From the NCBI GenBank assembly GCA_026125795.1, contig JAHCKM010000004.1, forward strand, positions 124,001 through 188,000: a stretch of DNA of 64,000 nt. Direction: 5' to 3'. A model generated the notes under the pieces. The model made no database searches, was not told the DNA's origin, and saw only the letters and a program-made list of their open reading frames with translations. This stretch comes from Burkholderiaceae bacterium (GTDB taxonomy: Bacteria; Pseudomonadota; Gammaproteobacteria; Burkholderiales; Burkholderiaceae_C). Shown piece by piece: positions 1 through 64,000 of the stretch (position 1 is the first letter of the stretch; the number at the start of each line of letters is the position of its first letter). The translations under genes were made by a program, and so were the position numbers.

Positions 1-228
1 CGGCGCGGGCAGGCGCAGCGTGAAGCGCGCGCGTTCGTGCAGCAGTGCGGACAGCGTGCCGCAGTTGGTGCGCGCGACCGGCGACGGGCACTCGATGACC
101 TCGCGCTCGCCCAGGGCGCGCCGCTGCGCCAGCTCGCACACCGCGGCTCGAGCCAGCAGCGCCTTGGCGAAGATGCAGGCGGACCGGCTCTCGCAGCAGG
201 CGTTCGGCGACGGCGCATCGTCGCTCAT
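1..228 (-). CDS. Cys-rich small protein, 3' end cut by window edge
   Basis: Seventy-six codons are visible, reading leftward from an ATG at 228 and still open at base 1. The fragment has six cysteines, at residues 11, 12, 18, 31, 47 and 56, including a CC pair. This could suggest metal or Fe-S binding, but I recognise no family. It begins only 13 bases after the stop of the 71-residue gene at 242-457, so it appears to be a late gene of the minus-strand operon divergent from dsr. The function is unknown. Cysteine spacing does not match a classical 2[4Fe-4S] ferredoxin (CxxCxxCxxxC). Confidence 0.6.
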   Translation of the reverse strand, partial: MSDDAPSPNACCESRSACIFAKALLARAAVCELAQRRALGEREVIECPSPVARTNCGTLSALLHERARFTLRLPAP

Positions 229-241
229 GGGGTCGGGCCGT

Positions 242-457
242 TCAGTCGTCGCCGGCGGGGCCGGGCTCGCGGATCTGGCACAGCAGATCTTCGGCCAACT
301 GCTCGCTCTCGGCAAACATCACCTTGATCCTGGCACCGCCTTCGACCTGCGCGGCACGCAGCGCCTTGGCGTGGGCCGACGCGTCCTTGAACGTCGTGAA
401 CTCGGCCAGTTTGCGGATCCGTGCGAAGGGCTGGATGCTGAACACGAAGTAGGGCAT
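242..457 (-). CDS. small conserved-looking protein, 71 aa
   Basis: A 71-residue soluble protein with no signal peptide or membrane segment. It opens with MPYFVFSIQPFARIRKL and has an acidic end. It is alternately charged with no cysteine except one near the C-terminus (LLCQIREP). The gene sits 10 bases after the S24-fold gene and 13 bases before the Cys-rich gene, so it is almost certainly cotranscribed with them. I do not recognise a characterised family. The base composition and codon use match the neighbours, and an ATG start directly follows the upstream gene, which supports it being real. Confidence 0.65.
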   Translation of the reverse strand: MPYFVFSIQPFARIRKLAEFTTFKDASAHAKALRAAQVEGGARIKVMFAESEQLAEDLLCQIREPGPAGDD

Positions 458-467
458 GGCCGTGCGA

Positions 468-794
468 TCAGAGGTAGCTCTTGCCGAGCCGACGCTTGCC
501 GGGTACGGCCTTCTGAATGATCACCCCGCGCACCGCGGCCAGGTCGGGCAGGGCATGCTCGCGGTAGGCTGGGTGCAGCGCGCGCAGCACCCAGCCGTTG
601 CCGCGGCGCTCGATGCGGCGCAGCGTCCACTCGCCCGCCATCTGGGCCAGCACGAAGCTGCCATCGTGCACCGCGCCATCGGGCTCCACGATCACGATCT
701 CGCTGTCGAGGAATTCGGGCGCCATGCTGTCTCCCAGCACGCGCAGCGCGAACACCTCGCCGCCGCTGCAACCGTCGAACGGTGCATTCGTCAT
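468..794 (-). CDS. S24/LexA-fold peptidase-like protein, probable inactive peptidase
   Basis: 108 residues corresponding to the C-terminal half of LexA/UmuD-type S24 peptidases, without a DNA-binding domain. The nucleophile region is present (LRVLGDSMAPEF, Ser in GDSM, about residue 23). The segment that carries the general-base lysine in LexA (TVKRL) reads TLRRI here, so Lys is replaced by Arg. Autoproteolysis is therefore doubtful. The ATG overlaps the stop of the ferredoxin-reductase gene by four bases (ATGA), implying translational coupling. A role as a protein-binding or sensory module for the reductase operon is inference only. Confidence 0.75.
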   Translation of the reverse strand: MTNAPFDGCSGGEVFALRVLGDSMAPEFLDSEIVIVEPDGAVHDGSFVLAQMAGEWTLRRIERRGNGWVLRALHPAYREHALPDLAAVRGVIIQKAVPGKRRLGKSYL

Positions 795-2278
795 ACGGTT
801 TGCGACACCACCTGCGCGGCGGGCACCCCGGCATCGATCAGCGCAGCGCCGAGCGCTTCGACGAAGGCCTGCGGCCCGGCGAGATAGAAGTCGCAATCGA
901 TGTCGAACAGGTCGGCGCGCATGGCCGCGGCCATTTGCCGAGCGCCGGCGGCCGCGTCGCCGTGGGTGAACAGCGCGTACTCGAACGGATCGAGCGCCTC
1001 GGACCAGGCGCGGCATTGATTGACCTGGAAGTGGCCGTCGCTGCGCGTGGCCAGCCAGAACAGCGACAGCGATGGCGCCGTGTCCAGCGACAGCGCGTGC
1101 TCGATCAGGCTCTTGATGGGGGCGAAGCCGGTGTCGCAGGCCGCGAACACCAGCGGATGCGTGCTGTCGGCGAGCACGAAATTGCCGAGCGGTCCCCACA
1201 GGTTGATGGCATCGCCGACTTTCAGCGTGCCGTCGAACACCTGGCGCGCCAGCGCGTTGTCGTCGTCTCGGGCGATGAAGAAGTGCAGGTTGCGGTCGTC
1301 GCACGGGCAGCTGGCTACGGGATAGGTCGCGCGCACGTCGTCGCCGGCGGTCGCTGCCGAACCCGCGCGGCCCAGGGTCACCGACTGGCCGGCCAGGAAG
1401 CGCAGCCGGTGGCTGCGCGGCGTCTGCAGGTGCAGCAGCCGTGTGTCCGGCGCCAGTTCGCGCAACGCGCGCAGCGTCGTGACGATCTGTTGCGGCGCGA
1501 TGTCCTCCGGCCCCTGGGCCTCCAGCGTTTCGAGCGTGATCTCGCTGCTGGCCGCCGTGTGCGCGCAAGCCAGCACGTAGCCCTGCTGCTTCTCGGCCTC
1601 CGACAGCGGGTAGTCGAACGGCACCACCTTGCTCACGGCGCCTGAGATCACCCGCACCTTGCACATGCCGCAGGTGCCGTTGCCGCAGCCGTAGTTCAGT
1701 TTCATGCCGGCGCGCAGTCCCGCCTGCAGCAGCGTGTCGCGCCCTTCGACGGCAAACTGATGCCCGCTGGGGCGCAACGTGACCTGCGCCGACACCACCT
1801 TCAACATGTCGTCCATGACGTCCAGAACATCGACCGATTCAGTGGCCAGTGCACGCGCCAGCCCGTCGTTCAGCTGGCGTTGCAGCGCGAGCAGCCGCGG
1901 ATCGTCGCCGCCGGCTTGCTCCAGCAACTCGCGCATGCGCTCGCGCAGCTCGATCACCAGCGCGTGATAGCGCTGCAGATGGCGCTGCACATCGGCCAGC
2001 TCCTGGCTCTGGCGGAACACCCGCTGCGCCAGCACCTCCTGGCTCGGCAGAAGGCGCTCGCGCACGCGCCGGCCGAAGGCATCGTCCTTGATGTGCGTGA
2101 CGCGCTCGAGCATGCCGCTCGGCTCGAACTCGGTCTGCGGATAGAGCTTCAGCAGCGTCTCGGTCGACACCAGCCCGTCGTGCAACTCGATCTCGCCGGT
2201 GCGCACGCGCTGCTGCAGCGCGCTGCGCGGCACGCCCACCAGTTGCGCGGCGCGCCAGACGGTCACCCATTGGGCCAA
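791..2278 (-). CDS. HTH-like / 2Fe-2S ferredoxin / FAD-NAD(P) reductase fusion
   Basis: A 495-residue protein with three parts. Residues 1-50 look like a MerR/excisionase-type helix-turn-helix (WVTVWRAAQLVGVPRSALQQR). Residues about 85-145 are charged and probably helical or coiled coil. Residues 165-250 form a plant-type 2Fe-2S domain with ligands Cys198, Cys203, Cys206 and Cys238. The remainder is an FAD and NAD(P) binding reductase module (RATYPVAS, FAACDTGFAP) like CDP-glucoseen and phenol hydroxylase reductases. It lies in the operon divergent from dsr and overlaps the dioxygenase gene by 16 bases, so it could feed electrons to that oxygenase or act as a redox-responsive DNA-binding protein. 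Partners are inferred, not shown. Confidence 0.85.
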   Translation of the reverse strand: MAQWVTVWRAAQLVGVPRSALQQRVRTGEIELHDGLVSTETLLKLYPQTEFEPSGMLERVTHIKDDAFGRRVRERLLPSQEVLAQRVFRQSQELADVQRHLQRYHALVIELRERMRELLEQAGGDDPRLLALQRQLNDGLARALATESVDVLDVMDDMLKVVSAQVTLRPSGHQFAVEGRDTLLQAGLRAGMKLNYGCGNGTCGMCKVRVISGAVSKVVPFDYPLSEAEKQQGYVLACAHTAASSEITLETLEAQGPEDIAPQQIVTTLRALRELAPDTRLLHLQTPRSHRLRFLAGQSVTLGRAGSAATAGDDVRATYPVASCPCDDRNLHFFIARDDDNALARQVFDGTLKVGDAINLWGPLGNFVLADSTHPLVFAACDTGFAPIKSLIEHALSLDTAPSLSLFWLATRSDGHFQVNQCRAWSEALDPFEYALFTHGDAAAGARQMAAAMRADLFDIDCDFYLAGPQAFVEALGAALIDAGVPAAQVVSQTV

Positions 2279-3270
2279 GGCGCCTCCGGCATGGCAATGC
2301 GGTCGAGGTAGCGCGCGCGGTACAGCAGGCGCGCCGCGGCCGGGTCATCGCAGAAGCCGCTGCGATCGTGCAGCACGTTGTTGGCCACCAGGCCCATGCC
2401 GGCCTCGAGCCTGATGCGCAGCACGCCGGCGTTGTCGTCGCTCAGGAATCGCTCGAGAAAGGCCGCCGCCTCGCGCGTGGCCGGATCGTCCTTCCACTCG
2501 ATGCTGCGCGTGCGCGCCGTGTAGCGCATGTGCAGCGTGCCGTCGTGCGCATCGACCGAGAACACCGGCCCGGCCTGCGCGGCGCGGGCGACGCCGGTCT
2601 CGTCGTCGCGGCCCGGGATGACCATCGCGTCGTCGGCCATCAGCGCACGCATCCAGCGTGGCGACGCGTCGCGCAGCGCGATGTAGGCCAGCTCATGGTC
2701 GAGCAGCGCGTTGACGCCGCCGCTCGCCGCCGGGCGCACGCAGTGCAGGATCATCGCGCGGATGCGGCGCTGCGGCGGGTTGTAGTAGCCGTCGGTGTGC
2801 CACCGGATCGGCTTGTCGGTGTACGGAATGAAGCCCCCGCGATCGTCGCGACGCGGCGCCGGGCCGTCCCAAGCCGCGCGCTCCCCCTCGGGGGGAACGG
2901 CGCGCAGCGCCGAAGAGGGCAGCGGCCGGCTGACCGCGATGCTCGAAACCCCGTCCTCGTCGGCCAGCCAGTTGGCATCGAGCCGGTGCAGGCCGAGTTG
3001 TGCGCCGACACCGCGGGCCAGGGCCTTGTCGGCGCCGGATCTCGCGCAACGGTAGATCGCCATGTTCCAGCGCGCGCAACGTTGCAGCAGCGCCGCGCGT
3101 TCGCCCATGCTGAGCGCCGATGGATCGGCGACGTCGACGATCAGGTCGGCCGCGCGGCGCGGCCGCGCGCCCAGCTTGGCGGCACGCCAGCGCCGGTAGC
3201 TGGCTTCGTCGTCGAGGTCAAACGGGCTGCAGCCGCGCTGCAGTCGTACCGGTTCGGCGGCCGCGCCCAT
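2263..3270 (-). CDS. TauD/TfdA-like Fe(II)/2-oxoglutarate dioxygenase family protein
   Basis: 335 residues. The iron-binding facial triad is visible: His158-x-Asp160 in IRWHTDGYYN and the distal His301 in VANNVLHDRSGF. Arginines at 318/320 (LLYRARYL) are candidates for binding 2-oxoglutarate. This matches the TauD and gamma-butyrobetaine hydroxylase fold. The substrate is unknown; taurine-type desulfonation or oxidation of an organosulfur compound is only suggested by the setting. About 25 residues (116-140, PLPSSALRAVPP and following) just before the active-site His are encoded by a copy of a dispersed intergenic repeat read in frame, so this loop is probably acquired. The gene overlaps the reductase gene downstream and starts 5 bases after the previous stop. 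Confidence 0.85.
   Translation of the reverse strand: MGAAAEPVRLQRGCSPFDLDDEASYRRWRAAKLGARPRRAADLIVDVADPSALSMGERAALLQRCARWNMAIYRCARSGADKALARGVGAQLGLHRLDANWLADEDGVSSIAVSRPLPSSALRAVPPEGERAAWDGPAPRRDDRGGFIPYTDKPIRWHTDGYYNPPQRRIRAMILHCVRPAASGGVNALLDHELAYIALRDASPRWMRALMADDAMVIPGRDDETGVARAAQAGPVFSVDAHDGTLHMRYTARTRSIEWKDDPATREAAAFLERFLSDDNAGVLRIRLEAGMGLVANNVLHDRSGFCDDPAAARLLYRARYLDRIAMPEAPWPNG
2856..2930 (+). repeat. dispersed C/G-rich repeat captured inside a coding sequence
   Basis: On the minus strand these bases resemble the intergenic elements at 6695, 8286 and 23121. They share a C-run and G-run core (CCCCCCGAGGGGG), a preceding CGCTGC..TTCG-type segment and a trailing CTTGGGNCGGCCC. It lies in frame inside the TauD-like gene and encodes about 25 residues without a stop. 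Similarity was judged by eye. Confidence 0.65.
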
Positions 3271-3275
3271 GGCCC

Positions 3276-3914
3276 TCAGTCCCCGCTCAGGGTCGCGCGC
3301 CGGCGCGGGCGCGACTCGGTCGACAGCAGGTTGCGCATCGCATCCTGCACCACCTGCACGGCGGCCGGTGCCTCGCTGGCCATCACCTGGTCGAGCACCC
3401 AGCGCCGATCCTCGGGCGGCAGCGTCGGCTCGAGCCGGCTGCCCAGATAGCGCACGAAGTTGAAGTCGGGCGCGAAGCCGAGCGCCGACGCATCGGCATG
3501 CGGATCGGCGCCGAACTCGGCATAGTGCGCGCTCAACTCGTTGACCAGGTCGATGAAAGTGTCGCCGTGCGCAGCGCCGTCGCTACGCGGCCCCATCAGC
3601 TCGGCCTCGTTGTCGGCCAGCGTCGACGCCACATGCCGCACCAGGGCGACCGTGAACGCCTGCCGCGTGGCGCCATCCATGCGTGCATGGGCGATGCGGT
3701 CGACCACCGCGATCAGGAACACCAGCACCTCGCGCATGAACACGAAATAGGGCGCGCCCGCATCGATGTGGAACGCGGCGCCGCGCATGCGCTTGAGCAT
3801 CTGGTGTGCGGTGCGCCAGACGATGAACGCCATCGCGCTGGCCTGCTGCTCGGGTGTTCTTTGCGTCCCGGGCTTGAACCAGTGGCTCTTGATGCGCAGG
3901 CCGGGCAGGTTCAT
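3276..3914 (-). CDS. unrecognised 212-aa protein of the dsr-divergent operon
   Basis: A soluble protein of 212 residues from the ATG at 3914, which has GGAG about eight bases upstream. A GTG at 3980 would add 22 arginine- and proline-rich residues that look non-native. The N-terminal half is helical (HQMLKRMRGAAFHIDAG, FMREVLVFLIAVVDRIAH), and a conserved-looking acidic centre follows (LADNEAELMGPRSDG, DTFIDLVNELSAHYAEFG). No cysteine, signal peptide or transmembrane segment is convincing. It sits between the Cys-less DsrC-like gene and the dioxygenase gene, so it is likely cotranscribed with both. I do not recognise a family. Confidence 0.7.
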   Translation of the reverse strand: MNLPGLRIKSHWFKPGTQRTPEQQASAMAFIVWRTAHQMLKRMRGAAFHIDAGAPYFVFMREVLVFLIAVVDRIAHARMDGATRQAFTVALVRHVASTLADNEAELMGPRSDGAAHGDTFIDLVNELSAHYAEFGADPHADASALGFAPDFNFVRYLGSRLEPTLPPEDRRWVLDQVMASEAPAAVQVVQDAMRNLLSTESRPRRRATLSGD

Positions 3915-3981
3915 CGGCGTCGACTCCGCGCGGCGCCCACGACAAGGGTGCGGTCCACCCGTGGCAGGCAGCGCACGCACA

Positions 3982-4311
3982 TCAGTAGCCGCCCTTGCCG
4001 AGCGGCTGCGGCAGTCCCGCCACCTTGGCGCCCTGCTTGGCCGGACCGAGGGGGAACAGCTCGTACAGCACTTTGCTGTCGCAGCCCGGCAGGGCCTCGG
4101 ACAGCCCCTTGAGCATGTTGCGAAAGTTCGGCGTGTGGCCGTGTTCGCGGTACTCGTCGCGCAGGTAGGCCACGACCTTCCAGTGCGCGTCGGTGAGCTC
4201 GATGCCCTCCGCCGCGGCGATCACGCGCACCACGTCGTCGCTGAAGTCGGGCTCCAGCAGATAACCCTGCTCGTCGGTTGCGAGCTCCACGCCGTTGACG
4301 CTGTATCCCAT
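3982..4311 (-). CDS. DsrC/TusE-family protein lacking both redox cysteines
   Basis: 109 residues covering the full DsrC fold (MGYSVNGVELATDEQGYL at the start, YELFPLGPAKQGAKVAGLP at the end). The canonical dsrC in this window has Cys98 in AKQACKIAGLP and the penultimate Cys109 in PTGCV. Here these positions are Ala95 and a GKGGY tail, so neither sulfur-carrying cysteine exists; the only Cys is residue 77. Such proteins cannot carry a persulfide or trisulfide as DsrC does. Known Cys-less DsrC relatives are thought to be regulatory or scaffolding. The gene lies 31 bases after the Cas6-like gene in the same operon. Confidence 0.9.
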   Translation of the reverse strand: MGYSVNGVELATDEQGYLLEPDFSDDVVRVIAAAEGIELTDAHWKVVAYLRDEYREHGHTPNFRNMLKGLSEALPGCDSKVLYELFPLGPAKQGAKVAGLPQPLGKGGY

Positions 4312-4342
4312 CGATTTGATCTCCTGCCGAGCAACGCCGACC

Positions 4343-4948
4343 TCAGGCGCGCAGCGCCGCCGCCGACCTGTGGGGCACGAAAACGCCGCAGCCGAGCGCG
4401 CGGTGGCGGCCGAGCCCGGCTTCGAGCATCTGCAGTGAATCGGCCGGCGACAGGCCGTCGAGCATCAAGCTGAATCCGGTGACGTCGCCCTCGCCTTGCA
4501 CCGCCACGACGTGACGACGGCCGCAGATGGCTCGCCCGCGCACGCCCAGGCTCTCGAGCTCGCGCTCGACGCCGGCCTGGAACTCGATCTCGTCGTCGAT
4601 GCCCGCGCTCACCAGATGCGAATAGAGCGTGCCGTGCGCGAGCAGCTCGCGCACCTGCCCCTGTCCGAGCTGCAACGCACAGGGCCCGACCTCGAGCTGC
4701 GCTCCGTTCAGCGGCGCCAGTGCCGCCTGCTGCTCGCGGCGCACACGCAGCGCCAGGCGCGCGCGCTGCGACAGCAAGGTCCCGCCTGCCACCACATTGA
4801 CGCGATGCACCCCCAGGCCTGGCCACGCCGTCAGGCCCGGCAGCGCGCGTTCGAGCGCATCGGCCAGTGCCTGCCGGTGCTCGCGCGGCAGGCAGGTGCC
4901 CGACAGCGGGAACACCACGTCGACCATCGTGGCGACGATCGTGTCCAC
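4343..4948 (-). CDS. Cas6/Cmx6-like RAMP-fold protein
   Basis: 201 residues. The N-terminus (MVDVVFPLSGTCLPREHRQAL, from residue 8) and the C-terminal Gly-rich loop (residues 178-188, GLGRHRALGCG, followed by VFVPHRS) resemble the Cas6/Cmx6 branch of RAMP proteins, which cut or bind CRISPR repeat RNA through ferredoxin-like folds. His182 and His193 flank the loop, but I cannot assign catalytic residues. There is no CRISPR array, cas1, cas2 or effector gene in the window. The gene starts 4 bases after the stop of the small gene at 4953. A role in RNA processing or binding for sulfur genes is inference. Family assignment is by motif memory only and needs a profile search. Confidence 0.7.
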   Translation of the reverse strand: MDTIVATMVDVVFPLSGTCLPREHRQALADALERALPGLTAWPGLGVHRVNVVAGGTLLSQRARLALRVRREQQAALAPLNGAQLEVGPCALQLGQGQVRELLAHGTLYSHLVSAGIDDEIEFQAGVERELESLGVRGRAICGRRHVVAVQGEGDVTGFSLMLDGLSPADSLQMLEAGLGRHRALGCGVFVPHRSAAALRA

Positions 4949-4952
4949 GGCA

Positions 4953-5168
4953 TCAGTCCTTGGGTTGCGTCTGGGCCCAGCGCAGCAGCGCGTCGCCCCA
5001 CGCCTGCGCGGTCTGCGGATCGATGTCGAACACGGTGAAGCGGCTCTTCTCGCGGATGCGCGTGCGCAGCAGGCTCATGCCGCCTGCAACGTGATCCAGC
5101 TGCTGCAGTTCGATCTCCTGGCCGCCCAGCGGCACACGCAACTTGGCAACCGGCGTCAGGCGCGTCAT
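4953..5168 (-). CDS. first small gene of the operon divergent from dsr, 71 aa
   Basis: 71 residues from the ATG at 5168, a beta-rich small protein (AKLRVPLGGQEIELQQLDHV) with no cysteine or signal peptide. A longer open frame to 5309 would run through the shared promoter region and is unlikely. It is the first gene of the minus-strand operon and is followed after 4 bases by the Cas6-like gene. The distance to dsrA (start 5393) is 224 bases, so both operons share one regulatory region. The family is not recognised. Confidence 0.65.
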   Translation of the reverse strand: MTRLTPVAKLRVPLGGQEIELQQLDHVAGGMSLLRTRIREKSRFTVFDIDPQTAQAWGDALLRWAQTQPKD

Positions 5169-5213
5169 TCGATGCTCCGAATGTGGCATTGAGCGCGGTG
5201 CCTCCGAGGGCGT

Positions 5214-5259
5214 CCATACCCGGTACGGGTGAGCGGCGCATAACCCATCCGGGTAATGG
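5214..5259. promoter_or_regulatory. paired CCC-N4/5-GGG palindromes in the dsr divergent promoter
   Basis: Two inverted repeats lie in the 224-base region between dsrA and the divergent operon. ACCCGGTACGGGT is at 5218-5230 and TAACCCATCCGGGTAA at 5241-5256, with centres about 25 bases apart. The second shares its core (CCCATCCGGG) with sites in front of soe/rhodanese and soxY. The second centre is about 145 bases before the dsrA ATG and 80 before the divergent gene. These are likely operators for a dimeric regulator; the regulator is not known. Confidence 0.6.
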
Positions 5260-5392
5260 CGAGGCACACCTTCCCGTCTATCGTTGTCTACCTCCGTGGG
5301 TGATGGCATGTGCCCCTTGCCGCCAGCACTCGCGCCAGGGGCGCTCGAGCGCTGTCAGTGGTGCTCGGGATGCACAACAGGAGACGACCTCG

Positions 5393-6688
5393 ATGGCCAA
5401 GAAACCACACGCCACCCCGATGCTGGACGAGCTCGAGAGCGGGCCCTGGCCCAGTTTCGTCACCGGCCTGAAGCGGCTGGCCAACGACAAGGACTACATG
5501 GTCGACCTGATGGGTCAGCTGGAGACGTCCTACCGCACCAAGAAGGGTTACTGGAAGGGCGGCACCGTCGGCGTGATGGGCTACGGCGGCGGCGTGATCC
5601 CGCGCTTCACCGAGCTGAAGGACGAATCCGGCAAGCCGATGTTCCCCGACGCGGCCGAGTTCCACACGCTGCGCGTGCAGCCGCCGGCCGGCATGCACTA
5701 CGACACCCAGGTGCTGCGGCAGATGTGCGACATCTGGGAGCAGCACGGCTCGGGACTGATCGCGTTTCACGGCCAGAGCGGCGACATCATGTTCCAGGGC
5801 GCCAAGACCGACAAGGTGCAGGACGCCTTCGATGCGCTCAACGAGCTCGGCTTCGACCTCGGTGGCGCCGGGCCGGCGGTGCGCACCTCGATGAGCTGCG
5901 TCGGCGCCGCGCGCTGCGAGCAAAGCTGCTACGACGAGTCGCGCGCGCACCGGCAGGTGATCAACACCTTTCTCGATGATATCCACCGGCCGGCGCTGCC
6001 CTACAAGTTCAAGTTCAAGTTCTCGGGCTGCCCGAACGACTGCATGAACTCGATCCAGCGCTCCGACATGGCCGTGATCGGCACCTGGCGCGACAACATG
6101 CGCACCGACGAGGAGCTGGCGCGCAGGTGGTTCGCCAAGCACGGCATGAACGAGTTGGTCAACGACGTGATCTCGCGCTGCCCGACCAAGACCATCATGC
6201 TCAAGGAGGTCGGTGACGTCGCGCAGGGCGACAAGATCTCCAGCGTGCGCATCAGCGACACGCATGCGCTGGAGATCGACAACAGCAACTGCGTGCGCTG
6301 CATGCACTGCATCAACGTGATGACCGGCGCGCTGGCGCACGGCACCGACACCGGCGCCACGATCCTGATCGGCGGCAAGCGCACGCTGAAGATCGGCGAC
6401 CTGATGGGCACCGTGGTGATGCCGTTCATCCCGCTGAAGACCGACGAGGACTACGCCGCGCTGGTCGAGCTGGCGCAGAAGGTGATCGACTTCTTCGCCG
6501 AGAACGCGCTGGAGCACGAGCGCACCGGCGAGATGATCGAGCGCATCGGGCTGGTCAATTTCCTGGAGGGGATCGGCGTCGACATCGACCCCAACATGGT
6601 GGCCACGCCGCGCACCAACCCGTACGTGCGCACCGACGGATGGGACGACGAGGTCGCCCGCATCCAGGCCAAGAAGGCCGCGGCGTGA
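5393..6688 (+). CDS. dsrA: reverse-type dissimilatory sulfite reductase alpha subunit
   Basis: 431 residues. With DsrB it forms the sirohaem enzyme that oxidises DsrC-bound sulfane sulfur to sulfite in the cytoplasm of sulfur oxidisers. The sirohaem-[4Fe-4S] ligands are seen as Cys169-x5-Cys175 and Cys213-x3-Cys217 (SGCPNDC). A ferredoxin domain insertion follows (NCVRCMHC, about residue 300). The ATG at 5393 has AGGAG upstream. The frame is open to 5183, but that stretch lies in the promoter region. It is the first gene of a collinear dsr operon whose order (dsrC-M-K-L-J-O-P-N with dsrEFH and dsrL) is the oxidative type; reductive markers such as dsrD are absent. Confidence 0.97.
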   Translation: MAKKPHATPMLDELESGPWPSFVTGLKRLANDKDYMVDLMGQLETSYRTKKGYWKGGTVGVMGYGGGVIPRFTELKDESGKPMFPDAAEFHTLRVQPPAGMHYDTQVLRQMCDIWEQHGSGLIAFHGQSGDIMFQGAKTDKVQDAFDALNELGFDLGGAGPAVRTSMSCVGAARCEQSCYDESRAHRQVINTFLDDIHRPALPYKFKFKFSGCPNDCMNSIQRSDMAVIGTWRDNMRTDEELARRWFAKHGMNELVNDVISRCPTKTIMLKEVGDVAQGDKISSVRISDTHALEIDNSNCVRCMHCINVMTGALAHGTDTGATILIGGKRTLKIGDLMGTVVMPFIPLKTDEDYAALVELAQKVIDFFAENALEHERTGEMIERIGLVNFLEGIGVDIDPNMVATPRTNPYVRTDGWDDEVARIQAKKAAA

Positions 6689-6694
6689 TGTTGA

Positions 6695-6796
6695 CCCCCA
6701 CGCTAGCGGCTTCGCCGCGTCGCTGCCCCCAGGGCTCCGCAGGGGCCCCTTCGTGGCCCATGGGGCGCAGCCGCCTTGGGGCGGCCCGGCGGCGGT
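6695..6796. repeat. C/G-rich dispersed repeat between dsrA and dsrB
   Basis: The 141-base dsrA-dsrB gap is mostly a repeat-like element: ACCCCCACGCTAGCGG, then CGTCGCTGCCCCC, a GGGGCCCC segment and CTTGGGGCGGCCCGGCGG. It matches the element at 8286-8352 at both ends with a divergent middle. It can fold into strong hairpins. It could act as an mRNA-stability or partial-termination element inside the operon, which is inference. Confidence 0.65.
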
Positions 6797-6829
6797 TGTG
6801 TCGCATCGAACAAGCATAGGAGCCTGCCC

Positions 6830-7891
6830 ATGCGCACCCCGATCGAGAGCGGCTGCCCCGACCCGAAGCCGTTCATGCACCCCACGTTGCTGAAGAACTA
6901 CGGCAACTGGCGGTACCACGACCGGCCGCGCCCCGGCGTGCTGCACCACGTGTCGCACTCAGGCGACGAGGTGTGGACGGTGCGCGCCGGCACGCAGCGG
7001 CAGATGGACGTCTACACGATCCGCAAGCTGTGCGACATTGCCGACACCTTTGCCGACGGCCACGTGCGCTTCACGATCCGCTCGAACATCGAGTTCATGG
7101 TGGCCGATCAGAGCAAGGTTGCGCCGCTGATCGAGGCGCTCACCAGCAACGGCTTTCCGGTCGGCGGCACCGGGAACTCGGTGTCGATGATCGCCCACAC
7201 GCAGGGCTGGCTGCACTGCGACATTCCGGGCACCGACGCATCGGGCGCGGTCAAGGCGCTGATGGACGACCTGTACGGCGAGTTCATCAAGGAGGAGATG
7301 CCCAACCGCGTGCACCTGTCGACCTCGTGCTGCGAGATCAACTGCGGCGGCCAGGCGGACATCGCGATCATCATCCAGCACACCAAGCCGCCGAAGATCA
7401 ACCACGACTTGGTGGCCAACGTGTGCGAGCGTCCGGCCGTGGTGGCGCGCTGCCCGGTGGCGGCGATCCGCCCGGCGCTGGTCAACGGCAAGCCGTCGCT
7501 CGAGGTCGACGAGAAGAAATGCATCTGCTGCGGCGCCTGTTATCCGCCCTGCCCGCCGATGCAGATCAACGATCCGGAGCACTCCAAGCTGGCGATCTGG
7601 GTCGGCGGCAAGAACTCCAACGCGCGCGGCAAGCCCACCTTCATGAAGATGGTGGCATCGGGCCTGCCCAACAACCCGCCGCGCTGGCCCGAGGTGTCGG
7701 CCATCGTCAAGAAGATCCTCTACACCTACAAGGCCGACGCCCGGTCGTGGGAGCGGGTCTCCGACTGGGTCGAGCGCATCGGTTGGCCGCGTTTCTTCGA
7801 GAAGTGCGACCTGCCATTCACCAAATACCTGATCGACGACTGGCGCGGCTCGCGCTCGAGCCTGAACGCGTCGACCCACATCCGCTTCTAG
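6830..7891 (+). CDS. dsrB: reverse-type dissimilatory sulfite reductase beta subunit
   Basis: 353 residues from the ATG at 6830. Partner of DsrA in the alpha2beta2 sulfite reductase. Visible features are the LSTSCCEINCGG cysteine cluster typical of DsrB, and a ferredoxin domain with CICCGACYPPCPP (about residues 228-240). The C-terminus is basic and aromatic (DDWRGSRSSLNASTHIRF). It is separated from dsrA by 141 bases holding a repeat element, an unusually large gap for these tightly paired genes, and is followed by dsrE after 10 bases. Confidence 0.97.
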   Translation: MRTPIESGCPDPKPFMHPTLLKNYGNWRYHDRPRPGVLHHVSHSGDEVWTVRAGTQRQMDVYTIRKLCDIADTFADGHVRFTIRSNIEFMVADQSKVAPLIEALTSNGFPVGGTGNSVSMIAHTQGWLHCDIPGTDASGAVKALMDDLYGEFIKEEMPNRVHLSTSCCEINCGGQADIAIIIQHTKPPKINHDLVANVCERPAVVARCPVAAIRPALVNGKPSLEVDEKKCICCGACYPPCPPMQINDPEHSKLAIWVGGKNSNARGKPTFMKMVASGLPNNPPRWPEVSAIVKKILYTYKADARSWERVSDWVERIGWPRFFEKCDLPFTKYLIDDWRGSRSSLNASTHIRF

Positions 7892-7901
7892 GGCCGCGAC
7901 G

Positions 7902-8261
7902 ATGAAGTTCGGCTTGCTCGTCAGCGAAGGGCCCTACACGCACCAGGCCAGCGACACGGCGTATCAGTTCGCCGCTGCCGCGCTGGCCAAGGGCCACGAG
8001 GTGCAGCGCGTGTTCTTCTATCACGACGGCGTCTACAACGCGACCAAGTTCACCGAGCCGCCGCAGGACGACCGGCACATCGTCAACCGCTGGTCGGCGC
8101 TCGCCGCCGAGCACAAGGTCGACCTGGTGGTGTGCGTGGCCGCCGCGCTGCGCCGCGGCATCAAGGATGAGGTGCTGGCACCGGGCTTCCGCATCTCGGG
8201 CCTGGGCCAGTTGGTCGACAGCGGGATCAAGGCCGACCGCCTGGTCACCTTCGGCGACTGA
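7902..8261 (+). CDS. dsrE: DsrE sulfurtransferase subunit
   Basis: 119 residues. It forms the DsrE2F2H2 hexamer that transfers sulfane sulfur to DsrC in the cytoplasm. Cys78 (DLVVCVAAALRRG) is at the position of the essential cysteine of Allochromatium DsrE. It starts 10 bases after dsrB. The homologous TusD in enteric bacteria serves tRNA thiolation, but the dsrEFHC order within a dsr operon marks this as the sulfur-oxidation type. Confidence 0.95.
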   Translation: MKFGLLVSEGPYTHQASDTAYQFAAAALAKGHEVQRVFFYHDGVYNATKFTEPPQDDRHIVNRWSALAAEHKVDLVVCVAAALRRGIKDEVLAPGFRISGLGQLVDSGIKADRLVTFGD

Positions 8262-8285
8262 AGCGCAAGGCGGCGCGAGATGAAA

Positions 8286-8352
8286 CCCCCACGCTCACTT
8301 CGTTCGCTGCCCCCCGAGGGGGCGCAGGCCCCCCTTGGGGCGGCCCGGCGGG
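8286..8352. repeat. C/G-rich dispersed repeat between dsrE and dsrF
   Basis: A well-formed copy: CCCCCACGCTCACTTCGTTC, then GCTGCCCCCCGAGGGGGCGC, and finally CCCCTTGGGGCGGCCCGGCGG. At least two short hairpins are possible. The first part is shared almost base for base with the element at 23121-23160. It splits dsrE from dsrF, genes whose products form one hexamer. Confidence 0.8.
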
Positions 8353-8359
8353 AGGCCAG

Positions 8360-8716
8360 ATGAAGAAGTTCATGTTCGTCAACCGCAAGCCGCCCTACGG
8401 CACGATCTACGCGCTCGAAAGCCTCGAGGTGGTGCTGATCGCCGCCACCTTCGACCAGGACGTGAGCCTGGCGTTCGTCGATGACGGCGTCTACGAGCTG
8501 GTCAAGGGGCAGAACAGCAAGGGCATCGGCATCAAGAACTTCTCGCCGACCTACCGCGCACTCGAAGGCTACGACGTCGAGAAGCTGTACGTCGAGCGCG
8601 AGTCGCTCGACGCACGCGGGCTGACCGAGGCCGACCTGCTGGTGCCGGTGCAGGTGCTGGGCAGCGCCGAGATGGCCGCGCTGATGGCCGAGCAGGACGT
8701 GGTGCTTTCCTTCTGA
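8360..8716 (+). CDS. dsrF: DsrF sulfurtransferase subunit
   Basis: 118 residues of the DsrE/DsrF/TusC fold (FMFVNRKPPYGTIYALESLEVVL, FVDDGVYELVKGQN). No cysteine is present, as expected for the structural F/TusC subunit. It starts 7 bases after a repeat element and is followed by dsrH after 8 bases. Role: structural partner of DsrE and DsrH in sulfur relay to DsrC. Confidence 0.94.
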   Translation: MKKFMFVNRKPPYGTIYALESLEVVLIAATFDQDVSLAFVDDGVYELVKGQNSKGIGIKNFSPTYRALEGYDVEKLYVERESLDARGLTEADLLVPVQVLGSAEMAALMAEQDVVLSF

Positions 8717-8724
8717 GGCCGGGC

Positions 8725-9024
8725 ATGCTGCACATCGTCAACAAGTCCCACGCGCAGACCACCACGCTGCAAAGCTGCCTGCGACTGGCCCAGTCCGGCT
8801 CGGCGCTGCTGCTGATCGAAGACGCCGTTTACGCGGCCACCACCGCCGGCGCCGCAGCGTCGGGCGTGGTCGAGGCCCTGCAGCGCCTGAAGGTCTATGC
8901 GCTGCAGCCCGACGTCGACGCGCGCGGCATGACCGGCAAGCTGATCGACGGCATCACCACGGTCGACTACGGCGGCTTCGTCGACCTGGTGGCCGAACAC
9001 CCCACCTGCCAGTCCTGGCTTTGA
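8725..9024 (+). CDS. dsrH: DsrH sulfurtransferase subunit
   Basis: 99 residues of the DsrH/TusB family (MLHIVNKS, LLLIEDAVYAA). Cys18 occupies roughly the position of the conserved DsrH cysteine. A second Cys lies near the C-terminus (HPTCQSWL). It completes the DsrEFH complex and precedes dsrC by 46 bases. Confidence 0.93.
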   Translation: MLHIVNKSHAQTTTLQSCLRLAQSGSALLLIEDAVYAATTAGAAASGVVEALQRLKVYALQPDVDARGMTGKLIDGITTVDYGGFVDLVAEHPTCQSWL

Positions 9025-9070
9025 TGCCGGCCTGATCGCACCCACTCATCACGCTCCGGAGAGAAACCCC

Positions 9071-9403
9071 ATGGGCATCGAAGTCAACGGCACGCCTTAC
9101 GAGACCGACGAGGAGGGTTATCTCGTCAACCTGGCCGACTGGAACGAGGAGATCGCCAACGCGATCGCCAAGTCCGAGAACGTCGAGATGACGCCCAATC
9201 ACTGGGAAGTCGTCAACTTCCTGCGCGACTACTACAACGAATATCAGATCGCGCCGGCGGTGCGCGTGCTGACCAAGGCCATCGGCAAGCAACTCGGCCC
9301 CGACAAGGGCAACAGCAAGTACCTGTACGAGCTGTTCCCGTACGGCCCGGCCAAGCAGGCCTGCAAGATCGCGGGCCTGCCCAAGCCGACGGGCTGCGTC
9401 TAG
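9071..9403 (+). CDS. dsrC: DsrC sulfur carrier with both redox cysteines
   Basis: 110 residues. Cytoplasmic sulfur carrier that receives sulfur from DsrEFH and is the substrate of DsrAB; the resulting disulfide is thought to be handled by DsrK. Both conserved cysteines are present: Cys98 (AKQACKIAGLP) and the penultimate Cys109 (PTGCV) on the flexible C-terminal arm. A good ribosome site (CCGGAGAGAAACCCC) precedes the ATG. Two paralogues in this window, at 3982-4311 and 17395-17760, lack these cysteines, so this is the only functional carrier here. Confidence 0.97.
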   Translation: MGIEVNGTPYETDEEGYLVNLADWNEEIANAIAKSENVEMTPNHWEVVNFLRDYYNEYQIAPAVRVLTKAIGKQLGPDKGNSKYLYELFPYGPAKQACKIAGLPKPTGCV

Positions 9404-9441
9404 GCGTCGCGCCGGCGATCGATTCAGCCACAGGCTCAAAC

Positions 9442-10170
9442 ATGAGCGTGCTGACGATTGCCTACGCCGCGTTGTTCTACGCCGCGACCGGCGTGCTCGT
9501 GGTCGGACTGGTCGCCAAGGTCAGGGTCTACCTGCGCACGCCCGCGCCGCTGAAGATCCCCACCACGCCGGCGCCCACCACCACCACCGGCGTCGCGCTG
9601 CGCCTGACGCGCGAGGTGGTGCTGTTCGAGAGCCTGTTCAAGTCGAGCAAGTGGACCTGGCTGTTCGGCTGGATGTTCCATGCCGCGCTGTTGCTGGTGC
9701 TGCTGCGCCACCTGCGCTACTTCCAGCAGCCGGTGTGGACGCCGGTCGTCTGGGTGCAGGCCTTCGGCACCTACGCGGGCTTCGTCATGGCCGCGGGCCT
9801 GGCGGGCCTGTGGGCGCGCCGCTTCCTGGTTGATCGCGTGCGCTACATCTCCACGCCGTCGGACCACCTGCACCTGGCGCTGCTGCTGGCCATCGCGCTC
9901 TCCGGCCTGGGCATGCGCTTCGTGGCGCACACCGACATCGTCGCGCTCAAGGCCTTCATGCTGGGCCTGATGCGTTTCGACCTGCAACCATTGCCGGCCG
10001 ATCCGTTGCTGCTGGTGCACCTGACGCTGGTGGCACTGCTGATGATCGTGTTTCCGATCAGCAAGCTGCTGCACGCACCCGGCCTGTTCTTCAGCCCCAC
10101 GCGCAACCAGGCCGACACCTCGCGCGAGGCGCGGCACATCGCGGCGTGGGCCGAGGCGCTCGACAAGTAG
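9442..10170 (+). CDS. dsrM: DsrM membrane cytochrome b subunit
   Basis: 242 residues, about five or six hydrophobic helices, related to the NarI gamma subunit of nitrate reductase. Histidines suitable for haem b ligation occur in helices (GWMFHAALLLVLLRHLRYF, DHLHLALLLAI, LLLVHLTLVALL). With DsrK it forms the quinone-interacting core of the DsrMKJOP complex in the cytoplasmic membrane. It is followed 7 bases later by dsrK. Confidence 0.94.
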   Translation: MSVLTIAYAALFYAATGVLVVGLVAKVRVYLRTPAPLKIPTTPAPTTTTGVALRLTREVVLFESLFKSSKWTWLFGWMFHAALLLVLLRHLRYFQQPVWTPVVWVQAFGTYAGFVMAAGLAGLWARRFLVDRVRYISTPSDHLHLALLLAIALSGLGMRFVAHTDIVALKAFMLGLMRFDLQPLPADPLLLVHLTLVALLMIVFPISKLLHAPGLFFSPTRNQADTSREARHIAAWAEALDK

Positions 10171-10177
10171 CACGACC

Positions 10178-11674
10178 ATGGCCACCACCGCGTTCGAGAC
10201 GCCCAAGCTCAAGCCCTACCCGGTCATCCCGCTGGTGGCCGAGGGCGCGATGGCGCACAGCAAGCCGTTCGTCGCGTCGCCGGCGATCCAGAGCAACCTC
10301 GGTTTCCCGGGCGAGCTCACGGAAGGCTGGGAGCAGCGCGCCGTGGCCAAGATGGGCGAGTTGCTCGGCAAGTACCGCTCCTTGCGCGTCTACATGGACG
10401 CCTGCGTGCACTGCGGCGCCTGCTCCGACAAGTGCCACTACTTCCTCGGCACCGGCGATCCCAAGAACATGCCGGTGGCGCGCCAGGACCTGATGCGCGC
10501 GGTGTACCGCCGCTACTTCACGTTCGCCGGCAAGCACTTTCCCAAACTGGTCGGCGCGGTCGACATGACCCGCGAGGTGCTCGACGACTGGTGGCGCTAC
10601 TACAACCAGTGTTCGGAATGCCGGCGCTGCAGCGTGTTCTGCCCCTACGGCATCGACACCGCCGAGGTCACGATGGCCGCGCGCGAGATCATGGACTCGG
10701 TGGGACTGGGGCAGAAGTACGCCAACGAGATCATCGGCAAGGTGCATCGCATCGGCAACAACCTCGGCATCCCGGGGCCGGCGCTGGAAGACACGCTGCT
10801 CGGTCTCGAAGAGGACACCAAGGAAGAGACCGGCATCGACGTGCGCTTTCCGCTCGACGTCGAAGGCGCCGAGGTGCTGCTGGTGACGCCGAGCGCCGAC
10901 TTCTTCTCCGAGCCGCACGTCGAAAGCCTGATCGGCTACGCCAAGGTGTTCCATGCCGCCGGCATCAGCTGGACGCTGAGCTCCAGGGCCAGCGAGGCCG
11001 GCAACTTCGGCCTGTTCATCGGCAACTACGAGCAGATGCGCAACATCTCGCTGCGTGTGAAGGAGGCCGCGCAAGCCCTGGGCGTCAAGCGCATCGTGGT
11101 CGGCGAATGCGGGCACGCCTGGCGCGTGGCCTACAGCTTCTGGAACACGCTGATCGGCCCGTTCGACTGGCTCGATGCACGCTACCCGGTGCCGCAGCAC
11201 ATCTGCGAGTTCACGCATGACCTGATCCAGCGCGGCGCGTTGCAGTTCGACAAGGACAGGAACGACGACCGCATCATCACCTTCCACGACTCGTGCAACG
11301 TGGCGCGCGCCTCGCGCATGGGCAACATGCCCGGCGGGCAGTTCGTGATCCCGCGCGAGATCATCAAGGCGGTCGCCAACCACTTCCACGACATGGCGCC
11401 CGGCACGATCCACGAAGCCACCTTCTGCTGCGGCGGTGGCGGCGGCCTGCTGACCGACGACCTGCTCGAGCTGCGCGTCAAGGGCGCGCTGCCGCGCATG
11501 GAGGCGCTGAAGTCCGTGGTCGACGAGCATGGCGTGAACTTCATGGCCACGATCTGCGCGATCTGCAAGGCCCAGTTCAGCAAGGTGCTGCCGTACTACG
11601 GCTTCGACATGGGCATGGTCGGCGGCGTGCACCAGCTCGTCAGCAAGGCCATCCGGCTCGGCGCCGCGCATTGA
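10178..11674 (+). CDS. dsrK: DsrK heterodisulfide-reductase-like Fe-S subunit
   Basis: 498 residues, cytoplasmic, HdrD-like. Two [4Fe-4S] motifs (CVHCGACSDKCHYFLGTGDP and CSECRRCSVFCPYGID) are followed by CCG-type domains (HDSCN and FCCGGGGG) that bind the special cluster thought to reduce or oxidise the DsrC trisulfide/disulfide. It pairs with DsrM. A shorter paralogue is at 21819-23114. Confidence 0.95.
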   Translation: MATTAFETPKLKPYPVIPLVAEGAMAHSKPFVASPAIQSNLGFPGELTEGWEQRAVAKMGELLGKYRSLRVYMDACVHCGACSDKCHYFLGTGDPKNMPVARQDLMRAVYRRYFTFAGKHFPKLVGAVDMTREVLDDWWRYYNQCSECRRCSVFCPYGIDTAEVTMAAREIMDSVGLGQKYANEIIGKVHRIGNNLGIPGPALEDTLLGLEEDTKEETGIDVRFPLDVEGAEVLLVTPSADFFSEPHVESLIGYAKVFHAAGISWTLSSRASEAGNFGLFIGNYEQMRNISLRVKEAAQALGVKRIVVGECGHAWRVAYSFWNTLIGPFDWLDARYPVPQHICEFTHDLIQRGALQFDKDRNDDRIITFHDSCNVARASRMGNMPGGQFVIPREIIKAVANHFHDMAPGTIHEATFCCGGGGGLLTDDLLELRVKGALPRMEALKSVVDEHGVNFMATICAICKAQFSKVLPYYGFDMGMVGGVHQLVSKAIRLGAAH

Positions 11675-11696
11675 CCATCAAGTTCCAGGAGACCGC

Positions 11697-13655
11697 ATGT
11701 CGTCCGCACCGTCGTCCGCCGATGTCAAGCCGCTGACCTTCCGCCGCTACAAGGATGGCGACGCCAAGCCGCTGGCCTGGCAGCAGGAGATCTTCGACGC
11801 CGACCACTCGCACAAGTGCCCCACCTACATCCAGAGCACGCCGCCTTGCCAGGGCTCGTGCCCGTCGGGCGAAGACATCCGCGGCTACCTGAACATCGTG
11901 CGCGGCATCGAGAAGCCGCCGGCCGGCGTGCCGTGGCAGGAGTACGCGTGGCGCCGGCTCACCGAAGCCAACCCGCTGCCGTCGGTGATGGGCCGCGTGT
12001 GCCCGGCGCCGTGCGAGTCGGGCTGCAACCGCAACCAGGTGGAAGATTTCGTCGGCATCAATTCGGTCGAGCATTTTCTCGGCGAATACGCGATCGAGAA
12101 GAAGCTCGCCTTCCCGAAGCCCGAGACCCGCACCGGCAAGAAGGTGGCCGTGATCGGCGGCGGCCCGGCCGGCCTGTCGGCGGCCTACCAGCTGGCGCGC
12201 AAGGGCCACATGGTGACGATCTTCGACGAGCGCGCCGAGCTCGGCGGCATGATGCGCTACGGCATCCCGGGCTTTCGCACGCCGCGCGCCGTGCTCGACG
12301 CCGAGATCGCACGCATCGTCGACCTCGGCGTGGCCACGCGGATGAACTGCCGCATTGGCACCGACGTCACGCTCGAGCAGATCAAAAGCGAGTTCGATGC
12401 CGTGTTCCTCGGCCTGGGTGCGCAAAGCGGCCGGCCGCTGCCGGTGCCAGGCGCCGAAGCCCCCAACTGCGTCACCGCCACGGCGTTCCTGAAAGCCTTC
12501 AACGACGGCCGCATGCTGCACGTGGGCAAACGCGTCGTCGTGGTCGGCGGTGGCGACACGTCGATCGACGTGGCCACGGTGGCGCGGCGACTCGGCCACA
12601 TCGACCAGGTGCACGAGTCCGACCGCCCCGAACACGCCATTGCCGGCTATGCGGCCCACGACGCCGCGCTGCTGTCGGCGCGCCAGGGCGCCGAGGTCAC
12701 GCTGACGTCGGTGTTCGGCATCGACAAGATGCAGGCCAACAAGCACGAGATCGAGCAGGCGCTGGCCGAAGGCATCGCGATCCGCGGCGGTCTGGCGCCG
12801 CTGGCCGTGCTGCGCGACGGCAGCGGCCGCGCCACCGCGCTGCGTGTCGTGCGGTGCGAGGCCAGGTTCGTCGGCGGCCGGCTCGAGATCAAGCAGGTCG
12901 CTGGCACCGAAGAGGACATCGCGGCCGACCTGATCGTCTCGGCGATCGGCCAGGCGGTGGATTTCAGCGGCCTGGAGGCGCTGAACAACGGCAAGGGCGC
13001 CATCAACTCCGACAAGAACTACCAGGTGCAGGGCCAGCCGGGTCTGTTCGTCGGCGGCGACGTGGTTCGGCCGCACCTGTTGACCACCGCGATCGGCCAT
13101 GGCGCGATCGCCGCCGACGGCATCGATCGCCACCTGCGCGGCGAGCCGCCCGACAAGCGGCCCAAGATCGACGTGCACAGCTTCGACCTGACGCGCAAGA
13201 TGGTCGAGAAGGGCCTCAAGGTCACGCGCATCGAGCAGCCGCTGTGGGGCACCGACGCCAGCCCCGGCGCGATCCACAACTACGACAACCGCTCCGACCG
13301 TTACGTCATCCCGCACACCGAGCTGTTCCTCGGCCACTTCAACCACACGCCGCGCAACCGGCGCAAGGTGGTCACCCTCACGGCCGAGCAGGCGCTCAAC
13401 AACTTCGAGGAGCGCCTGGTGCCGCTGCTGGAGGCCCAGGCCCAGGCCGAGGCCAAACGCTGCATGAGTTGCGGGCAGTGCTTCGAGTGCGACAACTGCG
13501 TCGTCTACTGTCCGCAGACCGCGGTGTTCAAGGTGCCCAAGGCCAAGTCGACCATGGGCCGCTACGTCGACACCGACTACACCAAGTGCATCGGCTGCCA
13601 CATCTGCAAGGATGTCTGCCCCACCGGCTACATCCAGATGGGGCTGGGGGAGTAG
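11697..13655 (+). CDS. dsrL: DsrL NAD(P)H oxidoreductase of the oxidative Dsr pathway
   Basis: 652 residues, an iron-sulfur flavoprotein related to the small subunit of glutamate synthase. The N-terminal Fe-S region has CQGSCPSGEDIRGY and CPAPCESGCNRN. An FAD site follows (VIGGGPAGLSAAYQLARKG, residue about 150), then an NAD(P) site (VVVVGGGDTSIDVATVARR, about 280). The C-terminus is a 2[4Fe-4S] ferredoxin domain (CMSCGQCFECDNCVVYCP and CIGCHICKDVCPTGY). DsrL is the electron acceptor partner of DsrAB in sulfur oxidisers and supports the oxidative reading of this operon. The ATG at 11697 follows CCAGGAGACCGC. Confidence 0.95.
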   Translation: MSSAPSSADVKPLTFRRYKDGDAKPLAWQQEIFDADHSHKCPTYIQSTPPCQGSCPSGEDIRGYLNIVRGIEKPPAGVPWQEYAWRRLTEANPLPSVMGRVCPAPCESGCNRNQVEDFVGINSVEHFLGEYAIEKKLAFPKPETRTGKKVAVIGGGPAGLSAAYQLARKGHMVTIFDERAELGGMMRYGIPGFRTPRAVLDAEIARIVDLGVATRMNCRIGTDVTLEQIKSEFDAVFLGLGAQSGRPLPVPGAEAPNCVTATAFLKAFNDGRMLHVGKRVVVVGGGDTSIDVATVARRLGHIDQVHESDRPEHAIAGYAAHDAALLSARQGAEVTLTSVFGIDKMQANKHEIEQALAEGIAIRGGLAPLAVLRDGSGRATALRVVRCEARFVGGRLEIKQVAGTEEDIAADLIVSAIGQAVDFSGLEALNNGKGAINSDKNYQVQGQPGLFVGGDVVRPHLLTTAIGHGAIAADGIDRHLRGEPPDKRPKIDVHSFDLTRKMVEKGLKVTRIEQPLWGTDASPGAIHNYDNRSDRYVIPHTELFLGHFNHTPRNRRKVVTLTAEQALNNFEERLVPLLEAQAQAEAKRCMSCGQCFECDNCVVYCPQTAVFKVPKAKSTMGRYVDTDYTKCIGCHICKDVCPTGYIQMGLGE

Positions 13656-13658
13656 CCG

Positions 13659-14036
13659 GTGCTTTCGCGCGCGCTGGTCCTGGTGTTGCTCACGACCTCA
13701 GGCGTCGCGTTCGGCGGCGACGGCCGCACGCCGCTGCCGGTGATCGAACCCGCCACGGCGGGCGCGCAGTGCGTGGAGCCTGCCGAGGTGATGCGGCGCA
13801 ACCACATGCGCTTCCTCGAGCACCAGCGCGACGACACGGTGCGCGGGGGCGTGCGCGGTGCCAAGTACAGCCTGAAGGCCTGCATCGACTGCCACGCCAG
13901 CACCAAGACGGCCAGCGTGGCCCGGGGCGAGACCAACTTCTGCGTCAGCTGCCACAGCTACGCTGCGGTGCGGATCGACTGTTTCGACTGCCACACGAGC
14001 AAATCGTCCAAGCTCGTGCAGGGATCGGTCAAATGA
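13659..14036 (+). CDS. dsrJ: DsrJ triheme periplasmic cytochrome c
   Basis: 125 residues starting at a GTG three bases after dsrL. An N-terminal signal sequence or anchor (LSRALVLVLLTTSGVAFG) targets the periplasm. Three haem c motifs are present: CIDCH, CVSCH and CFDCH. DsrJ is the periplasmic subunit of DsrMKJOP. Its stop overlaps the dsrO start (ATGA). Confidence 0.94.
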   Translation: MLSRALVLVLLTTSGVAFGGDGRTPLPVIEPATAGAQCVEPAEVMRRNHMRFLEHQRDDTVRGGVRGAKYSLKACIDCHASTKTASVARGETNFCVSCHSYAAVRIDCFDCHTSKSSKLVQGSVK

Positions 14037-14755
14037 GTCGGCGCGGCTTCCTCGGCGTGGCCGCGGCCGGGCTGGCCGGCGCGGTGCTGGCCCCCGGCAT
14101 CCGGTTGATCGAGATCGCGCAAGCCGCCACGCCCGGCGCGGGCGCGAGCCCCAAGGTGCGCTGGGGCATGCTCATCGACACCAGCAAGTGCGCCGAAGGC
14201 TGCACCGACTGCGTCGACGCCTGCAACGCCGAGAACGGCCTGGCGCCGGCCAAGCGCAGCACCGATCCGCAATGGATCCGCAAGATCGAGATCAAGGAGG
14301 TCAAGACCGGCCGCACCGCCTCGCTGCCGGTGATGTGCCAGCACTGCGCCGATCCGCCGTGCGTCGACGTCTGCCCGACCGGGGCCTCGTTCAAGCGCGC
14401 CGACGGCATCGTGCTGGTCGACCGCCACAGCTGCATCGGCTGTCGCTATTGCATGATGGCCTGTCCCTACAAGGCGCGCTCGTTCGTGCACGAGCCGCTC
14501 GCCGATCAGAAGGCCGACGTGCCGCGCGGCAAGGGCTGCGTCGAGAGCTGCACGCTGTGCGTGCACCGGCTCGACAAGGGCAACAAGACCACCGCCTGCG
14601 CCGAAGCTTGCACCAAGGCCGGCCACGGCGCGATCGTGTTCGGCGACCTCAACGATCCGGCCAGCGAGATCTCACGGCGCGTGCGCGCCGTCGCCAGCAC
14701 GCAGCTGCGCGCCGACCTCGGCCTCGACCCGGGCGTGCGCTACCAGGGGTTGTGA
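14033..14755 (+). CDS. dsrO: DsrO periplasmic Fe-S subunit
   Basis: 240 residues with a twin-arginine signal (MSRRGFLGVAAAGLAGAV). It has multiple [4Fe-4S] motifs typical of the DmsB/HybA family: CAEGCTDCVDAC, CQHCADPPCVDVCP, CIGCRYCMMACP and CVESCTLC. It transfers electrons between DsrJ and DsrP on the outer membrane face of the complex. Its frame is also open through dsrL in a shadow frame, but the ATG at 14033 overlapping the dsrJ stop by four bases is clearly the start. Confidence 0.95.
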   Translation: MSRRGFLGVAAAGLAGAVLAPGIRLIEIAQAATPGAGASPKVRWGMLIDTSKCAEGCTDCVDACNAENGLAPAKRSTDPQWIRKIEIKEVKTGRTASLPVMCQHCADPPCVDVCPTGASFKRADGIVLVDRHSCIGCRYCMMACPYKARSFVHEPLADQKADVPRGKGCVESCTLCVHRLDKGNKTTACAEACTKAGHGAIVFGDLNDPASEISRRVRAVASTQLRADLGLDPGVRYQGL

Positions 14756-14758
14756 GCC

Positions 14759-15952
14759 ATGGCCCAGACCTTCAGGCGCCTCGAGCAGAAGATCTTCTAC
14801 GGCTTGCTGGCCGCCGGCGCTGCCGTCACGCTGGCGGGCCTCGGCGCCGCGCACTGGATGGACGAGCGCGGCCACATCGTCACCGGCATGGATAACCAGG
14901 TGGTGTGGGGCCTGCCGCATGTGTTCGCGATCTTCATGATCGTTGCCGCCTCGGGCGTGCTGAACGTCGCCTCGATCGGCTCGGTGTTCGACCAGCCGGT
15001 CTACAAGAAACGCGCACCGCTTTCGGGGCTGCTGTCGCTGGCGCTGCTGGCCGGCGGCTTGATGGTGCTGATGCTCGACCTGGGCCGGCCCGAGCGCGTG
15101 ATCGTCGCCGCCACGCACTACAACTTCACGTCGGTGTTCGCGTGGAACGTGTTCCTCTACAGCGGCATGTTCGCGATCGTCATGATCTACCTGTGGACGA
15201 TGTTCGAGCGCCGCTTCAATCACCATGCCAAGGCTGCCGGCATCGCCGCGCTGGTGTGGCGCTTCGTGCTGACCACCGGCACCGGGTCGATCTTCGGCTT
15301 CCTGGTGGCGCGTCAGGCCTACCAGTCGGCGCTGCTGGCGCCGCTGTTCATCGTGCTGTCGTTCGGCTGGGGCCTGGCGGTGTTCCTGATCGCGCAATCG
15401 ACGATGGTTGCGTGGAACGAGCAGCGCCTGCCCGCCGACGTGCAGCGCCGTCTGGCGCGGCTGCTCGGCGTGTTCGTCGCCGCGGCGCTGTACCTGGTGG
15501 CCGTGTACCACGGGACCAACCTGTACTTCGCACGCCAGGGTGCGTTCGAGGCCTTCATCCTGCGTGACGGCGGCATCTACCCGCTGTTGTTCTGGCTCGG
15601 CTTCGTCGGCGTCGGATCGCTGCTGCCGGCGCTGCTGCTGTTCCACCCGCGCCTGTGCGGCGCACGCGGCGCGCTGGCCGCGTCGTCGCTGGTCCTTGTG
15701 GGCGCCTTCGCGTTCCTGTACGTCTTCGTCATCGGCGGGCAGGCCTATCCGCTGGACATCCTGCCCGGCTACGACGTGCGTAGCACGTTCGGCGACGGCG
15801 CGATCGCCCACTACGTGCCGCGCTGGCCCGAGCTGCTGCTGGGGCTGGGCGGCGTCGGCGCCGCGTTCGTGATCACCGCGGTGGGCATGCGCGCGTTCGA
15901 CTTCCTGCCGCATGACGACCTGCCCGCCCCGTCCACCGCCCAGGCCGGATGA
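14759..15952 (+). CDS. dsrP: DsrP NrfD-like integral membrane subunit
   Basis: 397 residues with about ten hydrophobic segments. It belongs to the NrfD/PsrC family of quinone-interacting membrane proteins. The start lies 3 bases after dsrO. It anchors DsrO and, with DsrM, links the complex to the quinone pool. The motif LDLGRPERV is typical of the family. The next gene starts one base after its stop. Confidence 0.94.
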   Translation: MAQTFRRLEQKIFYGLLAAGAAVTLAGLGAAHWMDERGHIVTGMDNQVVWGLPHVFAIFMIVAASGVLNVASIGSVFDQPVYKKRAPLSGLLSLALLAGGLMVLMLDLGRPERVIVAATHYNFTSVFAWNVFLYSGMFAIVMIYLWTMFERRFNHHAKAAGIAALVWRFVLTTGTGSIFGFLVARQAYQSALLAPLFIVLSFGWGLAVFLIAQSTMVAWNEQRLPADVQRRLARLLGVFVAAALYLVAVYHGTNLYFARQGAFEAFILRDGGIYPLLFWLGFVGVGSLLPALLLFHPRLCGARGALAASSLVLVGAFAFLYVFVIGGQAYPLDILPGYDVRSTFGDGAIAHYVPRWPELLLGLGGVGAAFVITAVGMRAFDFLPHDDLPAPSTAQAG

Positions 15953-15953
15953 G

Positions 15954-17378
15954 ATGAGCACGCCGCGCCTGCTGATCTCCGCCGCGCACAAGTCCTCTGG
16001 CAAGACCACGCTGGCGATCGGGCTGGCACGTGCGCTGGTCGAGCGCGGGCTTGCGGTGCAGACGTTCAAGAAGGGCCCCGACTACATCGATCCGATGTGG
16101 CTGGCGCGCGCCAGCCATCGGCCGTGCTTCAACCTCGATCCGCATTTGATGCAAGACGGCGAGATCGCCGCGCTGTTCGGCCAACGGGCAGCGGGCGCCG
16201 ACCTCAGCCTGGTCGAAGGCAACAAGGGCCTGTACGACGGCCTGGCGCTCGACGGCAGCAACAGCAACGCCGCGCTGGCACACCGCCTGCAGCTGCCGGT
16301 GCTGCTTGTGATCGACGCACGCGGCATGACGCGCGGCATCGCCCCGTTGATCCTGGGCTACCAGGCTTTCGACCCAGCGATCCGCATCGGCGGCGTGATC
16401 CTGAACCAGCTCGGCGGCGCGCGCCATGAGGCCAAGCTGCGCGCGGTGATCGAGCACTACACCGACGTGCCGGTGCTGGGCGCGGTGCAGCACGACGCGC
16501 GGCTGGTGGTGCGCGAGCGCCATCTGGGCCTGATGCCCGATGCCGAGTTGTGCGATGCCGACGCGCAGGTGCGTGGTATCGCGACAGCGGTGGCATCGCA
16601 GGTGGACCTGGATCGCGTGATCGCGCTGGCCGACTCGGCCGCGGCATGGTCGGCAGGCGGCTTGCGCGTGGCGCACAGCCGGGCCAACGCGCCCGACGTG
16701 CGCATTGGCATCGCGCGCGACGCGGCGTTCGGCTTCTACTATCCCGACGACCTGGCCGCGCTGGAGGCCGCCGGCGCTCGCCTGGTGCCCTTCGACACGT
16801 TGCACGACGCGCACCTGCCCGCGGTCGATGGCCTGCTGATCGGCGGCGGCTTTCCCGAGACGGCGCTCGCCGGGCTGCAGTCCAATGTGTCGTTGCGTGC
16901 CGAACTGCGCGCAGCCATCACCGGCGGGCTGCCGACCTATGCCGAATGCGGCGGGTTGATGTACCTGGCGCGCTCGATCCGATGGGGCGACCGCCAGGCG
17001 CAGATGGTCGGCGTGATTCCCGGCGACGCGGTGATGCACGACCGGCCGGTGGGCCGCGGCTACGTGCAGGTGGCCGAGACACGGCACTTCCCGTGGCCGA
17101 GTGGGGGCGCTACGCAAGCCGTCCGGCTGGGCCATGAGTTCCACCACTCCAGCCTCGAGAACCTGGCGCCCGGCCTGCGCTTTGCGTACGAGGTGCAGCG
17201 CGGTCACGGCATCGACGGCCGCCGTGACGGCGTGCTGATGCACAACCTGCTGGCGTCGTACGTCCACCTGCGCCACGGCGCAGGCAACCCATGGCCGCAA
17301 CGCTTCGTGGCGTTCGTGCGCCAACGGCTTGCGCGCGCCGGCGCCGGCGCGCGCGTGCGCACCCCCCAGGTGGCGTGA
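15954..17378 (+). CDS. dsrN: DsrN sirohaem amidase, cobyrinate a,c-diamide synthase-like
   Basis: 474 residues. The N-terminal ATP-binding P-loop (SAAHKSSGKTTLAIGLARAL) and the C-terminal glutaminase domain (LPTYAECGGLMYL, with its nucleophilic Cys) match CbiA/CobB. DsrN amidates sirohaem to sirohaem amide for DsrAB. The start at 15954 is one base after the dsrP stop. It is placed as in other oxidative dsr operons, directly after dsrP. Confidence 0.94.
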   Translation: MSTPRLLISAAHKSSGKTTLAIGLARALVERGLAVQTFKKGPDYIDPMWLARASHRPCFNLDPHLMQDGEIAALFGQRAAGADLSLVEGNKGLYDGLALDGSNSNAALAHRLQLPVLLVIDARGMTRGIAPLILGYQAFDPAIRIGGVILNQLGGARHEAKLRAVIEHYTDVPVLGAVQHDARLVVRERHLGLMPDAELCDADAQVRGIATAVASQVDLDRVIALADSAAAWSAGGLRVAHSRANAPDVRIGIARDAAFGFYYPDDLAALEAAGARLVPFDTLHDAHLPAVDGLLIGGGFPETALAGLQSNVSLRAELRAAITGGLPTYAECGGLMYLARSIRWGDRQAQMVGVIPGDAVMHDRPVGRGYVQVAETRHFPWPSGGATQAVRLGHEFHHSSLENLAPGLRFAYEVQRGHGIDGRRDGVLMHNLLASYVHLRHGAGNPWPQRFVAFVRQRLARAGAGARVRTPQVA

Positions 17379-17394
17379 ACGCGAGTTGACACCG

Positions 17395-17760
17395 ATGAGC
17401 GACTCACAGCAGGTGACCCTGGATCCGCACGTGATGGTCAACGGGGTGCCCATCGCAACGGACTCCGAAGGCTACCTCTGTCATCTCGATGATTGGTCGG
17501 AAGACTTCGCGCGCGCGCTGGCGGCGCGCGAGGGCCTGACGCTGACCGACGAGCACTGGGAGGTCATCCGCTTCCTGCGCAGCCACTACGCCGAGCACGG
17601 CGTGCAGGCCCAGGTGCGCGTGATGATTCGCCACTTCGCGCCGCTCTGGGGGCCGCAACGCGGCAACAACCACCACCTGCACGCGATCTTTCCGCGCGGC
17701 GGCCCGCAGAAGCAGGGCAACCGGCTCGCCGGCCTGCTGCGCACCAAAGGCGAACACTAG
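17395..17760 (+). CDS. second DsrC-like protein without redox cysteines
   Basis: 121 residues from the ATG at 17395. It shows the DsrC core (VMVNGVPIATDSEGYL, TDEHWEVIRFLRSHY), but the C-terminal arm (PQKQGNRLAGLLRTKGEH) has Asn109 in place of the first cysteine and no penultimate cysteine. The only Cys is residue 29. It is embedded between dsrN and dsrR, so it is expressed with the dsr core, unlike the first Cys-less paralogue in the divergent operon. A regulatory or decoy role by binding DsrC partners is inference. Confidence 0.88.
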   Translation: MSDSQQVTLDPHVMVNGVPIATDSEGYLCHLDDWSEDFARALAAREGLTLTDEHWEVIRFLRSHYAEHGVQAQVRVMIRHFAPLWGPQRGNNHHLHAIFPRGGPQKQGNRLAGLLRTKGEH

Positions 17761-17769
17761 GAGCATGCG

Positions 17770-18114
17770 ATGTTCACCTTGACGCCCGATGCAGCCGCGC
17801 AGATCCGCGCGGCCGCCGCCGGCAGTGGCGCCGACGAGGCCCTGCGCGTGGCCGCGCGGCACGACACCGACGGCTCGATCGTCTACGGCATGGGGTTCGA
17901 CGAGCCGCGCGAGGGCGACATGCCGCTCGAGGTCGAGGGCATCCGGTTGTTGATCGCCCCACCGTCGCAGGCACTGCTGCAGGCGACGCGGCTGGACTTC
18001 GTCGAACTCGAGCCCGGCCGGTTCGGCTTCATCTTCATCGCCGATGAGGCCGCAGCGAAGGAGCCGACGCGCCGCGGCTGCGGCGGTGGCGGCTGCAGCA
18101 GCTGCGGCGGTTGA
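17770..18114 (+). CDS. dsrR: DsrR-like A-type scaffold protein with added C-terminal cysteines
   Basis: 114 residues, IscA/ErpA-like fold ([33 protein letters not shown]). DsrR of purple sulfur bacteria belongs to this family but lacks the Fe-S cysteines and affects dsr expression after transcription. Here the core also lacks the usual internal cysteine, yet the C-terminus ends in [11 protein letters not shown], giving three cysteines near the end. The terminal CGG recalls the SoxY swinging arm. Its position after dsrN and before the sirohaem methyltransferase gene supports the dsrR call. Confidence 0.8.
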
Positions 18115-18140
18115 ATCGCCGCCGGACCAGGAGACAAGCC

Positions 18141-18989
18141 ATGAATTCGTTCGTCGACATGAACGCCCTGTTGGCGCGCTGCCGGGTCCCGCAGGGCAAG
18201 GTGTTTCTCGTCGGCGCGGGCCCGGGCGATGCCGACCTGCTGACGGTGCGCGCCGCGCGCCTGCTGGCCGACGCCGATGTCGTGGTGTACGACAACCTGG
18301 TGAGCCCCGAGGTGCTGGACCTGGTGGCGCAAAGCGCCGAGCGCATCTACGTCGGCAAGGAACGCGGCCATCACAGCATGGTCCAGGCCGACATCAACGC
18401 ATTGCTCGTGCGGCTGGCCCGCGCCGGGCGCCAGGTAGTCCGCCTGAAGGGCGGTGACCCGTTCGTGTTCGGCCGCGGCGGCGAGGAGCTGCAAGCGCTG
18501 GCCGCCGAAGGCATCGGCTTCGAGGTGGTGCCCGGCATCACCGCGGCCTGCGGCGTGGCCAGCTATGCCGGCATCCCGCTGACGCATCGCGACCTGGCGC
18601 AGTCGTGCCTGTTCGTGACCGGCCACCTGAAGGACGGCAGTTGCGACCTCGACTGGCCCGCGCTGGCGCGGCCACGACAGACACTGGTGATCTACATGGG
18701 CCTGGGCGGGCTGGCCGAGATCTGCACGCAGCTGATCTCGCACGGCCTGCCCGCCACCACGCCGGCGGCGGTGGTGGAGCAGGGCACGACGCTCGATCAG
18801 CGCGTGGTCAGTGCCACATTGGCAGACCTGAGCGCGCGCGTCGAGCACGCCGAGCTGCGGTCACCCTGCCTGATCATCGTCGGCGAGGTCGTGCGCCTGC
18901 GCGAGCAGCTGGCCTGGTTTGGCGAGCGGGCCGATGGCCAGGTCCGCGCACCGGCGCTGGCAGCGACGCACCTGGCCTCCGCCGCGTGA
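18141..18989 (+). CDS. cobA: uroporphyrinogen-III C-methyltransferase
   Basis: 282 residues, SUMT family. It makes precorrin-2, the sirohaem precursor needed by DsrAB. Family motifs are [18 protein letters not shown], the GKERG loop, [16 protein letters not shown] and [22 protein letters not shown]. The oxidase/chelatase (CysG N-terminal) domain is absent, so those steps must be encoded elsewhere. The start at 18141 follows CCAGGAGACAAGCC. It is the last gene of the dsr operon and converges on the response-regulator gene. Confidence 0.93.
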
Positions 18990-19030
18990 ACGCAGGCCCT
19001 GGGGTCGGAGTGCCGAATCGGCGCGCGCGC

Positions 19031-19705
19031 TCAGCGGCCGATGCGGCTTTCGCCCGCCACGCGCGATTCCACGGCGAACACCGCGGCCTCCACGCGCGAG
19101 CTGAGGTTCAGCTTGGACAGGATGTGCCGCACATGGAGTTTCACGGTGTCCTGGCTGATGTCCAGCGTGCGCGCGATCGCCTTGTTGCTTTCGCCGCGCG
19201 CCAGGTGGTCGAGGATCTGGCGCTCGCGGTCGGTCAGCGAATCCAGCAGGCCCTTGCGGTCGCTGCCCTTCGTGCCCTGCTGCAGCATCTGCGCCAGCTT
19301 CAGCGTCATGGCCGGTGCAACGGTCAGTTCGCCGCGCGCCGCGCGCTCGATGCCCGCGATCACCTCTTCGGGCTCCATGTCCTTGAGCAAGTAGCCGCGC
19401 ACGCCGGCACGAAGCGCGGCCGCCAGATCGGTTTCCGCATCGCTCATCGTCAGGATCACGGCCGGCGTGTCGATGCCTTCGGCGCGCAGACGGCGCAGCA
19501 GCGTGAGGCCATCGGTCGCCGGCATGCGCAGGTCCAGCACCACCAGGTCGGGCTTGTGCTCCTGCAGCGCAGCGGCCACCTTGTCGGTGTCACCGAGCGC
19601 GGCCGCGACCTGAACGTTTCCGCGGTGGTGCAGCAGGTCGGTCAGTCCATTGCGGCACAGGGCATGGTCGTCGACCAGCACCACGCGCAGCGGCTGCCCG
19701 CTCAT
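19031..19705 (-). CDS. NarL/FixJ-family response regulator
   Basis: 224 residues. The receiver domain has Asp58 as phosphoacceptor (DLVVLDLRMP) with an acidic VDDH pocket at 11-14. A LuxR-type helix-turn-helix is at about 155-215 (LTDRERQILDHLARGESNKAIARTL). Its start overlaps the sensor kinase stop by four bases, so the two form a pair. It is wedged between the dsr operon and the second DsrMK-like module, making it a candidate regulator of the sulfur genes, although no target is shown. Confidence 0.92.
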   Translation of the reverse strand: MSGQPLRVVLVDDHALCRNGLTDLLHHRGNVQVAAALGDTDKVAAALQEHKPDLVVLDLRMPATDGLTLLRRLRAEGIDTPAVILTMSDAETDLAAALRAGVRGYLLKDMEPEEVIAGIERAARGELTVAPAMTLKLAQMLQQGTKGSDRKGLLDSLTDRERQILDHLARGESNKAIARTLDISQDTVKLHVRHILSKLNLSSRVEAAVFAVESRVAGESRIGR

Positions 19706-20898
19706 CGACGAGCCTCCAGGCTCACGCCGGCGGGAAACTCGAGGTGGACGCGCGTGCCGCCGCCGTCGCGCGCGCGCACGTCGAGATGACCACCCAGGGT
19801 GGCCGCGCGTTCGCGCATGATGTCCAGGCCGTAGTGCGCGACGTCGCCCGGCGCATCGGCCCTGGCCGGGCCGGCGCCGTCATCCTCGATCTCGACCACG
19901 ATCTGGCCGCGCTGCTGCTCGATCGTCAGCCAGGCCTGGCGCGCACCGGCGTGCTTGGCGATGTTGGCGAGTGCCTCCTGCACGATGCGCAACACCTCGA
20001 ACTCCTGCGCGGCCGACAACCGCAACTCGGGCACACGATCCTCGAAGGTCAGGTCGACGCGGGTAAGCTCGGAGAATGCGGCCACGCTCGAACGCAGCGC
20101 GTGCTTCAACCCCGCCGGGTCCATCGGCGCCCGCAGGTGCGCCAGCACCTGTCGCAAGTTGGTGTGCGCGCTGCTCACCGCCTTGCGCACGTCGGCGCAG
20201 TAGCTCAAAGCCGCGGTCTCGTCGCGGCTCGTGATGGCCTCCTGCAGCAGCGGCATGCGCATCTTGACGAAGGCCAGCGTCTGGGCGATCGAGTCGTGCA
20301 CCTCGGCGGCCATCGCCTGGCGCTCGTGCAGTACGGTGGAGCGCAGGTTCTCGCGCTCGAGCGCGGCGCTGTGCAGCGCCAGCCCCAGCAGCTCGCCGAT
20401 CGAATGCAGCAACGCCGTCGAGTCGGCATCGAGGACCGAACGGGAGTCGAAGAACAGGTTGTACAGGCCGAGCACCCGGCCGCGGTGGGTGAGCGGCACC
20501 GCCAACAGGTGCCGGCATTCCTGCCCGAAGTAGGGGTCGGCACTGCGGCGCGCGCAGTGGCCGACGTCGTCGGCCCACATGACGGTGTCGCGTGTGAACG
20601 CCGAACCGCAGACCCCGCAAGCCGGATCCACCGAGCGCTCGGCGCAGACAACGTGATCGGGCAAGCCGACCTGGCTGATCATCTGCAGCCGGCCGCCTTC
20701 GTGCGACAGCACGCGCACGGCGCCGGCACGCGCGCCGGCGATCTGCATGACCGGGGCCAGAAATCGTGCCAGCAGGTCGGGCAGATCGCCACCTGCGGCC
20801 AGACCGGCCGTGATCTCGGCCAGGATGCCGCCGTCGGACGTGCATCGTCCGCCGCGCGTGGACCGCTGGGTGCCCGCTTCAGGCCAATCGATGTGCAT
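19702..20898 (-). CDS. GAF-domain sensor histidine kinase, NarX/HisKA_3 type
   Basis: 398 residues, soluble with no transmembrane segment. A GAF domain occupies about residues 25-185. It contains Cys85, Cys94, Cys97 (ACGVCGSA), Cys115 and Cys128, which could bind a metal, Fe-S cluster or sense thiols. The phosphoacceptor is His201 (AAEVHDSIAQTLAF), followed by a HATPase domain (LRIVQEALANIAKHAGA, EIEDDGAG). Similar cytoplasmic kinases sense redox or oxygen. It is coupled to the downstream NarL-type regulator and divergent from the cytochrome b/HdrD-like module. Confidence 0.9.
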   Translation of the reverse strand: MHIDWPEAGTQRSTRGGRCTSDGGILAEITAGLAAGGDLPDLLARFLAPVMQIAGARAGAVRVLSHEGGRLQMISQVGLPDHVVCAERSVDPACGVCGSAFTRDTVMWADDVGHCARRSADPYFGQECRHLLAVPLTHRGRVLGLYNLFFDSRSVLDADSTALLHSIGELLGLALHSAALERENLRSTVLHERQAMAAEVHDSIAQTLAFVKMRMPLLQEAITSRDETAALSYCADVRKAVSSAHTNLRQVLAHLRAPMDPAGLKHALRSSVAAFSELTRVDLTFEDRVPELRLSAAQEFEVLRIVQEALANIAKHAGARQAWLTIEQQRGQIVVEIEDDGAGPARADAPGDVAHYGLDIMRERAATLGGHLDVRARDGGGTRVHLEFPAGVSLEARR

Positions 20899-21041
20899 CG
20901 GTGCGCCCGGTCGGACCGGGTTGTCTCCTTGTGGCTCTGGATCGGTATTGGAACCGGCGATTCAGCGTCGCGCCATCGGACGCACCCCGACCACGGGCGG
21001 TGAATCGCAGCCCAAGGATAGGTGCCCAGGCCCTGAAAAAC

Positions 21042-21055
21042 ATGACGCACGTCAA
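21042..21055. promoter_or_regulatory. FNR/DNR-like dyad in divergent promoter
   Basis: The sequence ATGACGCACGTCAA has the TGAC-N4-GTCA symmetry of FNR/CRP-superfamily sites (consensus TTGAY-N4-RTCAA). It lies 97 bases or less before the cytochrome b gene (21139) and about 150 bases before the kinase gene (20898). Assignment is by consensus only. Confidence 0.4.
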
Positions 21056-21138
21056 TGTCGCTGAAGGGCAAGGGCATAGGCTGGACACCATGAGGACACA
21101 GGGGTGAGAGCGCCGTTGGCGGCGCCTGACCGAGCGTT

Positions 21139-21822
21139 ATGGACCTACTCGACTTCGCCCGTGGGCCGGCACTGGTGGCCGCGCTCGCCGTCTTCGCCCT
21201 GGGCACGCTGTGGCGGCTGGGTCATGTGTTGTCGCGACCCCGCCTGCCCGATCTGTCACCGGCCCGCAGCGGCGCGCCGTCGGCCGCCGCCGGCGCCTGG
21301 CACGCCGTGCTGCGCGGCATGTGGCCGCGCCGCGAACTGCGAGCCGGCACGCGCTTCGCCACCGTCAACGGCTACGTCTTCCACCTCGGCCTGGCGCTGG
21401 TGGTCTTCGGCTATGCGCCGCACATCGCCTTCATCCGCCGCCTGACGGGGCTGAGCTGGCCTGCGCTGCCCGACGCGGTGATGTACTTGGCCGCAGCCGT
21501 GACCATCGTGTCGCTGCTGTTGGCCGTCGTGGTGCGCCTGACCGACCCGGTGCTGCGGCTGATCTCGACTCCCGACGACCACATCAGCTGGGCCCTGACC
21601 CTGCTGCCGATGTTCACCGGCATGGCGGTGTTGTCCGAGCCGTCGGCGGCGCTGCTGGCGCACGACCACGCGATCTATCGCGGCCCGCTGGCCGTTCACC
21701 TGTTGTCGCTGGAACTGCTGCTGCTGTGGTTTCCGTTCGGCAAGCTGATGCACGCCTTTCTGTTCGTGTTCTCGCGCGGCGCCACCGGCGTGCGCTTCAG
21801 CCATCGAGGCGTCCGGATATGA
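21139..21822 (+). CDS. DsrM/NarI-like membrane cytochrome b
   Basis: 227 residues with about five hydrophobic helices. The layout is like DsrM and NarI: histidines in helix regions (NGYVFHLGLALVVFGYAPHI, DDHISWALTLLPMF, AVHLLSLELLLLWFPFGKLMH) suit haem b. Its ATGA overlap with the next gene shows that it pairs with the HdrD-like protein, giving a second DsrMK-type quinone:thiol/disulfide module. It could also be related to TmcCB or HdrED complexes. It is divergent from the two-component system. Confidence 0.85.
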   Translation: MDLLDFARGPALVAALAVFALGTLWRLGHVLSRPRLPDLSPARSGAPSAAAGAWHAVLRGMWPRRELRAGTRFATVNGYVFHLGLALVVFGYAPHIAFIRRLTGLSWPALPDAVMYLAAAVTIVSLLLAVVVRLTDPVLRLISTPDDHISWALTLLPMFTGMAVLSEPSAALLAHDHAIYRGPLAVHLLSLELLLLWFPFGKLMHAFLFVFSRGATGVRFSHRGVRI

Positions 21823-23114
21823 GCCTTGCCCGGCCGGCGTTCGACAAGCAGGGCCCATTGACCGACGAGCAGCGCGTCGATGCCGCGCTGCACGCCTTCG
21901 TCGGCGAGTTCGGCGTCATCGCGTCGCTGCACATGGAGAGCTGCGTGCGCTGCGGCCTGTGCGCCGAGGCCTGCCCGTTCCATGTGGCCACCGGCGACGC
22001 CAAGTACACGCCGATCCGCAAGCTCGAGCCCTTGCGCCGCGCCTACCAGCGCGAGGCCGGGCCTTTCGCGCCCCTGGTGCGCGCGTTCGGGCTGGTGAAG
22101 AAGCTCTCCATCGCCGAGCTCGAGCAGTGGCAGGAACTGATCTACGACTCGTGCACGATGTGCGGCCGCTGCACGCTGATCTGCCCGATGGGCATCGACA
22201 TCGCCGAGCTCGTCAAGGAGGCGCGGCACGGCATGTTCAAGGCCGGCCTGGTGCCCGAGCGCCTGGCGTTGATGGACCGCGCCGCGCAGCAGTGGGGCAG
22301 CACCGCGACCCCGGGCGAGGACCTGCCCGACATCCTGCAGGAGGCGGCGCAGCAGCATGGCGTGGCGATCCCGTGCGACCTCGCGTCGGCCGAGATGCTG
22401 GTGACCGCCGCGCCCGCCGAGCTGGGCGAACACACCAAGGCGCTGGCCGCGGCGGCCAAGATCCTGGACCGCACCGGCATCCGCTGGACCATGCACAGCG
22501 CCGGCTTCGATGCCTCGAACGTCGGCTTCAACAACGGCGATCTGGCGCTGCAGGAGCGGCTGACGCGCTCGATCATCGACACCGCGGTCAGGATCGGCGC
22601 CACCACTGTCCTGCTGCCCGAGTGCGGCCATGCCTACGGCGCGGCGCGCTGGGAAGCCGCCAAGTGGTACGGCCGCGAGTTGCCGGTGCGCGTGATCCAC
22701 ATGACCGAGTTCCTCGACGAGATGCTGAGCCAGGGCCGCATCCGCGTGAAGCGCATCGGCGACAGCGCGACCTTTCACGATCCTTGTCAGATCGTGCGCC
22801 GCGGCGGGCTGGAAGCGGCGGCGCGCCGGGTGCTTGCAGCGCTCGGCTTCGAGTTGATCGAGCTGCAGGACCACGGGATCGCCGGCACCTGCTGCGGCGG
22901 CGGGGGCGGCGTGGTGTCGAATCAGCGTGCCACGCCGCTGCGCCACAAGGTGTTCGACATCAAGCGCGCCCAGGTCGAGGCCAGCGGCGCCAAGCGCTTC
23001 GTCACCAGCTGCGGCCAGTGCCGCATCACGCTGGAGATGGGCGCCAGGCAAGTGCACTGGACACAACCGATCGAGAGCTTGCTGGAGCTGGTGGCCGACA
23101 ACCTGGCGGACTAG
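21819..23114 (+). CDS. DsrK/HdrD-like (Fe-S)-binding protein
   Basis: 431 residues. Two [4Fe-4S] motifs (CVRCGLCAEACPFHVATGDA and CTMCGRCTLICPMGID) precede CCG-type domains (HDPCQ, TCCGGGGG, TSCGQCRITLEMG). It resembles DsrK at 10178-11674 throughout but is shorter at the N-terminus. The substrate disulfide or persulfide is unknown. With the upstream cytochrome b it likely passes electrons between a thiol/disulfide couple and quinones. The start at 21819 overlaps the previous stop. Confidence 0.85.
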   Translation: MSLARPAFDKQGPLTDEQRVDAALHAFVGEFGVIASLHMESCVRCGLCAEACPFHVATGDAKYTPIRKLEPLRRAYQREAGPFAPLVRAFGLVKKLSIAELEQWQELIYDSCTMCGRCTLICPMGIDIAELVKEARHGMFKAGLVPERLALMDRAAQQWGSTATPGEDLPDILQEAAQQHGVAIPCDLASAEMLVTAAPAELGEHTKALAAAAKILDRTGIRWTMHSAGFDASNVGFNNGDLALQERLTRSIIDTAVRIGATTVLLPECGHAYGAARWEAAKWYGRELPVRVIHMTEFLDEMLSQGRIRVKRIGDSATFHDPCQIVRRGGLEAAARRVLAALGFELIELQDHGIAGTCCGGGGGVVSNQRATPLRHKVFDIKRAQVEASGAKRFVTSCGQCRITLEMGARQVHWTQPIESLLELVADNLAD

Positions 23115-23120
23115 ATTTCA

Positions 23121-23195
23121 GCCCCACGCTCACTTCGTTCGCTGCCCCCCGAGGGGGCGCTCAGTCGGCTTGGGAGCGGCCCTGCGCCGACTGAG
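23121..23195. terminator. repeat element with 10-bp inverted repeat between convergent genes
   Basis: The left part (23121-23160) is a copy of the dispersed C/G-rich repeat (CCCCACGCTCACTTCGTTCG, then CCCCCCGAGGGGG). The right part has a perfect inverted repeat: CTCAGTCGGC at 23160-23169 and GCCGACTGAG at 23186-23195, with a 16-base loop. It lies between the convergent HdrD-like and LysR genes, so it may end transcription from both sides. There is no clear T-run. Confidence 0.6.
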
Positions 23196-23198
23196 GCA

Positions 23199-24146
23199 TC
23201 AAGCGGACCTCGGCGTCGGAGCGATCTGCTCGCAATGCCGCACGAAGGCCTCGGTGCCGCGGCCCAGGTGCTTGTCACGGTGCAGCACGATCGCCAGGCG
23301 CCGCGTGGCGCGCGGCAGCCGGGTGCTCAGCTCGACCAAGGTTCCTTGCGCCAGGTCGCGTGCAGCCGCCTCGCGCGACAGGCAGCCCAGCGCCGCACCG
23401 GCGGCCACCACGCGCTTGATCGCCTCGGCGCTGCCGAGCTCGAACGCCACTTGCAGTGGGCCGACCTGTTGCAGCAGCCAGCTGTCAGCGGCCTCGCGTG
23501 TGCCTGACCCCGCCTCGCGCAGCGCCCAGCTGGACTCGCGCAACTGCCGCGCGGTGGCGCGGCGGCCAGCCAGCGCGTGGTTCGGCGCGGCCACGATGAT
23601 CAACTCGTCGCGCAGCCACGGGCGCACCACGAGATGCGGATGCGTCTGGGTGCCTTCGATGAACCCGACGTCGACGTCGAATGCAGCCACCGCGGCGATC
23701 ACGTCGCGCGTGTTGGCGATCATCAGCTGCACCGGGCTGGCCGGGTGCGCGGCCTGCCAACGGGCCAGCACGTCGGGCAGCAGGTATTCGCCGATGGTCA
23801 GGCTGGCAGCCACACGCAGCGGCGCCTCGTGAGCACCGGTGAACCGGTGCTCGAGCTCGGCGGCCTGATCGAGCAACGAGGCGGCCAGCGGCAGCAGCGC
23901 GCGGCCGTTTTCGTTGATGACGAGGCGCCGGCCGACCCGATCGAACAGCGGCGAGCCGAGCGTGCGCTCCAGCTCGGACAAGGCGGCGCTGGCCGCCGAC
24001 TGCGAGCGTGCCACGCGGTCGGCCGCCGAGCGCGTCGAGCCCGCGCGCGCCGTGGCGACGAAGACCTCGAGCTGACGCAGGTTGATCCGCAGCCGCGAGG
24101 TGCGCAGCGCAGGGGATTGATCGGTTCTGTCGGTCACGATGATCAA
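23199..24146 (-). CDS. LysR-family transcriptional regulator
   Basis: 315 residues. The N-terminal winged helix-turn-helix is typical (LRQLEVFVATARAGSTRSAA, SQSAASAALSELERTLG). The C-terminal effector-binding domain follows (LRVAASLTIGEYLLPDVLA). The frame opens at a TTG (24146) or GTG (24137); the true start is uncertain. It is divergent from sat with a 49-base gap, so it probably controls sat and itself, as LysR regulators usually act on the neighbouring gene. The inducer is unknown; APS or sulfite would be reasonable guesses. Confidence 0.88.
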   Translation of the reverse strand: MIIVTDRTDQSPALRTSRLRINLRQLEVFVATARAGSTRSAADRVARSQSAASAALSELERTLGSPLFDRVGRRLVINENGRALLPLAASLLDQAAELEHRFTGAHEAPLRVAASLTIGEYLLPDVLARWQAAHPASPVQLMIANTRDVIAAVAAFDVDVGFIEGTQTHPHLVVRPWLRDELIIVAAPNHALAGRRATARQLRESSWALREAGSGTREAADSWLLQQVGPLQVAFELGSAEAIKRVVAAGAALGCLSREAAARDLAQGTLVELSTRLPRATRRLAIVLHRDKHLGRGTEAFVRHCEQIAPTPRSA

Positions 24147-24195
24147 TATTGTCCGTTTTTTCTTTTGAAGGGGTCATGCCTACCATGCGCGCGCG

Positions 24196-25389
24196 ATGAA
24201 ACCCACGTTGGTGCGCCCGCACGGCAGCGCGACGCTCAGGCCGTTGCTTCTCGAAGGGGCAGCGGCTGACGCGGAGCGACTGCGCGCGGCCGACATGCCG
24301 CGCGTGGCGGTCAGCTCGCGCGAGCGCGGCGACATCCTGATGCTCGGCATCGGTGGCTTCACGCCGCTGGGGGGCTTCATGGGTGAGGCCGACTGGCGCG
24401 GCGCCTGCGATCGCATGCAGCTCGCCAGCGGGCTGTTCTGGCCGATCCCGATCACGCTGTCGGTGTCCGAGGCCTTTGCCGCCGCGATCCCGGCGGGCGG
24501 TGAGATCGCGCTGGCCGACCCCGACGACGGCCACCTGCTGGCCACGATGCGCGTCGTCGAGCGCTACCGCATCGACAAGGGCCACGAGTGTGTGCGTGTC
24601 TTTCGCACCACCGACGCGGCGCACCCTGGCGTGAAGATGGTGATGCAGCAACCGCCGGTCAACCTGGCCGGACCGATCAAGGTGCTGTCGCAGGGCGGCT
24701 TTCCGCAGACCTACGGCGACCTGTACATGACGCCGGCGCAGACGAGGAAGCTGTTCGAGTCGCGCGGCTGGTCGCGCGTGGCGGCGTTCCAGACGCGCAA
24801 CCCGATGCACCGTTCGCACGAATACCTCGCCAAGGTAGCGATCGAGGTCTGCGACGGCGTGCTGGTGCACTCGCTGCTCGGCGCGTTGAAGCCCGGCGAC
24901 ATCCCGGCCGAGGTGCGCACGCGCGCGATCGCGGCGCTGGCGAAGCACTACTTCGTGCCGGCGACCATCGTGCAAGCCGGCTATCCGCTGGACATGCGCT
25001 ACGCCGGCCCGCGCGAGGCGCTGCTGCATGCGCTGTTCCGACAGAACTACGGCTGCTCGCACCTCATCGTCGGGCGCGACCACGCCGGCGTGGGCAGCTA
25101 CTACGGGCCGTTCGACGCGCACCGCATCTTCGACGAGATTCCCGACGGCGCGCTCGAGACCCAGCCGCTGTGCATCGACGTCTCTTTCTGGTGCTACCGC
25201 TGCGGCGGCATGGCTTCGGGGCGCACCTGCCCGCACGGCGACGCCGACCGGCTGCAGGTCAGCGGCACGCAGTTGCGCAAGTGGCTGTCCGAAGGCCACC
25301 CCGTGCCGGCCGAGTTCAGCCGGCCCGAGGTGCTGGAGATCCTGCGCCACTACTACGCGGGTCTCGAAAACACGGCCTGCGCACGATGA
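24196..25389 (+). CDS. sat: dissimilatory ATP sulfurylase
   Basis: 397 residues. It converts APS plus pyrophosphate to sulfate and ATP in sulfur oxidisers, giving substrate-level ATP. Nucleotide-binding motifs are [12 protein letters not shown] and [12 protein letters not shown] Cys/His metal site ([16 protein letters not shown]) is found in the homo-oligomeric dissimilatory type. No APS kinase domain is attached. It lies close to aprMBA, giving the complete APS route. Its last bases overlap the start of the phosphoesterase gene. Confidence 0.95.
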
Positions 25390-25922
25390 AGATCTGCATC
25401 GTCTCCGACAGCCACGACCGCGCCGAGCCGCTGGCCGATGCGGTGCGAGCGGCCAAGGCCGCGGGGGCCGAGGCGGTGATCCACTGCGGCGACCTGATCG
25501 GCACGCAGACGCTCAAGCCGGCGCTGGAGCACGGGCTGCCGGTGCACCTGGTCCACGGCAACAACCTCGGCGATGCGGCGGCGCTGGCGCGGTTGGAACG
25601 TGCCCGCGGCGGACAGCTGCACTACCACGGCCCGGATGCGCGCATCGAGCTCGGTGGCCGCCGCGTGTTCGTCGTTCACTACGACGACCACGGCTACGCG
25701 GCGGCGTGCACCGGCCAGTGGGAGCTGGTGTGCTGCGGCCATTCGCACCGGGCTGAAGTTCGGCGCATCGACGCTGTCAATGGCGGCTCGAGCTGGCTGG
25801 TCAACCCGGGCACGGTGGCCGGTCTGGCCGCGCCGCGGACCTGGGTGCTGGGCGACCTGGCGGCGATGCGGTTCGAGGTGCACGAGCTGGGCCAACGCGG
25901 CGAGGACGCCGCGCCCGCATAG
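25386..25922 (+). CDS. YfcE/MJ0936-type metallophosphoesterase
   Basis: 178 residues. Metal-binding motifs are DSHD (residues 8-11), GDLIG, GNN (in place of GNCD) and GHSH. The ATGA overlap with sat implies coupled translation. Substrate unknown; a link to nucleotide intermediates of the APS pathway is suggested only by the coupling. It is followed by 89 bases before aprM. Confidence 0.88.
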
Positions 25923-26011
25923 AGACGACCGCGTCGTTGCGCGGCCCGCGGCCCGCTGCGCCAACGCTTCCGTGAGACCGGGCCCGAGAAGATCGACAGG
26001 AGACTCGCACG

Positions 26012-26839
26012 ATGTTCACGACCAACCCCTTTGCCGCAGTGGCCGGTGCGCTGCCGGCCCACGCGCTGCAGGTGTTCGTGATCCTGATGGCGCTGGCCGT
26101 GGTCGTTGGCACGCTGCTCGACATGGTTCACAAGGGCAGCGCGAAGTACTTCTTCGCCAAATCGCGCAAGACCCGCGGCCAAGGCAAGCCGGTGGATACG
26201 GGGTCGATCGCGGTGAAGACCGTGATGGTCGACGTGCTCGCCTCGGGCGAGTTCTGCAACCCGCGGCGCCGCATCGCCCACCTGCTCACGATGTACGGGT
26301 TCATCCTGTATCTCGTCGCCACCGCGATCATGGTGTTCGCCTACCCGACGGCCGCGGCACCGACGCCGGCCCTGCTGGTGCAGCTCTGGTGGCTCGGTGG
26401 GTTGATGGTGCTCGCGGGCGGTTATTGGTTCTGGTTCTTCATCCGCGTTGACGTCGCGGCCGAGGGCCAGTCGCCGTTGCGCGTGATGCGCGCCGATCTG
26501 TTCATCCTCTCGCTGCTCGCCAGCGTGACGCTCGGCCTCGTCTGGGCCTGGCTGCAGGCGCGCGGCAGCGCGGCCGCCGGCATCCTGTTCGGCCTGTACA
26601 TCGTGGCCACCGCGGTGCTGTTCGTCGGTGTGTATTGGTCCAAGTTCGCGCACATGTTCTTCAAGCCCGCCGCGGCCTTCGAGAAACGCGTTTCCGAGGC
26701 CAACGGCACGAACGCGAACCTGCCGACGCAGACCCGGGACGATCCTGCGCAGCGCCAGAGGCATTCGATGGAGCTGCTGCGCAATGCCCCGATGGACATG
26801 GGGCTCGGCATCAAGCGCGAAGCGCCGCGCCACTACTAG
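26012..26839 (+). CDS. aprM: AprM membrane anchor of APS reductase
   Basis: 275 residues with about five hydrophobic segments (for example LQVFVILMALAVVVGTLLDM, TMYGFILYLVATAIMVFA). It is placed directly before aprBA as in Thiobacillus and purple sulfur bacteria, where AprM is thought to link AprBA to the quinone pool instead of QmoABC. The conserved WSKFAHMFFKP stretch near the C-terminus fits. No qmo genes are in the window. A GACAGGAGACTCGCACG ribosome site precedes the ATG. Confidence 0.88.
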   Translation: MFTTNPFAAVAGALPAHALQVFVILMALAVVVGTLLDMVHKGSAKYFFAKSRKTRGQGKPVDTGSIAVKTVMVDVLASGEFCNPRRRIAHLLTMYGFILYLVATAIMVFAYPTAAAPTPALLVQLWWLGGLMVLAGGYWFWFFIRVDVAAEGQSPLRVMRADLFILSLLASVTLGLVWAWLQARGSAAAGILFGLYIVATAVLFVGVYWSKFAHMFFKPAAAFEKRVSEANGTNANLPTQTRDDPAQRQRHSMELLRNAPMDMGLGIKREAPRHY

Positions 26840-26884
26840 AAGACATCCCGCACGGTTTAGCGCAACGAATCAAGGAGCCAGCCC

Positions 26885-27364
26885 ATGCCTACCTTCGTCT
26901 ACATGACGCGGTGCGACGGATGCGGACATTGCGTCGACATCTGCCCCTCGGACATCATGCACATCGACAAGACCTATCGGCGCGCCTACAACATCGAGCC
27001 GAACATGTGCTGGGAGTGCTACTCCTGCGTGAAGGCCTGCCCGCAGCATGCGATCGATGTGCGCGGCTACGCCGACTTCGCCCCGTTGGGCCACAGCGTG
27101 CGCGTCGACCGCGACGAACGCAAAGGCACGATTGCCTGGCGCATCAAGTTCCGCAACGGCACCGAGAAGAATTTTCTTTCGCCCATCACCACCAAGCCGT
27201 GGGGACAGGCGATTCCCAAGCTCGCTGAGGTTCCGGGGCCCAGCAAGGAAATGCGCGACGGCGAGCTGCTCTACAACGAGCCCAAGTACATCCGCATGGA
27301 CGACGGCGGTCTGCGTTCGCTCGCCGCCGCCGGCCTGAAGCTCAAGATGGGGGTCACCTACTGA
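26885..27364 (+). CDS. aprB: adenylylsulfate reductase beta subunit
   Basis: 159 residues. Two [4Fe-4S] clusters are bound by CDGCGHCVDICP (from Cys10) and CWECYSCVKACP. The C-terminal tail wraps around AprA in known structures. In sulfur oxidisers AprBA forms APS from sulfite and AMP. It has a strong ribosome site (AAGGAG) and its stop shares a base with the aprA start. Confidence 0.96.
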   Translation: MPTFVYMTRCDGCGHCVDICPSDIMHIDKTYRRAYNIEPNMCWECYSCVKACPQHAIDVRGYADFAPLGHSVRVDRDERKGTIAWRIKFRNGTEKNFLSPITTKPWGQAIPKLAEVPGPSKEMRDGELLYNEPKYIRMDDGGLRSLAAAGLKLKMGVTY

Positions 27365-29298
27365 TGGCTTACGAAACGATCATCGAAGACGGCATCGACA
27401 TTCTTGTCGTCGGTGCGGGCCTGGGCGGCACCGGTGCCGCCTGGGAGGCGAGATTCTGGGGCCAGGACAAGAAGATCGTCATCGCCGAGAAGGCCAACAT
27501 CGATCGTTCGGGCGCGGTCGCCCAGGGTCTGTACGCCATCAACTGCTACATGGGCACACGATGGGGCGAGAACCAGCCCGAGGACCACGTGCGCTACGCC
27601 CGCATCGACCTGATGGGCATGGTGCGCGAGGACCTGCTGTTCGACATGGCCCGCCACGTCGACTCCACGGTGCATCAGTTCGAGGAGTGGGGCCTGCCGA
27701 TCATGAAGGACCCGAAGACCGGTCGCTATCTGCGCGAAGGTCGGTGGCAGATCATGATCCACGGCGAGTCCTACAAGCCCATCGTGGCCGAGGCTGCCAA
27801 GAAGTCGGCCGACAAGGTCTTCAACCGCATCTGCGTCACCCACCTGCTGATGGATGACAGCAAGGAGAACCGGGTGGCCGGTGCCGTCGGGTTCAACGTC
27901 CGCACCGGGAACTATCACGTCTTCAAGTCCAAGACCGTGATCTGCGGCGCGGGCGGTGCCTCCAACATCTTCAAGCCGCGCTCGGTGGGCGAAGGCTCGG
28001 GACGGACCTGGTACGCACCGTGGTCGTCGGCATCCGCGTACGGCCTCATGATCAATGCCGGCGCCAAGATGACGCAGATGGAAAACCGCATCGTGCTGGC
28101 GCGCTTCAAGGACGGCTACGGCCCGGTCGGGGCCTACTTCCTGCACCTGAAGACCTATACGCAGAACGGCCTCGGTGAGGAGTACGAGTCCAAGTGGTTC
28201 CCCGAGCTGCAGAAGATGGTCGGCAAGGAGTATCTCGATCCGGAAGCGTCGCACCTGACGCACCGGCCGATCCCGACCTGCCTGCGCAACCACGCTCTCA
28301 TCAGCGAGGTCAATGCCGGCCGCGGCCCCATTCACATGGTGACCATGCGCGCCTTCCAGGATCCTCATCTGGAAGAAGTCGGCTGGGAGAACTTTCTCGG
28401 CATGACCGTCGGACAGGCGGTTCTGTGGGCCGCCACCGACGTGGATCCGAAGAACGAGAACCCCGAACTGACCACGTCCGAGCCCTACGTGATGGGCTCC
28501 CACGCGACCGGTTCGGGCGCCTGGTGCTCCGGCCCCGAAGACGTTTCGCCGCCCGAGTACTTCTGGGGCTACAACCGCATGACGACGATCGAAGGTCTGT
28601 TCGGTGCCGGCGACGCGGTCGGCGGCACGCCGCACGCCTTCTCGTCGGGGTCGTTCACCGAGGGCCGCCTCGCCGCGAAGGCAGCCTGCAAGTACATCGA
28701 TGACGGCAAGGGCGAAGGCATCGTCGTCAGCGATGAGCAGATCAAGCGCCGCAAGGCGGAGATCTACAAGCCTCTGGAGCACTACCGGATCTACCGCAAC
28801 GAGATCGTGGCGGGCGACGTGAACCCGAACTACATCAATCCCAAGCAGGGCCTGGACCGCCTGCAGAAACTGATGGACGAGTATTGCGGCGGAGTCACCG
28901 TCAACTACATGACCAACGAGAAGCTTCTGAACATCGGACTCAAGAAGCTCAAGATCATGGAGGAAGACCTCGAGAGCCTGGCCGCCAAGGACATTCACGA
29001 GTTGTTGCGGGCCTGGGAGCTCAAGCACCGCCATCGCGCCGCCGAGTGCGTCACCCAACACACGCTGTTCCGCAAGGAGACCCGTTGGCCGGGCTACTAC
29101 TACCGCGGCGACGCCATGAAGGTGGACGACGCCAACTGGCACGTGCTGACGGTTTCGCGGCGCGATCCGAAGACCGGCGAGTACACGATGGAAAAGGCGC
29201 CTTGTTATCACCTGATCGCCGATGAGAAGGAAGCTGCAGGCGACCCACCGACGCTCGCATCGACCGTCGGTCAAGAAGCGCAGGAGAGCCCGCAGTGA
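27364..29298 (+). CDS. aprA: adenylylsulfate reductase alpha subunit
   Basis: 644 residues, FAD enzyme of the fumarate reductase family. FAD motif DILVVGAGLGGTGAAWEA at about residue 15; also GAGGASNIFKPRS and GLFGAGDAVGG. It carries the sulfite/AMP active site. It is the catalytic partner of AprB. By eye it uses more A/T-ending codons than dsr or sox genes, which may reflect transfer or expression selection. It is followed immediately by a small unknown gene (GTG/ATG overlapping the stop). Confidence 0.96.
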   Translation: MAYETIIEDGIDILVVGAGLGGTGAAWEARFWGQDKKIVIAEKANIDRSGAVAQGLYAINCYMGTRWGENQPEDHVRYARIDLMGMVREDLLFDMARHVDSTVHQFEEWGLPIMKDPKTGRYLREGRWQIMIHGESYKPIVAEAAKKSADKVFNRICVTHLLMDDSKENRVAGAVGFNVRTGNYHVFKSKTVICGAGGASNIFKPRSVGEGSGRTWYAPWSSASAYGLMINAGAKMTQMENRIVLARFKDGYGPVGAYFLHLKTYTQNGLGEEYESKWFPELQKMVGKEYLDPEASHLTHRPIPTCLRNHALISEVNAGRGPIHMVTMRAFQDPHLEEVGWENFLGMTVGQAVLWAATDVDPKNENPELTTSEPYVMGSHATGSGAWCSGPEDVSPPEYFWGYNRMTTIEGLFGAGDAVGGTPHAFSSGSFTEGRLAAKAACKYIDDGKGEGIVVSDEQIKRRKAEIYKPLEHYRIYRNEIVAGDVNPNYINPKQGLDRLQKLMDEYCGGVTVNYMTNEKLLNIGLKKLKIMEEDLESLAAKDIHELLRAWELKHRHRAAECVTQHTLFRKETRWPGYYYRGDAMKVDDANWHVLTVSRRDPKTGEYTMEKAPCYHLIADEKEAAGDPPTLASTVGQEAQESPQ

Positions 29299-29678
29299 TG
29301 CCGACCCTCGCGCCCGCACAGACGCACGCGAACATCACCGAAAGAACAGACGAGGAGATCCTGGCCATGGCCAGGCCGCTGTGGCTCGACCTCATCAAGT
29401 ATTCGAACGAAGGCAACTACGGAGCATTCGCGAAGAACTTCTCCGGTTCACTGGCACGTGCCGTCGACCAGGTCGTTGCCGGCCACCAGTTCGCCAACAG
29501 CGAGCTGGCGCGCAATCTGTCGGTCGAAGCCGACTCGCTGGGCATCATCCGCCGCGGCGAGCACGTGACGGTTCTGTACCGGCAGCGTTGCAGCAAGAAG
29601 CCGGGCGAATGGCTGGGCAGGCTGGTGCTCGGCTACGAGGACGGAAAGGTCAGGATCTTCGGTGCATCGATCTTCTGA
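29298..29678 (+). CDS. unknown 126-aa protein following aprA
   Basis: 126 residues from the ATG at 29298, overlapping the aprA stop; a GTG at 29295 is an alternative start. It is soluble, with an N-terminal helix (DEEILAMARPLWLDLIKYSN) and a beta-rich second half (RRGEHVTVLYRQRCSKKPGEW, LVLGYEDGKVRIFGASIF) that could suit an NTF2-like fold. It has one cysteine. Tight coupling to aprA suggests a role with APS reductase, perhaps assembly, but no family is recognised. Confidence 0.7.
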   Translation: MPTLAPAQTHANITERTDEEILAMARPLWLDLIKYSNEGNYGAFAKNFSGSLARAVDQVVAGHQFANSELARNLSVEADSLGIIRRGEHVTVLYRQRCSKKPGEWLGRLVLGYEDGKVRIFGASIF

Positions 29679-29697
29679 ACGATCGGGCTGGTTTGAC

Positions 29698-30207
29698 ATG
29701 AGCGAAGGCATCCGCGACGGCAAGTTTGTCGAGCTGACCTACAAGCTGACCGACAAGAAGCTGGGGCATGTCCTCACCCGCGTGGAGTTTCCGTTGGGCT
29801 ACGTGCACGGACACAACGAAATCCTGGCGCCTTCGGTTCATGCGCAGCTCGAAGGCAAGTGCGCCGGCGACGTGATCGAAGTGGAGATCGATGGGAATCA
29901 GATCTTCGGCCCCAGGGACGAATCGCTGGTCTTTTCCGATTCGCTCGAGAACGTCCCCGAGCAATACCGGCAAGTCGGCACCTCGATCCTGATGGAGAAC
30001 GACAGGGGTCAGACCCGCAGCTTTCTCGTGACCCATCTGGACGACGAGCGGCTGACGGTCGACGGCAACAACCCGCTTTCGGGCCGTGTGGTCGTGTTCA
30101 CGCTCGAGATCCTGAGCGTGCGCGACGCCACCGATGAAGAGACGAGAGCGGGCGGGGCGATTCCCGCGGTCGCCGATATCGACCCGTCGCGCTTGCGACC
30201 GGTCTGA
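29698..30207 (+). CDS. SlyD-like FKBP-type peptidyl-prolyl isomerase
   Basis: 169 residues from the ATG at 29698. The fold resembles SlyD: a beta strand with LTYKLTDKKLGHVLTRVEFPLGYVHG, an LEGKCAGDVIEVEID segment, an insertion domain (QYRQVGTSILMENDRGQTR) and the closing strand SGRVVVFTLEILSVRDAT. The His/Cys-rich nickel tail of enteric SlyD is absent. It probably acts as a chaperone or isomerase for Apr subunits or neighbouring proteins; this is inference from its place 19 bases after the unknown gene. Confidence 0.75.
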   Translation: MSEGIRDGKFVELTYKLTDKKLGHVLTRVEFPLGYVHGHNEILAPSVHAQLEGKCAGDVIEVEIDGNQIFGPRDESLVFSDSLENVPEQYRQVGTSILMENDRGQTRSFLVTHLDDERLTVDGNNPLSGRVVVFTLEILSVRDATDEETRAGGAIPAVADIDPSRLRPV

Positions 30208-30230
30208 GTTCACCGCAAGAGAGGAGACTC

Positions 30231-30395
30231 ATGAGCGAGCACAAGAAGCAGCCCCCAGCCAAGGTTCCTGACGGCGTGACGCGCTATCTGACCACGCGCC
30301 AGATGGCACCCAATCAAAAGGGCTTCGTCGGCTTCGAAACCATCTGGAAGCCGTTCCAGAAGGAAGCGCCGTACAAGACACCGAAGAAGCCGTAG
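30231..30395 (+). CDS. small basic protein, 54 aa
   Basis: 54 codons from an ATG at 30231 with a strong ribosome site (GAGAGGAGACTC). The product is Lys/Pro-rich at both ends (MSEHKKQPPAKVPDG; KEAPYKTPKKP) with an aromatic centre (GFVGFETIWKPFQ). No cysteine or membrane segment. It follows the SlyD-like gene after 23 bases and codon use matches, so it is probably translated. Unknown function. Confidence 0.6.
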   Translation: MSEHKKQPPAKVPDGVTRYLTTRQMAPNQKGFVGFETIWKPFQKEAPYKTPKKP

Positions 30396-30494
30396 ACGCC
30401 GACCGGCGCGCTTGGCGAGATGGCCGTGCCATGGCGCCATGGCGCCGCACGCGCCGGGTCAGAGATCGTTCGATCAACCATGGGAGACCCGCAG

Positions 30495-30923
30495 ATGAAT
30501 CGACGACATGCAATTCTGTCGACCGCCGGCGCGGCGCTTGCAGGCGCCGCCGCAGTGCACGCACAGACGCCGGGCGCGACCAAGGAACGCGTCGTGATCC
30601 AGATCAGCACGCCGGATCCGAAGATGTGGAACCAGGCGCTCAACTACCTCGAGAACCTGCGCGACCTGTACGGCGCCGACAAGATCGAGCTCGAAGTCGT
30701 CGCCCTCGGCCAGGGCATCGGCGTCCTCAAGCTCGAAGCGACCCAAGGCCCGCGCGTCGCCGACGCGCTCAAGGCAGGCGTGAAGGTCAACGCGTGCGAG
30801 GTGACGATGCGGCGCCAGAAGCTCTCGCGCGAGGACATGCTGCCCAACATCGGCTACGTGCCGGCCGGACTGGGCCAGATCATCAAGCGCCAACGCGAGG
30901 GCTGGGCGTACATCAGCGGCTGA
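30495..30923 (+). CDS. exported DsrE-like protein
   Basis: 142 residues from the ATG at 30495. The first 23 residues look like a twin-arginine or Sec signal (MNRRHAILSTAGAALAGAA, cleavage after VHA). The mature part has a DsrE/DsrF-like fold (RVVIQISTPDPKMWNQALNY, VVALGQGIGVL) with one conserved-looking cysteine (VKVNACEVTMRR). It may handle sulfane sulfur in the periplasm, next to the Sox and rhodanese functions. It ends convergent with the rhodanese gene. Substrate unknown. Confidence 0.8.
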   Translation: MNRRHAILSTAGAALAGAAAVHAQTPGATKERVVIQISTPDPKMWNQALNYLENLRDLYGADKIELEVVALGQGIGVLKLEATQGPRVADALKAGVKVNACEVTMRRQKLSREDMLPNIGYVPAGLGQIIKRQREGWAYISG

Positions 30924-31012
30924 GGTCAGGCGTCGCCTCTTGCGTCGCCTCTTTCTGATCGAGACGCTCGAGGTTGTGCGCGTGGTACTCGGTGGCGCAG
31001 CCGACAAGCGGG

Positions 31013-31402
31013 CTACACCTGACGCCAGGGCAGCCCGTGCTTGCGCCAGCCGCCGAGCGTGCCGCGGTGGTGCTCGGCGTCGAGTTCGCCCTCGAAGCCT
31101 TCCAACACGTTGGCCACGCTCGTGAAACCGTGCTTCTCCAACTCGAGCCCGGCGTCGATCGAGCGCTTGCCGCTGCGGCAGATCAGGATGACCGGCCGGT
31201 CCTTGCGGCCGGCCATGCGCAGCACCTGCTCCGCGAAATGCGGGTTGACCTCGAAGTCCGGCGCCGTGTTCCATTCGATGTTGATCGCGTCGACCGGGTG
31301 GCCCACGTAGAAGAACTCGACCTCGGTGCGGCAGTCGATCAGCAGTGTGTTCGGGCTCGCCTGGATGGTGTCCCAGGCCTGCTTCGGATGTAGGTGTTCC
31401 AT
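31013..31402 (-). CDS. single-domain rhodanese sulfurtransferase
   Basis: 129 residues, cytoplasmic (no signal). The active-site loop is CRSGKRS (Cys75), as in rhodaneses that transfer sulfane sulfur. N-terminal LLIDCRTEVEFFYVGH is the typical CH2A region. It is divergent from soeA with a 256-base shared region holding the CATCCGG motif, so it may be co-regulated with sulfite oxidation. Likely role: delivering sulfur to or from the Dsr/Tus relay. Confidence 0.9.
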   Translation of the reverse strand: MEHLHPKQAWDTIQASPNTLLIDCRTEVEFFYVGHPVDAINIEWNTAPDFEVNPHFAEQVLRMAGRKDRPVILICRSGKRSIDAGLELEKHGFTSVANVLEGFEGELDAEHHRGTLGGWRKHGLPWRQV

Positions 31403-31485
31403 CGCGGTGTCTCGGCGTTGTGGCGCGATTTTGCCAACGTCGCCGGCCTGCGTTGGGACAGCCTCGTCATATCGGCATTCCGCAG

Positions 31486-31524
31486 GCCCATAAGGGACAC
31501 CGCGGCGATATCCCGGATGGGTAG
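31486..31524. promoter_or_regulatory. paired CCC-N4-GGG palindromes between rhodanese and soeA
   Basis: Two CCC-N4-GGG sites are found: GCCCATAAGGGA centred near 31491 and ATCCCGGATGGGTA at 31510-31523. Their centres are 25 bases apart, the same arrangement as before dsrA. On the minus strand the second reads TACCCATCCGGGAT, sharing CCCATCCGGG with the dsr and soxY sites. It lies about 115 bases before the rhodanese start and 140 before soeA. Confidence 0.6.
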
Positions 31525-31658
31525 TGCGCGCTACGCCATTGCGGTAGTAGACGCCCCGCGGGCGCGCCGGCCCAATCGGTCGAGGCATGACGACCTCGCA
31601 TCGCCTGGGGCCTTGACCACCGCACGTGGCGCGCCGCAGATCCAGCTCGTACTTGAAC

Positions 31659-34574
31659 ATGGCGCCAGTCCCCCTGCACGACCCCACCGCCGACCCGCAT
31701 GCCGGCGCCGCGCACGAGACGCGCAACACCACCTGCTACATGTGCGCGTGCCGGTGCGGCATCCGCGTGCATCTGCGCGACGGCGTGGTGCGCTACATCG
31801 ACGGCAACCCCAACCACCCGCTGAACCAGGGCGTGATCTGCGCCAAGGGCTCGTCGGGGATCATGAAGCAGTACTCCCCGGCACGGCTGACGCGGCCGCT
31901 CAAGCGCCGCGAGGGCGCGCAGCGCGGCGACGGCGACTTCATCGAGATCGAGTGGGAAGAGGCCTTCGCGACGCTGGCCGAGCGGCTGGCGACGATCCGC
32001 GCCACCGATCCGAAGCAGTTCGCGCTGTTCACCGGGCGCGACCAGATGCAGGCGCTCACGGGCCTGTTCGCACGCCAGTTCGGCACCCCCAACTACGCGG
32101 CGCACGGGGGCTTCTGCTCGGTCAACATGGCCGCGGGCCTGATCTACACGATCGGCGGATCGTTCTGGGAGTTCGGCGGCCCGGACCTCGACCGCGCCCG
32201 GCTGTTCGTGATGCTCGGCACCGCCGAGGACCACCACTCCAACCCGATGAAGATCGCGCTGGCCAAGTTCAAGCGCGACGGCGGGCGCTTCATCTCGGTC
32301 AACCCGGTGCGCACCGGCTACTCGGCCATCGCCGACGAGTGGGTGCCGATCCGCCCCGGCACCGACGGCGCCTTCCTGCTCGCGGTCATCCACGAGATCC
32401 TGCGCCTGGGGCTGTACGACCGCGACTTCGTCGTCCAGTACACCAACGGCGGCGAACTGGTGAACCTCGATGCCGCACACGACGAGTACGGCATGTTCGT
32501 GCGCACCGAGGTGCCGGCCGAGGAAGCCTGCTACGACCCGCAGAACAAGCTGTGGTGGGACCGGCACACGAACCAGGCGGTGGTCACGCACACGCCGGGC
32601 GCCGACCCGTACCTGCTGGGCGAGTTCAAGTTGTCCGACGGCACGCCGGTCAAGCCGGCGTTCCAACTGCTGCAGGAACGGGTCAAGGACTACACCGCCG
32701 AGTGGGCAGCGCAGATCACCGGCATCGCCGCCGACACGATCCGCCGCCTGGCGCACGAGATGGGCGTCACGGCGCGCGACCAGCGCATCGAGTTGCCGAT
32801 CGCGTGGACCGACGCCTGGGGCCGCGAGCACGACACCGTGACCGGCAATCCAGTGGCCTTCCACGCGATGCGCGGGCTGGCCGCGCACTCCAACGGCTTT
32901 CACACCGTGCGCGCGCTCGGCATTCTGATGTCGCTGCTGGGCACGATCGACCGGCCCGGCGGCTTTCGCCACAAGGCGCCGTTCCCGCGCCCGATCCCGC
33001 CGTGCGCGCGCACGCCCAACGATGCGCGCGCGGTGCGGCCGAACCGGCCACTCGACGGCATGGCGCTGGGCTGGCCGAGCGACCCCGACGACCTGTTCGT
33101 CAACGACGACGGCTCGCCGGTGCGCATCGACAAGGCCTTCTCGTGGGAGTACCCGCTGTCGGTGCACGGGCTGATGCACAACGTCATCACCAACGCCTGG
33201 CGCGGCGACCCGTACCGCATCGACACGCTGCTGATCTTCATGGCCAACATGTCGTGGAACTCCACCATGAACACGGTGGAGGTGCGCCGGATGCTGAACG
33301 ACCGCGACGAGAGCGGTCAATACAAGATCCCATTCCTGGTCGTCGCCGATGCGTTCCATTCGGAGATGACGGCGTTCGCCGACCTGATCCTGCCCGACAC
33401 CACCTACCTCGAGCGGCACGACGTGATGTCGATGCTCGACCGGCCGATCTCGGAGTTCAGCGGGCCGGTCGACGCGGTGCGTATCCCGGTACTGCCACCC
33501 AGCGGCCAGTGCAAGCCGTTTCAGGAGGTGCTGATCGAGCTGGGCACGCGGCTCAAGCTGCCCACCTTCGTCACCGCCGACGGGCAGCGCAAGTACCGCG
33601 ACTACCCGGACTTCGTCGTCAACTGGGAGACCGAGCCCGGCTCGGGCATCGGCTTCCTGGCCGGCTGGCGCGGCAAGGGCGGCGAGAAGTTCCTCGTCGG
33701 TGAACCCAACCCGCGGCAATGGGAGATGTACCAGCAGCACGACTGCGTCTTCCACCACGAACTGCCGCGCAGCTACCAGTACATGCGCAACTGGAACCAG
33801 GGTTACCTGGAGTGGTCGCGTGCCAATCGCATCACGCGTTATGCCGAGCCGATCCTGATCCACCTGTACTCCGAGGTGCTGCAGCGCTTTCGCACCGCGG
33901 CACAAGGCAAGGGCATCACGCGCAAGCCGCCCGAGCACCTGAAGCAACGGCTCGAGACCTACTTCGATCCGCTGCCGTTCTTCTACGAGCCGCTGGAGTC
34001 GCACGTCACCGACAAGCACCGGTACCCGCTGGCCGCAGTGACGCAGCGGCCGATGGCGATGTACCACTCGTGGGACTCGCAGAACGCCTGGCTGCGCCAG
34101 ATCCACACCTACAACCTGCTGCACATCAACACCCGGACCGCGCGCTCGCTGGGCATCGCCGACGGCGACTGGGTGTGGGTGGAGTCGCAATGGGGCCGGG
34201 TGCGCTGCAAGGCCGCGCATTCGCAGGCGGTGGAGCCGGGCACGGTGTGGACCTGGAACGCGATCGGCAAGGCACCGGGTGCGTGGAATCTCTCCACCGA
34301 CGCCAACGAGTCGCGCGACGGGTTCCTGCTCAACCACGTGATCAGCGAGGAGCTGCCGGTGCGCGGCAGCGATCAGCGGACCTCCAACTCCGACCCCGTC
34401 ACGGGCCAGGCCGCGTGGTACGACGTGCGCGTGCGCGTGGTCAAGGCCGATGCGACCGATGACGCGCACGCCGAGCCGCGCTTCGAGCCGATGCGCCGCT
34501 ATCCCGGCATGGCGGCGCGGCCGCACGAGCTGGCCGCAGCCTCGCCCGGCGCATCGACGAAAGCGGCCCCATGA
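31659..34574 (+). CDS. soeA: cytoplasmic sulfite:quinone oxidoreductase molybdopterin subunit
   Basis: 971 residues from the ATG at 31659; an upstream GTG at 31626 is possible. The N-terminal [4Fe-4S] site is Cys26-x2-Cys29-x3-Cys33 with Cys61 (GVICAKG). The rest is a bis-MGD oxidoreductase domain of the DMSO reductase family. There is no Tat signal, so it faces the cytoplasm as SoeA does. With SoeB and SoeC it oxidises sulfite to sulfate and reduces quinone, an alternative to the Apr/Sat route. Lack of a signal and the soeABC order argue against polysulfide or thiosulfate reductase. Confidence 0.92.
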   Translation: MAPVPLHDPTADPHAGAAHETRNTTCYMCACRCGIRVHLRDGVVRYIDGNPNHPLNQGVICAKGSSGIMKQYSPARLTRPLKRREGAQRGDGDFIEIEWEEAFATLAERLATIRATDPKQFALFTGRDQMQALTGLFARQFGTPNYAAHGGFCSVNMAAGLIYTIGGSFWEFGGPDLDRARLFVMLGTAEDHHSNPMKIALAKFKRDGGRFISVNPVRTGYSAIADEWVPIRPGTDGAFLLAVIHEILRLGLYDRDFVVQYTNGGELVNLDAAHDEYGMFVRTEVPAEEACYDPQNKLWWDRHTNQAVVTHTPGADPYLLGEFKLSDGTPVKPAFQLLQERVKDYTAEWAAQITGIAADTIRRLAHEMGVTARDQRIELPIAWTDAWGREHDTVTGNPVAFHAMRGLAAHSNGFHTVRALGILMSLLGTIDRPGGFRHKAPFPRPIPPCARTPNDARAVRPNRPLDGMALGWPSDPDDLFVNDDGSPVRIDKAFSWEYPLSVHGLMHNVITNAWRGDPYRIDTLLIFMANMSWNSTMNTVEVRRMLNDRDESGQYKIPFLVVADAFHSEMTAFADLILPDTTYLERHDVMSMLDRPISEFSGPVDAVRIPVLPPSGQCKPFQEVLIELGTRLKLPTFVTADGQRKYRDYPDFVVNWETEPGSGIGFLAGWRGKGGEKFLVGEPNPRQWEMYQQHDCVFHHELPRSYQYMRNWNQGYLEWSRANRITRYAEPILIHLYSEVLQRFRTAAQGKGITRKPPEHLKQRLETYFDPLPFFYEPLESHVTDKHRYPLAAVTQRPMAMYHSWDSQNAWLRQIHTYNLLHINTRTARSLGIADGDWVWVESQWGRVRCKAAHSQAVEPGTVWTWNAIGKAPGAWNLSTDANESRDGFLLNHVISEELPVRGSDQRTSNSDPVTGQAAWYDVRVRVVKADATDDAHAEPRFEPMRRYPGMAARPHELAAASPGASTKAAP

Positions 34575-34601
34575 GCCGCCGGGCCGCGCCCAAGGCGACA
34601 A

Positions 34602-34630
34602 CGCAGTTGCGGCGAAGACTCACAACTGCG
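34602..34630 (+). other. inverted repeat between soeA and soeB
   Basis: CGCAGTTG at 34602-34609 and CAACTGCG at 34623-34630 form a perfect 8-bp stem with a 13-base loop in the 112-base soeA-soeB gap. No T-run follows. It may affect mRNA processing or the subunit ratio; this is inference. Confidence 0.45.
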
Positions 34631-34686
34631 CGAAGCGCTTGTGATGTCGTAGCCAATACCGAAGCGCGCAGCGCGGAGGATGCGCA

Positions 34687-35421
34687 GTGAGCCGCCGTCA
34701 ACTCGCGCTCGTCATCGACCTCAACGTGTGCGTGGGTTGCCACGCCTGCGTGACGAGCTGCAAGGAGTGGAACGGCCAAGGCGCCGCCGGTCCGCTGAGC
34801 GACCAGAACCCTTACGGGCCCGACCCGAGCGGCACCTTCTTCAACCGCGTGCAGACCTTCGAGGTCGGCGAGTTCCCGCATACCGAGACGGTGCACTTTC
34901 CGAAGAGCTGCCTGCATTGCGAGGAGCCCCCGTGCGTGCCGGTGTGTCCCACCGGCGCCTCGTACAAGCGCGAGGAAGACGGCATCGTGCTGGTCGACTA
35001 CGACAGGTGCATCGGCTGCAAGTACTGCAGCTGGGCCTGCCCCTACGGCGCGCGCGAGCTCGACCAGAACCAACGCGTGATGAAGAAGTGCACGCTGTGC
35101 GTCGACCGCATCTACGACCCCAGGCTGCCGGAGGCCGACCGCATGCCGTCGTGCGTGAAGGCGTGCCCGACCTCGGCGCGCATCTTCGGCGACATCCACG
35201 ATCCACAGTCCGAGGCGTCGCGTGCGATCCGCGACAACGGCGGCTACGCACTGATGCCCGAATGGGGCACGGCGCCGGCCAACCACTACCTGCCGCGGCG
35301 CAAGACCCGGCTGCGCATCCACGAAGACGAGCTGGTGCGCGCCGACAACCCGCTGCGCGTCGAGGGCCACCTGCCGCAGCCGGCCGCAGGCAGCGCCACG
35401 TTCGAGGACGCGAGCTTCTAG
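34687..35421 (+). CDS. soeB: sulfite:quinone oxidoreductase Fe-S subunit
   Basis: 244 residues starting with GTG at 34687, with GGAGGATGCGCA upstream. It has four [4Fe-4S] motifs like DmsB: CVGCHACVTSCKEW, CLHCEEPPCVPVCP, CIGCKYCSWACP and KKCTLCVDR/CVKACP. It transfers electrons from SoeA to SoeC on the cytoplasmic side. Confidence 0.93.
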   Translation: MSRRQLALVIDLNVCVGCHACVTSCKEWNGQGAAGPLSDQNPYGPDPSGTFFNRVQTFEVGEFPHTETVHFPKSCLHCEEPPCVPVCPTGASYKREEDGIVLVDYDRCIGCKYCSWACPYGARELDQNQRVMKKCTLCVDRIYDPRLPEADRMPSCVKACPTSARIFGDIHDPQSEASRAIRDNGGYALMPEWGTAPANHYLPRRKTRLRIHEDELVRADNPLRVEGHLPQPAAGSATFEDASF

Positions 35422-35442
35422 CCGCGCCGCCGCACACCGCCC

Positions 35443-36429
35443 ATGCATCCCGCCTGGTCCGTCATCCTGCTCACCACGCTGATCGGCGCCGGCCAGGGCC
35501 TGTTCCTGGCGCTGGTCACGTTGCAGGTCCATGCGCTGGTGGGGCTGCTGCCGCCGGCCGCGGGGCGCGGCCTGTTCGTGGCCGGCAGTGCGGTGGCGCT
35601 GGTGCTGCTGATCGCCGGGCTCGCGGCGTCGTTCTTCCATCTCGGCCGGCCCGAGCGTGCGTGGCGCTCGGCGGCGATGTGGCGCACCTCGTGGCTGTCG
35701 CGCGAGGTGATCGTGCTGCCGGCTTTCATCGCGGTGGTGGCGCTGTATGGCGCGCTGCACGCCACCGGCTGGACGCCGCCATTGATGACCTCGGCGCAGG
35801 GACTCGCGGTCGACCTCGGCCTCGCCGTCGGTCTGGTCGGCACGTTGCTGGCATTCGCGCTGTTCATCTGCACCGGCATGATCTACGCGTGCCTGCGCTT
35901 CCTGGCCGAGTGGCACACGCCGCTGACGCCGCTGAACTACACGCTGCTCGGTGGGGCCTCCGGCTTCTCGCTGGCGGCAGGTCTGGCGGCGCTGGTCGAG
36001 CCGCAACGCGTGGCTTTCCTGGCCGGCTGGGCGATCGTGCTCACTGCATTGGGGGCGCTCGGCCGCCTGGCCGCGCTGCTGCGCAATGCGCGGCTGAAGC
36101 CACGCTCGACGATCCAGTCGGCGATCGGCATCAAGCACCCCCACGTGACGCAGCGCTCGATGGGCTTCATGGGCGGCTCGTTCAACACACGCGAGTTCTT
36201 TCACGGCGCCACGCCGCAATGGCTGCGTGTGGTGAAACCGGCATTCATCGCGCTTGCCTTTGTGCTGCCGATGGTCGGACTCGCCGTCGCGCGCGCGCGG
36301 CCCGTCGACGCCGCTGCCTGGCTCGCCGCCGCCTTCGTGGTGCAGTACATCGGCCTGCTCGCCGAGCGCTGGCATTTCTTCGCGCAGGCGAACCACCCGC
36401 AGAACCTGTACTACCAGGCGGTGTCGTGA
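35443..36429 (+). CDS. soeC: sulfite:quinone oxidoreductase membrane anchor
   Basis: 328 residues with about eight hydrophobic helices, DmsC/NrfD-type anchor. The motif FFHLGRPERAWRS is characteristic of DmsC. It binds quinone and anchors SoeAB. It starts 21 bases after soeB, and its stop shares one base with the next start (TGATG). Confidence 0.9.
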   Translation: MHPAWSVILLTTLIGAGQGLFLALVTLQVHALVGLLPPAAGRGLFVAGSAVALVLLIAGLAASFFHLGRPERAWRSAAMWRTSWLSREVIVLPAFIAVVALYGALHATGWTPPLMTSAQGLAVDLGLAVGLVGTLLAFALFICTGMIYACLRFLAEWHTPLTPLNYTLLGGASGFSLAAGLAALVEPQRVAFLAGWAIVLTALGALGRLAALLRNARLKPRSTIQSAIGIKHPHVTQRSMGFMGGSFNTREFFHGATPQWLRVVKPAFIALAFVLPMVGLAVARARPVDAAAWLAAAFVVQYIGLLAERWHFFAQANHPQNLYYQAVS

Positions 36430-37352
36430 TGCGCGCGCGTGCTGTCGGAGCCCTGTTGCTGCTGCTCGCGCAGTCGGCGCACGCCGGCCAGCCCGGCGGC
36501 GGCGCGCTGCCTTGGTGGGTGTGGCCGCTCGGGCTGTTCGTGGTCTGCTTCGTCATCGGCATCGTCGCGGTGCCCGCCGGCATCGGCGGCGGCACGCTGT
36601 TCGTGCCGATCGTCGGCAGCTTCTTTCCGTTTCACCTCGACTTCGTGCGCGGTGCCGGGCTGTTGGTCGCGCTGGCCAGTGCGCTGGCGGCCGGCCCGAC
36701 GCTGCTGCGCAGCGGGCTTGGCAGCCTGCGATTGGCGTTGCCGATGGCGGTGCTGGCGTCGGCGTCTTCCATCGGTGGCGCGATGCTCGGCCTGGCGATG
36801 CCGGCCGCGATCGTGCAGATGCTGCTCGGCACGCTGGTGCTCGGCATCGTGGCGCTGATGCTGGTGTCGAAGCACTCCGAGCATCCGCAGGTCGAGCGCC
36901 CCGACGCGCTGTCGCAGGCGCTCGCGCTGCATGGCGTGTTCGTCGATGGCGCATCACGCCGCACGGTGTCGTGGCAGGTGCACCGCAGCGTGCCGGGGCT
37001 GCTGGTGTTTCTCGGCATCGGCGTGCTGGCCGGCATGTTCGGCATCGGCGCTGGCTGGGCCAACGTGCCGGCGCTGAACCTGCTGATGGGCGCGCCGCTG
37101 AAGGTGGCCGCCGGAACCTCGAGCGTGGTGCTGTCGCTGGTCGATTCGGCGGCGGCCTGGGTGTACATCCACAAAGGCGCTGTGCTGCCGATGATCGCGG
37201 TGCCGTCGGTGGTGGGCATGATGCTCGGTGCCCGCATCGGCGCGCGGCTGCTCAGCGTGCTCAAGGGATCGGTGATCCGGCGCCTCGTGATCGCCGTGCT
37301 GCTGTTCGCCGGCGCCCGCGCCTTGCTCAAAGGCGCCGGGGTGTGGCCATGA
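36429..37352 (+). CDS. TSUP (TauE/SafE) family exporter
   Basis: 307 residues. A signal-like N-terminus is followed by about eight helices with the duplicated TSUP motif (VPAGIGGGTLFVPI; FGIGAGWANVPALNLL). TSUP proteins export sulfite, sulfoacetate or related anions. Its coupling to soeC and the downstream membrane gene suggests export of excess sulfite or sulfate; the substrate is inferred from context. Confidence 0.88.
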   Translation: MRARAVGALLLLLAQSAHAGQPGGGALPWWVWPLGLFVVCFVIGIVAVPAGIGGGTLFVPIVGSFFPFHLDFVRGAGLLVALASALAAGPTLLRSGLGSLRLALPMAVLASASSIGGAMLGLAMPAAIVQMLLGTLVLGIVALMLVSKHSEHPQVERPDALSQALALHGVFVDGASRRTVSWQVHRSVPGLLVFLGIGVLAGMFGIGAGWANVPALNLLMGAPLKVAAGTSSVVLSLVDSAAAWVYIHKGAVLPMIAVPSVVGMMLGARIGARLLSVLKGSVIRRLVIAVLLFAGARALLKGAGVWP

Positions 37353-37771
37353 AGAACCCCGGCGACGTGCTGGTTCAGCCGCCGGAGCAGGAACGCTACG
37401 CGCAGTGGCAGGCGTGGGGCACCCGCGCCGGGCTGGCGGTGCTGCTGCTGAGTTTCGCGGCCTATCTGCTGGGCCTCTCCGAGCCGCACATCGAGATGTC
37501 GCGCTTGCCCGAGTTGTGGGTCCACCCGGTGGACCGCTTCCTCGAGCTGTCGAACACGCCCACCGGCTGGGGCTGGCTCGCGCTGGTGCACCGTGGTGAC
37601 ATGGCGGGCCTGCTCGGCATCGCGATCCTGGCCGGCTGCTCGGTGGCCTGCCTGCTGGCGCTGGTGCCGCTGTACCTGGCGCGCGGCGACAAGGCCTTCG
37701 CCGCGGTGTGCGTGGCCGAGGTGATGGTGGTGGTGCTGGCCGCTTCGGGCTGGCTGATCGGAGTGCACTGA
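37349..37771 (+). CDS. small membrane protein coupled to the TSUP exporter
   Basis: 140 residues with three hydrophobic segments (AGLAVLLLSFAAYLLGL, GLLGIAILAGCSVACLLALV, VCVAEVMVVVLAASGWLI). An ATGA overlap with the exporter gene and an adjacent universal stress gene suggest one unit. It resembles the DUF1634-type proteins that accompany TSUP carriers, but I cannot confirm this. It is probably a partner or accessory of the exporter. Confidence 0.7.
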   Translation: MKNPGDVLVQPPEQERYAQWQAWGTRAGLAVLLLSFAAYLLGLSEPHIEMSRLPELWVHPVDRFLELSNTPTGWGWLALVHRGDMAGLLGIAILAGCSVACLLALVPLYLARGDKAFAAVCVAEVMVVVLAASGWLIGVH

Positions 37772-38610
37772 TGGCCGCACCGTTCGCTCGCTTGCTGCTG
37801 GCCACCGAGCACACCGAGTTCGATGCTGGTGCCGAAGCGCTGGCGCTGACGCTGGCGCGCCGGTGCGCGCTGCCGCTGGCCGCGGTGCTGCCGGTGGTGA
37901 GCAACCCGGAGTTCGAAGTCGCCGCGCCCCAACTGGCGGCCCGGGCGGACACCGAGGCGGCGCTGCGCCGCGATGCGCTGGAGGCGCTGGCGCGCGCGCA
38001 GGGGGTGGCGTTGGACGTTGCGGTGCGCCGCGGGCCCGAGCCGGATGTCGAGATCATCGACGAAGCGCGCCAACGTGGCGCCGATCTGATCGTGATTCGG
38101 CGCCGCGGCAAGCGCGGCTTCCTGGCCAAGCTGCTGGTTGGCGAGATGGTCAGCAAGGTCGCCGCACAAGCGCCGTGCAGCGTGCTGATCGTCCCGCGGC
38201 AGGCGCAGATGTGGACCCAGCGCGTGATGGTGGCGATCGATCCGCAGTCGCCGGACGACACCAGCCTCGCCCTGGCGGCGGGCATTGCGTCGGAATGCCA
38301 CCAGCCTTTGCGCGTGCTGTGTGTGGCCGGTGACGCGGCCGGGGCCGAGCACGCCGGGCGCGTGCTCGCAGCGCTGCAGCACCGGGCCGCCGCGATCTGC
38401 CCGGCCGTCGACGGCGAGGTGCGGGTCGGGCGTGCCGCGAGCGAGATCCTGCCGGCGGCCAAGGCCTGCAACGCCGATCTGCTGGTGATCGCGCGCCGGC
38501 GCGGCGATCGGCGGCCACGCATCGGCATCGGCGGCACCACGCAGAAGGTCATCGGACTGGCCGAGTGCCCGGTGCTGGTTCATGTCCATCCATCCCTCGG
38601 CAGCCCGTGA
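37771..38610 (+). CDS. tandem universal stress protein
   Basis: 279 residues with two UspA domains (about 1-145 and 150-279). Both end in the fold's typical segment (KVAAQAPCSVLIVP; KVIGLAECPVLVHVHP). The nucleotide-binding loop is degenerate (VIRRRGKRGFLAKLLVGEM). It starts immediately after the small membrane protein gene (TGATGG). Role in stress or signalling is unknown. Confidence 0.85.
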   Translation: MAAPFARLLLATEHTEFDAGAEALALTLARRCALPLAAVLPVVSNPEFEVAAPQLAARADTEAALRRDALEALARAQGVALDVAVRRGPEPDVEIIDEARQRGADLIVIRRRGKRGFLAKLLVGEMVSKVAAQAPCSVLIVPRQAQMWTQRVMVAIDPQSPDDTSLALAAGIASECHQPLRVLCVAGDAAGAEHAGRVLAALQHRAAAICPAVDGEVRVGRAASEILPAAKACNADLLVIARRRGDRRPRIGIGGTTQKVIGLAECPVLVHVHPSLGSP

Positions 38611-38616
38611 ATCGGT

Positions 38617-39243
38617 ATGAGCGACGCACTGAACTACCTCGTCAAGGCCCGCCCGCAGGCGATGGGGCACTACTTCGCCTTCCTCAAGGATTGCGGCAAG
38701 CACCTGGATCCGAAGACGCGCGACCTGATCTCGGTGATCACCAAGGTGCATGCGCAGACCGAACGCGGCTTTCGCCAGTACCTCGGCCGCGCGCTGCGCG
38801 ACGGCTGCACGCCGGCCGAGATCCTCGATGCGCTGCTGATGGCGTTTCCCGCGCTCGGGCTGGCCAAGATCGTGTGGGCGGTGGACATCCTGCTCGAGAT
38901 GGGCCTGCCGGAGTTCCAGCCGGCGGCGCTGGGTGCCGAGGGCAGGTGGCACGACGTGATGGCGATCACCGGCCTCGCGCCGGGCGGCGTGACACGCGTC
39001 GATTGCGATGGCCGAGGCTTGTTCGTGCATCACGGCGACGACGGCTGGAAGGTGTTCGACAGCCGCTGCCCGCACCAGACCACCAACATCCCGCACCTCG
39101 CACTGCAGGGCACGCAGCTGACCTGCCCGAAGCACGAGTGGTCGTTCGACGTGCGCACGGGGCGCTGCACCGCCAAGGGCGATCGGCCGCTGCACCAGTG
39201 GGAAAACAAGATCGTCGACGGACGTCTGCTGGCGCGCTGGTGA
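38617..39243 (+). CDS. carboxymuconolactone decarboxylase-like / Rieske 2Fe-2S fusion protein
   Basis: 208 residues. Residues 1-100 resemble the AhpD/carboxymuconolactone decarboxylase fold (YFAFLKDCGKHLDPKTRDLI, GCTPAEILDALLMAFPALG) but lack the CxxC redox pair. Residues 110-208 are a Rieske domain with Cys151-x-His153 and Cys170-x2-His173 (SRCPHQ, TCPKHEW). The second Rieske motif is complete, so a 2Fe-2S cluster is likely. It follows the universal stress gene after 6 bases. A role as electron carrier or sensor for the sulfite oxidation operon is inference. The arrangement is unusual. Confidence 0.85.
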   Translation: MSDALNYLVKARPQAMGHYFAFLKDCGKHLDPKTRDLISVITKVHAQTERGFRQYLGRALRDGCTPAEILDALLMAFPALGLAKIVWAVDILLEMGLPEFQPAALGAEGRWHDVMAITGLAPGGVTRVDCDGRGLFVHHGDDGWKVFDSRCPHQTTNIPHLALQGTQLTCPKHEWSFDVRTGRCTAKGDRPLHQWENKIVDGRLLARW

Positions 39244-39309
39244 CCACAGCGCGGCACGTGATCTCGACGAATCGACCGCCGCTTCAGGATTTTTCAACCG
39301 GAGACAACG

Positions 39310-40608
39310 ATGAACACCCCACGATCCCTGCTTCGATTCCTGCCGGCGGCTGCGGCCTGTTTGGCCGCCCCGGCGTTTGCGACCAACGGCTACCTGCCGC
39401 ACGGCTACGGCATGAAGGCCAAGGGCATGGGCGGCGCATCCACCGCATTGGCCGAAGACAGCCTCGGCGGCGCGACCAACCCGGCGGCGATGGTGTGGGC
39501 CGGTGCCCGCATGGATGTGGGGTTGGACGTCTTCATGCCCAAGCGCGACGCCGAGCGCAGCGGCGCGGGCGTCGCGTCGATCAACGGCAAGGTCGAGAGT
39601 GACAAGACACGCTTCTTCGTGCCGGAGTTCGGCTACAACCACATGGTCAACAGCGACCTGTCGGTGGGCGTCAGCGTCTATGGCCACGGCGGCATGAACA
39701 CCACTTATCCGCAGGGATCGTTCCAATGCCCGACCGGGCCGACCACGGTGGCGCCGGCCAACATGCTGTGCGGCAGCGGCACGCTCGGCGTGGACCTGTC
39801 GCAGCTGATCGTCGCGCCGACGCTGGCCTACAAAATCCATCCACGGCATGCGGTGGGCGTGGCGCTGCAACTGGGCTACCAGCGGTTCAAGATCGTCGGC
39901 GCACAAGCCTTCGCCGGCCTGAGCAGCGCACCGGCGAACGTCAGCAACAACGGCTACGACAGCTCCAGCGGCGTCGGTATCCAGGTGGGCTACCAGGGCC
40001 GCATCACCGACACGCTGAGCATCGGTGCGGCGTACGCGCCGAAGATGAACATGGGCCGCTTCGACAAGTACAGCGGCCTGTTCGCCGGCAACGGCGACTT
40101 CGACATCCCCGAGCACTACAGCGTGGGGCTCGCCTTCTCGCCGCTGCCGGCGTGGACCCTCGCGCTCGACGTCGGCCGCATCAACTACAGCGGCGTTCCC
40201 GCGGTCGGCAACCCGAGCTCGAACGCCGCGCCGCTCGGTGCGGCCAACGGGCCCGGTTTCGGCTGGCAGGACATCGACGTGTTCAAGCTCGGCGTGATCT
40301 GGCGCCTTAGCGACACCTGGACGCTGCGCGCTGGCTACAACCGCGGCGACAACCCCATCACCCCCGCCGACGTCACCTTCAACATCCTGGCTCCTGGCGT
40401 GATGAAGACACACTACACGGCCGGCTTCACCTACGCGCTGGCCAAGGACAGCGAGTTGACCGGTGCGCTGATGATCGCACCACGCCAAAGCGTCACCGGG
40501 CCCTCGATGTTCAACTCGCCGGCCTTCTTCGGGCCGGGCGGAGGCGGCAACGAGACCATCGGCATGAAGCAGACCAGCTTCGGCCTGTCGTGGGGACGCA
40601 GGTTCTAG
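39310..40608 (+). CDS. FadL-like outer membrane protein
   Basis: 432 residues. A signal peptide (LLRFLPAAAACLAAPAFA) precedes the N-terminal plug of the OMPP1/FadL/TodX family (TNGYLPHGYGMKAKGMGGAS, DSLGGATNPAAMVWAG). A beta barrel follows, ending in an aromatic C-terminus (SFGLSWGRRF). Such porins import hydrophobic compounds. Its place beside sox genes may mean uptake of hydrophobic sulfur or organic substrates. It has its own ribosome site (CCGGAGACAACG) and ends 7 bases before the convergent cytochrome gene. Confidence 0.9.
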   Translation: MNTPRSLLRFLPAAAACLAAPAFATNGYLPHGYGMKAKGMGGASTALAEDSLGGATNPAAMVWAGARMDVGLDVFMPKRDAERSGAGVASINGKVESDKTRFFVPEFGYNHMVNSDLSVGVSVYGHGGMNTTYPQGSFQCPTGPTTVAPANMLCGSGTLGVDLSQLIVAPTLAYKIHPRHAVGVALQLGYQRFKIVGAQAFAGLSSAPANVSNNGYDSSSGVGIQVGYQGRITDTLSIGAAYAPKMNMGRFDKYSGLFAGNGDFDIPEHYSVGLAFSPLPAWTLALDVGRINYSGVPAVGNPSSNAAPLGAANGPGFGWQDIDVFKLGVIWRLSDTWTLRAGYNRGDNPITPADVTFNILAPGVMKTHYTAGFTYALAKDSELTGALMIAPRQSVTGPSMFNSPAFFGPGGGGNETIGMKQTSFGLSWGRRF

Positions 40609-40615
40609 GGCCTGT

Positions 40616-41227
40616 TCATTTCAGTCCCGCGATGTAGGCCGACACGGCCTTGGCCTCGAGCTCGGTGAGCTTCGAGGCGACCGAGTGCATCACCGCGTTG
40701 TCGTTGGTGCGCTCGCGGGCGTTGAACTTCTTCAGCTGGTTCTCGATGTAGGCCGCGTGCTGGCCGGCCAGGCGCGGCAGCGTCTCGCTGCCCTGTCCCT
40801 TGGCGCCGTGGCACGAGGTGCACGCCGGCACGCCCGAGTACGGGTTGCCGCGGCTGAAGATGAACCATCCCACCTGCGCCAGCTCGCCGTCGGCCACCGG
40901 ATGCGACTGCGCCGGGCGCGACTCGAAGTAGCGGCCCAGCAGCGCAAAGTCGGCCGCCGACAGATCCCGCACCATCGGGCGCATCGTGTCGCTCTTGCGC
41001 CGGCCCGATTGGTAGTCGGCCAGCTGCCGCTCGATGTAGCCGGCATGCTGGCCGGCCAGCCGCGGGAAGACCGGGCTCGAGCTTTCACCATCGGTGCCAT
41101 GGCAGATGAAGCACTTGCCCTGGACGATCTCGAGCGCTCGCTCGGCATCCGGGGCCTGTGCGGCCGCGTTGCCGAGCCCGCCTGCCAGCAACAGCGCGAA
41201 GGCTCGTGCGACTGCCAGCGGCTTCAC
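40616..41227 (-). CDS. dihaem cytochrome c, c4/c553 type
   Basis: 203 residues starting from a GTG that overlaps the soxB stop (GTGA). It has a signal peptide (VARAFALLLAGGLGNAAAQA) and two haem motifs, CFICH and CTSCH, each followed by FPRLAGQHAGYIERQL-like repeats. It likely accepts electrons from SoxXA or SoxCD and passes them to the terminal oxidase. It is the last gene of the sox operon. Confidence 0.9.
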   Translation of the reverse strand: MKPLAVARAFALLLAGGLGNAAAQAPDAERALEIVQGKCFICHGTDGESSSPVFPRLAGQHAGYIERQLADYQSGRRKSDTMRPMVRDLSAADFALLGRYFESRPAQSHPVADGELAQVGWFIFSRGNPYSGVPACTSCHGAKGQGSETLPRLAGQHAAYIENQLKKFNARERTNDNAVMHSVASKLTELEAKAVSAYIAGLK

Positions 41228-42978
41228 GTCGCTTCGGCGCTGCCGGAGTTGCCCGCCATGCCGAGCAGCGCCGGCGTGTTGATGCGCCGCGGCTTGACGC
41301 GCCCGCCCTGGATCTTGAGCCACGCCTCGACCAGCTCCCACACCGGCCTGACACCCGGCGCATGGCGCGCCTCCTCGGCCACCGGCGCCCAGCCGGCCAC
41401 CTTGTAGGTCCTGCCCGCTTCGATCGGCTTGCCGTTCAGCCGCATGTCGCTGATGCGCGAACCCATCTTCCCGGCGGGATTCATCGTGTAGGTCAGGCCG
41501 CCCACGCGCACCATGTCGCCGCCCTGCTGGTAGTAGGGATCGGGGTTGAACAGGTTGTCGGCGACGTCTTCGAGCACGGTCTTGATCGTTTCTCCGTTCA
41601 TCGAGGTGAGCGTGGCATACGGGTAAGTGATCGCGAGCTGATCCATCAGCAACTCGCGCGTGATCGTGTCGCCCGGCAGCAGGCTGGTGCCCCAGCGAAA
41701 GCCCGGCGAGAACGCGATCTCGGCGCCCTGCACGTCGATCAGCGCATCGCAGATCAGCTGATCCCAGCTGCCGTTGAAGTTGCCGCGCCGATAGAGCAGG
41801 CCGTCGGTCACCGCGAGCTTCTCGCTCAGCTTGGCCTCGTACGGCGCGCGCAGCTTCGTGATCAGTGCATCCATCGCCGCATCGGCGGGCAGCAGCTCGG
41901 AGAACACCGGCAGCAGCCGGTATCGGTAGTCGGCCACCTTGCCGCCCTTGACCTGCAGGTCCATCACGCCGAGGAACTTGCCGTTGCTGCCCGCGTTGGT
42001 GACCAGCGTGGTGCCGCCCGCGTTCTTCACCGGCACCGCCACCGGCACGCCGTCGTGCGTGTGGCCACCCAGGACCGCGTCGACGCCGCGCACCCGCGTG
42101 GCCATCTTCAAGTCCACGTCCATCCCGTTGTGCGACAACACCACCACCACCTGCGCGCCCTTGGCACGCGCCTCGTCGACCACCTTCTGGAGGTTGTCGT
42201 CCTGGATGCCGAAGCTCCAGTCGGCCACCAGGTAGCGTGGGTTGGCGATCGGCGTGTACGGGAAGGCCTGGCCGACGATCGCCACCGGCACCCCGTTGAT
42301 CTCGCGCATCACGTAGGGCGCGAACACCGGGTCGCCGAAGTCGGCGGTCTTGACGTTCTGCGCGACGAAGTCGATGCGGCCTTTCAGGTCCTTGTCGACG
42401 ATCTGCTTGACGCGCTCCATGCCGTAGGTGAATTCCCAGTGGCCGGTCATCACGTCGACGCCGAGCAGCTTGCAGGCCTCCACCATGTCCTGCGCCTGCG
42501 TCCACAACGACGTCGCCGACCCCTGCCAGGTGTCGCCACCGTCGAGCAGCAGCGCTCCAGGCCGCTGCGCCTTGAGCCGCTTGACCAGCGTGGCCAGGTG
42601 CGCGAAGCCGCCCACCTTGCCGAAGCGGCGCGAGGCGGCCTCGAAGTCGAGGTGTGTGAACGCGTGCGCCAGATTCGAGCCGGCCGGCACGCCGGCGGCC
42701 TTCAGCAGCCGTTCGCCCACGAGGTGCGGCCACTGGCCCTGCAACGTGCCGACGCCCAGGTTGACGCTGGGCTCGCGAAAGCGGATCGGCTTGAGCTGCG
42801 CGTGGCAGTCGGTGAAGTGCAGCAGCGACACCGCGCCCGCACCTTGGAAGGCCCCGGGCACGTCGTACAGCGCGGCCTGCGCGCTCTGCGCATCGGCATC
42901 GCCCCAACGCGCCAGCCCCATGCCCGCGGCCGATGCCGCGGCCAACACCTGCAGAAACTCGCGCTTGCTCAAGGTCAT
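41224..42978 (-). CDS. soxB: SoxB thiosulfohydrolase
   Basis: 584 residues. It hydrolyses the sulfone group from the SoxY thiosulfate adduct in the periplasm. Metal-binding motifs of the 5'-nucleotidase family are present (LHFTDCHAQL, DGGDTWQGS, LGGHTHDG). The signal has SKREFLQVL, a Lys-Arg variant of the twin-arginine motif. The gene lies between soxX and the cytochrome gene in the usual AXB order. Confidence 0.94.
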   Translation of the reverse strand: MTLSKREFLQVLAAASAAGMGLARWGDADAQSAQAALYDVPGAFQGAGAVSLLHFTDCHAQLKPIRFREPSVNLGVGTLQGQWPHLVGERLLKAAGVPAGSNLAHAFTHLDFEAASRRFGKVGGFAHLATLVKRLKAQRPGALLLDGGDTWQGSATSLWTQAQDMVEACKLLGVDVMTGHWEFTYGMERVKQIVDKDLKGRIDFVAQNVKTADFGDPVFAPYVMREINGVPVAIVGQAFPYTPIANPRYLVADWSFGIQDDNLQKVVDEARAKGAQVVVVLSHNGMDVDLKMATRVRGVDAVLGGHTHDGVPVAVPVKNAGGTTLVTNAGSNGKFLGVMDLQVKGGKVADYRYRLLPVFSELLPADAAMDALITKLRAPYEAKLSEKLAVTDGLLYRRGNFNGSWDQLICDALIDVQGAEIAFSPGFRWGTSLLPGDTITRELLMDQLAITYPYATLTSMNGETIKTVLEDVADNLFNPDPYYQQGGDMVRVGGLTYTMNPAGKMGSRISDMRLNGKPIEAGRTYKVAGWAPVAEEARHAPGVRPVWELVEAWLKIQGGRVKPRRINTPALLGMAGNSGSAEAT

Positions 42979-43048
42979 GATAAGTCTCGGCTTATGTACT
43001 GCGGCCGAAAAAGCCCGCCGCAGCGGGCTGGCGCCGGCGCGATGCGGC

Positions 43049-43690
43049 TCACTGGTTCACGGGCGACTTCGGGTCGAGCAGCAACGCCATCACATCGCGC
43101 AACTGCTGCTCGTTGAGCAGCCCCATGTGGCCGAAGCGCGGCATGTTCGAACACGCCGCATAGGCCTTGCTGTTCCACAGCTTGGCCCAGGTGTACTGCA
43201 CGATGGCGGCGGACGACGGGTCGGTCACGTCCTTCACGCCACGCAGCTTGCCGTAGTTCCACAGGCTCGGGCCGATGGTGCCGAAGGAGATCTCCTTCTT
43301 GTCGATCTGGTGGCAGTTGTAGCAGTTGGCGCCGTTGTCCTTGGGGTCGGCCGACTTGTCGGTCCACGTCATGCCGCGACCGTTTTGCGCCAGCTTCTCG
43401 CCCTGGCGCCAGTCGCCCAGGTACTGGCCGCCGCCGGGCCACTTCACGCCGGCCAGCGAAGCGGCCTCGATCTGCTTGGCCACTTCAGGTGGCGGCGCCG
43501 TGGCCGACGAACACGCCTGCTGGCCCTGGTCCTGATTCAAACGATCGACCTTGGCGATGCCCTGGTCGCGGAACGACGCCTTGATGGCCATCGAGGCCTG
43601 GCGATCGAGCTCGGCCGAAGAAGGCGTCGACGCGCAGCCCGACACCAGCACGCCCGCCAATACGATGCCCCCGGTGGTTGTGAACTTCAT
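43049..43690 (-). CDS. soxX: SoxX cytochrome c
   Basis: 213 residues. One haem motif (CYNCH). The N-terminus looks like a lipoprotein signal (GGIVLAGVLVSGC). Compared with short SoxX proteins it has an added N-terminal stretch of about 90 residues with a cysteine (QQACSSA). It pairs with SoxA to join thiosulfate to SoxY. It follows soxA after 12 bases. Confidence 0.92.
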   Translation of the reverse strand: MKFTTTGGIVLAGVLVSGCASTPSSAELDRQASMAIKASFRDQGIAKVDRLNQDQGQQACSSATAPPPEVAKQIEAASLAGVKWPGGGQYLGDWRQGEKLAQNGRGMTWTDKSADPKDNGANCYNCHQIDKKEISFGTIGPSLWNYGKLRGVKDVTDPSSAAIVQYTWAKLWNSKAYAACSNMPRFGHMGLLNEQQLRDVMALLLDPKSPVNQ

Positions 43691-43702
43691 TGCCGCTCCC
43701 GC

Positions 43703-44521
43703 TCAACGCTTGATCGAAGGCGCGATCGACTCCGCGCCCTTGGCATTCACGCCCATGTACGTGCTGACCGCGATCGTTGCCTCCGAGCCGAAGCCCGGAA
43801 ACGGAAAGCGCTGTTGGCGGTAGCAGTCGTTCAGGCGCAGTTGCATGCTCCACATCTGGCCGTTGCTGACGCGGTATGCGGGCCACGCCGCGAAGCCGAT
43901 GCCATCACCCGGGTTCTTGGTCAGGTTGGGCAGATCCTGCAGCCGGATGCGCTTGCTGTCTTCGCCGTGGCAAGACGCACACGAGAAGTCGTACGGCCCG
44001 CCGCGGAAGAAGAACACCCGCTTGCCGATCTCGTAGGAGCGCCGCTCCTCGGCGTGCGACTGCGGCAGGTTGAAGCGCATGCCGCGCGATGCAGCGGCCA
44101 CGTAGGTGGCCAGCGCCGTGACGTTGTTCTGCTCGCCGCGGCCGAACGGCGTGTTGGCGATCTCGGCGCCGTTGAGGCCCTGCAAGGTCTCCATGCAGCT
44201 GACCAGGCGCGACTCGAGATCCTGCACCTTCTTGGTGTCGGCGAAGTAGCGTGGCAGCTCGACGAAGGCGCCCTTCACGACGCCCGGGCCCTTGCCAAGG
44301 TCGCAGGCCTCGAGCGACGCATTCTTCGGGCCGCGCTTCTGCTTCCACAGCGCCTCACCCTTGGCCTCGAACAGCTCGGCCGGATTGCCATCCTCCAGCA
44401 TCTTGCGGTACTCGGCGATGCCGTCGGCGGCAGACTTCTGCGCCTGCGCACCGGCGCCGACCACAGCGATTGCGCTCAGCGCGCACACAGCGATGACTCT
44501 CACTCGGTTTGTCTCCTTCAT
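43703..44521 (-). CDS. soxA: SoxA cytochrome c
   Basis: 272 residues with a signal peptide (VIAVCALSAIAVVGAGAQA). One classical haem motif (CASCH) and a conserved cysteine (LNDCYRQQ) that in SoxA is the sulfur-modified axial haem ligand. The first haem motif of dihaem SoxA is absent (CDLGK and SCMET segments remain), so this is the monohaem type. It joins thiosulfate to SoxY with SoxX. Confidence 0.93.
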   Translation of the reverse strand: MKETNRVRVIAVCALSAIAVVGAGAQAQKSAADGIAEYRKMLEDGNPAELFEAKGEALWKQKRGPKNASLEACDLGKGPGVVKGAFVELPRYFADTKKVQDLESRLVSCMETLQGLNGAEIANTPFGRGEQNNVTALATYVAAASRGMRFNLPQSHAEERRSYEIGKRVFFFRGGPYDFSCASCHGEDSKRIRLQDLPNLTKNPGDGIGFAAWPAYRVSNGQMWSMQLRLNDCYRQQRFPFPGFGSEATIAVSTYMGVNAKGAESIAPSIKR

Positions 44522-44537
44522 GCTGGGGCCGCGCGGA

Positions 44538-44849
44538 TCAGCTCACGGTGGCTTCGTCGGTTCTTTTGTCGCCGCGGTTGTCGACCCACGTCACGGCGAC
44601 CTTGTCGCCCGCCTTGGCCCCCTTGATCGTGAACTGCAGGAACGGGTTCTTCGACACCGCCGGCCCCCACTGCGCGCTCAGCACCGGCTTGCCGTTGTGC
44701 GTGGCGCTGACTTCCTGGATGAACCACGCCGGTATCGTCTTGCCCGCGCTGTCCTTGCGCTGGCCGGTTTCCATCTCGTGGCTCATCAGCACGCGCACCG
44801 TGGTCTTGTCACCGGCGGCCTGCGCGCGGATTCGCATCGGATCTGCCAT
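44538..44849 (-). CDS. soxZ: SoxZ sulfur carrier partner (copy 1)
   Basis: 103 residues. Partner of SoxY in the SoxYZ carrier; Ig-like fold, no signal because it is exported with SoxY. It differs from the second copy at 45568-45879 in only seven positions (2, 11, 16, 34, 50, 51, 74). It lies 95 bases after soxY and is followed by soxA after 16 bases, the usual YZAXB order. Confidence 0.95.
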   Translation of the reverse strand: MADPMRIRAQAAGDKTTVRVLMSHEMETGQRKDSAGKTIPAWFIQEVSATHNGKPVLSAQWGPAVSKNPFLQFTIKGAKAGDKVAVTWVDNRGDKRTDEATVS

Positions 44850-44944
44850 GTTCTCTCCTTGCCTATGCACCCACGCGCCGGCTTGCATGCCGGCGCAGCT
44901 CGCCAGGCGCATGACCGTCCGCAGGGACGCTCATGCGTCCGGGC

Positions 44945-45403
44945 TCACCCACCGCAGCCGCCCAGCGTGACCTTGACTTCCTTCTGCGCGTACAGCACCT
45001 TGCCGTCGCCCATCATGGCCACCGCGTACACGTTGCTCGACTGACCCATCTTCACCCGCGTTGAGAAGTTCGGCTCCACCGCATCGGTCACGTCGAACAC
45101 CGCCGCCAGCGTGTTGGGGTTCTTCTCCACCAACAGCAGCAGCCGCTTGACGCCCGGCAGCGCGCAGGCACACGCCAGCGGCACCACCGCGCCGTTCTCG
45201 GCGATGTCCGGCCCGGTCAGCGTCACGTCCTTGCTCTCCACCGGCGCCGCACCACCGAGCGCCTTGACCGCATCGGCCAGGCTCTTGGCCTCGAACGCGG
45301 CCTGCGGCCACGCCGCGCGCGCCAGCCCCGGCAGCATCCCGGCACTCGCCAGCAGCGCCGCCACCCGGGCACCGTGCGTCAATACCTCGCGTCTGGTCTG
45401 CAT
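44945..45403 (-). CDS. soxY: SoxY sulfur carrier
   Basis: 152 residues. The twin-arginine signal (MQTRREVLTHGARVAALL) takes SoxYZ to the periplasm. The C-terminus is the swinging-arm motif LGGCGG, whose cysteine carries the sulfur. It is preceded by 164 bases that hold a CATCCGG palindrome, so transcription of soxYZAXB can start separately from soxCD. Confidence 0.95.
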   Translation of the reverse strand: MQTRREVLTHGARVAALLASAGMLPGLARAAWPQAAFEAKSLADAVKALGGAAPVESKDVTLTGPDIAENGAVVPLACACALPGVKRLLLLVEKNPNTLAAVFDVTDAVEPNFSTRVKMGQSSNVYAVAMMGDGKVLYAQKEVKVTLGGCGG

Positions 45404-45497
45404 GTGTTCCAACTCCTGATCTCGATTGAGGCGCGCGTGCACCGCACGCACAACCATAACTGCGCACACCGTCCCGTCGGCTGCGCATTTTCCATAT

Positions 45498-45512
45498 TAC
45501 CCATCCGGGCTA
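45498..45512. promoter_or_regulatory. CATCCGG palindrome upstream of soxY
   Basis: TTACCCATCCGGGCTA (45497-45512) is centred about 101 bases before the soxY ATG, in the gap between the second soxZ and soxY. It shares TACCCATCCGGG with the soe/rhodanese site and CCCATCCGGG with the dsr site. It suggests a second promoter inside the sox cluster. Confidence 0.6.
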
Positions 45513-45567
45513 CGGGACAACGCGCATGCACAGCGGTGCACGCACGACGGCACACCGCACGCCAGCA

Positions 45568-45879
45568 TCAGCTGACGGTGGCTTCGTCGGTTCTTTTGTC
45601 GCCGCGATTGTCGACCCATGTCACGGCGACCTTGTCGCCCGCCTTGGCTCCCTTGATCGCGAACTGCAGGAACGGGTTCTTCGACACCGCCGGCCCCCAC
45701 TGCGCGCTCAGCACCGGCTTGCCGTTGAGCTGCGCGCTCACCTCCTGGATGAACCAGGCCGGAATCGTCTTGCCCGCGCCGTCCTTGCGCTGGCCGGTTT
45801 CCATCTCGTGGCTCATCAGCACGCGCACCGTCGCCTTGTCGCCGGCGACCTGTGCGCGGATTCGCATCGGATCTGACAT
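45568..45879 (-). CDS. soxZ: SoxZ sulfur carrier partner (copy 2)
   Basis: 103 residues, 96 identical to copy 1, and the DNA flanking both starts and stops is also nearly the same (for example, CGGATTCGCATCGGATCTG near both starts). It lies between soxD and the soxY promoter, without a second soxY. This indicates a recent duplication or ongoing gene conversion. It could let SoxZ be made together with SoxCD. Confidence 0.93.
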   Translation of the reverse strand: MSDPMRIRAQVAGDKATVRVLMSHEMETGQRKDGAGKTIPAWFIQEVSAQLNGKPVLSAQWGPAVSKNPFLQFAIKGAKAGDKVAVTWVDNRGDKRTDEATVS

Positions 45880-45923
45880 GCTCTCTCCGTCCTGCTCGTC
45901 CTCGGCCGCACCCCGGCCAGGTT

Positions 45924-47000
45924 TCACTGCCGCGCACCCTGTGCGATCCACTGCGCCAGCGTCCTCGCGTCGGACTCCGGCAGATTCTGAGGCGGCATCG
46001 GCATCGTGCCCCACGCACCCGCGCCGCCGCTACGGATCTTGTCCTGCAGGTACACCACCGCATCGTCGCGCGCGGCGTGCTTGCGTCCGACGTCGCGGAA
46101 TCCCGGCCCGATCAGCTTGCCCTCCAAGCCATGGCACGCGGTGCAGCCGTGCTTGCCGGCGAGCGCCCATGCGCTCGACGCGCCAGCGGCCGGCTTGACG
46201 GCCACGGTGGTGCTATCAAGTTTGCGTGCAATGCCGTCATCGTCGTCTGCCGGGCGCGCCGTGTCGATGCCGCGCTGCGCCCCCACCGCACGGTTCTGCT
46301 CGGCGAGGTTGCCGTGCGCGTTGCGCGCGTGGTCGGGCAGCAGCGATGCCACCTTGGGCTCGGCGACACAATCACGCTGACACGCACGGGCCCTGACGTC
46401 GGGGGCCGTGCGCGCGCTGTTTGCGCCCGGCCACAACGCGTGGGCCATTGTCGTGCCGGCACGGTTGGGCAGCCGCCGCTGTGCCTGCGCCATCGTGGCG
46501 TCGGAGAGCACGAAATCGTCGGGCACCACGCCGCCGAGATTCAACAGGAACGCGGTCACCGCATACACCTCGTCGGTCTTCAGCGATTTCGGCGCATTCC
46601 AGGGCATCGCGCGATTGATGTAGTCCCATAGCGTCGACACGGTCGACAGCTTCATCAGCGTGGTGCGACCGGGAAACGACGCGTCGGTCAGGCGTGCGGC
46701 GCGACCGCGCTTCACGTCGTCGGCCGTCGTGCCACCCACCAAAGGCTGGAACACCTCGTTGGATTCGCCGAACACGCCATGGCAGCTGGCGCATCGTTCT
46801 TCCCATAACGCCTGGCCCTGGGTCACGCTGCCCGATCCCTTGGGCAGGCCCTTGAAGTCGGGCCGCACGTCGATGTCCCACGCGGCCACCTCCTTGTCGG
46901 TGGCCTTGCGGCCGATGCCGGGGTATTCACCGGGCTGCGCACACACGGTCGTCGCCAGCAGCAGAGCGACGGCCGCGCTGGCGCTACGAAAGCTGCACAT
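45924..47000 (-). CDS. soxD: SoxD dihaem cytochrome c
   Basis: 358 residues with a signal peptide (AAVALLLATTVCAQ). Two haem motifs, CASCH and CTACH, lie at the N- and C-terminal ends of the protein, with a long middle part (WDYINRAMPWNAPKSL is typical of SoxD). It is the electron acceptor of SoxC in sulfane dehydrogenase SoxCD. It overlaps soxC by 17 bases. Confidence 0.92.
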   Translation of the reverse strand: MCSFRSASAAVALLLATTVCAQPGEYPGIGRKATDKEVAAWDIDVRPDFKGLPKGSGSVTQGQALWEERCASCHGVFGESNEVFQPLVGGTTADDVKRGRAARLTDASFPGRTTLMKLSTVSTLWDYINRAMPWNAPKSLKTDEVYAVTAFLLNLGGVVPDDFVLSDATMAQAQRRLPNRAGTTMAHALWPGANSARTAPDVRARACQRDCVAEPKVASLLPDHARNAHGNLAEQNRAVGAQRGIDTARPADDDDGIARKLDSTTVAVKPAAGASSAWALAGKHGCTACHGLEGKLIGPGFRDVGRKHAARDDAVVYLQDKIRSGGAGAWGTMPMPPQNLPESDARTLAQWIAQGARQ

Positions 47001-48366
47001 TGCGCACCTCGCCGCTTTCGGTGACCAGCCACGACTGGATCGCGTTGTTGTGGTAGATCGAGCGCGAGCCGCGCACCGCGCGCAATTGGCGATAGGTGGG
47101 CTGCACGTAGCCGGTGTCGTCGATGGCGCGGCTTTGCACGATCGCCGGCTTGCCGTCCCACACCCAATCGAGATTGAAGCGGGTCAGGCACTTGTCCATC
47201 ACCGGCGCCTGCAGGCGCGCGCTGCGCCAGTTGCGCCCGCCGTCCACCGACACGTCGACGCGCTTGATCTTGCCGCGCCCCGACCACGCCAGGCCGGTGA
47301 TGTTGTAGAAGCCGCGGTCGAGCAGCACCTGGCCGCCCGACGGCGTCGTGACCACGCTCTTGCACTCCTGGATGCTGGTGTACTGGCGGTGCTTCCCATC
47401 GGGCATCAGGTCCACGTAGTGCAGCGTCTCGTCCTTGGTGCCGTAGGGCCGGTCGCCCACTTCGAGGCGGCGCAGGTACTTGACCCAGCTGACGCCCTGC
47501 ACGCCGGGCACCACCAGCCGCAGCGGGTAGCCGTTCTCCGGGCGCAGCATCTCGCCGTTGCAGCCATAGGCCACCAGCACCTCGCCGCGCTCGACCAGCT
47601 CCATCGGGATCGTGCGTGTCATCGACGACCCATCCGCGCCCTCGGCCAGCACGAAGCGGCCGCGCTTGAAGTCGGCGCCGGCCAGCTCCAGCAGCGTGCG
47701 CAGCTGCACACCGGTGAACTCGCAGCAGCTGAGCATGCCGTGCGTGTACTGCACGGTCGGCACCGCGACGTTGCCCCACTCCATGCCGGTGTTGGCGCCG
47801 CACTCGATGAAGTGGAAGCGCGACACCGACGGCAGGCGCATCAGTTCGTCCATGGTGAAGACCATCGGCGTCTTCAGCAGCCGCGCATCCGAGCCGTTGA
47901 GCATCAAGCGGTGCTTCGACGGGTCGATGTCCCACCAGCCCTGGTGGTGGCGCTCGAAGTGCAGCCCGTTGGGCGTGACGATGCCGAACAGCGACTGCAG
48001 CGGCGCGAACGACACCGAGGACTGGGCGGTCTGCGTCAGACCCGGACTCTGCCGGCGCTGCACGTTGCCTTCGTACTGCGACGGCTTGCCGTATCCGTCG
48101 GCAGCCACCGGCTTGCCCAGTCCGCGGCTGTGTTCCGGCAGGTCCAGGATGTTGGGGTCACCGCCGGCCGCGGGCACCGGGTTGGACTGCGCGTGTGCTG
48201 CCGCCGCGGTGCCGCCGGCCAGTGCGGCGGCAAACGCGCTGCGGATGAAATCGCGCCGGCCGCGACGCGCCTCTTCGGCGACGCGTGCAACCGACGCCGG
48301 GCCAATGAAGCCTTCGGGCGCTTTCAGCCAGCGCCCGGTTGTGCTGATGGGAAAGGCGTCTTGCAT
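46984..48366 (-). CDS. soxC: SoxC sulfane dehydrogenase molybdenum subunit
   Basis: 460 residues from the ATG at 48366. A twin-arginine signal (RRDFIRSAFAAALAGG) is preceded by about 35 residues. It belongs to the sulfite oxidase family; the conserved Cys ligand for molybdenum is likely in FIECGANTG. The C-terminal dimerisation domain follows. With SoxD it oxidises SoxY-bound sulfane sulfur. Its presence next to a full dsr operon is unusual. Confidence 0.94.
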   Translation of the reverse strand: MQDAFPISTTGRWLKAPEGFIGPASVARVAEEARRGRRDFIRSAFAAALAGGTAAAAHAQSNPVPAAGGDPNILDLPEHSRGLGKPVAADGYGKPSQYEGNVQRRQSPGLTQTAQSSVSFAPLQSLFGIVTPNGLHFERHHQGWWDIDPSKHRLMLNGSDARLLKTPMVFTMDELMRLPSVSRFHFIECGANTGMEWGNVAVPTVQYTHGMLSCCEFTGVQLRTLLELAGADFKRGRFVLAEGADGSSMTRTIPMELVERGEVLVAYGCNGEMLRPENGYPLRLVVPGVQGVSWVKYLRRLEVGDRPYGTKDETLHYVDLMPDGKHRQYTSIQECKSVVTTPSGGQVLLDRGFYNITGLAWSGRGKIKRVDVSVDGGRNWRSARLQAPVMDKCLTRFNLDWVWDGKPAIVQSRAIDDTGYVQPTYRQLRAVRGSRSIYHNNAIQSWLVTESGEVRNVQLS

Positions 48367-48393
48367 GCGATCCGGTCCGTGCAGCTGCGCACT

Positions 48394-48409
48394 ATACATC
48401 CGGATATAA
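48394..48409. promoter_or_regulatory. CATCCGG palindrome upstream of soxC
   Basis: TATACATCCGGATATA is nearly a perfect palindrome; its core ATCCGGAT is centred about 36 bases before the soxC ATG. It shares CATCCGG with the dsr, soe and soxY sites but has A/T instead of CCC/GGG flanks. Confidence 0.5.
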
Positions 48410-48491
48410 GCACATAACAATATGTACGGCCGCCAAGTGCGGACGCATTGGGGTAAACGACAGGCTGGGGCCCGGCAAGGGCACCCGCGGT

Positions 48492-49364
48492 TCAGGCCAC
48501 GTCGAGGTTCTCGAAACAGGCCGCCACCACCGGCGGCAGCGGGCTTTCCAGCAGGTGCGCGGCGATGCGCAGCGCCTCGGCCGCCGGCGCGCCGAGCTGG
48601 CCCGCAGGCGACAGCGCCACGGCGGCCTCGACCCAGCGCCGCACCAGCACCGGCCGCAGCATCCACGGCAGCGCCTGCACATCGTGCAACGCGGCCACCA
48701 GCGCGTTGGCATCGGGCATGTCGCGCGTGGCGCCGGCGTCGGGCCAGGGCTTCATCACCTCGAGCCACCAGCGCTCGCCGCTGGCCTGCGTGCCCGACAC
48801 CACGTCGAGGTCGATCTCCGGCGACGGCACGATGCGCGACAGGAAGGCGGCAAAGCGCCCGATCTGGCGCGCGGTCTCGGTGGCCAGCCCGTCGAGGTCG
48901 ACGTCGGCCGCGGCCGGCTGTGCGATGGCGCGCACGTCACCCAAGGCGTGGCGGATCGCGAGCCAGCGCAAGCGATCGAGCGCGAGCGCGCGGCCGTCGG
49001 CGGCGATCAGGCGGCGCACCGCGCGCAGCAGCTGCTGGCGCTTTTCCAGCGGTCCCTGCGCCACCCGCGCGACGAACTTCTCGAGCCACGGCACGCGCGT
49101 GGACGGTGGCAGCTTGATCAGCTCGTTGCGCAACTCCTTGGCGCCCACCGTGTGCCGGCATTCATCGCGCCACACCGCCAGCTCGCGGGCGCGGCCTGGC
49201 GTGAGCAGCAGGGCCAGCACGCCGGCATGCAACTGCCCCGGCCCGGCCACCTGCGCCAGGCGGGCGCGCAACTGCGCCTGCTGCACCGGATCGGGCACGC
49301 TCGGCGCCAGCGCTGCCGCAGCATGCGCGGGCACCGGCTTGTCTTCGGGGTCAGCCGCCATCAT
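48492..49364 (-). CDS. unrecognised 290-aa protein following LemA
   Basis: 290 residues, soluble and rich in Ala, Arg and Leu, mostly helical (LLTPGRARELAVWRDECR, VPWLEKFVARVAQGP). No zinc-protease HExxH or other catalytic motif is seen. The gene starts 4 bases after lemA, so it is probably cotranscribed with it; LemA is often encoded beside M48 peptidases or membrane proteins of unknown role. Family not recognised. Confidence 0.65.
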   Translation of the reverse strand: MMAADPEDKPVPAHAAAALAPSVPDPVQQAQLRARLAQVAGPGQLHAGVLALLLTPGRARELAVWRDECRHTVGAKELRNELIKLPPSTRVPWLEKFVARVAQGPLEKRQQLLRAVRRLIAADGRALALDRLRWLAIRHALGDVRAIAQPAAADVDLDGLATETARQIGRFAAFLSRIVPSPEIDLDVVSGTQASGERWWLEVMKPWPDAGATRDMPDANALVAALHDVQALPWMLRPVLVRRWVEAAVALSPAGQLGAPAAEALRIAAHLLESPLPPVVAACFENLDVA

Positions 49365-49368
49365 TCAC

Positions 49369-49914
49369 TCACAACGTGCCGGCCGCTTCGAAGCGGAACA
49401 CCGGCGCCAGCAGGCGCGTGGGGAACTGGCCGATGGCCTCGTTGTAGGCGGTGCTGGCCTGGTTGAAGCGCTGGCGCGCCTCGAGCAGGCGCGGCCCGAA
49501 CGCGAACAACGCGAGCATCTGCGTGGCCACGGTCTCCTGCGCGTGCAGCGCCGGATCGGACTCCACCTGGTTCAGCACACGCGCCACCGTGGCATTGAGC
49601 GCGGCCTCGGCGCTGGCCAGCGTGGCCGCGGTCGCGGCACGCGAGGGCCGCACGCGCACCGCCTGCACGCCGGCGTGCAGCTGCGCCTGCGCCGAGCGCA
49701 GCGCATCGACCGAACCGCGGCCGGTGGGCCACAGCTCCCACAACGCATCGGACAGCGCATGAATCGCCTGGCCGCGCTGCTCCAGCAGCGCATCGACCTG
49801 CGCCCAGGCCTCGGCGATCGCGGCGCGCAGGCCGACGATGCGGTTGTGCGCGCCCACCATCCAGAAGATGCTGACCACCAGCGCGGCCAGCAGCAGCCAT
49901 TGTGTGGAGTTCAC
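49369..49914 (-). CDS. LemA-family protein
   Basis: 181 residues. An N-terminal membrane helix (WLLLAALVVSIFWMVG) is followed by the LemA signature (AHNRIVGLRAAIAEAWAQVD) and helical repeats (AREAR-type, FNQASTAYNEAIGQFP). The C-terminal coil is typical of the family. Function of LemA in bacteria is not well known. Confidence 0.88.
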   Translation of the reverse strand: MNSTQWLLLAALVVSIFWMVGAHNRIVGLRAAIAEAWAQVDALLEQRGQAIHALSDALWELWPTGRGSVDALRSAQAQLHAGVQAVRVRPSRAATAATLASAEAALNATVARVLNQVESDPALHAQETVATQMLALFAFGPRLLEARQRFNQASTAYNEAIGQFPTRLLAPVFRFEAAGTL

Positions 49915-49933
49915 CGGAGCAGGCCCAGGACGC

Positions 49934-51214
49934 TCACGCGCGCAGCTCGCCGTCGCCCAGCACGATCCACTTCTGCGACGTCAGTCCCTCGAGGCCGACC
50001 GGTCCGCGCGCGTGGAACTTGTCGGTGGAGATGCCGATCTCCGCGCCGAGGCCGTACTCGAAGCCGTCGGCGAAGCGCGTGCTGGCATTGACGATCACGC
50101 TGGCGGAGTCGACCTCGCGCAGAAAACGCATCGCATGCGCGTGGTTCTCGGTGAGGATGGCATCGGTGTGGTGCGAGCCGTAGCGGTTGATGTGCGCGAT
50201 GGCTTCGTCCAGGCTATCGACCATCTTCACGCTGATGATCGGCGCCAGGTACTCCTCGGACCAGTCGGACTCCTGAGCCGGCACGGCCTTCAGCTTGGGC
50301 ACGCCGCGCACCGCCGCCAGCGCACGCCCGTCGCAGCGCATCTCGACGCCCTTGGCCGCAAACAGCGCCGCGATGCGCGGCAGGAACGCATCGGCCTGGC
50401 CGGCATGCACGAGCAGCGACTCGGCGGCGTTGCACGGGCTGAACTTCTGCGTCTTGGCGTTGTCGGTGACCTTGAGCGCCATCGCCAGATCGACCTGCGC
50501 GTCGACGTAGACATGGCAGTTGCCGTCGAGGTGCTTGATCACTGGCATCTTGGCCTCGGCCGCCACACGCTCGATCAGGCTCTTGCCGCCGCGCGGGATG
50601 ATCACGTCCACGTGTTCCTTCAAGCCGAGCAAGCAGCCCACGGCGGCGCGGTCGGGCGTGGCGACCACCTGGACCGCCTCGGTCGGCAGCCCCGCCAGCG
50701 CCAGCGCACGCTCCACCAGACGGCCCAGTGCCTGGTTGGATGCCAGCGCCTCGGAGCCGCCGCGCAGGATCGCGGCGTTGCCGCTCTTGATGGCCAGCGA
50801 CGCGGCCTCGATCGTCACGTTGGGGCGGCTCTCGTAGATCATTGCGAACACGCCGAGCGGCACGCGCATGCGTCCCACCTGGATGCCACTCGGCTGGCGC
50901 TTGAGCTCGCTGATCTCGCCGATCGGGTCGGGCATCGCTGCGATCTGCTCGCAGCCCTGGGCAACGGTCTCGATGATCGCCGGCGTGAGCTTGAGCCGAT
51001 CGACCAGCGCGCCTTGCAGGCCGGAGTCGCGCGCGGCCGCCACGTCTTCGTCGTTGATCTGCGTCAGCGCCGGAACTTCAGCGCGCAACAGGCGCGCCAG
51101 TTCGCGCAGCGCCGCGTTGCGCGCCGCCAGCGGCGCGCGCGCCATCGCGGCCGACGCCGCGCGCGCGGCGGTGCCCAGATGGGCGATGTACACAGGAATG
51201 TCGGTGGGTTTCAT
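49934..51214 (-). CDS. proA: gamma-glutamyl phosphate reductase
   Basis: 426 residues. Reduces glutamyl phosphate to glutamate semialdehyde in proline synthesis. Typical motifs are [20 protein letters not shown], the catalytic cysteine region [13 protein letters not shown] and [18 protein letters not shown]. It marks the end of the sulfur supercluster and the start of the housekeeping section. Confidence 0.95.
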
Positions 51215-51247
51215 GAGGATCCGGCGAGCGGCATTGTCCCACCGGCG

Positions 51248-52198
51248 CTACAGATGCGCCAAGGCCGCAAGCCACAGCGGCGCGGTGAGCGCAAAAGCCA
51301 ACGTCGACACCACGATCGCCGCCGTGGCCTCGGCTTCGTCGGCTCGGTAGCGCTGCGCAAAGATCAACGCGTTGCTGCCCACCGGCAGTGCGGCCATCAG
51401 CACCACCACGGACAACGGCGCACCGGAAAGGCCGAAGCCCCAGTGCGCCAACAGCAGCACCAGCGCCGGCATCAGCAGCAGCTTCACCAATGACAGGCGC
51501 AGCGCGGTCGCCACCGGCCCCTTCAAGCCGTAGCTCTGCAACGACAGGCCGATCAGCACCAGGCACACCGGCACCACCGCCGCCCCCAGCACCTGCAACA
51601 ACTGGTCGATCAACTCCGGCAGCACCCCGCCGGCGGCGTTGAAGGCGAGGCCCACCACCAGCGGGAGCACCACCGGATGGGTCACCATGTTGCGCACCAT
51701 CGTGTGCCATGCGCTGACCGAAGCAGCGGACTGCGAGCGCGCCACGTCGTGTTCGACCAGCGTCGTCAGCACCGTCAGCAGCACCAGGCCGTGCAGGCTC
51801 ACCAGCGTGAGGTGCAGGCCGAGGCCGCTTTCGCCGAACAGCGCAGTGGCCAGCGGAATGCCCACCTGCACCGCGTTGCCGTAGCTCGCGGTGATGGCGC
51901 GCACCGAGGCGCGCGCCGGATGGGCGGCATGGTCGCGCAGCCGGAACACCGCGTAGACCCCCAGCATCGTCAGCAACGCCGGCACGAAGAACGCCGCCAG
52001 CGTGCGCCACGGCAGGGCCGCCAGATCGAGCCGCGCCGCGGTGCGAAACAGCAGTGCCGGCACGAAGATCATGAAGGCCGAGTTGGCCAGCACGCGCGCG
52101 CTGTCGCCATCGCCCAGCCAGCGCCTGCGCCCGGCCCACCAGCCGAGCGCGACGACGATGAACATCGCCAGCAGCTTCTGCAGCACGAGCCACGACAT
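51248..52198 (-). CDS. AEC-family membrane transporter
   Basis: 316 residues from the ATG at 52198, with about ten hydrophobic helices arranged like the auxin efflux carrier family (VVALGWWAGRRRWLG; SYGNAVQVGIPLATALFG; PVGSNALIFAQRY). It probably transports a carboxylate; substrate unknown. It is in line with topB and proA. Confidence 0.88.
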   Translation of the reverse strand: MSWLVLQKLLAMFIVVALGWWAGRRRWLGDGDSARVLANSAFMIFVPALLFRTAARLDLAALPWRTLAAFFVPALLTMLGVYAVFRLRDHAAHPARASVRAITASYGNAVQVGIPLATALFGESGLGLHLTLVSLHGLVLLTVLTTLVEHDVARSQSAASVSAWHTMVRNMVTHPVVLPLVVGLAFNAAGGVLPELIDQLLQVLGAAVVPVCLVLIGLSLQSYGLKGPVATALRLSLVKLLLMPALVLLLAHWGFGLSGAPLSVVVLMAALPVGSNALIFAQRYRADEAEATAAIVVSTLAFALTAPLWLAALAHL

Positions 52199-52218
52199 GG
52201 GCCGCGCCTGTCGTGCCG

Positions 52219-54915
52219 TCAGCCCTTGCCGCTCTTGCGCGCCGCGGTCTTCTTCGCAGCCGCCTTCTTGGCTGCCGTCTTCTTGGTCGCGGGCCTGGCG
52301 TCTTCGGTCTTGGCAGCCGCCTGCTTGGCCGCCTTCTTGGCCGGCGCCGGTGCGGACGCCGCAGGAGCGGGTGCCGCACCCTTTGCCGCGCTGCCCTTGC
52401 CGGCGCGCTGCGGCCGCGGCTCGAACTCGAACACCACCTTGCCTTGTTGCGCGTCGAACTTGAGGTAGGCCTTGAACTTGCGCCGCGTCTTGTTGGAGAT
52501 GAAGTTGTCCAGCAGGTCGGTGCGTCCGCCGGTCAACAGCTTGTGCATCTGTTCGTTGGACACCGGCTGCTGCAGGATGATCTTGCCGCTCTTGAAGTCG
52601 CAGGTCTGCTTCGGTCCGGTGGCGCGTTCGCAGACATAGCTGGTGCCGTGTTCGAACACGCTGCCCTTGCACTTGGGGCAGGGCCCGATCGACGTCTGTC
52701 CGGAGAAGTCCACCGGCTCGCCGTCTTCCTGCGCGCGGCGCGCCTCCTCGCCGAAATCGAACTCGAGCTTCCAGTTGCGGATCTCGTCGTCGAACACCAG
52801 TCGCAACTCGGCCGAGAACGGCCAGCCGGCCTTGGAACGAAAGCCCTCCAGCGGCCCGATCTTCTTGTCGCGCAGGAACGCTTCGGCCTCGGCGATCTCG
52901 AAGCTGCGCCCACCCGGGATCTTGGTGATGCTGAAGTCGCAAGCCTCGCAGGCGAAGCGGCGGTAGTTCTCCTTCACCACGCCGCCGCAGTTGGGGCAGG
53001 GCGTGTGCAGCGTCGCGTAGTCGCCCGGGATGGTGTCGCGGTCGTACTCCTTGGCCTTGCGCACGATGCGCTGGGCCATCGCCGCCACGTCTCTCATGAA
53101 CGCATCGCGCGACAAGCGGCCATGTTCGATCTCGAGCAGCCGGTACTCCCAGTCCCCGGTCAGCTCGGGCTTGGTCAGGTCCTCGACGTCGAGCCCGCGC
53201 AGCAGCGTCATCAGCTGGAACGCCTTGGCGGTGGGCACCAGCTCGCGGCCCTCGCGCAGCATGTACTTCTCGAGGATCAGGCCTTCGATGATCGCCGCGC
53301 GCGTGGCCGGCGTGCCGAGGCCCTTGTCGTGCATCGCGGCGCGCAGCTCGTCGTCCTCGATCAGCTTGCCCGCGCCTTCCATCGCCGACAGCAGCGTGGC
53401 TTCGGTGTAGCGCGGCGGCGGCCGCGTCTTCTGCGCCAGCACGTTCACCTCGACGTTGCGCACCGCCTCGTCGGGCAGCACCGGCACCAGGTTGGCATCC
53501 TCGTCCTGCACCTCCTTGCCGTACACCGCCTGCCAGCCGGGATTGACCAGCACGCGACCGTTGGTCTGGAAACGATGTGCCCCAACGCTGGTGATGCGCG
53601 TGGTGAGCAGGTACTCGGCCGGCGGGAAGAACACCGCGATGAAGCGCTTGACCACCAGGTCGTAGAGCTTGGCCTCGGCCTCGCTCAAGTGCGTGGGCGT
53701 CTGCAGCGTCGGGATGATCGCGAAGTGGTCCGACACCTTGGCGTTGTCGAACACGCGCTTCATCGGCTTGACATAGTCGGCCTTGATCGCCTGCCTGGCG
53801 TGCCTGCTCAGCTCGCGCATCGGTCCCGGCAGGTCGGCGTCGGCCAGCACCGACATCGTCTTCTTGACGACGCCGAGATAGTCCTCCGGCAACGCCCGCG
53901 AGTCGGTGCGCGGGTAGGTGAGCGCCTTGTGCCTCTCATACAGCGCCTGCGCCAGCGACAGCGTGGTCTTGGCCGAGAAGCCGAAGCGACCGTTGGCCTC
54001 GCGCTGCAGCGTGGTCAGGTCGTACAGCAGCGGGCTCGACTGGGTGCTGGGCTTGCTCTCCTCGCTGACGCGCCCGGTCTGTCCGCGCACCGCCTGCTCG
54101 ATGGCGCGCGCGTCGGCCTCGGTCCACAAGCGGTCGGCGCGTTGCTCCGCATCGTCTTCGTTCTTCTTCCACTTGGGGTCGAACCACTTGCCCTCGTAGG
54201 TGCCGGCCTGCGCCAGGAAGGCGGCCTTCACCTCCCAGTAGTCGCGCGGCACGTGCTTGCGGATCTTTTCCTCGCGCTCCACCACGATCGACAGCGTGGG
54301 CGTCTGCACGCGGCCCACGGTGGTGAGGAAGAAGCCACCGTCGCGCGAGTTGAACGCCGTCATCGCGCGCGTGCCGTTGATGCCGACCAGCCAATCGGCC
54401 TCTGAGCGGCTGCGCGCGGCGTCGGCCAGGCCGTGCATCTGCGCGTCGGTTCGCAGCGCCTCGAAACCGTCGCGGATCGCCTGCGGCGTCATGCTCTGCA
54501 GCCACAGCCGATGCACCGGCTTGGCCAGCTTGTCGCCGCCGGCGTACTGCACGATCAGGCGAAAGATCAGCTCGCCCTCGCGTCCGGCGTCGCAGGCGTT
54601 GATCAGCTCGGTCACGTCCTTGCGCTTGACCAGCTTGACCACCGCATTCAGGCGCGACTTCGACTTGTCGATCGGCGCCAGGTCGAAGTGCGGCGGCACC
54701 ACCGGCAGGTGGGCGAAGCTCCACTTGCCGCGCTTGACGTCGTAGGCCTCGGGCGCCTTGATCTCCACCAGATGCCCCACCGCCGACGTGACCACGTAGC
54801 GCTCGTTCTCGAAGTGGTCGGCGTGTTTGTCGAACTTGCCCGCCATGGGCGTGAGGGCGCGCACGAGGTCCTGCGCGACGCTCGGTTTCTCCGCAATGAT
54901 CAGTGACTTCCCCAT
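52219..54915 (-). CDS. topB: DNA topoisomerase III
   Basis: 898 residues from the ATG at 54915. Type IA topoisomerase: TOPRIM region (SLIIAEKPSVAQDL, ACDAGREGELIFR) and the active-site region (LTYPRTDSRALPEDY, with its catalytic tyrosine). The C-terminus has two zinc-finger-like parts (CPNCGG..CEAC; CPKCKG..C) and a Lys/Ala-rich tail (TKKTAAKKAAAKKTAARK). A longer frame to 54966 is unlikely. Confidence 0.95.
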   Translation of the reverse strand: MGKSLIIAEKPSVAQDLVRALTPMAGKFDKHADHFENERYVVTSAVGHLVEIKAPEAYDVKRGKWSFAHLPVVPPHFDLAPIDKSKSRLNAVVKLVKRKDVTELINACDAGREGELIFRLIVQYAGGDKLAKPVHRLWLQSMTPQAIRDGFEALRTDAQMHGLADAARSRSEADWLVGINGTRAMTAFNSRDGGFFLTTVGRVQTPTLSIVVEREEKIRKHVPRDYWEVKAAFLAQAGTYEGKWFDPKWKKNEDDAEQRADRLWTEADARAIEQAVRGQTGRVSEESKPSTQSSPLLYDLTTLQREANGRFGFSAKTTLSLAQALYERHKALTYPRTDSRALPEDYLGVVKKTMSVLADADLPGPMRELSRHARQAIKADYVKPMKRVFDNAKVSDHFAIIPTLQTPTHLSEAEAKLYDLVVKRFIAVFFPPAEYLLTTRITSVGAHRFQTNGRVLVNPGWQAVYGKEVQDEDANLVPVLPDEAVRNVEVNVLAQKTRPPPRYTEATLLSAMEGAGKLIEDDELRAAMHDKGLGTPATRAAIIEGLILEKYMLREGRELVPTAKAFQLMTLLRGLDVEDLTKPELTGDWEYRLLEIEHGRLSRDAFMRDVAAMAQRIVRKAKEYDRDTIPGDYATLHTPCPNCGGVVKENYRRFACEACDFSITKIPGGRSFEIAEAEAFLRDKKIGPLEGFRSKAGWPFSAELRLVFDDEIRNWKLEFDFGEEARRAQEDGEPVDFSGQTSIGPCPKCKGSVFEHGTSYVCERATGPKQTCDFKSGKIILQQPVSNEQMHKLLTGGRTDLLDNFISNKTRRKFKAYLKFDAQQGKVVFEFEPRPQRAGKGSAAKGAAPAPAASAPAPAKKAAKQAAAKTEDARPATKKTAAKKAAAKKTAARKSGKG

Positions 54916-55033
54916 GTTCGGTTCGCTCGTGTTCCCTGCATCCGGTGTCGGCGCGGCGGATGGCACCGCCGCGCGTGCCTACAATCGCTGCCGTCCTCGC
55001 GCGCGCACGCACACGCGCGCGCGCCTGATTTCA

Positions 55034-55588
55034 ATGTACCCAATGAAAAAGCCCAGTCCCAAGACCCGTCCGAAACCGTTGCGTTCCCCCGTCGAGTCCC
55101 GCCCCGCATCCAACGGCAGCAACGGCGCCGCCGACAGCGGACGTCGCATCCAGGTGCGGCGTTCGGGCGTGCACGGCCGCGGCGTCTATGCGATCCGCCC
55201 GATCCGGAAGGGCGAGACCATCATCGAATACAAGGGCGAGATGATCACCTGGAAGCAGGCCGAGCGGCGCCACCCGCACAATCCCAAAGACCCGGACCAC
55301 ACGTTCTTCTTCCACATCGACGAGGAGCACGTGATCGATGCCAACGTCGGCGGCAACGCGGCGCGCTGGATCAACCACGCCTGCAATCCCAATTGCGAGT
55401 CCGACGTCGACGAAGAGAACCACCGCGTGTTCATCAAGGCGCTGCGCGGCATCAAGCCGGGCGAGGAGCTGTTCTACGACTACGGGCTCGTGCTCGACGA
55501 GCGCTACACGCCGAAAGTCAAGAAACAGTTCGCTTGCCGATGCGGTGCGCGCGACTGCCGTGGCACGATGCTCGCGCCCAAGCGCTGA
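55034..55588 (+). CDS. SET-domain protein lysine methyltransferase
   Basis: 184 residues from the ATG at 55034, or 55043. The SET domain has all main motifs: GRGVYAIRPI, NHACNPNCES and EELFYDYG. A post-SET Cys region (CRCGARDCRG) is also present. SET proteins of this kind occur in some bacteria and may have come from eukaryotes long ago. The N-terminus is basic and disordered. It is divergent from topB. Target unknown. Confidence 0.9.
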   Translation: MYPMKKPSPKTRPKPLRSPVESRPASNGSNGAADSGRRIQVRRSGVHGRGVYAIRPIRKGETIIEYKGEMITWKQAERRHPHNPKDPDHTFFFHIDEEHVIDANVGGNAARWINHACNPNCESDVDEENHRVFIKALRGIKPGEELFYDYGLVLDERYTPKVKKQFACRCGARDCRGTMLAPKR

Positions 55589-55625
55589 CGCAAGGCCGAG
55601 GCAGCGCCGCGGCGCCTGAAACGCC

Positions 55626-56576
55626 ATGCAAGAACCCGCATCGATCTCATGGCACACCGAGGCCTTGTGGAGCGAGTTGACGACGCTGCTGCCCGGGCTG
55701 TCGATCGAAGTGCTGGCGCGCTGCGAATCGACCAACACGGTGCTGGTCGAACGCGCACGACGCTCCGGCGGGTCGGCCGACGCCCCGCCATCGCGCCCCG
55801 GCGAGCTCGAGCCGCCGATCAGCGGACCGATGCCGCTGACCGCCTCCACGCCGCTCGGTCGGCGTGCCGGTGACACGCAGCCGTGCCTGCTGGTGGCCGA
55901 ACAACAAACCCGCGGCCGCGGACGCTGGGGCCGCAGCTGGCAGTCGAGCGCCGGCGCGTCGCTCACGTGTTCGCTCGCGCTGCCGTTCGCACCGCCCGAT
56001 TGGTCGGGGCTGTCGCTGGCGATCGGCGTGGCCCTGGCCGATGCACTCGATCCCCGCGATGAGCGCGATGCGCCGCACCTGGAGCTCAAGTGGCCCAACG
56101 ATCTGATGTGGGTCGATGGCTCGGGGCAGGGACGCAAGCTCGGCGGCATCCTGATCGAATCGGTGCCGGTCGGCGCGCAGCGCATGGCGGTGATCGGCGT
56201 GGGGCTCAATGTGGCCGAGCAGCCGGTCAGCGACCTCAGCAACGGATTCGCCTGCCTGCAGGAGTTCATTCCAGGCATCGATGCACCCGGCGCGCTGCAT
56301 CGGATTGCCAGGCCCTGGATCGAGGCGGTGCTTCAGTTCCAGCAGGCCGGCTTCGCGCCGTTCCGCGCGCGCTTTCAGCGCCGCGACCACCTGGCCGGAC
56401 GTGCCGTCACGACCACGGCAGAAGACCTGCCGGGCGGCGTGGCCGAGGGCATCGACGCCAGCGGCGCGCTGCTGGTGCGCGTGGACGGCACGTTGCGCAG
56501 CATCAGCGCCGGTGACGTGAGCGTGCGGCCCACCGACGAAGCCGATGGCTCGGTGGCCGCCGGGCCGGCGCCATGA
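55626..56576 (+). CDS. birA: biotin-[acetyl-CoA-carboxylase] ligase
   Basis: 316 residues. Biotin ligase motifs are LVAEQQTRGRGRWGRSWQS and LELKWPNDLMWVDG with KLGGILIES. No N-terminal DNA-binding domain exists, so it is the class I (ligase only) type. An Ala/Pro/Ser-rich insertion (about residues 45-80) precedes the active site. Followed by a SPOR-like gene. Confidence 0.93.
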   Translation: MQEPASISWHTEALWSELTTLLPGLSIEVLARCESTNTVLVERARRSGGSADAPPSRPGELEPPISGPMPLTASTPLGRRAGDTQPCLLVAEQQTRGRGRWGRSWQSSAGASLTCSLALPFAPPDWSGLSLAIGVALADALDPRDERDAPHLELKWPNDLMWVDGSGQGRKLGGILIESVPVGAQRMAVIGVGLNVAEQPVSDLSNGFACLQEFIPGIDAPGALHRIARPWIEAVLQFQQAGFAPFRARFQRRDHLAGRAVTTTAEDLPGGVAEGIDASGALLVRVDGTLRSISAGDVSVRPTDEADGSVAAGPAP

Positions 56577-56598
56577 TCCACGCGGGGCCGTCGGCGTG

Positions 56599-57303
56599 AT
56601 GCGTGCGCTGCTGGTCGCGCTGGCCGCGGCCAACGTGCTGGTGCTGGCGTGGTCGCTCAACTGGCTGCCTTTTTTTTCACTGCCGCGCGAGCGCGAGCCC
56701 GAACGTTTGCAGCGTCAGGTGCGGCCCGAGGCGGTGCAGCTGATCACGCCGAGCGCGGCCAGCGCTGCGTTGCAGGCAGCGGCCGCTCAGCGTGCGCCGG
56801 GCGGCGTGGCCGCAGCGCCGGGCACCGATGGCGGCGCCACCGTGTGCCTGGAGGCGGGGCCGTTCGCGGCGTCGGAGGTGGCTGCGGCCGAGCGTGCGCT
56901 GCGCGATCTGAAGCTCACCAATCTGGAGTGGACGCAGCAGCGCAGCGAACGCGGCGGCTCGTACATCGTCTACCACGGCCGGTTCGCCGACAACGCCGCG
57001 CTGCAGCGCAGGCGCGCCGAACTGCAGCGCCAGCAGATCAGCGCCGAGCCGGTGACCAGTTCACCCGACCTCGAGCCGGGCTTGTCGTTCGGCCGCTTCG
57101 ACACGCGTGCCGCGGCCGATGCGGCGCTGGCGCAGATCCAGCAGCAAGGCGTGCGGCCGTCGCGCGTGGTGACGATCAACACCCCGGTGATCGTGACGCT
57201 GCTGCGCGTCGAGCGCGCCGACGGTCCGATGGCCGCGCGGCTGACACAACTGAGCCTGCCGCCGGCCGGCTCGGGCTTCAGGCCGTGCGCGACGCCGCCT
57301 TGA
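56599..57303 (+). CDS. SPOR-domain-like membrane-anchored protein
   Basis: 234 residues from the ATG at 56599. One N-terminal membrane helix (LLVALAAANVLVLAWSL), a low-complexity linker and two repeat-like modules (CLEAGPFAASEVAAAERALR; LSFGRFDTRAAADAALAQIQ) resembling SPOR peptidoglycan-binding domains. Commonly found after birA in Burkholderiales. Its 3' end overlaps the convergent protease gene by 26 bases. Confidence 0.8.
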   Translation: MRALLVALAAANVLVLAWSLNWLPFFSLPREREPERLQRQVRPEAVQLITPSAASAALQAAAAQRAPGGVAAAPGTDGGATVCLEAGPFAASEVAAAERALRDLKLTNLEWTQQRSERGGSYIVYHGRFADNAALQRRRAELQRQQISAEPVTSSPDLEPGLSFGRFDTRAAADAALAQIQQQGVRPSRVVTINTPVIVTLLRVERADGPMAARLTQLSLPPAGSGFRPCATPP

Positions 57304-59074
57304 CGCGGCCCAGTGCCCACACGGCGCAAGCGAGCGCCAGCAGGCCGAGCGCGCCGAGCGCACCGCCGCCGGCTTGGGGCGCGGCATCGAGCGTCGGCTG
57401 CGGCGACGCCTGCGGTGCTTCGGCTCCCGCCGCCAGCTCGGGACTGTCGAGCACTTCGGCGTTGCGTGCCGGCGGCACGTAGCCCGCTGGATCGCGCGCA
57501 TAGAACAACGCCTGCTCGGCATCGAGCATGCCGGCGCCGCAGGTGGAGGCCGTGCACAGGCAGCTCGCGGAGTTGTCCATCGAACAGGCCTGCAGCCACG
57601 GCGAGACCACGTGCGGCCGCGCCGACCGGCGCAATCCGTCGACCAACTGCTCGAGCGTCAAGTCGGGATTGATCGACAGCATCAGCGCCGCGGTGCCGGC
57701 CACCACCGGCGTGGCGAAGCTGGTGCCGAAGCTGCGTGCGTAGATGTTGTCGCCCGGCTCCGCGGTGCCGGCATTGAACAGGCTCAACAGGCCGCCGTCG
57801 CCGAGCGATGCGCCGGCGTTGTCGCCACCCACCGTGGCCAGCGTGACCTCGGACCCGAAATTGGAGTAGCGCGCCTTGAAGCCGTCCCGGTTGAGCGCGG
57901 CCACCGCAACCACGCCGAGGCAATTGGCCGGTCGCATCACCGCGCCCTGGCCGTTGCCGGCAGCCGTCACCACCAACACGCCGCGCGCGCGCAGCTCGTC
58001 GATGGTGCTTTGATAGGCCGCACTGCAGGGCTTGTTACCGCCGAAGCTCAAGTTGATCAGGCGCACCGGGTTCGGGTTGAGCGGCAGCCACCCGCGGTAG
58101 CCGTCGCGCACCCAGAGACCGGCGGCCCAGCGCATGCCATCGACGATGTCGGCCACCTCGGCGCCACACTTGCCGGCCACGCGCACCGGCACGATGCGGG
58201 CGTCCCAGCCGACCGCGGCCACGCCTTCGTTGTTGTCGGTGCGGGCGGCGAGGATGCCGCTCACGACCGTGCCATGCCACGAGCTGCGCTCGGTGTCGCA
58301 ACCGGAGAACGCGTCCTGCGCGCTCTCCGACGCGCTGACCCAATCGCCGGGATCGGTGGGATCGAGGTCGCGGCCGCCGCCGTCATTGGCCATCTGCGGG
58401 TCGCTGACCATGTCGGCACCCGACAGCCACATGCCCTGCAGTTCCGGGTGTGCGGTGATGCCGGTGTCGAGCACCGCAACCGGCACGGCCGCGCTGCCGG
58501 TGGCCCAGGTCCATGCGCGTTGTATGCCCGGCACGCCGCGCAAACGTGCGTCGATGCGGTTGGCATCGGTGCCGCCGGCAGGGTGCAGCCACCATTGGCC
58601 ATTGGTGCCGGCGAAGTAAGGATCGCTCGGTGTGGTGTTGTGCAGCACGCGCTCGCGGTCGTTGGGCTCGGCCCACGCAATCTCGGGCGACGCGCGCAGC
58701 CGCTCGAGGATCGCATCTGTCTCGGCCGGTGACAACGACCGGCCGAAGTCCAGCACATGGGCGGCTCGGCCCTGCGGCCGCGTTGCGACGGGTGCGACGC
58801 CAGCGGCGGCGATCACGCGTTGCACGCGTTCGCGTTGCAGCGCGGCGGCATCGATCTTTTCGGCGTGCAGCGCCGTGTTGCGCTCGGGCGCGCCGTGCGG
58901 CGTGGCGTCCTTCAGCTCGACAATGAAACCGCGCGGCGCGGCTGCCTGGGCGGCCACGCCGAACGCCAGCGCGGCGAGCGCAGTGAGCAGACGGCGCAGA
59001 AGGGCGTTGACGACTGGAACGGCCACGGTGTTCAACGAGGCCGCAGTATTCCCACCGTCCTCGTAACTGAACAC
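57278..59074 (-). CDS. S8 family subtilisin-like protease (first of two)
   Basis: Up to 598 residues; GTG at 59026 is a likely start, since the signal peptide (RRLLTALAALAFGVAAQA) lies just after it, while the GTG at 59074 adds 16 residues. The catalytic triad is Asp in VLDTGITAHPEL, His in SSWHGTVVSG and Ser in FGTSFATPVVAG. The C-terminus has a Gly-rich, hydrophobic, basic tail (GALGALGLLALACAVWALGR) like GlyGly-CTERM sorting signals. Secreted protease; paralogue of the next gene. Confidence 0.9.
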   Translation of the reverse strand: MFSYEDGGNTAASLNTVAVPVVNALLRRLLTALAALAFGVAAQAAAPRGFIVELKDATPHGAPERNTALHAEKIDAAALQRERVQRVIAAAGVAPVATRPQGRAAHVLDFGRSLSPAETDAILERLRASPEIAWAEPNDRERVLHNTTPSDPYFAGTNGQWWLHPAGGTDANRIDARLRGVPGIQRAWTWATGSAAVPVAVLDTGITAHPELQGMWLSGADMVSDPQMANDGGGRDLDPTDPGDWVSASESAQDAFSGCDTERSSWHGTVVSGILAARTDNNEGVAAVGWDARIVPVRVAGKCGAEVADIVDGMRWAAGLWVRDGYRGWLPLNPNPVRLINLSFGGNKPCSAAYQSTIDELRARGVLVVTAAGNGQGAVMRPANCLGVVAVAALNRDGFKARYSNFGSEVTLATVGGDNAGASLGDGGLLSLFNAGTAEPGDNIYARSFGTSFATPVVAGTAALMLSINPDLTLEQLVDGLRRSARPHVVSPWLQACSMDNSASCLCTASTCGAGMLDAEQALFYARDPAGYVPPARNAEVLDSPELAAGAEAPQASPQPTLDAAPQAGGGALGALGLLALACAVWALGRVKAASRTA

Positions 59075-59166
59075 CCACGAACGGGCGGTGATGTGGCGCG
59101 GCGAACACAGCGCGGCGCGTGTTGCGCAATCTCACCGCAGCCGCGGCGTGCGGCGCGCCCTGTAAC

Positions 59167-61146
59167 TTACACAGCGCGGCGCGGACGCAGTACAACCCAG
59201 GCGATCAGCAGCGCGAGCAGCCACGACCACGACAGCGCGCCGCCGCCACCGCCGCTGCCGTTGCTCGGGTTGCTCGGCTGTTGAACGGGCGGTGTGGCAG
59301 CCACAACAGCCAAGTCGCTCGTATGGAAGACGTTATTCGCTCCGACGCGCAGGCGAACGGTGAATGTGCCTTCACCAACAACATTGACAATCGCGCTAGA
59401 TCCGTTGGTAGGCCCTTGAAGCGATGCGACAACGCCTCCCGACTGCAAGGGCAAAGACCACTCGTAGCTGGAAATGGTGGCAGCACCTCCCAGCGACGTG
59501 GAACCATCCACTGTGATTGAAGTGTTGGGCAGCACTATCGCAGGTGTCGTAAAGATCAATGCTCGCGGTTGAGTCGGAGAACCGGCGGCTGTGACCGCGG
59601 CCGCCGCGTCGAGCATGCCCGCGCCGCAGGTGGAGGAGGTGCAGTTGCATTCGTTCTGCTGTGTCGAACTTGGCGGTTGGCACGTCGCCACACCGGGCAC
59701 CACCGGGAACGGCCGCGCTGCGCTCCGCATCGTCGTGCGCACCTGGGCTGGCGTCAGCTCGGGGTTGCGCGACAGCATCAACGCCGCAACGGCGGACACC
59801 ATCGGGGCCGAGAAACTGGTCCCGAACGACGGATTGTCGAGGCCGTCGCTGTAGGTGTTCGTCCCCGGCACCGTGGTGCCGCTGTTGGTTGCGCCCAAGA
59901 TCGGAAACAAGCAGGCGCCGGTGAGATTGACGCAGTTGCCACCGGGTGCAGAAATCGCCACCTGCGGGCCGACGTCCGAAAAGCCCACCTTGGTGCCGAC
60001 ATGCCGCAAGCCGCCCACACCGATGGCGCCATTGCAATTGGCCGGTTGCCCCACCGCCGTGCCCACGCCGTTGCCGGCCGACACGACGACGCTCGCACCT
60101 GCGCCGGTCACCGCGGTCACGGCTGCCTGATACAGCGTGCTGCACGACTGCGCCGAACCCAGGCTCAGGTTCAGCACCTTTGCCGGTGTGGTGTTCGTCG
60201 GCGCGGTGCCCAGGTCGCTCCCGGAAGGGATCGCCAAGCCCGCGGCCCAGTACATGGCCGCGATCACGTCGGAGGTGAAGCCGCCGCACTTGCCGAGCAC
60301 TCGCACCGGCATCACGCGCACGTTGCGCCCGGTGCCGGCCATGCCGGCGCCATCATTCGTGGCCGCCGCGACGAGCGACGCGGTCTGCGTACCGTGCCAG
60401 CTGCTGAGTTCTTCCACGCAGCCTTGACCGGCGAACACGCCGTCGACTTCTGCCTGCGTCACCCAGTCGCCGGGGTCCGACGGATCGGCATCGCGCCCGT
60501 CGCCGTCGTTGGCGGTGGCGAAGTTGTTGGCGAAGTCCTCCGACACGAAGTCGTAGCCGCGCAGCAGCTTGCCCACCAGATCGGGGTGGTCGCCGCGCAC
60601 GCCGGTGTCGAGCACGGCCACCACGATGGCCGGAGATCCGAGCGTCAGGTCCCAGGCCAGCTCGGCATTGATCGACGACACCTGTCCGTCCACGGCCGGA
60701 TTGCGCAGGTACCACTGTCCGGCCGCAGGCGTCACGTTGCCGCTCTGCGGCCCGTAGAGCGGATCGTTCGGCGCCGCCGCACGCTTGACCCGCACGTCGA
60801 CCTCGGCCACCTCCACGTCCGGATCCGCCTGCAACTTGGCCACCAGCTCGGCCGAGGACAGCCCCTGCCCGAACACCACCTGCGTGCGCGGTGCCACCGG
60901 GTAGCCGTCGCTCATCGCCACGCCGTGGCGCTGCGACAGCCTTGATGCGTGCTGCACGCGCGGCAACTCGCCGGCCCGCGCGGACAGCGCGCTCTCGCGC
61001 ATCAGCGGGCCGTCGCCCTTGAACTTGACGATCACTCGCGCCGACTTCGATGCCGCGGGCGTGCCGGACAGCGGAGCGGCCGCCAGGGCCGGCAACGACA
61101 GTGCCGCACACAGGACGAGGGCCTGACCGAACAACGGATGCTTCAT
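59167..61146 (-). CDS. S8 family subtilisin-like protease (second of two)
   Basis: 659 residues from the ATG at 61146. A signal peptide (LVLCAALSLPALAAA) and inhibitor-like propeptide come first. Triad: Asp in VLDTGVRGDHPDL, His in SSWHGTQTASL, Ser in FGTSFSAPMVSA. A PKD-like beta domain follows, and the C-terminus is Gly-rich then hydrophobic then RPRR (GGGGGALSWSWLLALLIAWV), a GlyGly-CTERM-like signal. It probably arose by duplication with the neighbour. Confidence 0.92.
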   Translation of the reverse strand: MKHPLFGQALVLCAALSLPALAAAPLSGTPAASKSARVIVKFKGDGPLMRESALSARAGELPRVQHASRLSQRHGVAMSDGYPVAPRTQVVFGQGLSSAELVAKLQADPDVEVAEVDVRVKRAAAPNDPLYGPQSGNVTPAAGQWYLRNPAVDGQVSSINAELAWDLTLGSPAIVVAVLDTGVRGDHPDLVGKLLRGYDFVSEDFANNFATANDGDGRDADPSDPGDWVTQAEVDGVFAGQGCVEELSSWHGTQTASLVAAATNDGAGMAGTGRNVRVMPVRVLGKCGGFTSDVIAAMYWAAGLAIPSGSDLGTAPTNTTPAKVLNLSLGSAQSCSTLYQAAVTAVTGAGASVVVSAGNGVGTAVGQPANCNGAIGVGGLRHVGTKVGFSDVGPQVAISAPGGNCVNLTGACLFPILGATNSGTTVPGTNTYSDGLDNPSFGTSFSAPMVSAVAALMLSRNPELTPAQVRTTMRSAARPFPVVPGVATCQPPSSTQQNECNCTSSTCGAGMLDAAAAVTAAGSPTQPRALIFTTPAIVLPNTSITVDGSTSLGGAATISSYEWSLPLQSGGVVASLQGPTNGSSAIVNVVGEGTFTVRLRVGANNVFHTSDLAVVAATPPVQQPSNPSNGSGGGGGALSWSWLLALLIAWVVLRPRRAV

Positions 61147-61171
61147 GTAAACACTTTCATCGGTGGGCCCG

Positions 61172-61540
61172 CTAGCGCGAGGCGTCGCGCGACGGTTTGG
61201 CGGGAATCTGCACGCGGCCTTCGGCATCGATGCCCACCGCGAACGTGCGATCGGCCCGGATGCGCGCCATCGCGGCGCGGCAGGCATCGGCGTCGGCGCA
61301 CAACAAGGACATGCGATAACGGTGCGGCGCCAGTTGCATCGCCTCGCGCACCGGCACGCCGGCCAGGCGCGCCGCACGATCGGCGACCTCGGCCGCGCCG
61401 GGCCACTCGCCGGCGGTGTACAGCAGCACGCGTTGGTAGGGCTCTGCAGGAGGCGGCGTTTTCGCGTCCGGCCCCGCGCAAGCGGCCAGCAGCGCCAGCG
61501 TCAGCGACACCATCCAACCTTGCCAGGGCCTGCTGCACAT
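61172..61540 (-). CDS. small lipoprotein
   Basis: 122 residues. A lipobox (TLALLAACAGPD) shows a lipoprotein signal. The mature protein has two cysteines (LLCADADACRAAM) and a charged C-terminus. It is located 25 bases before the second protease gene and likely cotranscribed with it. Function unknown. Confidence 0.75.
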   Translation of the reverse strand: MCSRPWQGWMVSLTLALLAACAGPDAKTPPPAEPYQRVLLYTAGEWPGAAEVADRAARLAGVPVREAMQLAPHRYRMSLLCADADACRAAMARIRADRTFAVGIDAEGRVQIPAKPSRDASR

Positions 61541-61611
61541 TTGTCTAGCCTATCGGAAAGCGTGCTGCCGTAGGTTTCGCTGCGTAAAGTCAAAACGGGC
61601 CGGCAACACGA

Positions 61612-61635
61612 CAAGAGCCGCGCATGCGGCTCTTG
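61612..61635. terminator. perfect 10-bp hairpin downstream of gapA
   Basis: CAAGAGCCGC and GCGGCTCTTG form a perfect stem with a GCAT loop, 110 bases after the gapA stop on the minus strand and 70 bases before the lipoprotein gene. No T-run follows on either side, so it is only a probable terminator for gapA. Confidence 0.55.
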
Positions 61636-61673
61636 CACAACGAATGAGGTGAGGAAAGCGCTGACGCGAATTT

Positions 61674-61771
61674 GCCGCCATCAGCGCCACGGAGGACGCC
61701 GGACGGGCCGGCGACGCCACGAACGGGGCAAGGGAAACGCCGCGCTTATTTCGCCGCCATCAGCGCCACGG
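61674..61771. repeat. 19-nt direct repeat of the gapA 3' end
   Basis: GCCGCCATCAGCGCCACGG occurs at 61674-61692 and at 61753-61771. The second copy encodes the end of GapA (ALMAA); the first lies 79 bases away beyond its stop. It may be left from a small duplication at the gapA 3' end. Confidence 0.5.
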
Positions 61772-62759
61772 TCGTATCGAGCATGCGGTTGCTGAAGCCC
61801 CATTCGTTGTCATACCAGGACAGGACCTTGACGAGGTTGCCGTTGGTCACCCGCGTCTGCGGCGCGTCGAACACCGAGCTGTGGCTGTCGTGGTTGAAAT
61901 CGCTCGACACCAGCGGCTCGGTGGAGTAGCCGAGGATGCCCTTCCACGCGCTGCTTTGCGAGGCTTCCTTCACGAGGGCATTGACCTCGTCCTTGGTGGT
62001 GTTGCGGGCCGCGACGAACGTGAGGTCGACCACCGACACGTTGATGGTCGGCACGCGCATCGCAAAGCCGTCGAGCTTGCCGTTGAGCTCGGGCAGCACA
62101 AGCCCCACCGCGGCGGCGGCGCCGGTCTTGGTGGGGATCATGTTCATCGCGGCGGCGCGCGCGCGGTGCAGGTCCTTGTGGAACACGTCGGTCAGCACCT
62201 GGTCGTTGGTGTAGCTGTGGATCGTGGTCATCAGGCCGCTGACGATGCCGAGCTTGTCGTGCAGCACCTTGGCCACCGGCGCCAGGCAGTTGGTGGTGCA
62301 GCTGGCGTTGGAGATCACCGTGTGCGAGGCCTTCAGCATGCCGTGGTTGACGCCGTAGACCACCGTGCCGTCGACGTCCTTCTCGGCCGGAGCGCTGATG
62401 ATCACCTTCTTTGCGCCGGCCTCGAGGTGCGCCCCGGCCTTGGCCTTGCTCGTGAACAAGCCCGTGCATTCGTGCACCACGTCGACGCCGAGCGCCTTCC
62501 ACGGCAGCTCGGCCGGGTTGCGCACCGCCAGCACCTTGATGCGATCGCCGTTGACCACCAGCGCGTCGCCGTCGGCGCTCACGGTGCCGGGGAACTTGCC
62601 GTGCGCGGTGTCGTATTTCGTCAGGTGCACGTTGGTCGCGACGTCACCGAGATCGTTGACGGCGACGATCTGCACGTCCTTGCGGCCCGACTCGTACAGC
62701 GCACGCAGGATGTTGCGCCCGATGCGGCCGTAGCCGTTGATGGCAACTTTGATGGTCAT
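61746..62759 (-). CDS. gapA: glyceraldehyde-3-phosphate dehydrogenase
   Basis: 337 residues. NAD motif [14 protein letters not shown] and catalytic Cys154 ([12 protein letters not shown]). It acts in glycolysis, gluconeogenesis or the Calvin cycle; the type cannot be told from sequence alone. It lies 36 bases after the transketolase gene, so the two form an operon. Confidence 0.96.
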
Positions 62760-62795
62760 GCTTCGTACCTCCGAACAAGTGAAGAAAGAAACCCC

Positions 62796-64000
62796 TCAGC
62801 GTGCGAGCACCGACCGCACGGTGTCGGCCACGTTGGCCGTGGTGAAACCGAAGTGCTTGAACAGCAGCGGACCGGGTGCGCTCTCGCCGTAGCGATCGAT
62901 GCCGACCACCGCGGCGCAGCCGTACTTCCACCAGCCGTCGGTGACGCCGGCCTCCACCGCGACGCGCGGCACGCCGGCCGGCAACACTTGCGTCTTGTAG
63001 GCGGTGTCCTGGCGGTCGAACACCGTGGTCGAAGGCATCGACACCACGCGCACCGCGATGCCGTCGCGCGCCAACTCGGCCTGCGCGTGCAGCGCGAGCT
63101 GCACCTCCGACCCGGTGGCGATGATCACGGCCTGCAGCTTCTTGTTGGCGCCGACTTCGGCCGGCTCGGCGAGCACGTAGGCGCCACGCTCGATCGAATC
63201 CAGCGATGGCTTGGGCGCATACGGCAGGTTCTGCCGCGACAGCAGCAGCGCGGTCGGTCGATTCGCCGCCGCGATCGCCGCGCGCCATGCCACCAGGGTC
63301 TCGGCGGTGTCGGCCGGACGCCAGACGTCGAGGCCGGGGATCAGGCGCAGCGCCGCCGCATGCTCCACGCTCTGGTGCGTGGGGCCGTCTTCGCCGAGGC
63401 CGATCGAATCGTGCGTAAACACGTGGATCACGCGCTGCTTCATCAAGGCGGCCATGCGGATGGCGTTGCGGCTGTAGTCGCTGAACGTCAGGAACGTTCC
63501 ACCGTACGGGATGAAGCCGCGGTGCAAGGCGAGGCCGTTCATCACCGCGGCCATGCCGAACTCGCGCACGCCGTAGTTGATGTGGCGGCCCGGTGAGCCG
63601 TCGTCCGCCACCTTCGGCGCGCCGTCGGCGTTGAAGCGCAGCGCCGGCGTGCTCGAGGTGTTGGTCAGGTTGGAGCCGGTCAGGTCGGCCGAGCCGCCGA
63701 GCAGCTCCGGCAGGGCTTGCGTGAAGACCTCGAGCGCGAGCTGGCTCGCTTTGCGCGTGGCCACGGCTTCAGCCTTGGCATGCGCGCCCTGCAAGGCCTG
63801 GCGCGCCAGCGCGTCGAACGATGGGGGCAGCTCGCCGCCGCAGCGGCGCAGCAGCTCGCCGGCGAGCTCGGGATGCGCCGCGCGATAGGCCGCGAAGCGC
63901 TCGTTCCAGCGCGCCTGTGCGGCGCGCCCGTTGGCGCGCGCGTCCCACAAGTCGGTCGCGGCCTTGGGCAGCTCGAAGGCGCCGTGTCCCCACTGGAGCG
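62796..64000 (-). CDS. tkt: transketolase, 5' part outside the window
   Basis: About 400 C-terminal codons are visible; the frame is open to base 64000 (LQWGHGAFELPKAATDLWDA lies at the window edge). The pyrimidine-binding domain shows GVREFGMAAVMNGLALHRGF, THDSIGLGEDGPTHQSVEH and the C-terminal domain. It works in the pentose phosphate or Calvin cycle. Thiamine-diphosphate binding motif would lie outside the window. Confidence 0.95.
   Translation of the reverse strand, partial: LQWGHGAFELPKAATDLWDARANGRAAQARWNERFAAYRAAHPELAGELLRRCGGELPPSFDALARQALQGAHAKAEAVATRKASQLALEVFTQALPELLGGSADLTGSNLTNTSSTPALRFNADGAPKVADDGSPGRHINYGVREFGMAAVMNGLALHRGFIPYGGTFLTFSDYSRNAIRMAALMKQRVIHVFTHDSIGLGEDGPTHQSVEHAAALRLIPGLDVWRPADTAETLVAWRAAIAAANRPTALLLSRQNLPYAPKPSLDSIERGAYVLAEPAEVGANKKLQAVIIATGSEVQLALHAQAELARDGIAVRVVSMPSTTVFDRQDTAYKTQVLPAGVPRVAVEAGVTDGWWKYGCAAVVGIDRYGESAPGPLLFKHFGFTTANVADTVRSVLAR

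Follow-up and report, generated by a model that had tools for sequence, protein, structure and literature searches.

The sulfur-oxidising dsr pathway is widespread in phototrophic, chemotrophic and symbiotic bacteria. Its regulation is reportedly the topic of a 2010 study by Grimm, cited in PMC3397948, and DsrC was once proposed as a dsr regulator; our search of the open-licence literature returned no transcription factor for dsr. Among NarL-family systems, Escherichia coli NarL recognises the heptamer TACYYMT, which in the classic 7-2-7 arrangement gives TACYY-N6-RRGTA, and BvgA dimers line up at the fhaB promoter with a regular spacing of about 22 bp, the last dimer sitting beside the polymerase. 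NreC is presumably a further NarL-type regulator. As described in the excerpted part of PMC9918477, the NreBC two-component system of Bacillus licheniformis activates sqr and pdo upon sulfide, and the excerpted part of PMC12423496 presents SoxR and sHdrR as ArsR-type repressors of sox genes and of genes for cytoplasmic sulfane-sulfur oxidation.

We analysed a stretch of 64,000 nucleotides from a Burkholderiaceae bacterium (the window), and consider it probable, at roughly four chances in five, that palindromes before its sulfur genes serve as operators for a dedicated two-component system whose genes lie next to the dsr operon, with a response regulator and its partner kinase as the candidate binder (Table 1). 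As in E. coli NarX/NarL, this regulator (40% identical to NarL over 217 residues) has a similar recognition helix, the half-site is TACCC, and the kinase has a NarX-like core with cysteines at about the same place. Unlike NarX/NarL, the kinase looks cytosolic and lacks the nitrate-sensing membrane part, the targets are sulfur genes, the regulator falls under the NCBIfam NarL cut-off, and the half-sites lie one base closer than in 7-2-7. The dsr sites resemble the BvgA row at fhaB in their phasing, whereas operator sequence, signal and genes differ. NreBC is likewise a two-component system linked to sulfur-oxidation genes, but it belongs to another phylum, has other targets, and carries, in the excerpted part of PMC9918477, a sensor with a PAS domain that the authors regard as possibly haem-using. 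SoxR and sHdrR differ in being ArsR repressors, not a two-component system, and in controlling shdr, not dsr, according to the same part of PMC12423496.

Table 1. Features of the window, with positions counted from its first nucleotide.
Feature	Position	Strand	Evidence
dsr site 1, TACCC-GGTAC-GGGTG, centre 5224	5214..5234	+	17.3 bits; kept in dsrA promoter alignment of 16 relatives
dsr site 2, TAACC-CATCC-GGGTA, centre 5248 (first site of the sequence-only reading)	5238..5258	+	19.9 bits
Weak dsr site 3, centred at 5296, with 48 bp to site 2	5286..5306	+	8.9 bits
dsrA, first gene of the dsr operon	5393..6688	+	TIGR02064, 519 bits
NarL/FixJ-type response regulator, proposed binder	19031..19705	-	Response_reg and GerE
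Partner histidine kinase: GAF with CxxC...C cluster, HisKA_3, HATPase	19702..20898	-	Domain matches; no transmembrane segment seen
LysR gene	23199-24092		
Rhodanese-domain protein, divergent from soeA	31013..31402	-	PF00581
soe/rhodanese site, centre 31516 (second site of that reading)	31506..31526	+	13.0 bits
Weaker, second soe site, centred at 31539, with 23 bp to the stronger one	31529..31549	+	8.7 bits; similar spacing upstream of relatives' soeA
SoeA-like molybdopterin subunit	31659..34574	+	PF00384, PF04879, PF01568
soxY	44945..45403	-	TIGR04488, 171.7 bits
soxYZ site, centre 45505 (third site of that reading)	45495..45515	-	14.2 bits
Proposed site before soxC (fourth of that reading), non-member of the motif	48393..48408	.	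0.2 bits

The palindromic element

A sequence-only reading of the window had proposed that a CATCCGG palindrome links the dsr, rhodanese/soe, soxYZ and soxC promoters. Each of the four sequences does exist in an intergenic region, three at exactly the positions given and the soxC sequence one base lower. The window shows no enrichment of CATCCGG as such (18 matches against 15.8 expected) or, at up to two mismatches, of ACCCATCCGGGT (6 matches against 4.9 expected). Allowing one mismatch, TACCCATCCGGG occurs at 7 places in the 6.57 Mb genome, compared with 4 for the reversed pattern used as a control; four of the seven carry the exact 11-mer ACCCATCCGGG, three of them inside the window. We rejected CATCCGG, or its CATCC core, as the determinant because it is not enriched and because relatives differ freely in the bases that separate CCC from GGG. 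The conserved element is TAnCC-N5-GGGTA, with a CCC-N4-GGG core, and it occurs mostly in pairs 22-25 bp apart.

Evidence for this definition comes from promoters of related genomes. Upstream of dsrA, ACCC-Nk-GGGT has k = 4 in 33 and k = 5 in 16 of 79 promoters (0.7 in shuffles), while every other k from 0 to 10 is found in just 0-3 of the 79; k = 6 occurs in none, and the difference from the classic NarL spacing that the sequence-only reading had remarked on is therefore real. The strict form TAnCC-N5-GGGT is present in 60 of 92 dsrA promoters of relatives (0.7 when shuffled) and in 0 of 190 control stretches. A pair of sites 22-25 bp apart is found in 82 of the 92, and site-to-site distances peak at 23-24, 46-48 and 70-72 bp. 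The usual spacing of 23-24 bp amounts to about 2.2 helical turns, which does not fit the proposal of two dimers on one face of the DNA. Other orders of the class, too, have a related palindrome before dsrA, which the earlier reading had overlooked.

To score individual sites, we used a two-strand motif search and a matrix trained on dsrA promoters of relatives; a palindrome-forced search was dropped after N4 and N5 frames became mixed. Matrix statistics on dsrA promoters are circular, because the matrix was trained on them; this does not apply to the spacer test or to the findings at soe, sox and tus. In the window, four sites reach at least 12 bits (2.35 in shuffled windows), namely dsr sites 1 and 2, the stronger soe site and the soxYZ site, and all are intergenic and precede sulfur genes. 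At 8.5 bits or more the window holds 12 sites, fewer than the 25.4 of shuffles, so that weak matches carry no meaning.

At dsr, the claimed second palindrome beside the first is real and lies 24 bp away; as a tandem pair the two score 43.5 bits (E 2.1e-10 for the whole genome), and dsr site 3 aligns with a third site, TACCC-N5-GGGTGAT, present in many relatives. The second palindrome claimed at soe scores -8.0 bits, and the partner that is spaced as in relatives lies on the opposite side, at 31539. Sites of at least 10 bits are found upstream of soeA at 9 of 14 loci; the name soeA rests on context, as no SoeA model matched the gene in the window. Site pairs also occur upstream of other soxY genes, including a second soxY in the same genome. 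As had been observed, no strong site precedes sat or aprM, the nearest being one of 8.7 bits at 26851. We rejected soxC as a target on its low score and on the lack of a motif site at two other SoxC loci found; no site of at least 7.5 bits lies upstream of soxC at any of the three loci.

Distribution of the sites across genomes

With a tandem-pair model trained on dsrA promoter sites only, the genome itself yields two matches at E <=10, at dsr and at soxY/tusA-dsrE2. In 100 genomes, with dsrA counted at >=424 bits, 31 matches at E <=0.1 fall in 13 of the 17 dsrA genomes and in 0 of the 83 others, kinship being uncorrected. Of these matches, 27 precede dsrA, tusA-dsrE2, soxY or soeA, one lies away from sulfur genes and one has no clear target; in genomes G032 and G055 a pair of sites sits between the kinase gene and soeA. 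In each of the 4 dsrA genomes without a tandem-pair match, given filters that lose weak matches, dsrA is still preceded by a lone N4 or N5 site with no more than one mismatch. Control of dsr, soe and soxYZ by one regulator, as the sequence-only reading had suggested, is strongly supported, with soxC removed from the set. A main target of the sites is the tusA-dsrE2 operon, which that reading had missed, together with the further sites in the row.

Could the palindromes be RNA or DNA structures, or chance likenesses in G+C-rich intergenic DNA, where CCC/GGG palindromes arise easily? The unenriched CATCCGG and the deficit of weak matches relative to shuffles would suit such an explanation, but it is refuted by the spacer specificity, the phasing, the whole-genome specificity and the absence of matches from the 83 dsrA-free genomes, and we give it almost no weight.

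A binder of the CsoR/CstR family of persulfide-sensing repressors, whose operators are likewise TA-flanked palindromes with C/G tracts, is very improbable. The sole clearly non-sulfur match of the pair model (E <=0.1) does have the CsoR-family gene of its genome 4.8 kb away, and the excerpted parts of PMC9918477 and PMC10318464 describe CstR-like YrkD and TTHA1953 as controlling sulfur oxidation elsewhere. PF02583, however, has 0 matches in four of the 17 dsrA genomes (the window's own, G000, and G079, G083 and G093), of which G000, G083 and G093 nonetheless have tandem sites; this absence largely refutes the candidate.

The candidate regulator and its kinase

The NarL-type regulator pointed to in the earlier reading is the best candidate binder, judged from its co-occurrence with dsrA and from the model matches at sulfur genes. 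Its receiver (PF00072, 89.3 bits) and LuxR-type GerE helix-turn-helix (PF00196, 76.1 bits) place it in the NarL/FixJ family, and residues D12, D13, D58 and K108 are invariant in 44 of 44 orthologs; at 213.8 bits against the NCBIfam NarL model (cut-off 250), it is not NarL proper. The recognition helix is TVKLHVRH in 13 of 17 orthologs from the window's order and TVKLHVK in 27 of 27 others, compared with TVKVHVKH in NarL. In the window's order the half-sites TAnCC/TACCC go with a helix carrying mostly R-H, and elsewhere in the class the half-site TATCCC goes with mostly K-A.

Among the 100 genomes, orthologs (>=229 bits) are found in exactly the 17 that have dsrA, the next best regulator scoring 173 bits (kinship uncorrected). 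In a sample of the class, dsrA is present in 80 of 94 regulator-positive genomes as against 118 of 369 overall, again uncorrected for kinship, and was not detected in the other 14; 43 regulator-dsrA pairs lie within 40 kb, 38 of them with the regulator 13-17 kb downstream on the same strand. Conversely, 38 of the 118 dsrA genomes fall below the regulator threshold, near which NarL paralogs score alike; of 20 inspected, 8 have the gene pair downstream with a score just below threshold and 12 have none within the stretch taken. A search for dsrA in a plasmid collection gave no match.

Another regulator, such as an ArsR-type SoxR/sHdrR protein, a LysR protein or DsrC itself, is a decidedly unlikely binder. 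The window contains a LysR gene, but its product has no relative in the compared loci, most of which reach only about 10 kb from dsrA; moreover, both the TACCC half-site and the recognition helix fit NarL. The precedent for an ArsR-type protein is Hyphomicrobium, where, in the excerpted part of PMC12423496, such repressors govern sox and shdr genes.

We found no convincing site for autoregulation through the response regulator gene: none of at least 7.5 bits lies upstream in the genome itself, and 17 such loci gave one site above 10 bits. Sites are present upstream of the kinase gene at L186, L192 and L193, loci chosen because they hold model matches.

The kinase is a GAF-input HisKA_3 kinase (PF13185, PF07730, PF02518), and NarQ/NarX models cover only its residues 154-390. 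No transmembrane segment was seen in 8 orthologs inspected (highest 19-residue hydropathy 0.8-1.5), nor does the kinase have the membrane-bound periplasmic nitrate-binding part of NarX/NarQ sensors. By its sequence, it looks like a cytosolic, NarX-like kinase with GAF cysteines, of which C97 and C115 are conserved. A fold search with the kinase model returned the kinase parts of DesK and VraS and a GAF domain, with no hint of the signal.

Promoter geometry and proposed mechanism

Scanning the intergenic region before dsr for the sigma-70 consensus gave no match, and we therefore searched for a -10 box at fixed distance. A TANNAT hexamer lies 32 or 33 nt past the centre of the last site in 50 of 93 dsr promoters (92 with a site; 0.37 expected per distance), which suggests direct activation. 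At this distance TANNAT is absent from the dsr promoter of the window itself, and a TA...T box 32-33 nt away turned up only twice among 28 promoters of soe, soxY, tusA, rhodanese and kinase genes.

The regulator might instead act as a repressor, or respond to nitrate and not to sulfur, as its NarL family, the NarX-like kinase and the ability of NarL both to activate and to repress would allow. We consider this unlikely: the inspected kinase orthologs lack a transmembrane segment and therefore a periplasmic nitrate sensor, and many dsr promoters have a -10 box that is left uncovered, with the last site upstream of it.

For a sulfur-responsive activator, we propose that the phosphorylated regulator would bind two or three sites as dimers, the last one replacing a -35 box with its centre near -44, and so bring RNA polymerase to the dsr promoter; sites of this type would also serve tusA-dsrE2, soxYZ and soe. 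Less firmly, the kinase may read a cytoplasmic sulfur or redox signal through its GAF cysteines. We incline slightly towards a class-wide version, in which a relative of NarXL that lacks the membrane nitrate sensor and reads cytoplasmic sulfane sulfur or redox state through these cysteines would be dedicated to dsr. It would have been inherited together with sulfur-oxidising dsr across beta- and gammaproteobacteria, and would drive a regulon of dsr, tusA-dsrE2, soxYZ and soe through phased rows of operators whose half-site changes with the recognition helix.

The analysis provides a gene pair and exact operator sites, together with predictions of the regulon and of the promoter geometry, all of which can be tested in cultured strains, as well as a sequence model usable to find sulfur-oxidation regulons in uncultured genomes. 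If correct, the proposal would provide a mechanism for switching on the key sulfur-oxidising dsr genes and would show a nitrate-sensing system rebuilt for sulfur.

Candidate operator sites before dsrA

The sequence-only reading proposed that four palindromes with a CATCCGG core precede dsr, the rhodanese/soe genes, soxYZ and soxC. All four sequences are present, three exactly where they had been placed and the soxC one beginning one base earlier, at 48393. As a motif, CATCCGG is not enriched in the window (18 occurrences against 15.8 by chance), and neither is ACCCATCCGGGT with two mismatches (6 against 4.9). With at most one mismatch, TACCCATCCGGG occurs at seven places in the whole 6.57 Mb genome, and its reversed pattern, a control, at four. 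The exact 11-mer ACCCATCCGGG accounts for four of the seven places, three of them inside the 64 kb window, where they precede dsr, soe and soxY.

In 80 genomes, mostly betaproteobacterial by title, we examined the region of at most 400 bases that precedes dsrA; 79 of them offered a long enough stretch. ACCC-Nk-GGGT is found with k = 4 in 33 and with k = 5 in 16 of these 79 promoters, compared with 0.7 in shuffled sequence, and every other k from 0 to 10 occurs in 0 to 3 of them. Within the 1300 bases from the dsrA start, the counts are 4 (k = 3), 9 (k = 4) and 3 (k = 5) of 80. The dsrA promoters differ freely in the bases that separate CCC from GGG, and therefore CATCCGG is not the determinant. 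Training on 92 dsrA promoters (the 79 plus 13 from further genomes) gave a matrix with the rough consensus aTAnCC-N5-GGGTAat. The strict form TAnCC-N5-GGGT, on either strand, appears in 60 of the 92 promoters, in 0.7 of 92 shuffled ones, and in none of 190 stretches downstream of dsrA in the same loci.

These sites form phased rows. Two lie 22-25 bp apart in 82 of 92 dsrA promoters, and inter-site distances peak at 23-24, 46-48 and 70-72. When the window is aligned with 16 close relatives, as many as three conserved sites follow one another, and after them come a -10-like box and then a ribosome site. Among 93 dsrA promoters including that of the window (92 of which have a site), 50 have a TANNAT hexamer that begins 32 or 33 nt past the centre of the last site, with 0.37 expected per distance, which would place that site near -44. 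The window's own dsr box is degenerate and has no TANNAT match, and only 2 of 28 promoters of other target genes have a box at 32-33 nt. A last dsr site near -44 would resemble the arrangement in promoters whose activator replaces the -35 box.

We also scanned 66 dsrA promoters from other orders of the class, taken to be the gammaproteobacteria. TATCCC-N4-GGGATA is exact in 19 of them (shuffles, 0.00), and none has these halves with any other spacer from 0 to 10. Of the 36 of 66 promoters with a looser match, 19 have a TA...T hexamer at 64 nt downstream, 10 more have it at 65 or 66 nt, and 10 have one at 36 nt, with 0.63 expected per distance. An ACCCC...GGGT element, read by eye, often stands about halfway between palindrome and hexamer.

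Several neighbouring genes deserve mention. The Cas6/Cmx6 gene is divergent from dsrA and is flanked by the gene for a 71-residue protein and by a TusE/DsrC-like gene; its homologs occur in 71 of 80 dsrA loci. The 71-residue protein gene is the first divergent from dsrA, has homologs in 72 of 80 dsrA loci, and may be served by the dsr sites as well. On inspection by eye, a short reading frame that lies between soxY and the gene for a SoxD-like cytochrome resembles a putative additional SoxZ.

Features of the window and loci from pair-model scans
Feature	Position	Strand	Basis or context
Cas6/Cmx6 CRISPR RNA-processing family member	4343-4948	-	TIGR02807, 132.5 bits (cut-off 98.85)
71-residue protein	4953-5168	-	no NCBIfam match
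Response regulator	19031-19705	-	domain content: receiver-GerE
Histidine kinase	19702-20898	-	domain content: GAF, HisKA_3, HATPase
Short reading frame near soxY	45568-45900	-	
Divergent soxY / tusA-dsrE2 (L169)	G000:C4:121116-121728		own genome, about 2.3 kb before the window
Pair at Usp gene (L188)	G096:C32:7826		relative's genome
Match before HlyD-type gene (L178)	G003:C30:3163		relative's genome

Predicted regulon

Scans of this genome and its relatives with models built from dsrA promoters yield matches that are nearly exclusive to sulfur genes and to genomes with dsrA; soxC falls outside. Its proposed site scores 0.2 bits, and matrix sites of at least 7.5 bits are absent at all three SoxC loci. 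The tandem-pair model uses sequence only, was trained on 34 dsrA promoter pairs (the only target in the training set), and was used to scan whole genomes. In the window's own genome it finds two matches at E up to 10: the dsr promoter (2.1e-10) and, as second best, the soxY / tusA-dsrE2 promoter at L169 (1.1e-7), where soxY is a second copy, 88% identical, and TusA is assigned by Pfam.

At E up to 0.1 with stricter filters, 100 genomes give 31 matches. These are spread over 13 genomes, each of them one of the 17 that carry dsrA, and the 83 without dsrA give none. By their neighbours, 27 of the 31 are assigned to dsrA (12), tusA-dsrE2 (8, one shared with soxY), soxY (3) and soeA (4, two of which sit between soeA and the kinase gene). 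Of the remaining four, one lies between the kinase gene and a phosphoesterase gene, and another has a sulfate permease gene on one side and, on the other, a phosphoesterase gene that an FAD-oxidoreductase gene follows. A third, L188, adjoins the 3' end of a Usp gene, with a sulfite-exporter-like (TauE-like) gene nearby and a likely transposase adjoining, which looks as though an insertion had parted the pair from its earlier target. The fourth, the weak match L178, lies directly before a non-sulfur gene of HlyD type, 4.8 kb from a CsoR-family gene, and is perhaps a CsoR operator resembling the motif.

With the single-site matrix, a site of at least 10 bits stands upstream of soeA at 9 of 14 loci and upstream of soxY at 6 of 17. 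All six soxY loci belong to the window's own family, and a further soxY copy in one relative (G083) also has a site pair. In the window, sat and aprM indeed lack a strong upstream site, as had been noted. In G083 a pair lies between sat and soeA, and so sat may belong to the regulon there.

The candidate regulator and its kinase

Among 100 genomes (the window's own and 99 relatives), the 17 that carry a regulator ortholog (at least 229 bits, 55-100% identical) are precisely those that carry dsrA (at least 424 bits, matches under 50 bits left uncounted), a tally that ignores kinship; after these orthologs the highest regulator score is 173 bits. Of 369 genomes drawn from the class, likewise tallied regardless of kinship, 94 have a regulator match at 1e-50, and 80 of these 94 have dsrA, versus 118 of 369 overall. 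The two genes share a contig in 45 of the 80 and lie within 40 kb in 43, and in 38 of these 43 the regulator is 13-17 kb downstream of dsrA on the same strand. For 20 dsrA genomes below the regulator threshold, the downstream stretch (short in two) contains a kinase-regulator pair in 8, with regulators scoring 163-172 bits.

The NarL heptamer is TACYYMT, classically arranged as 7-2-7. The TACCC half-site fits this heptamer, and the spacing differs from the classic one, both as the sequence-only reading had it; the halves lie one base closer. Of 17 orthologs from the window's order, 13 have the recognition helix TVKLHVRH; all 27 orthologs from other orders have TVKLHVK (TVKLHVKA in 21), and E. 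coli NarL has TVKVHVKH. The CCC-N4-GGG core is thus common to the window's order and these others, while flank and helix both differ. Because there is only one split, this joint change is a correlation of one event.

CsoR/CstR as the binder is excluded in this genome because no CsoR-family gene was found. In the open-licence literature, the portions available of PMC9918477, PMC4136832, PMC12423496, PMC3397948 and PMC10318464 name no dsr transcription factor, and regulator terms do not occur in PMC11406059.

None of eight kinase orthologs inspected has a hydrophobic membrane segment, and alignment and model match ranges give the N-terminal membrane part of E. coli NarX no counterpart in the kinase. 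Of 43 orthologs, 35 have cysteine C97, 35 have C115 and 34 have both; in E. coli NarX, cysteines stand at roughly the corresponding position. The AlphaFold model (mean pLDDT 82.6, pTM 0.57) matches the kinase parts of DesK and VraS and a GAF domain. Taken together, we propose that the regulator would bind tandem sites before dsr, tusA-dsrE2, soxYZ and soe, where its binding, the direction of control and the signal are predictions, and we infer that the kinase senses sulfur or redox state.
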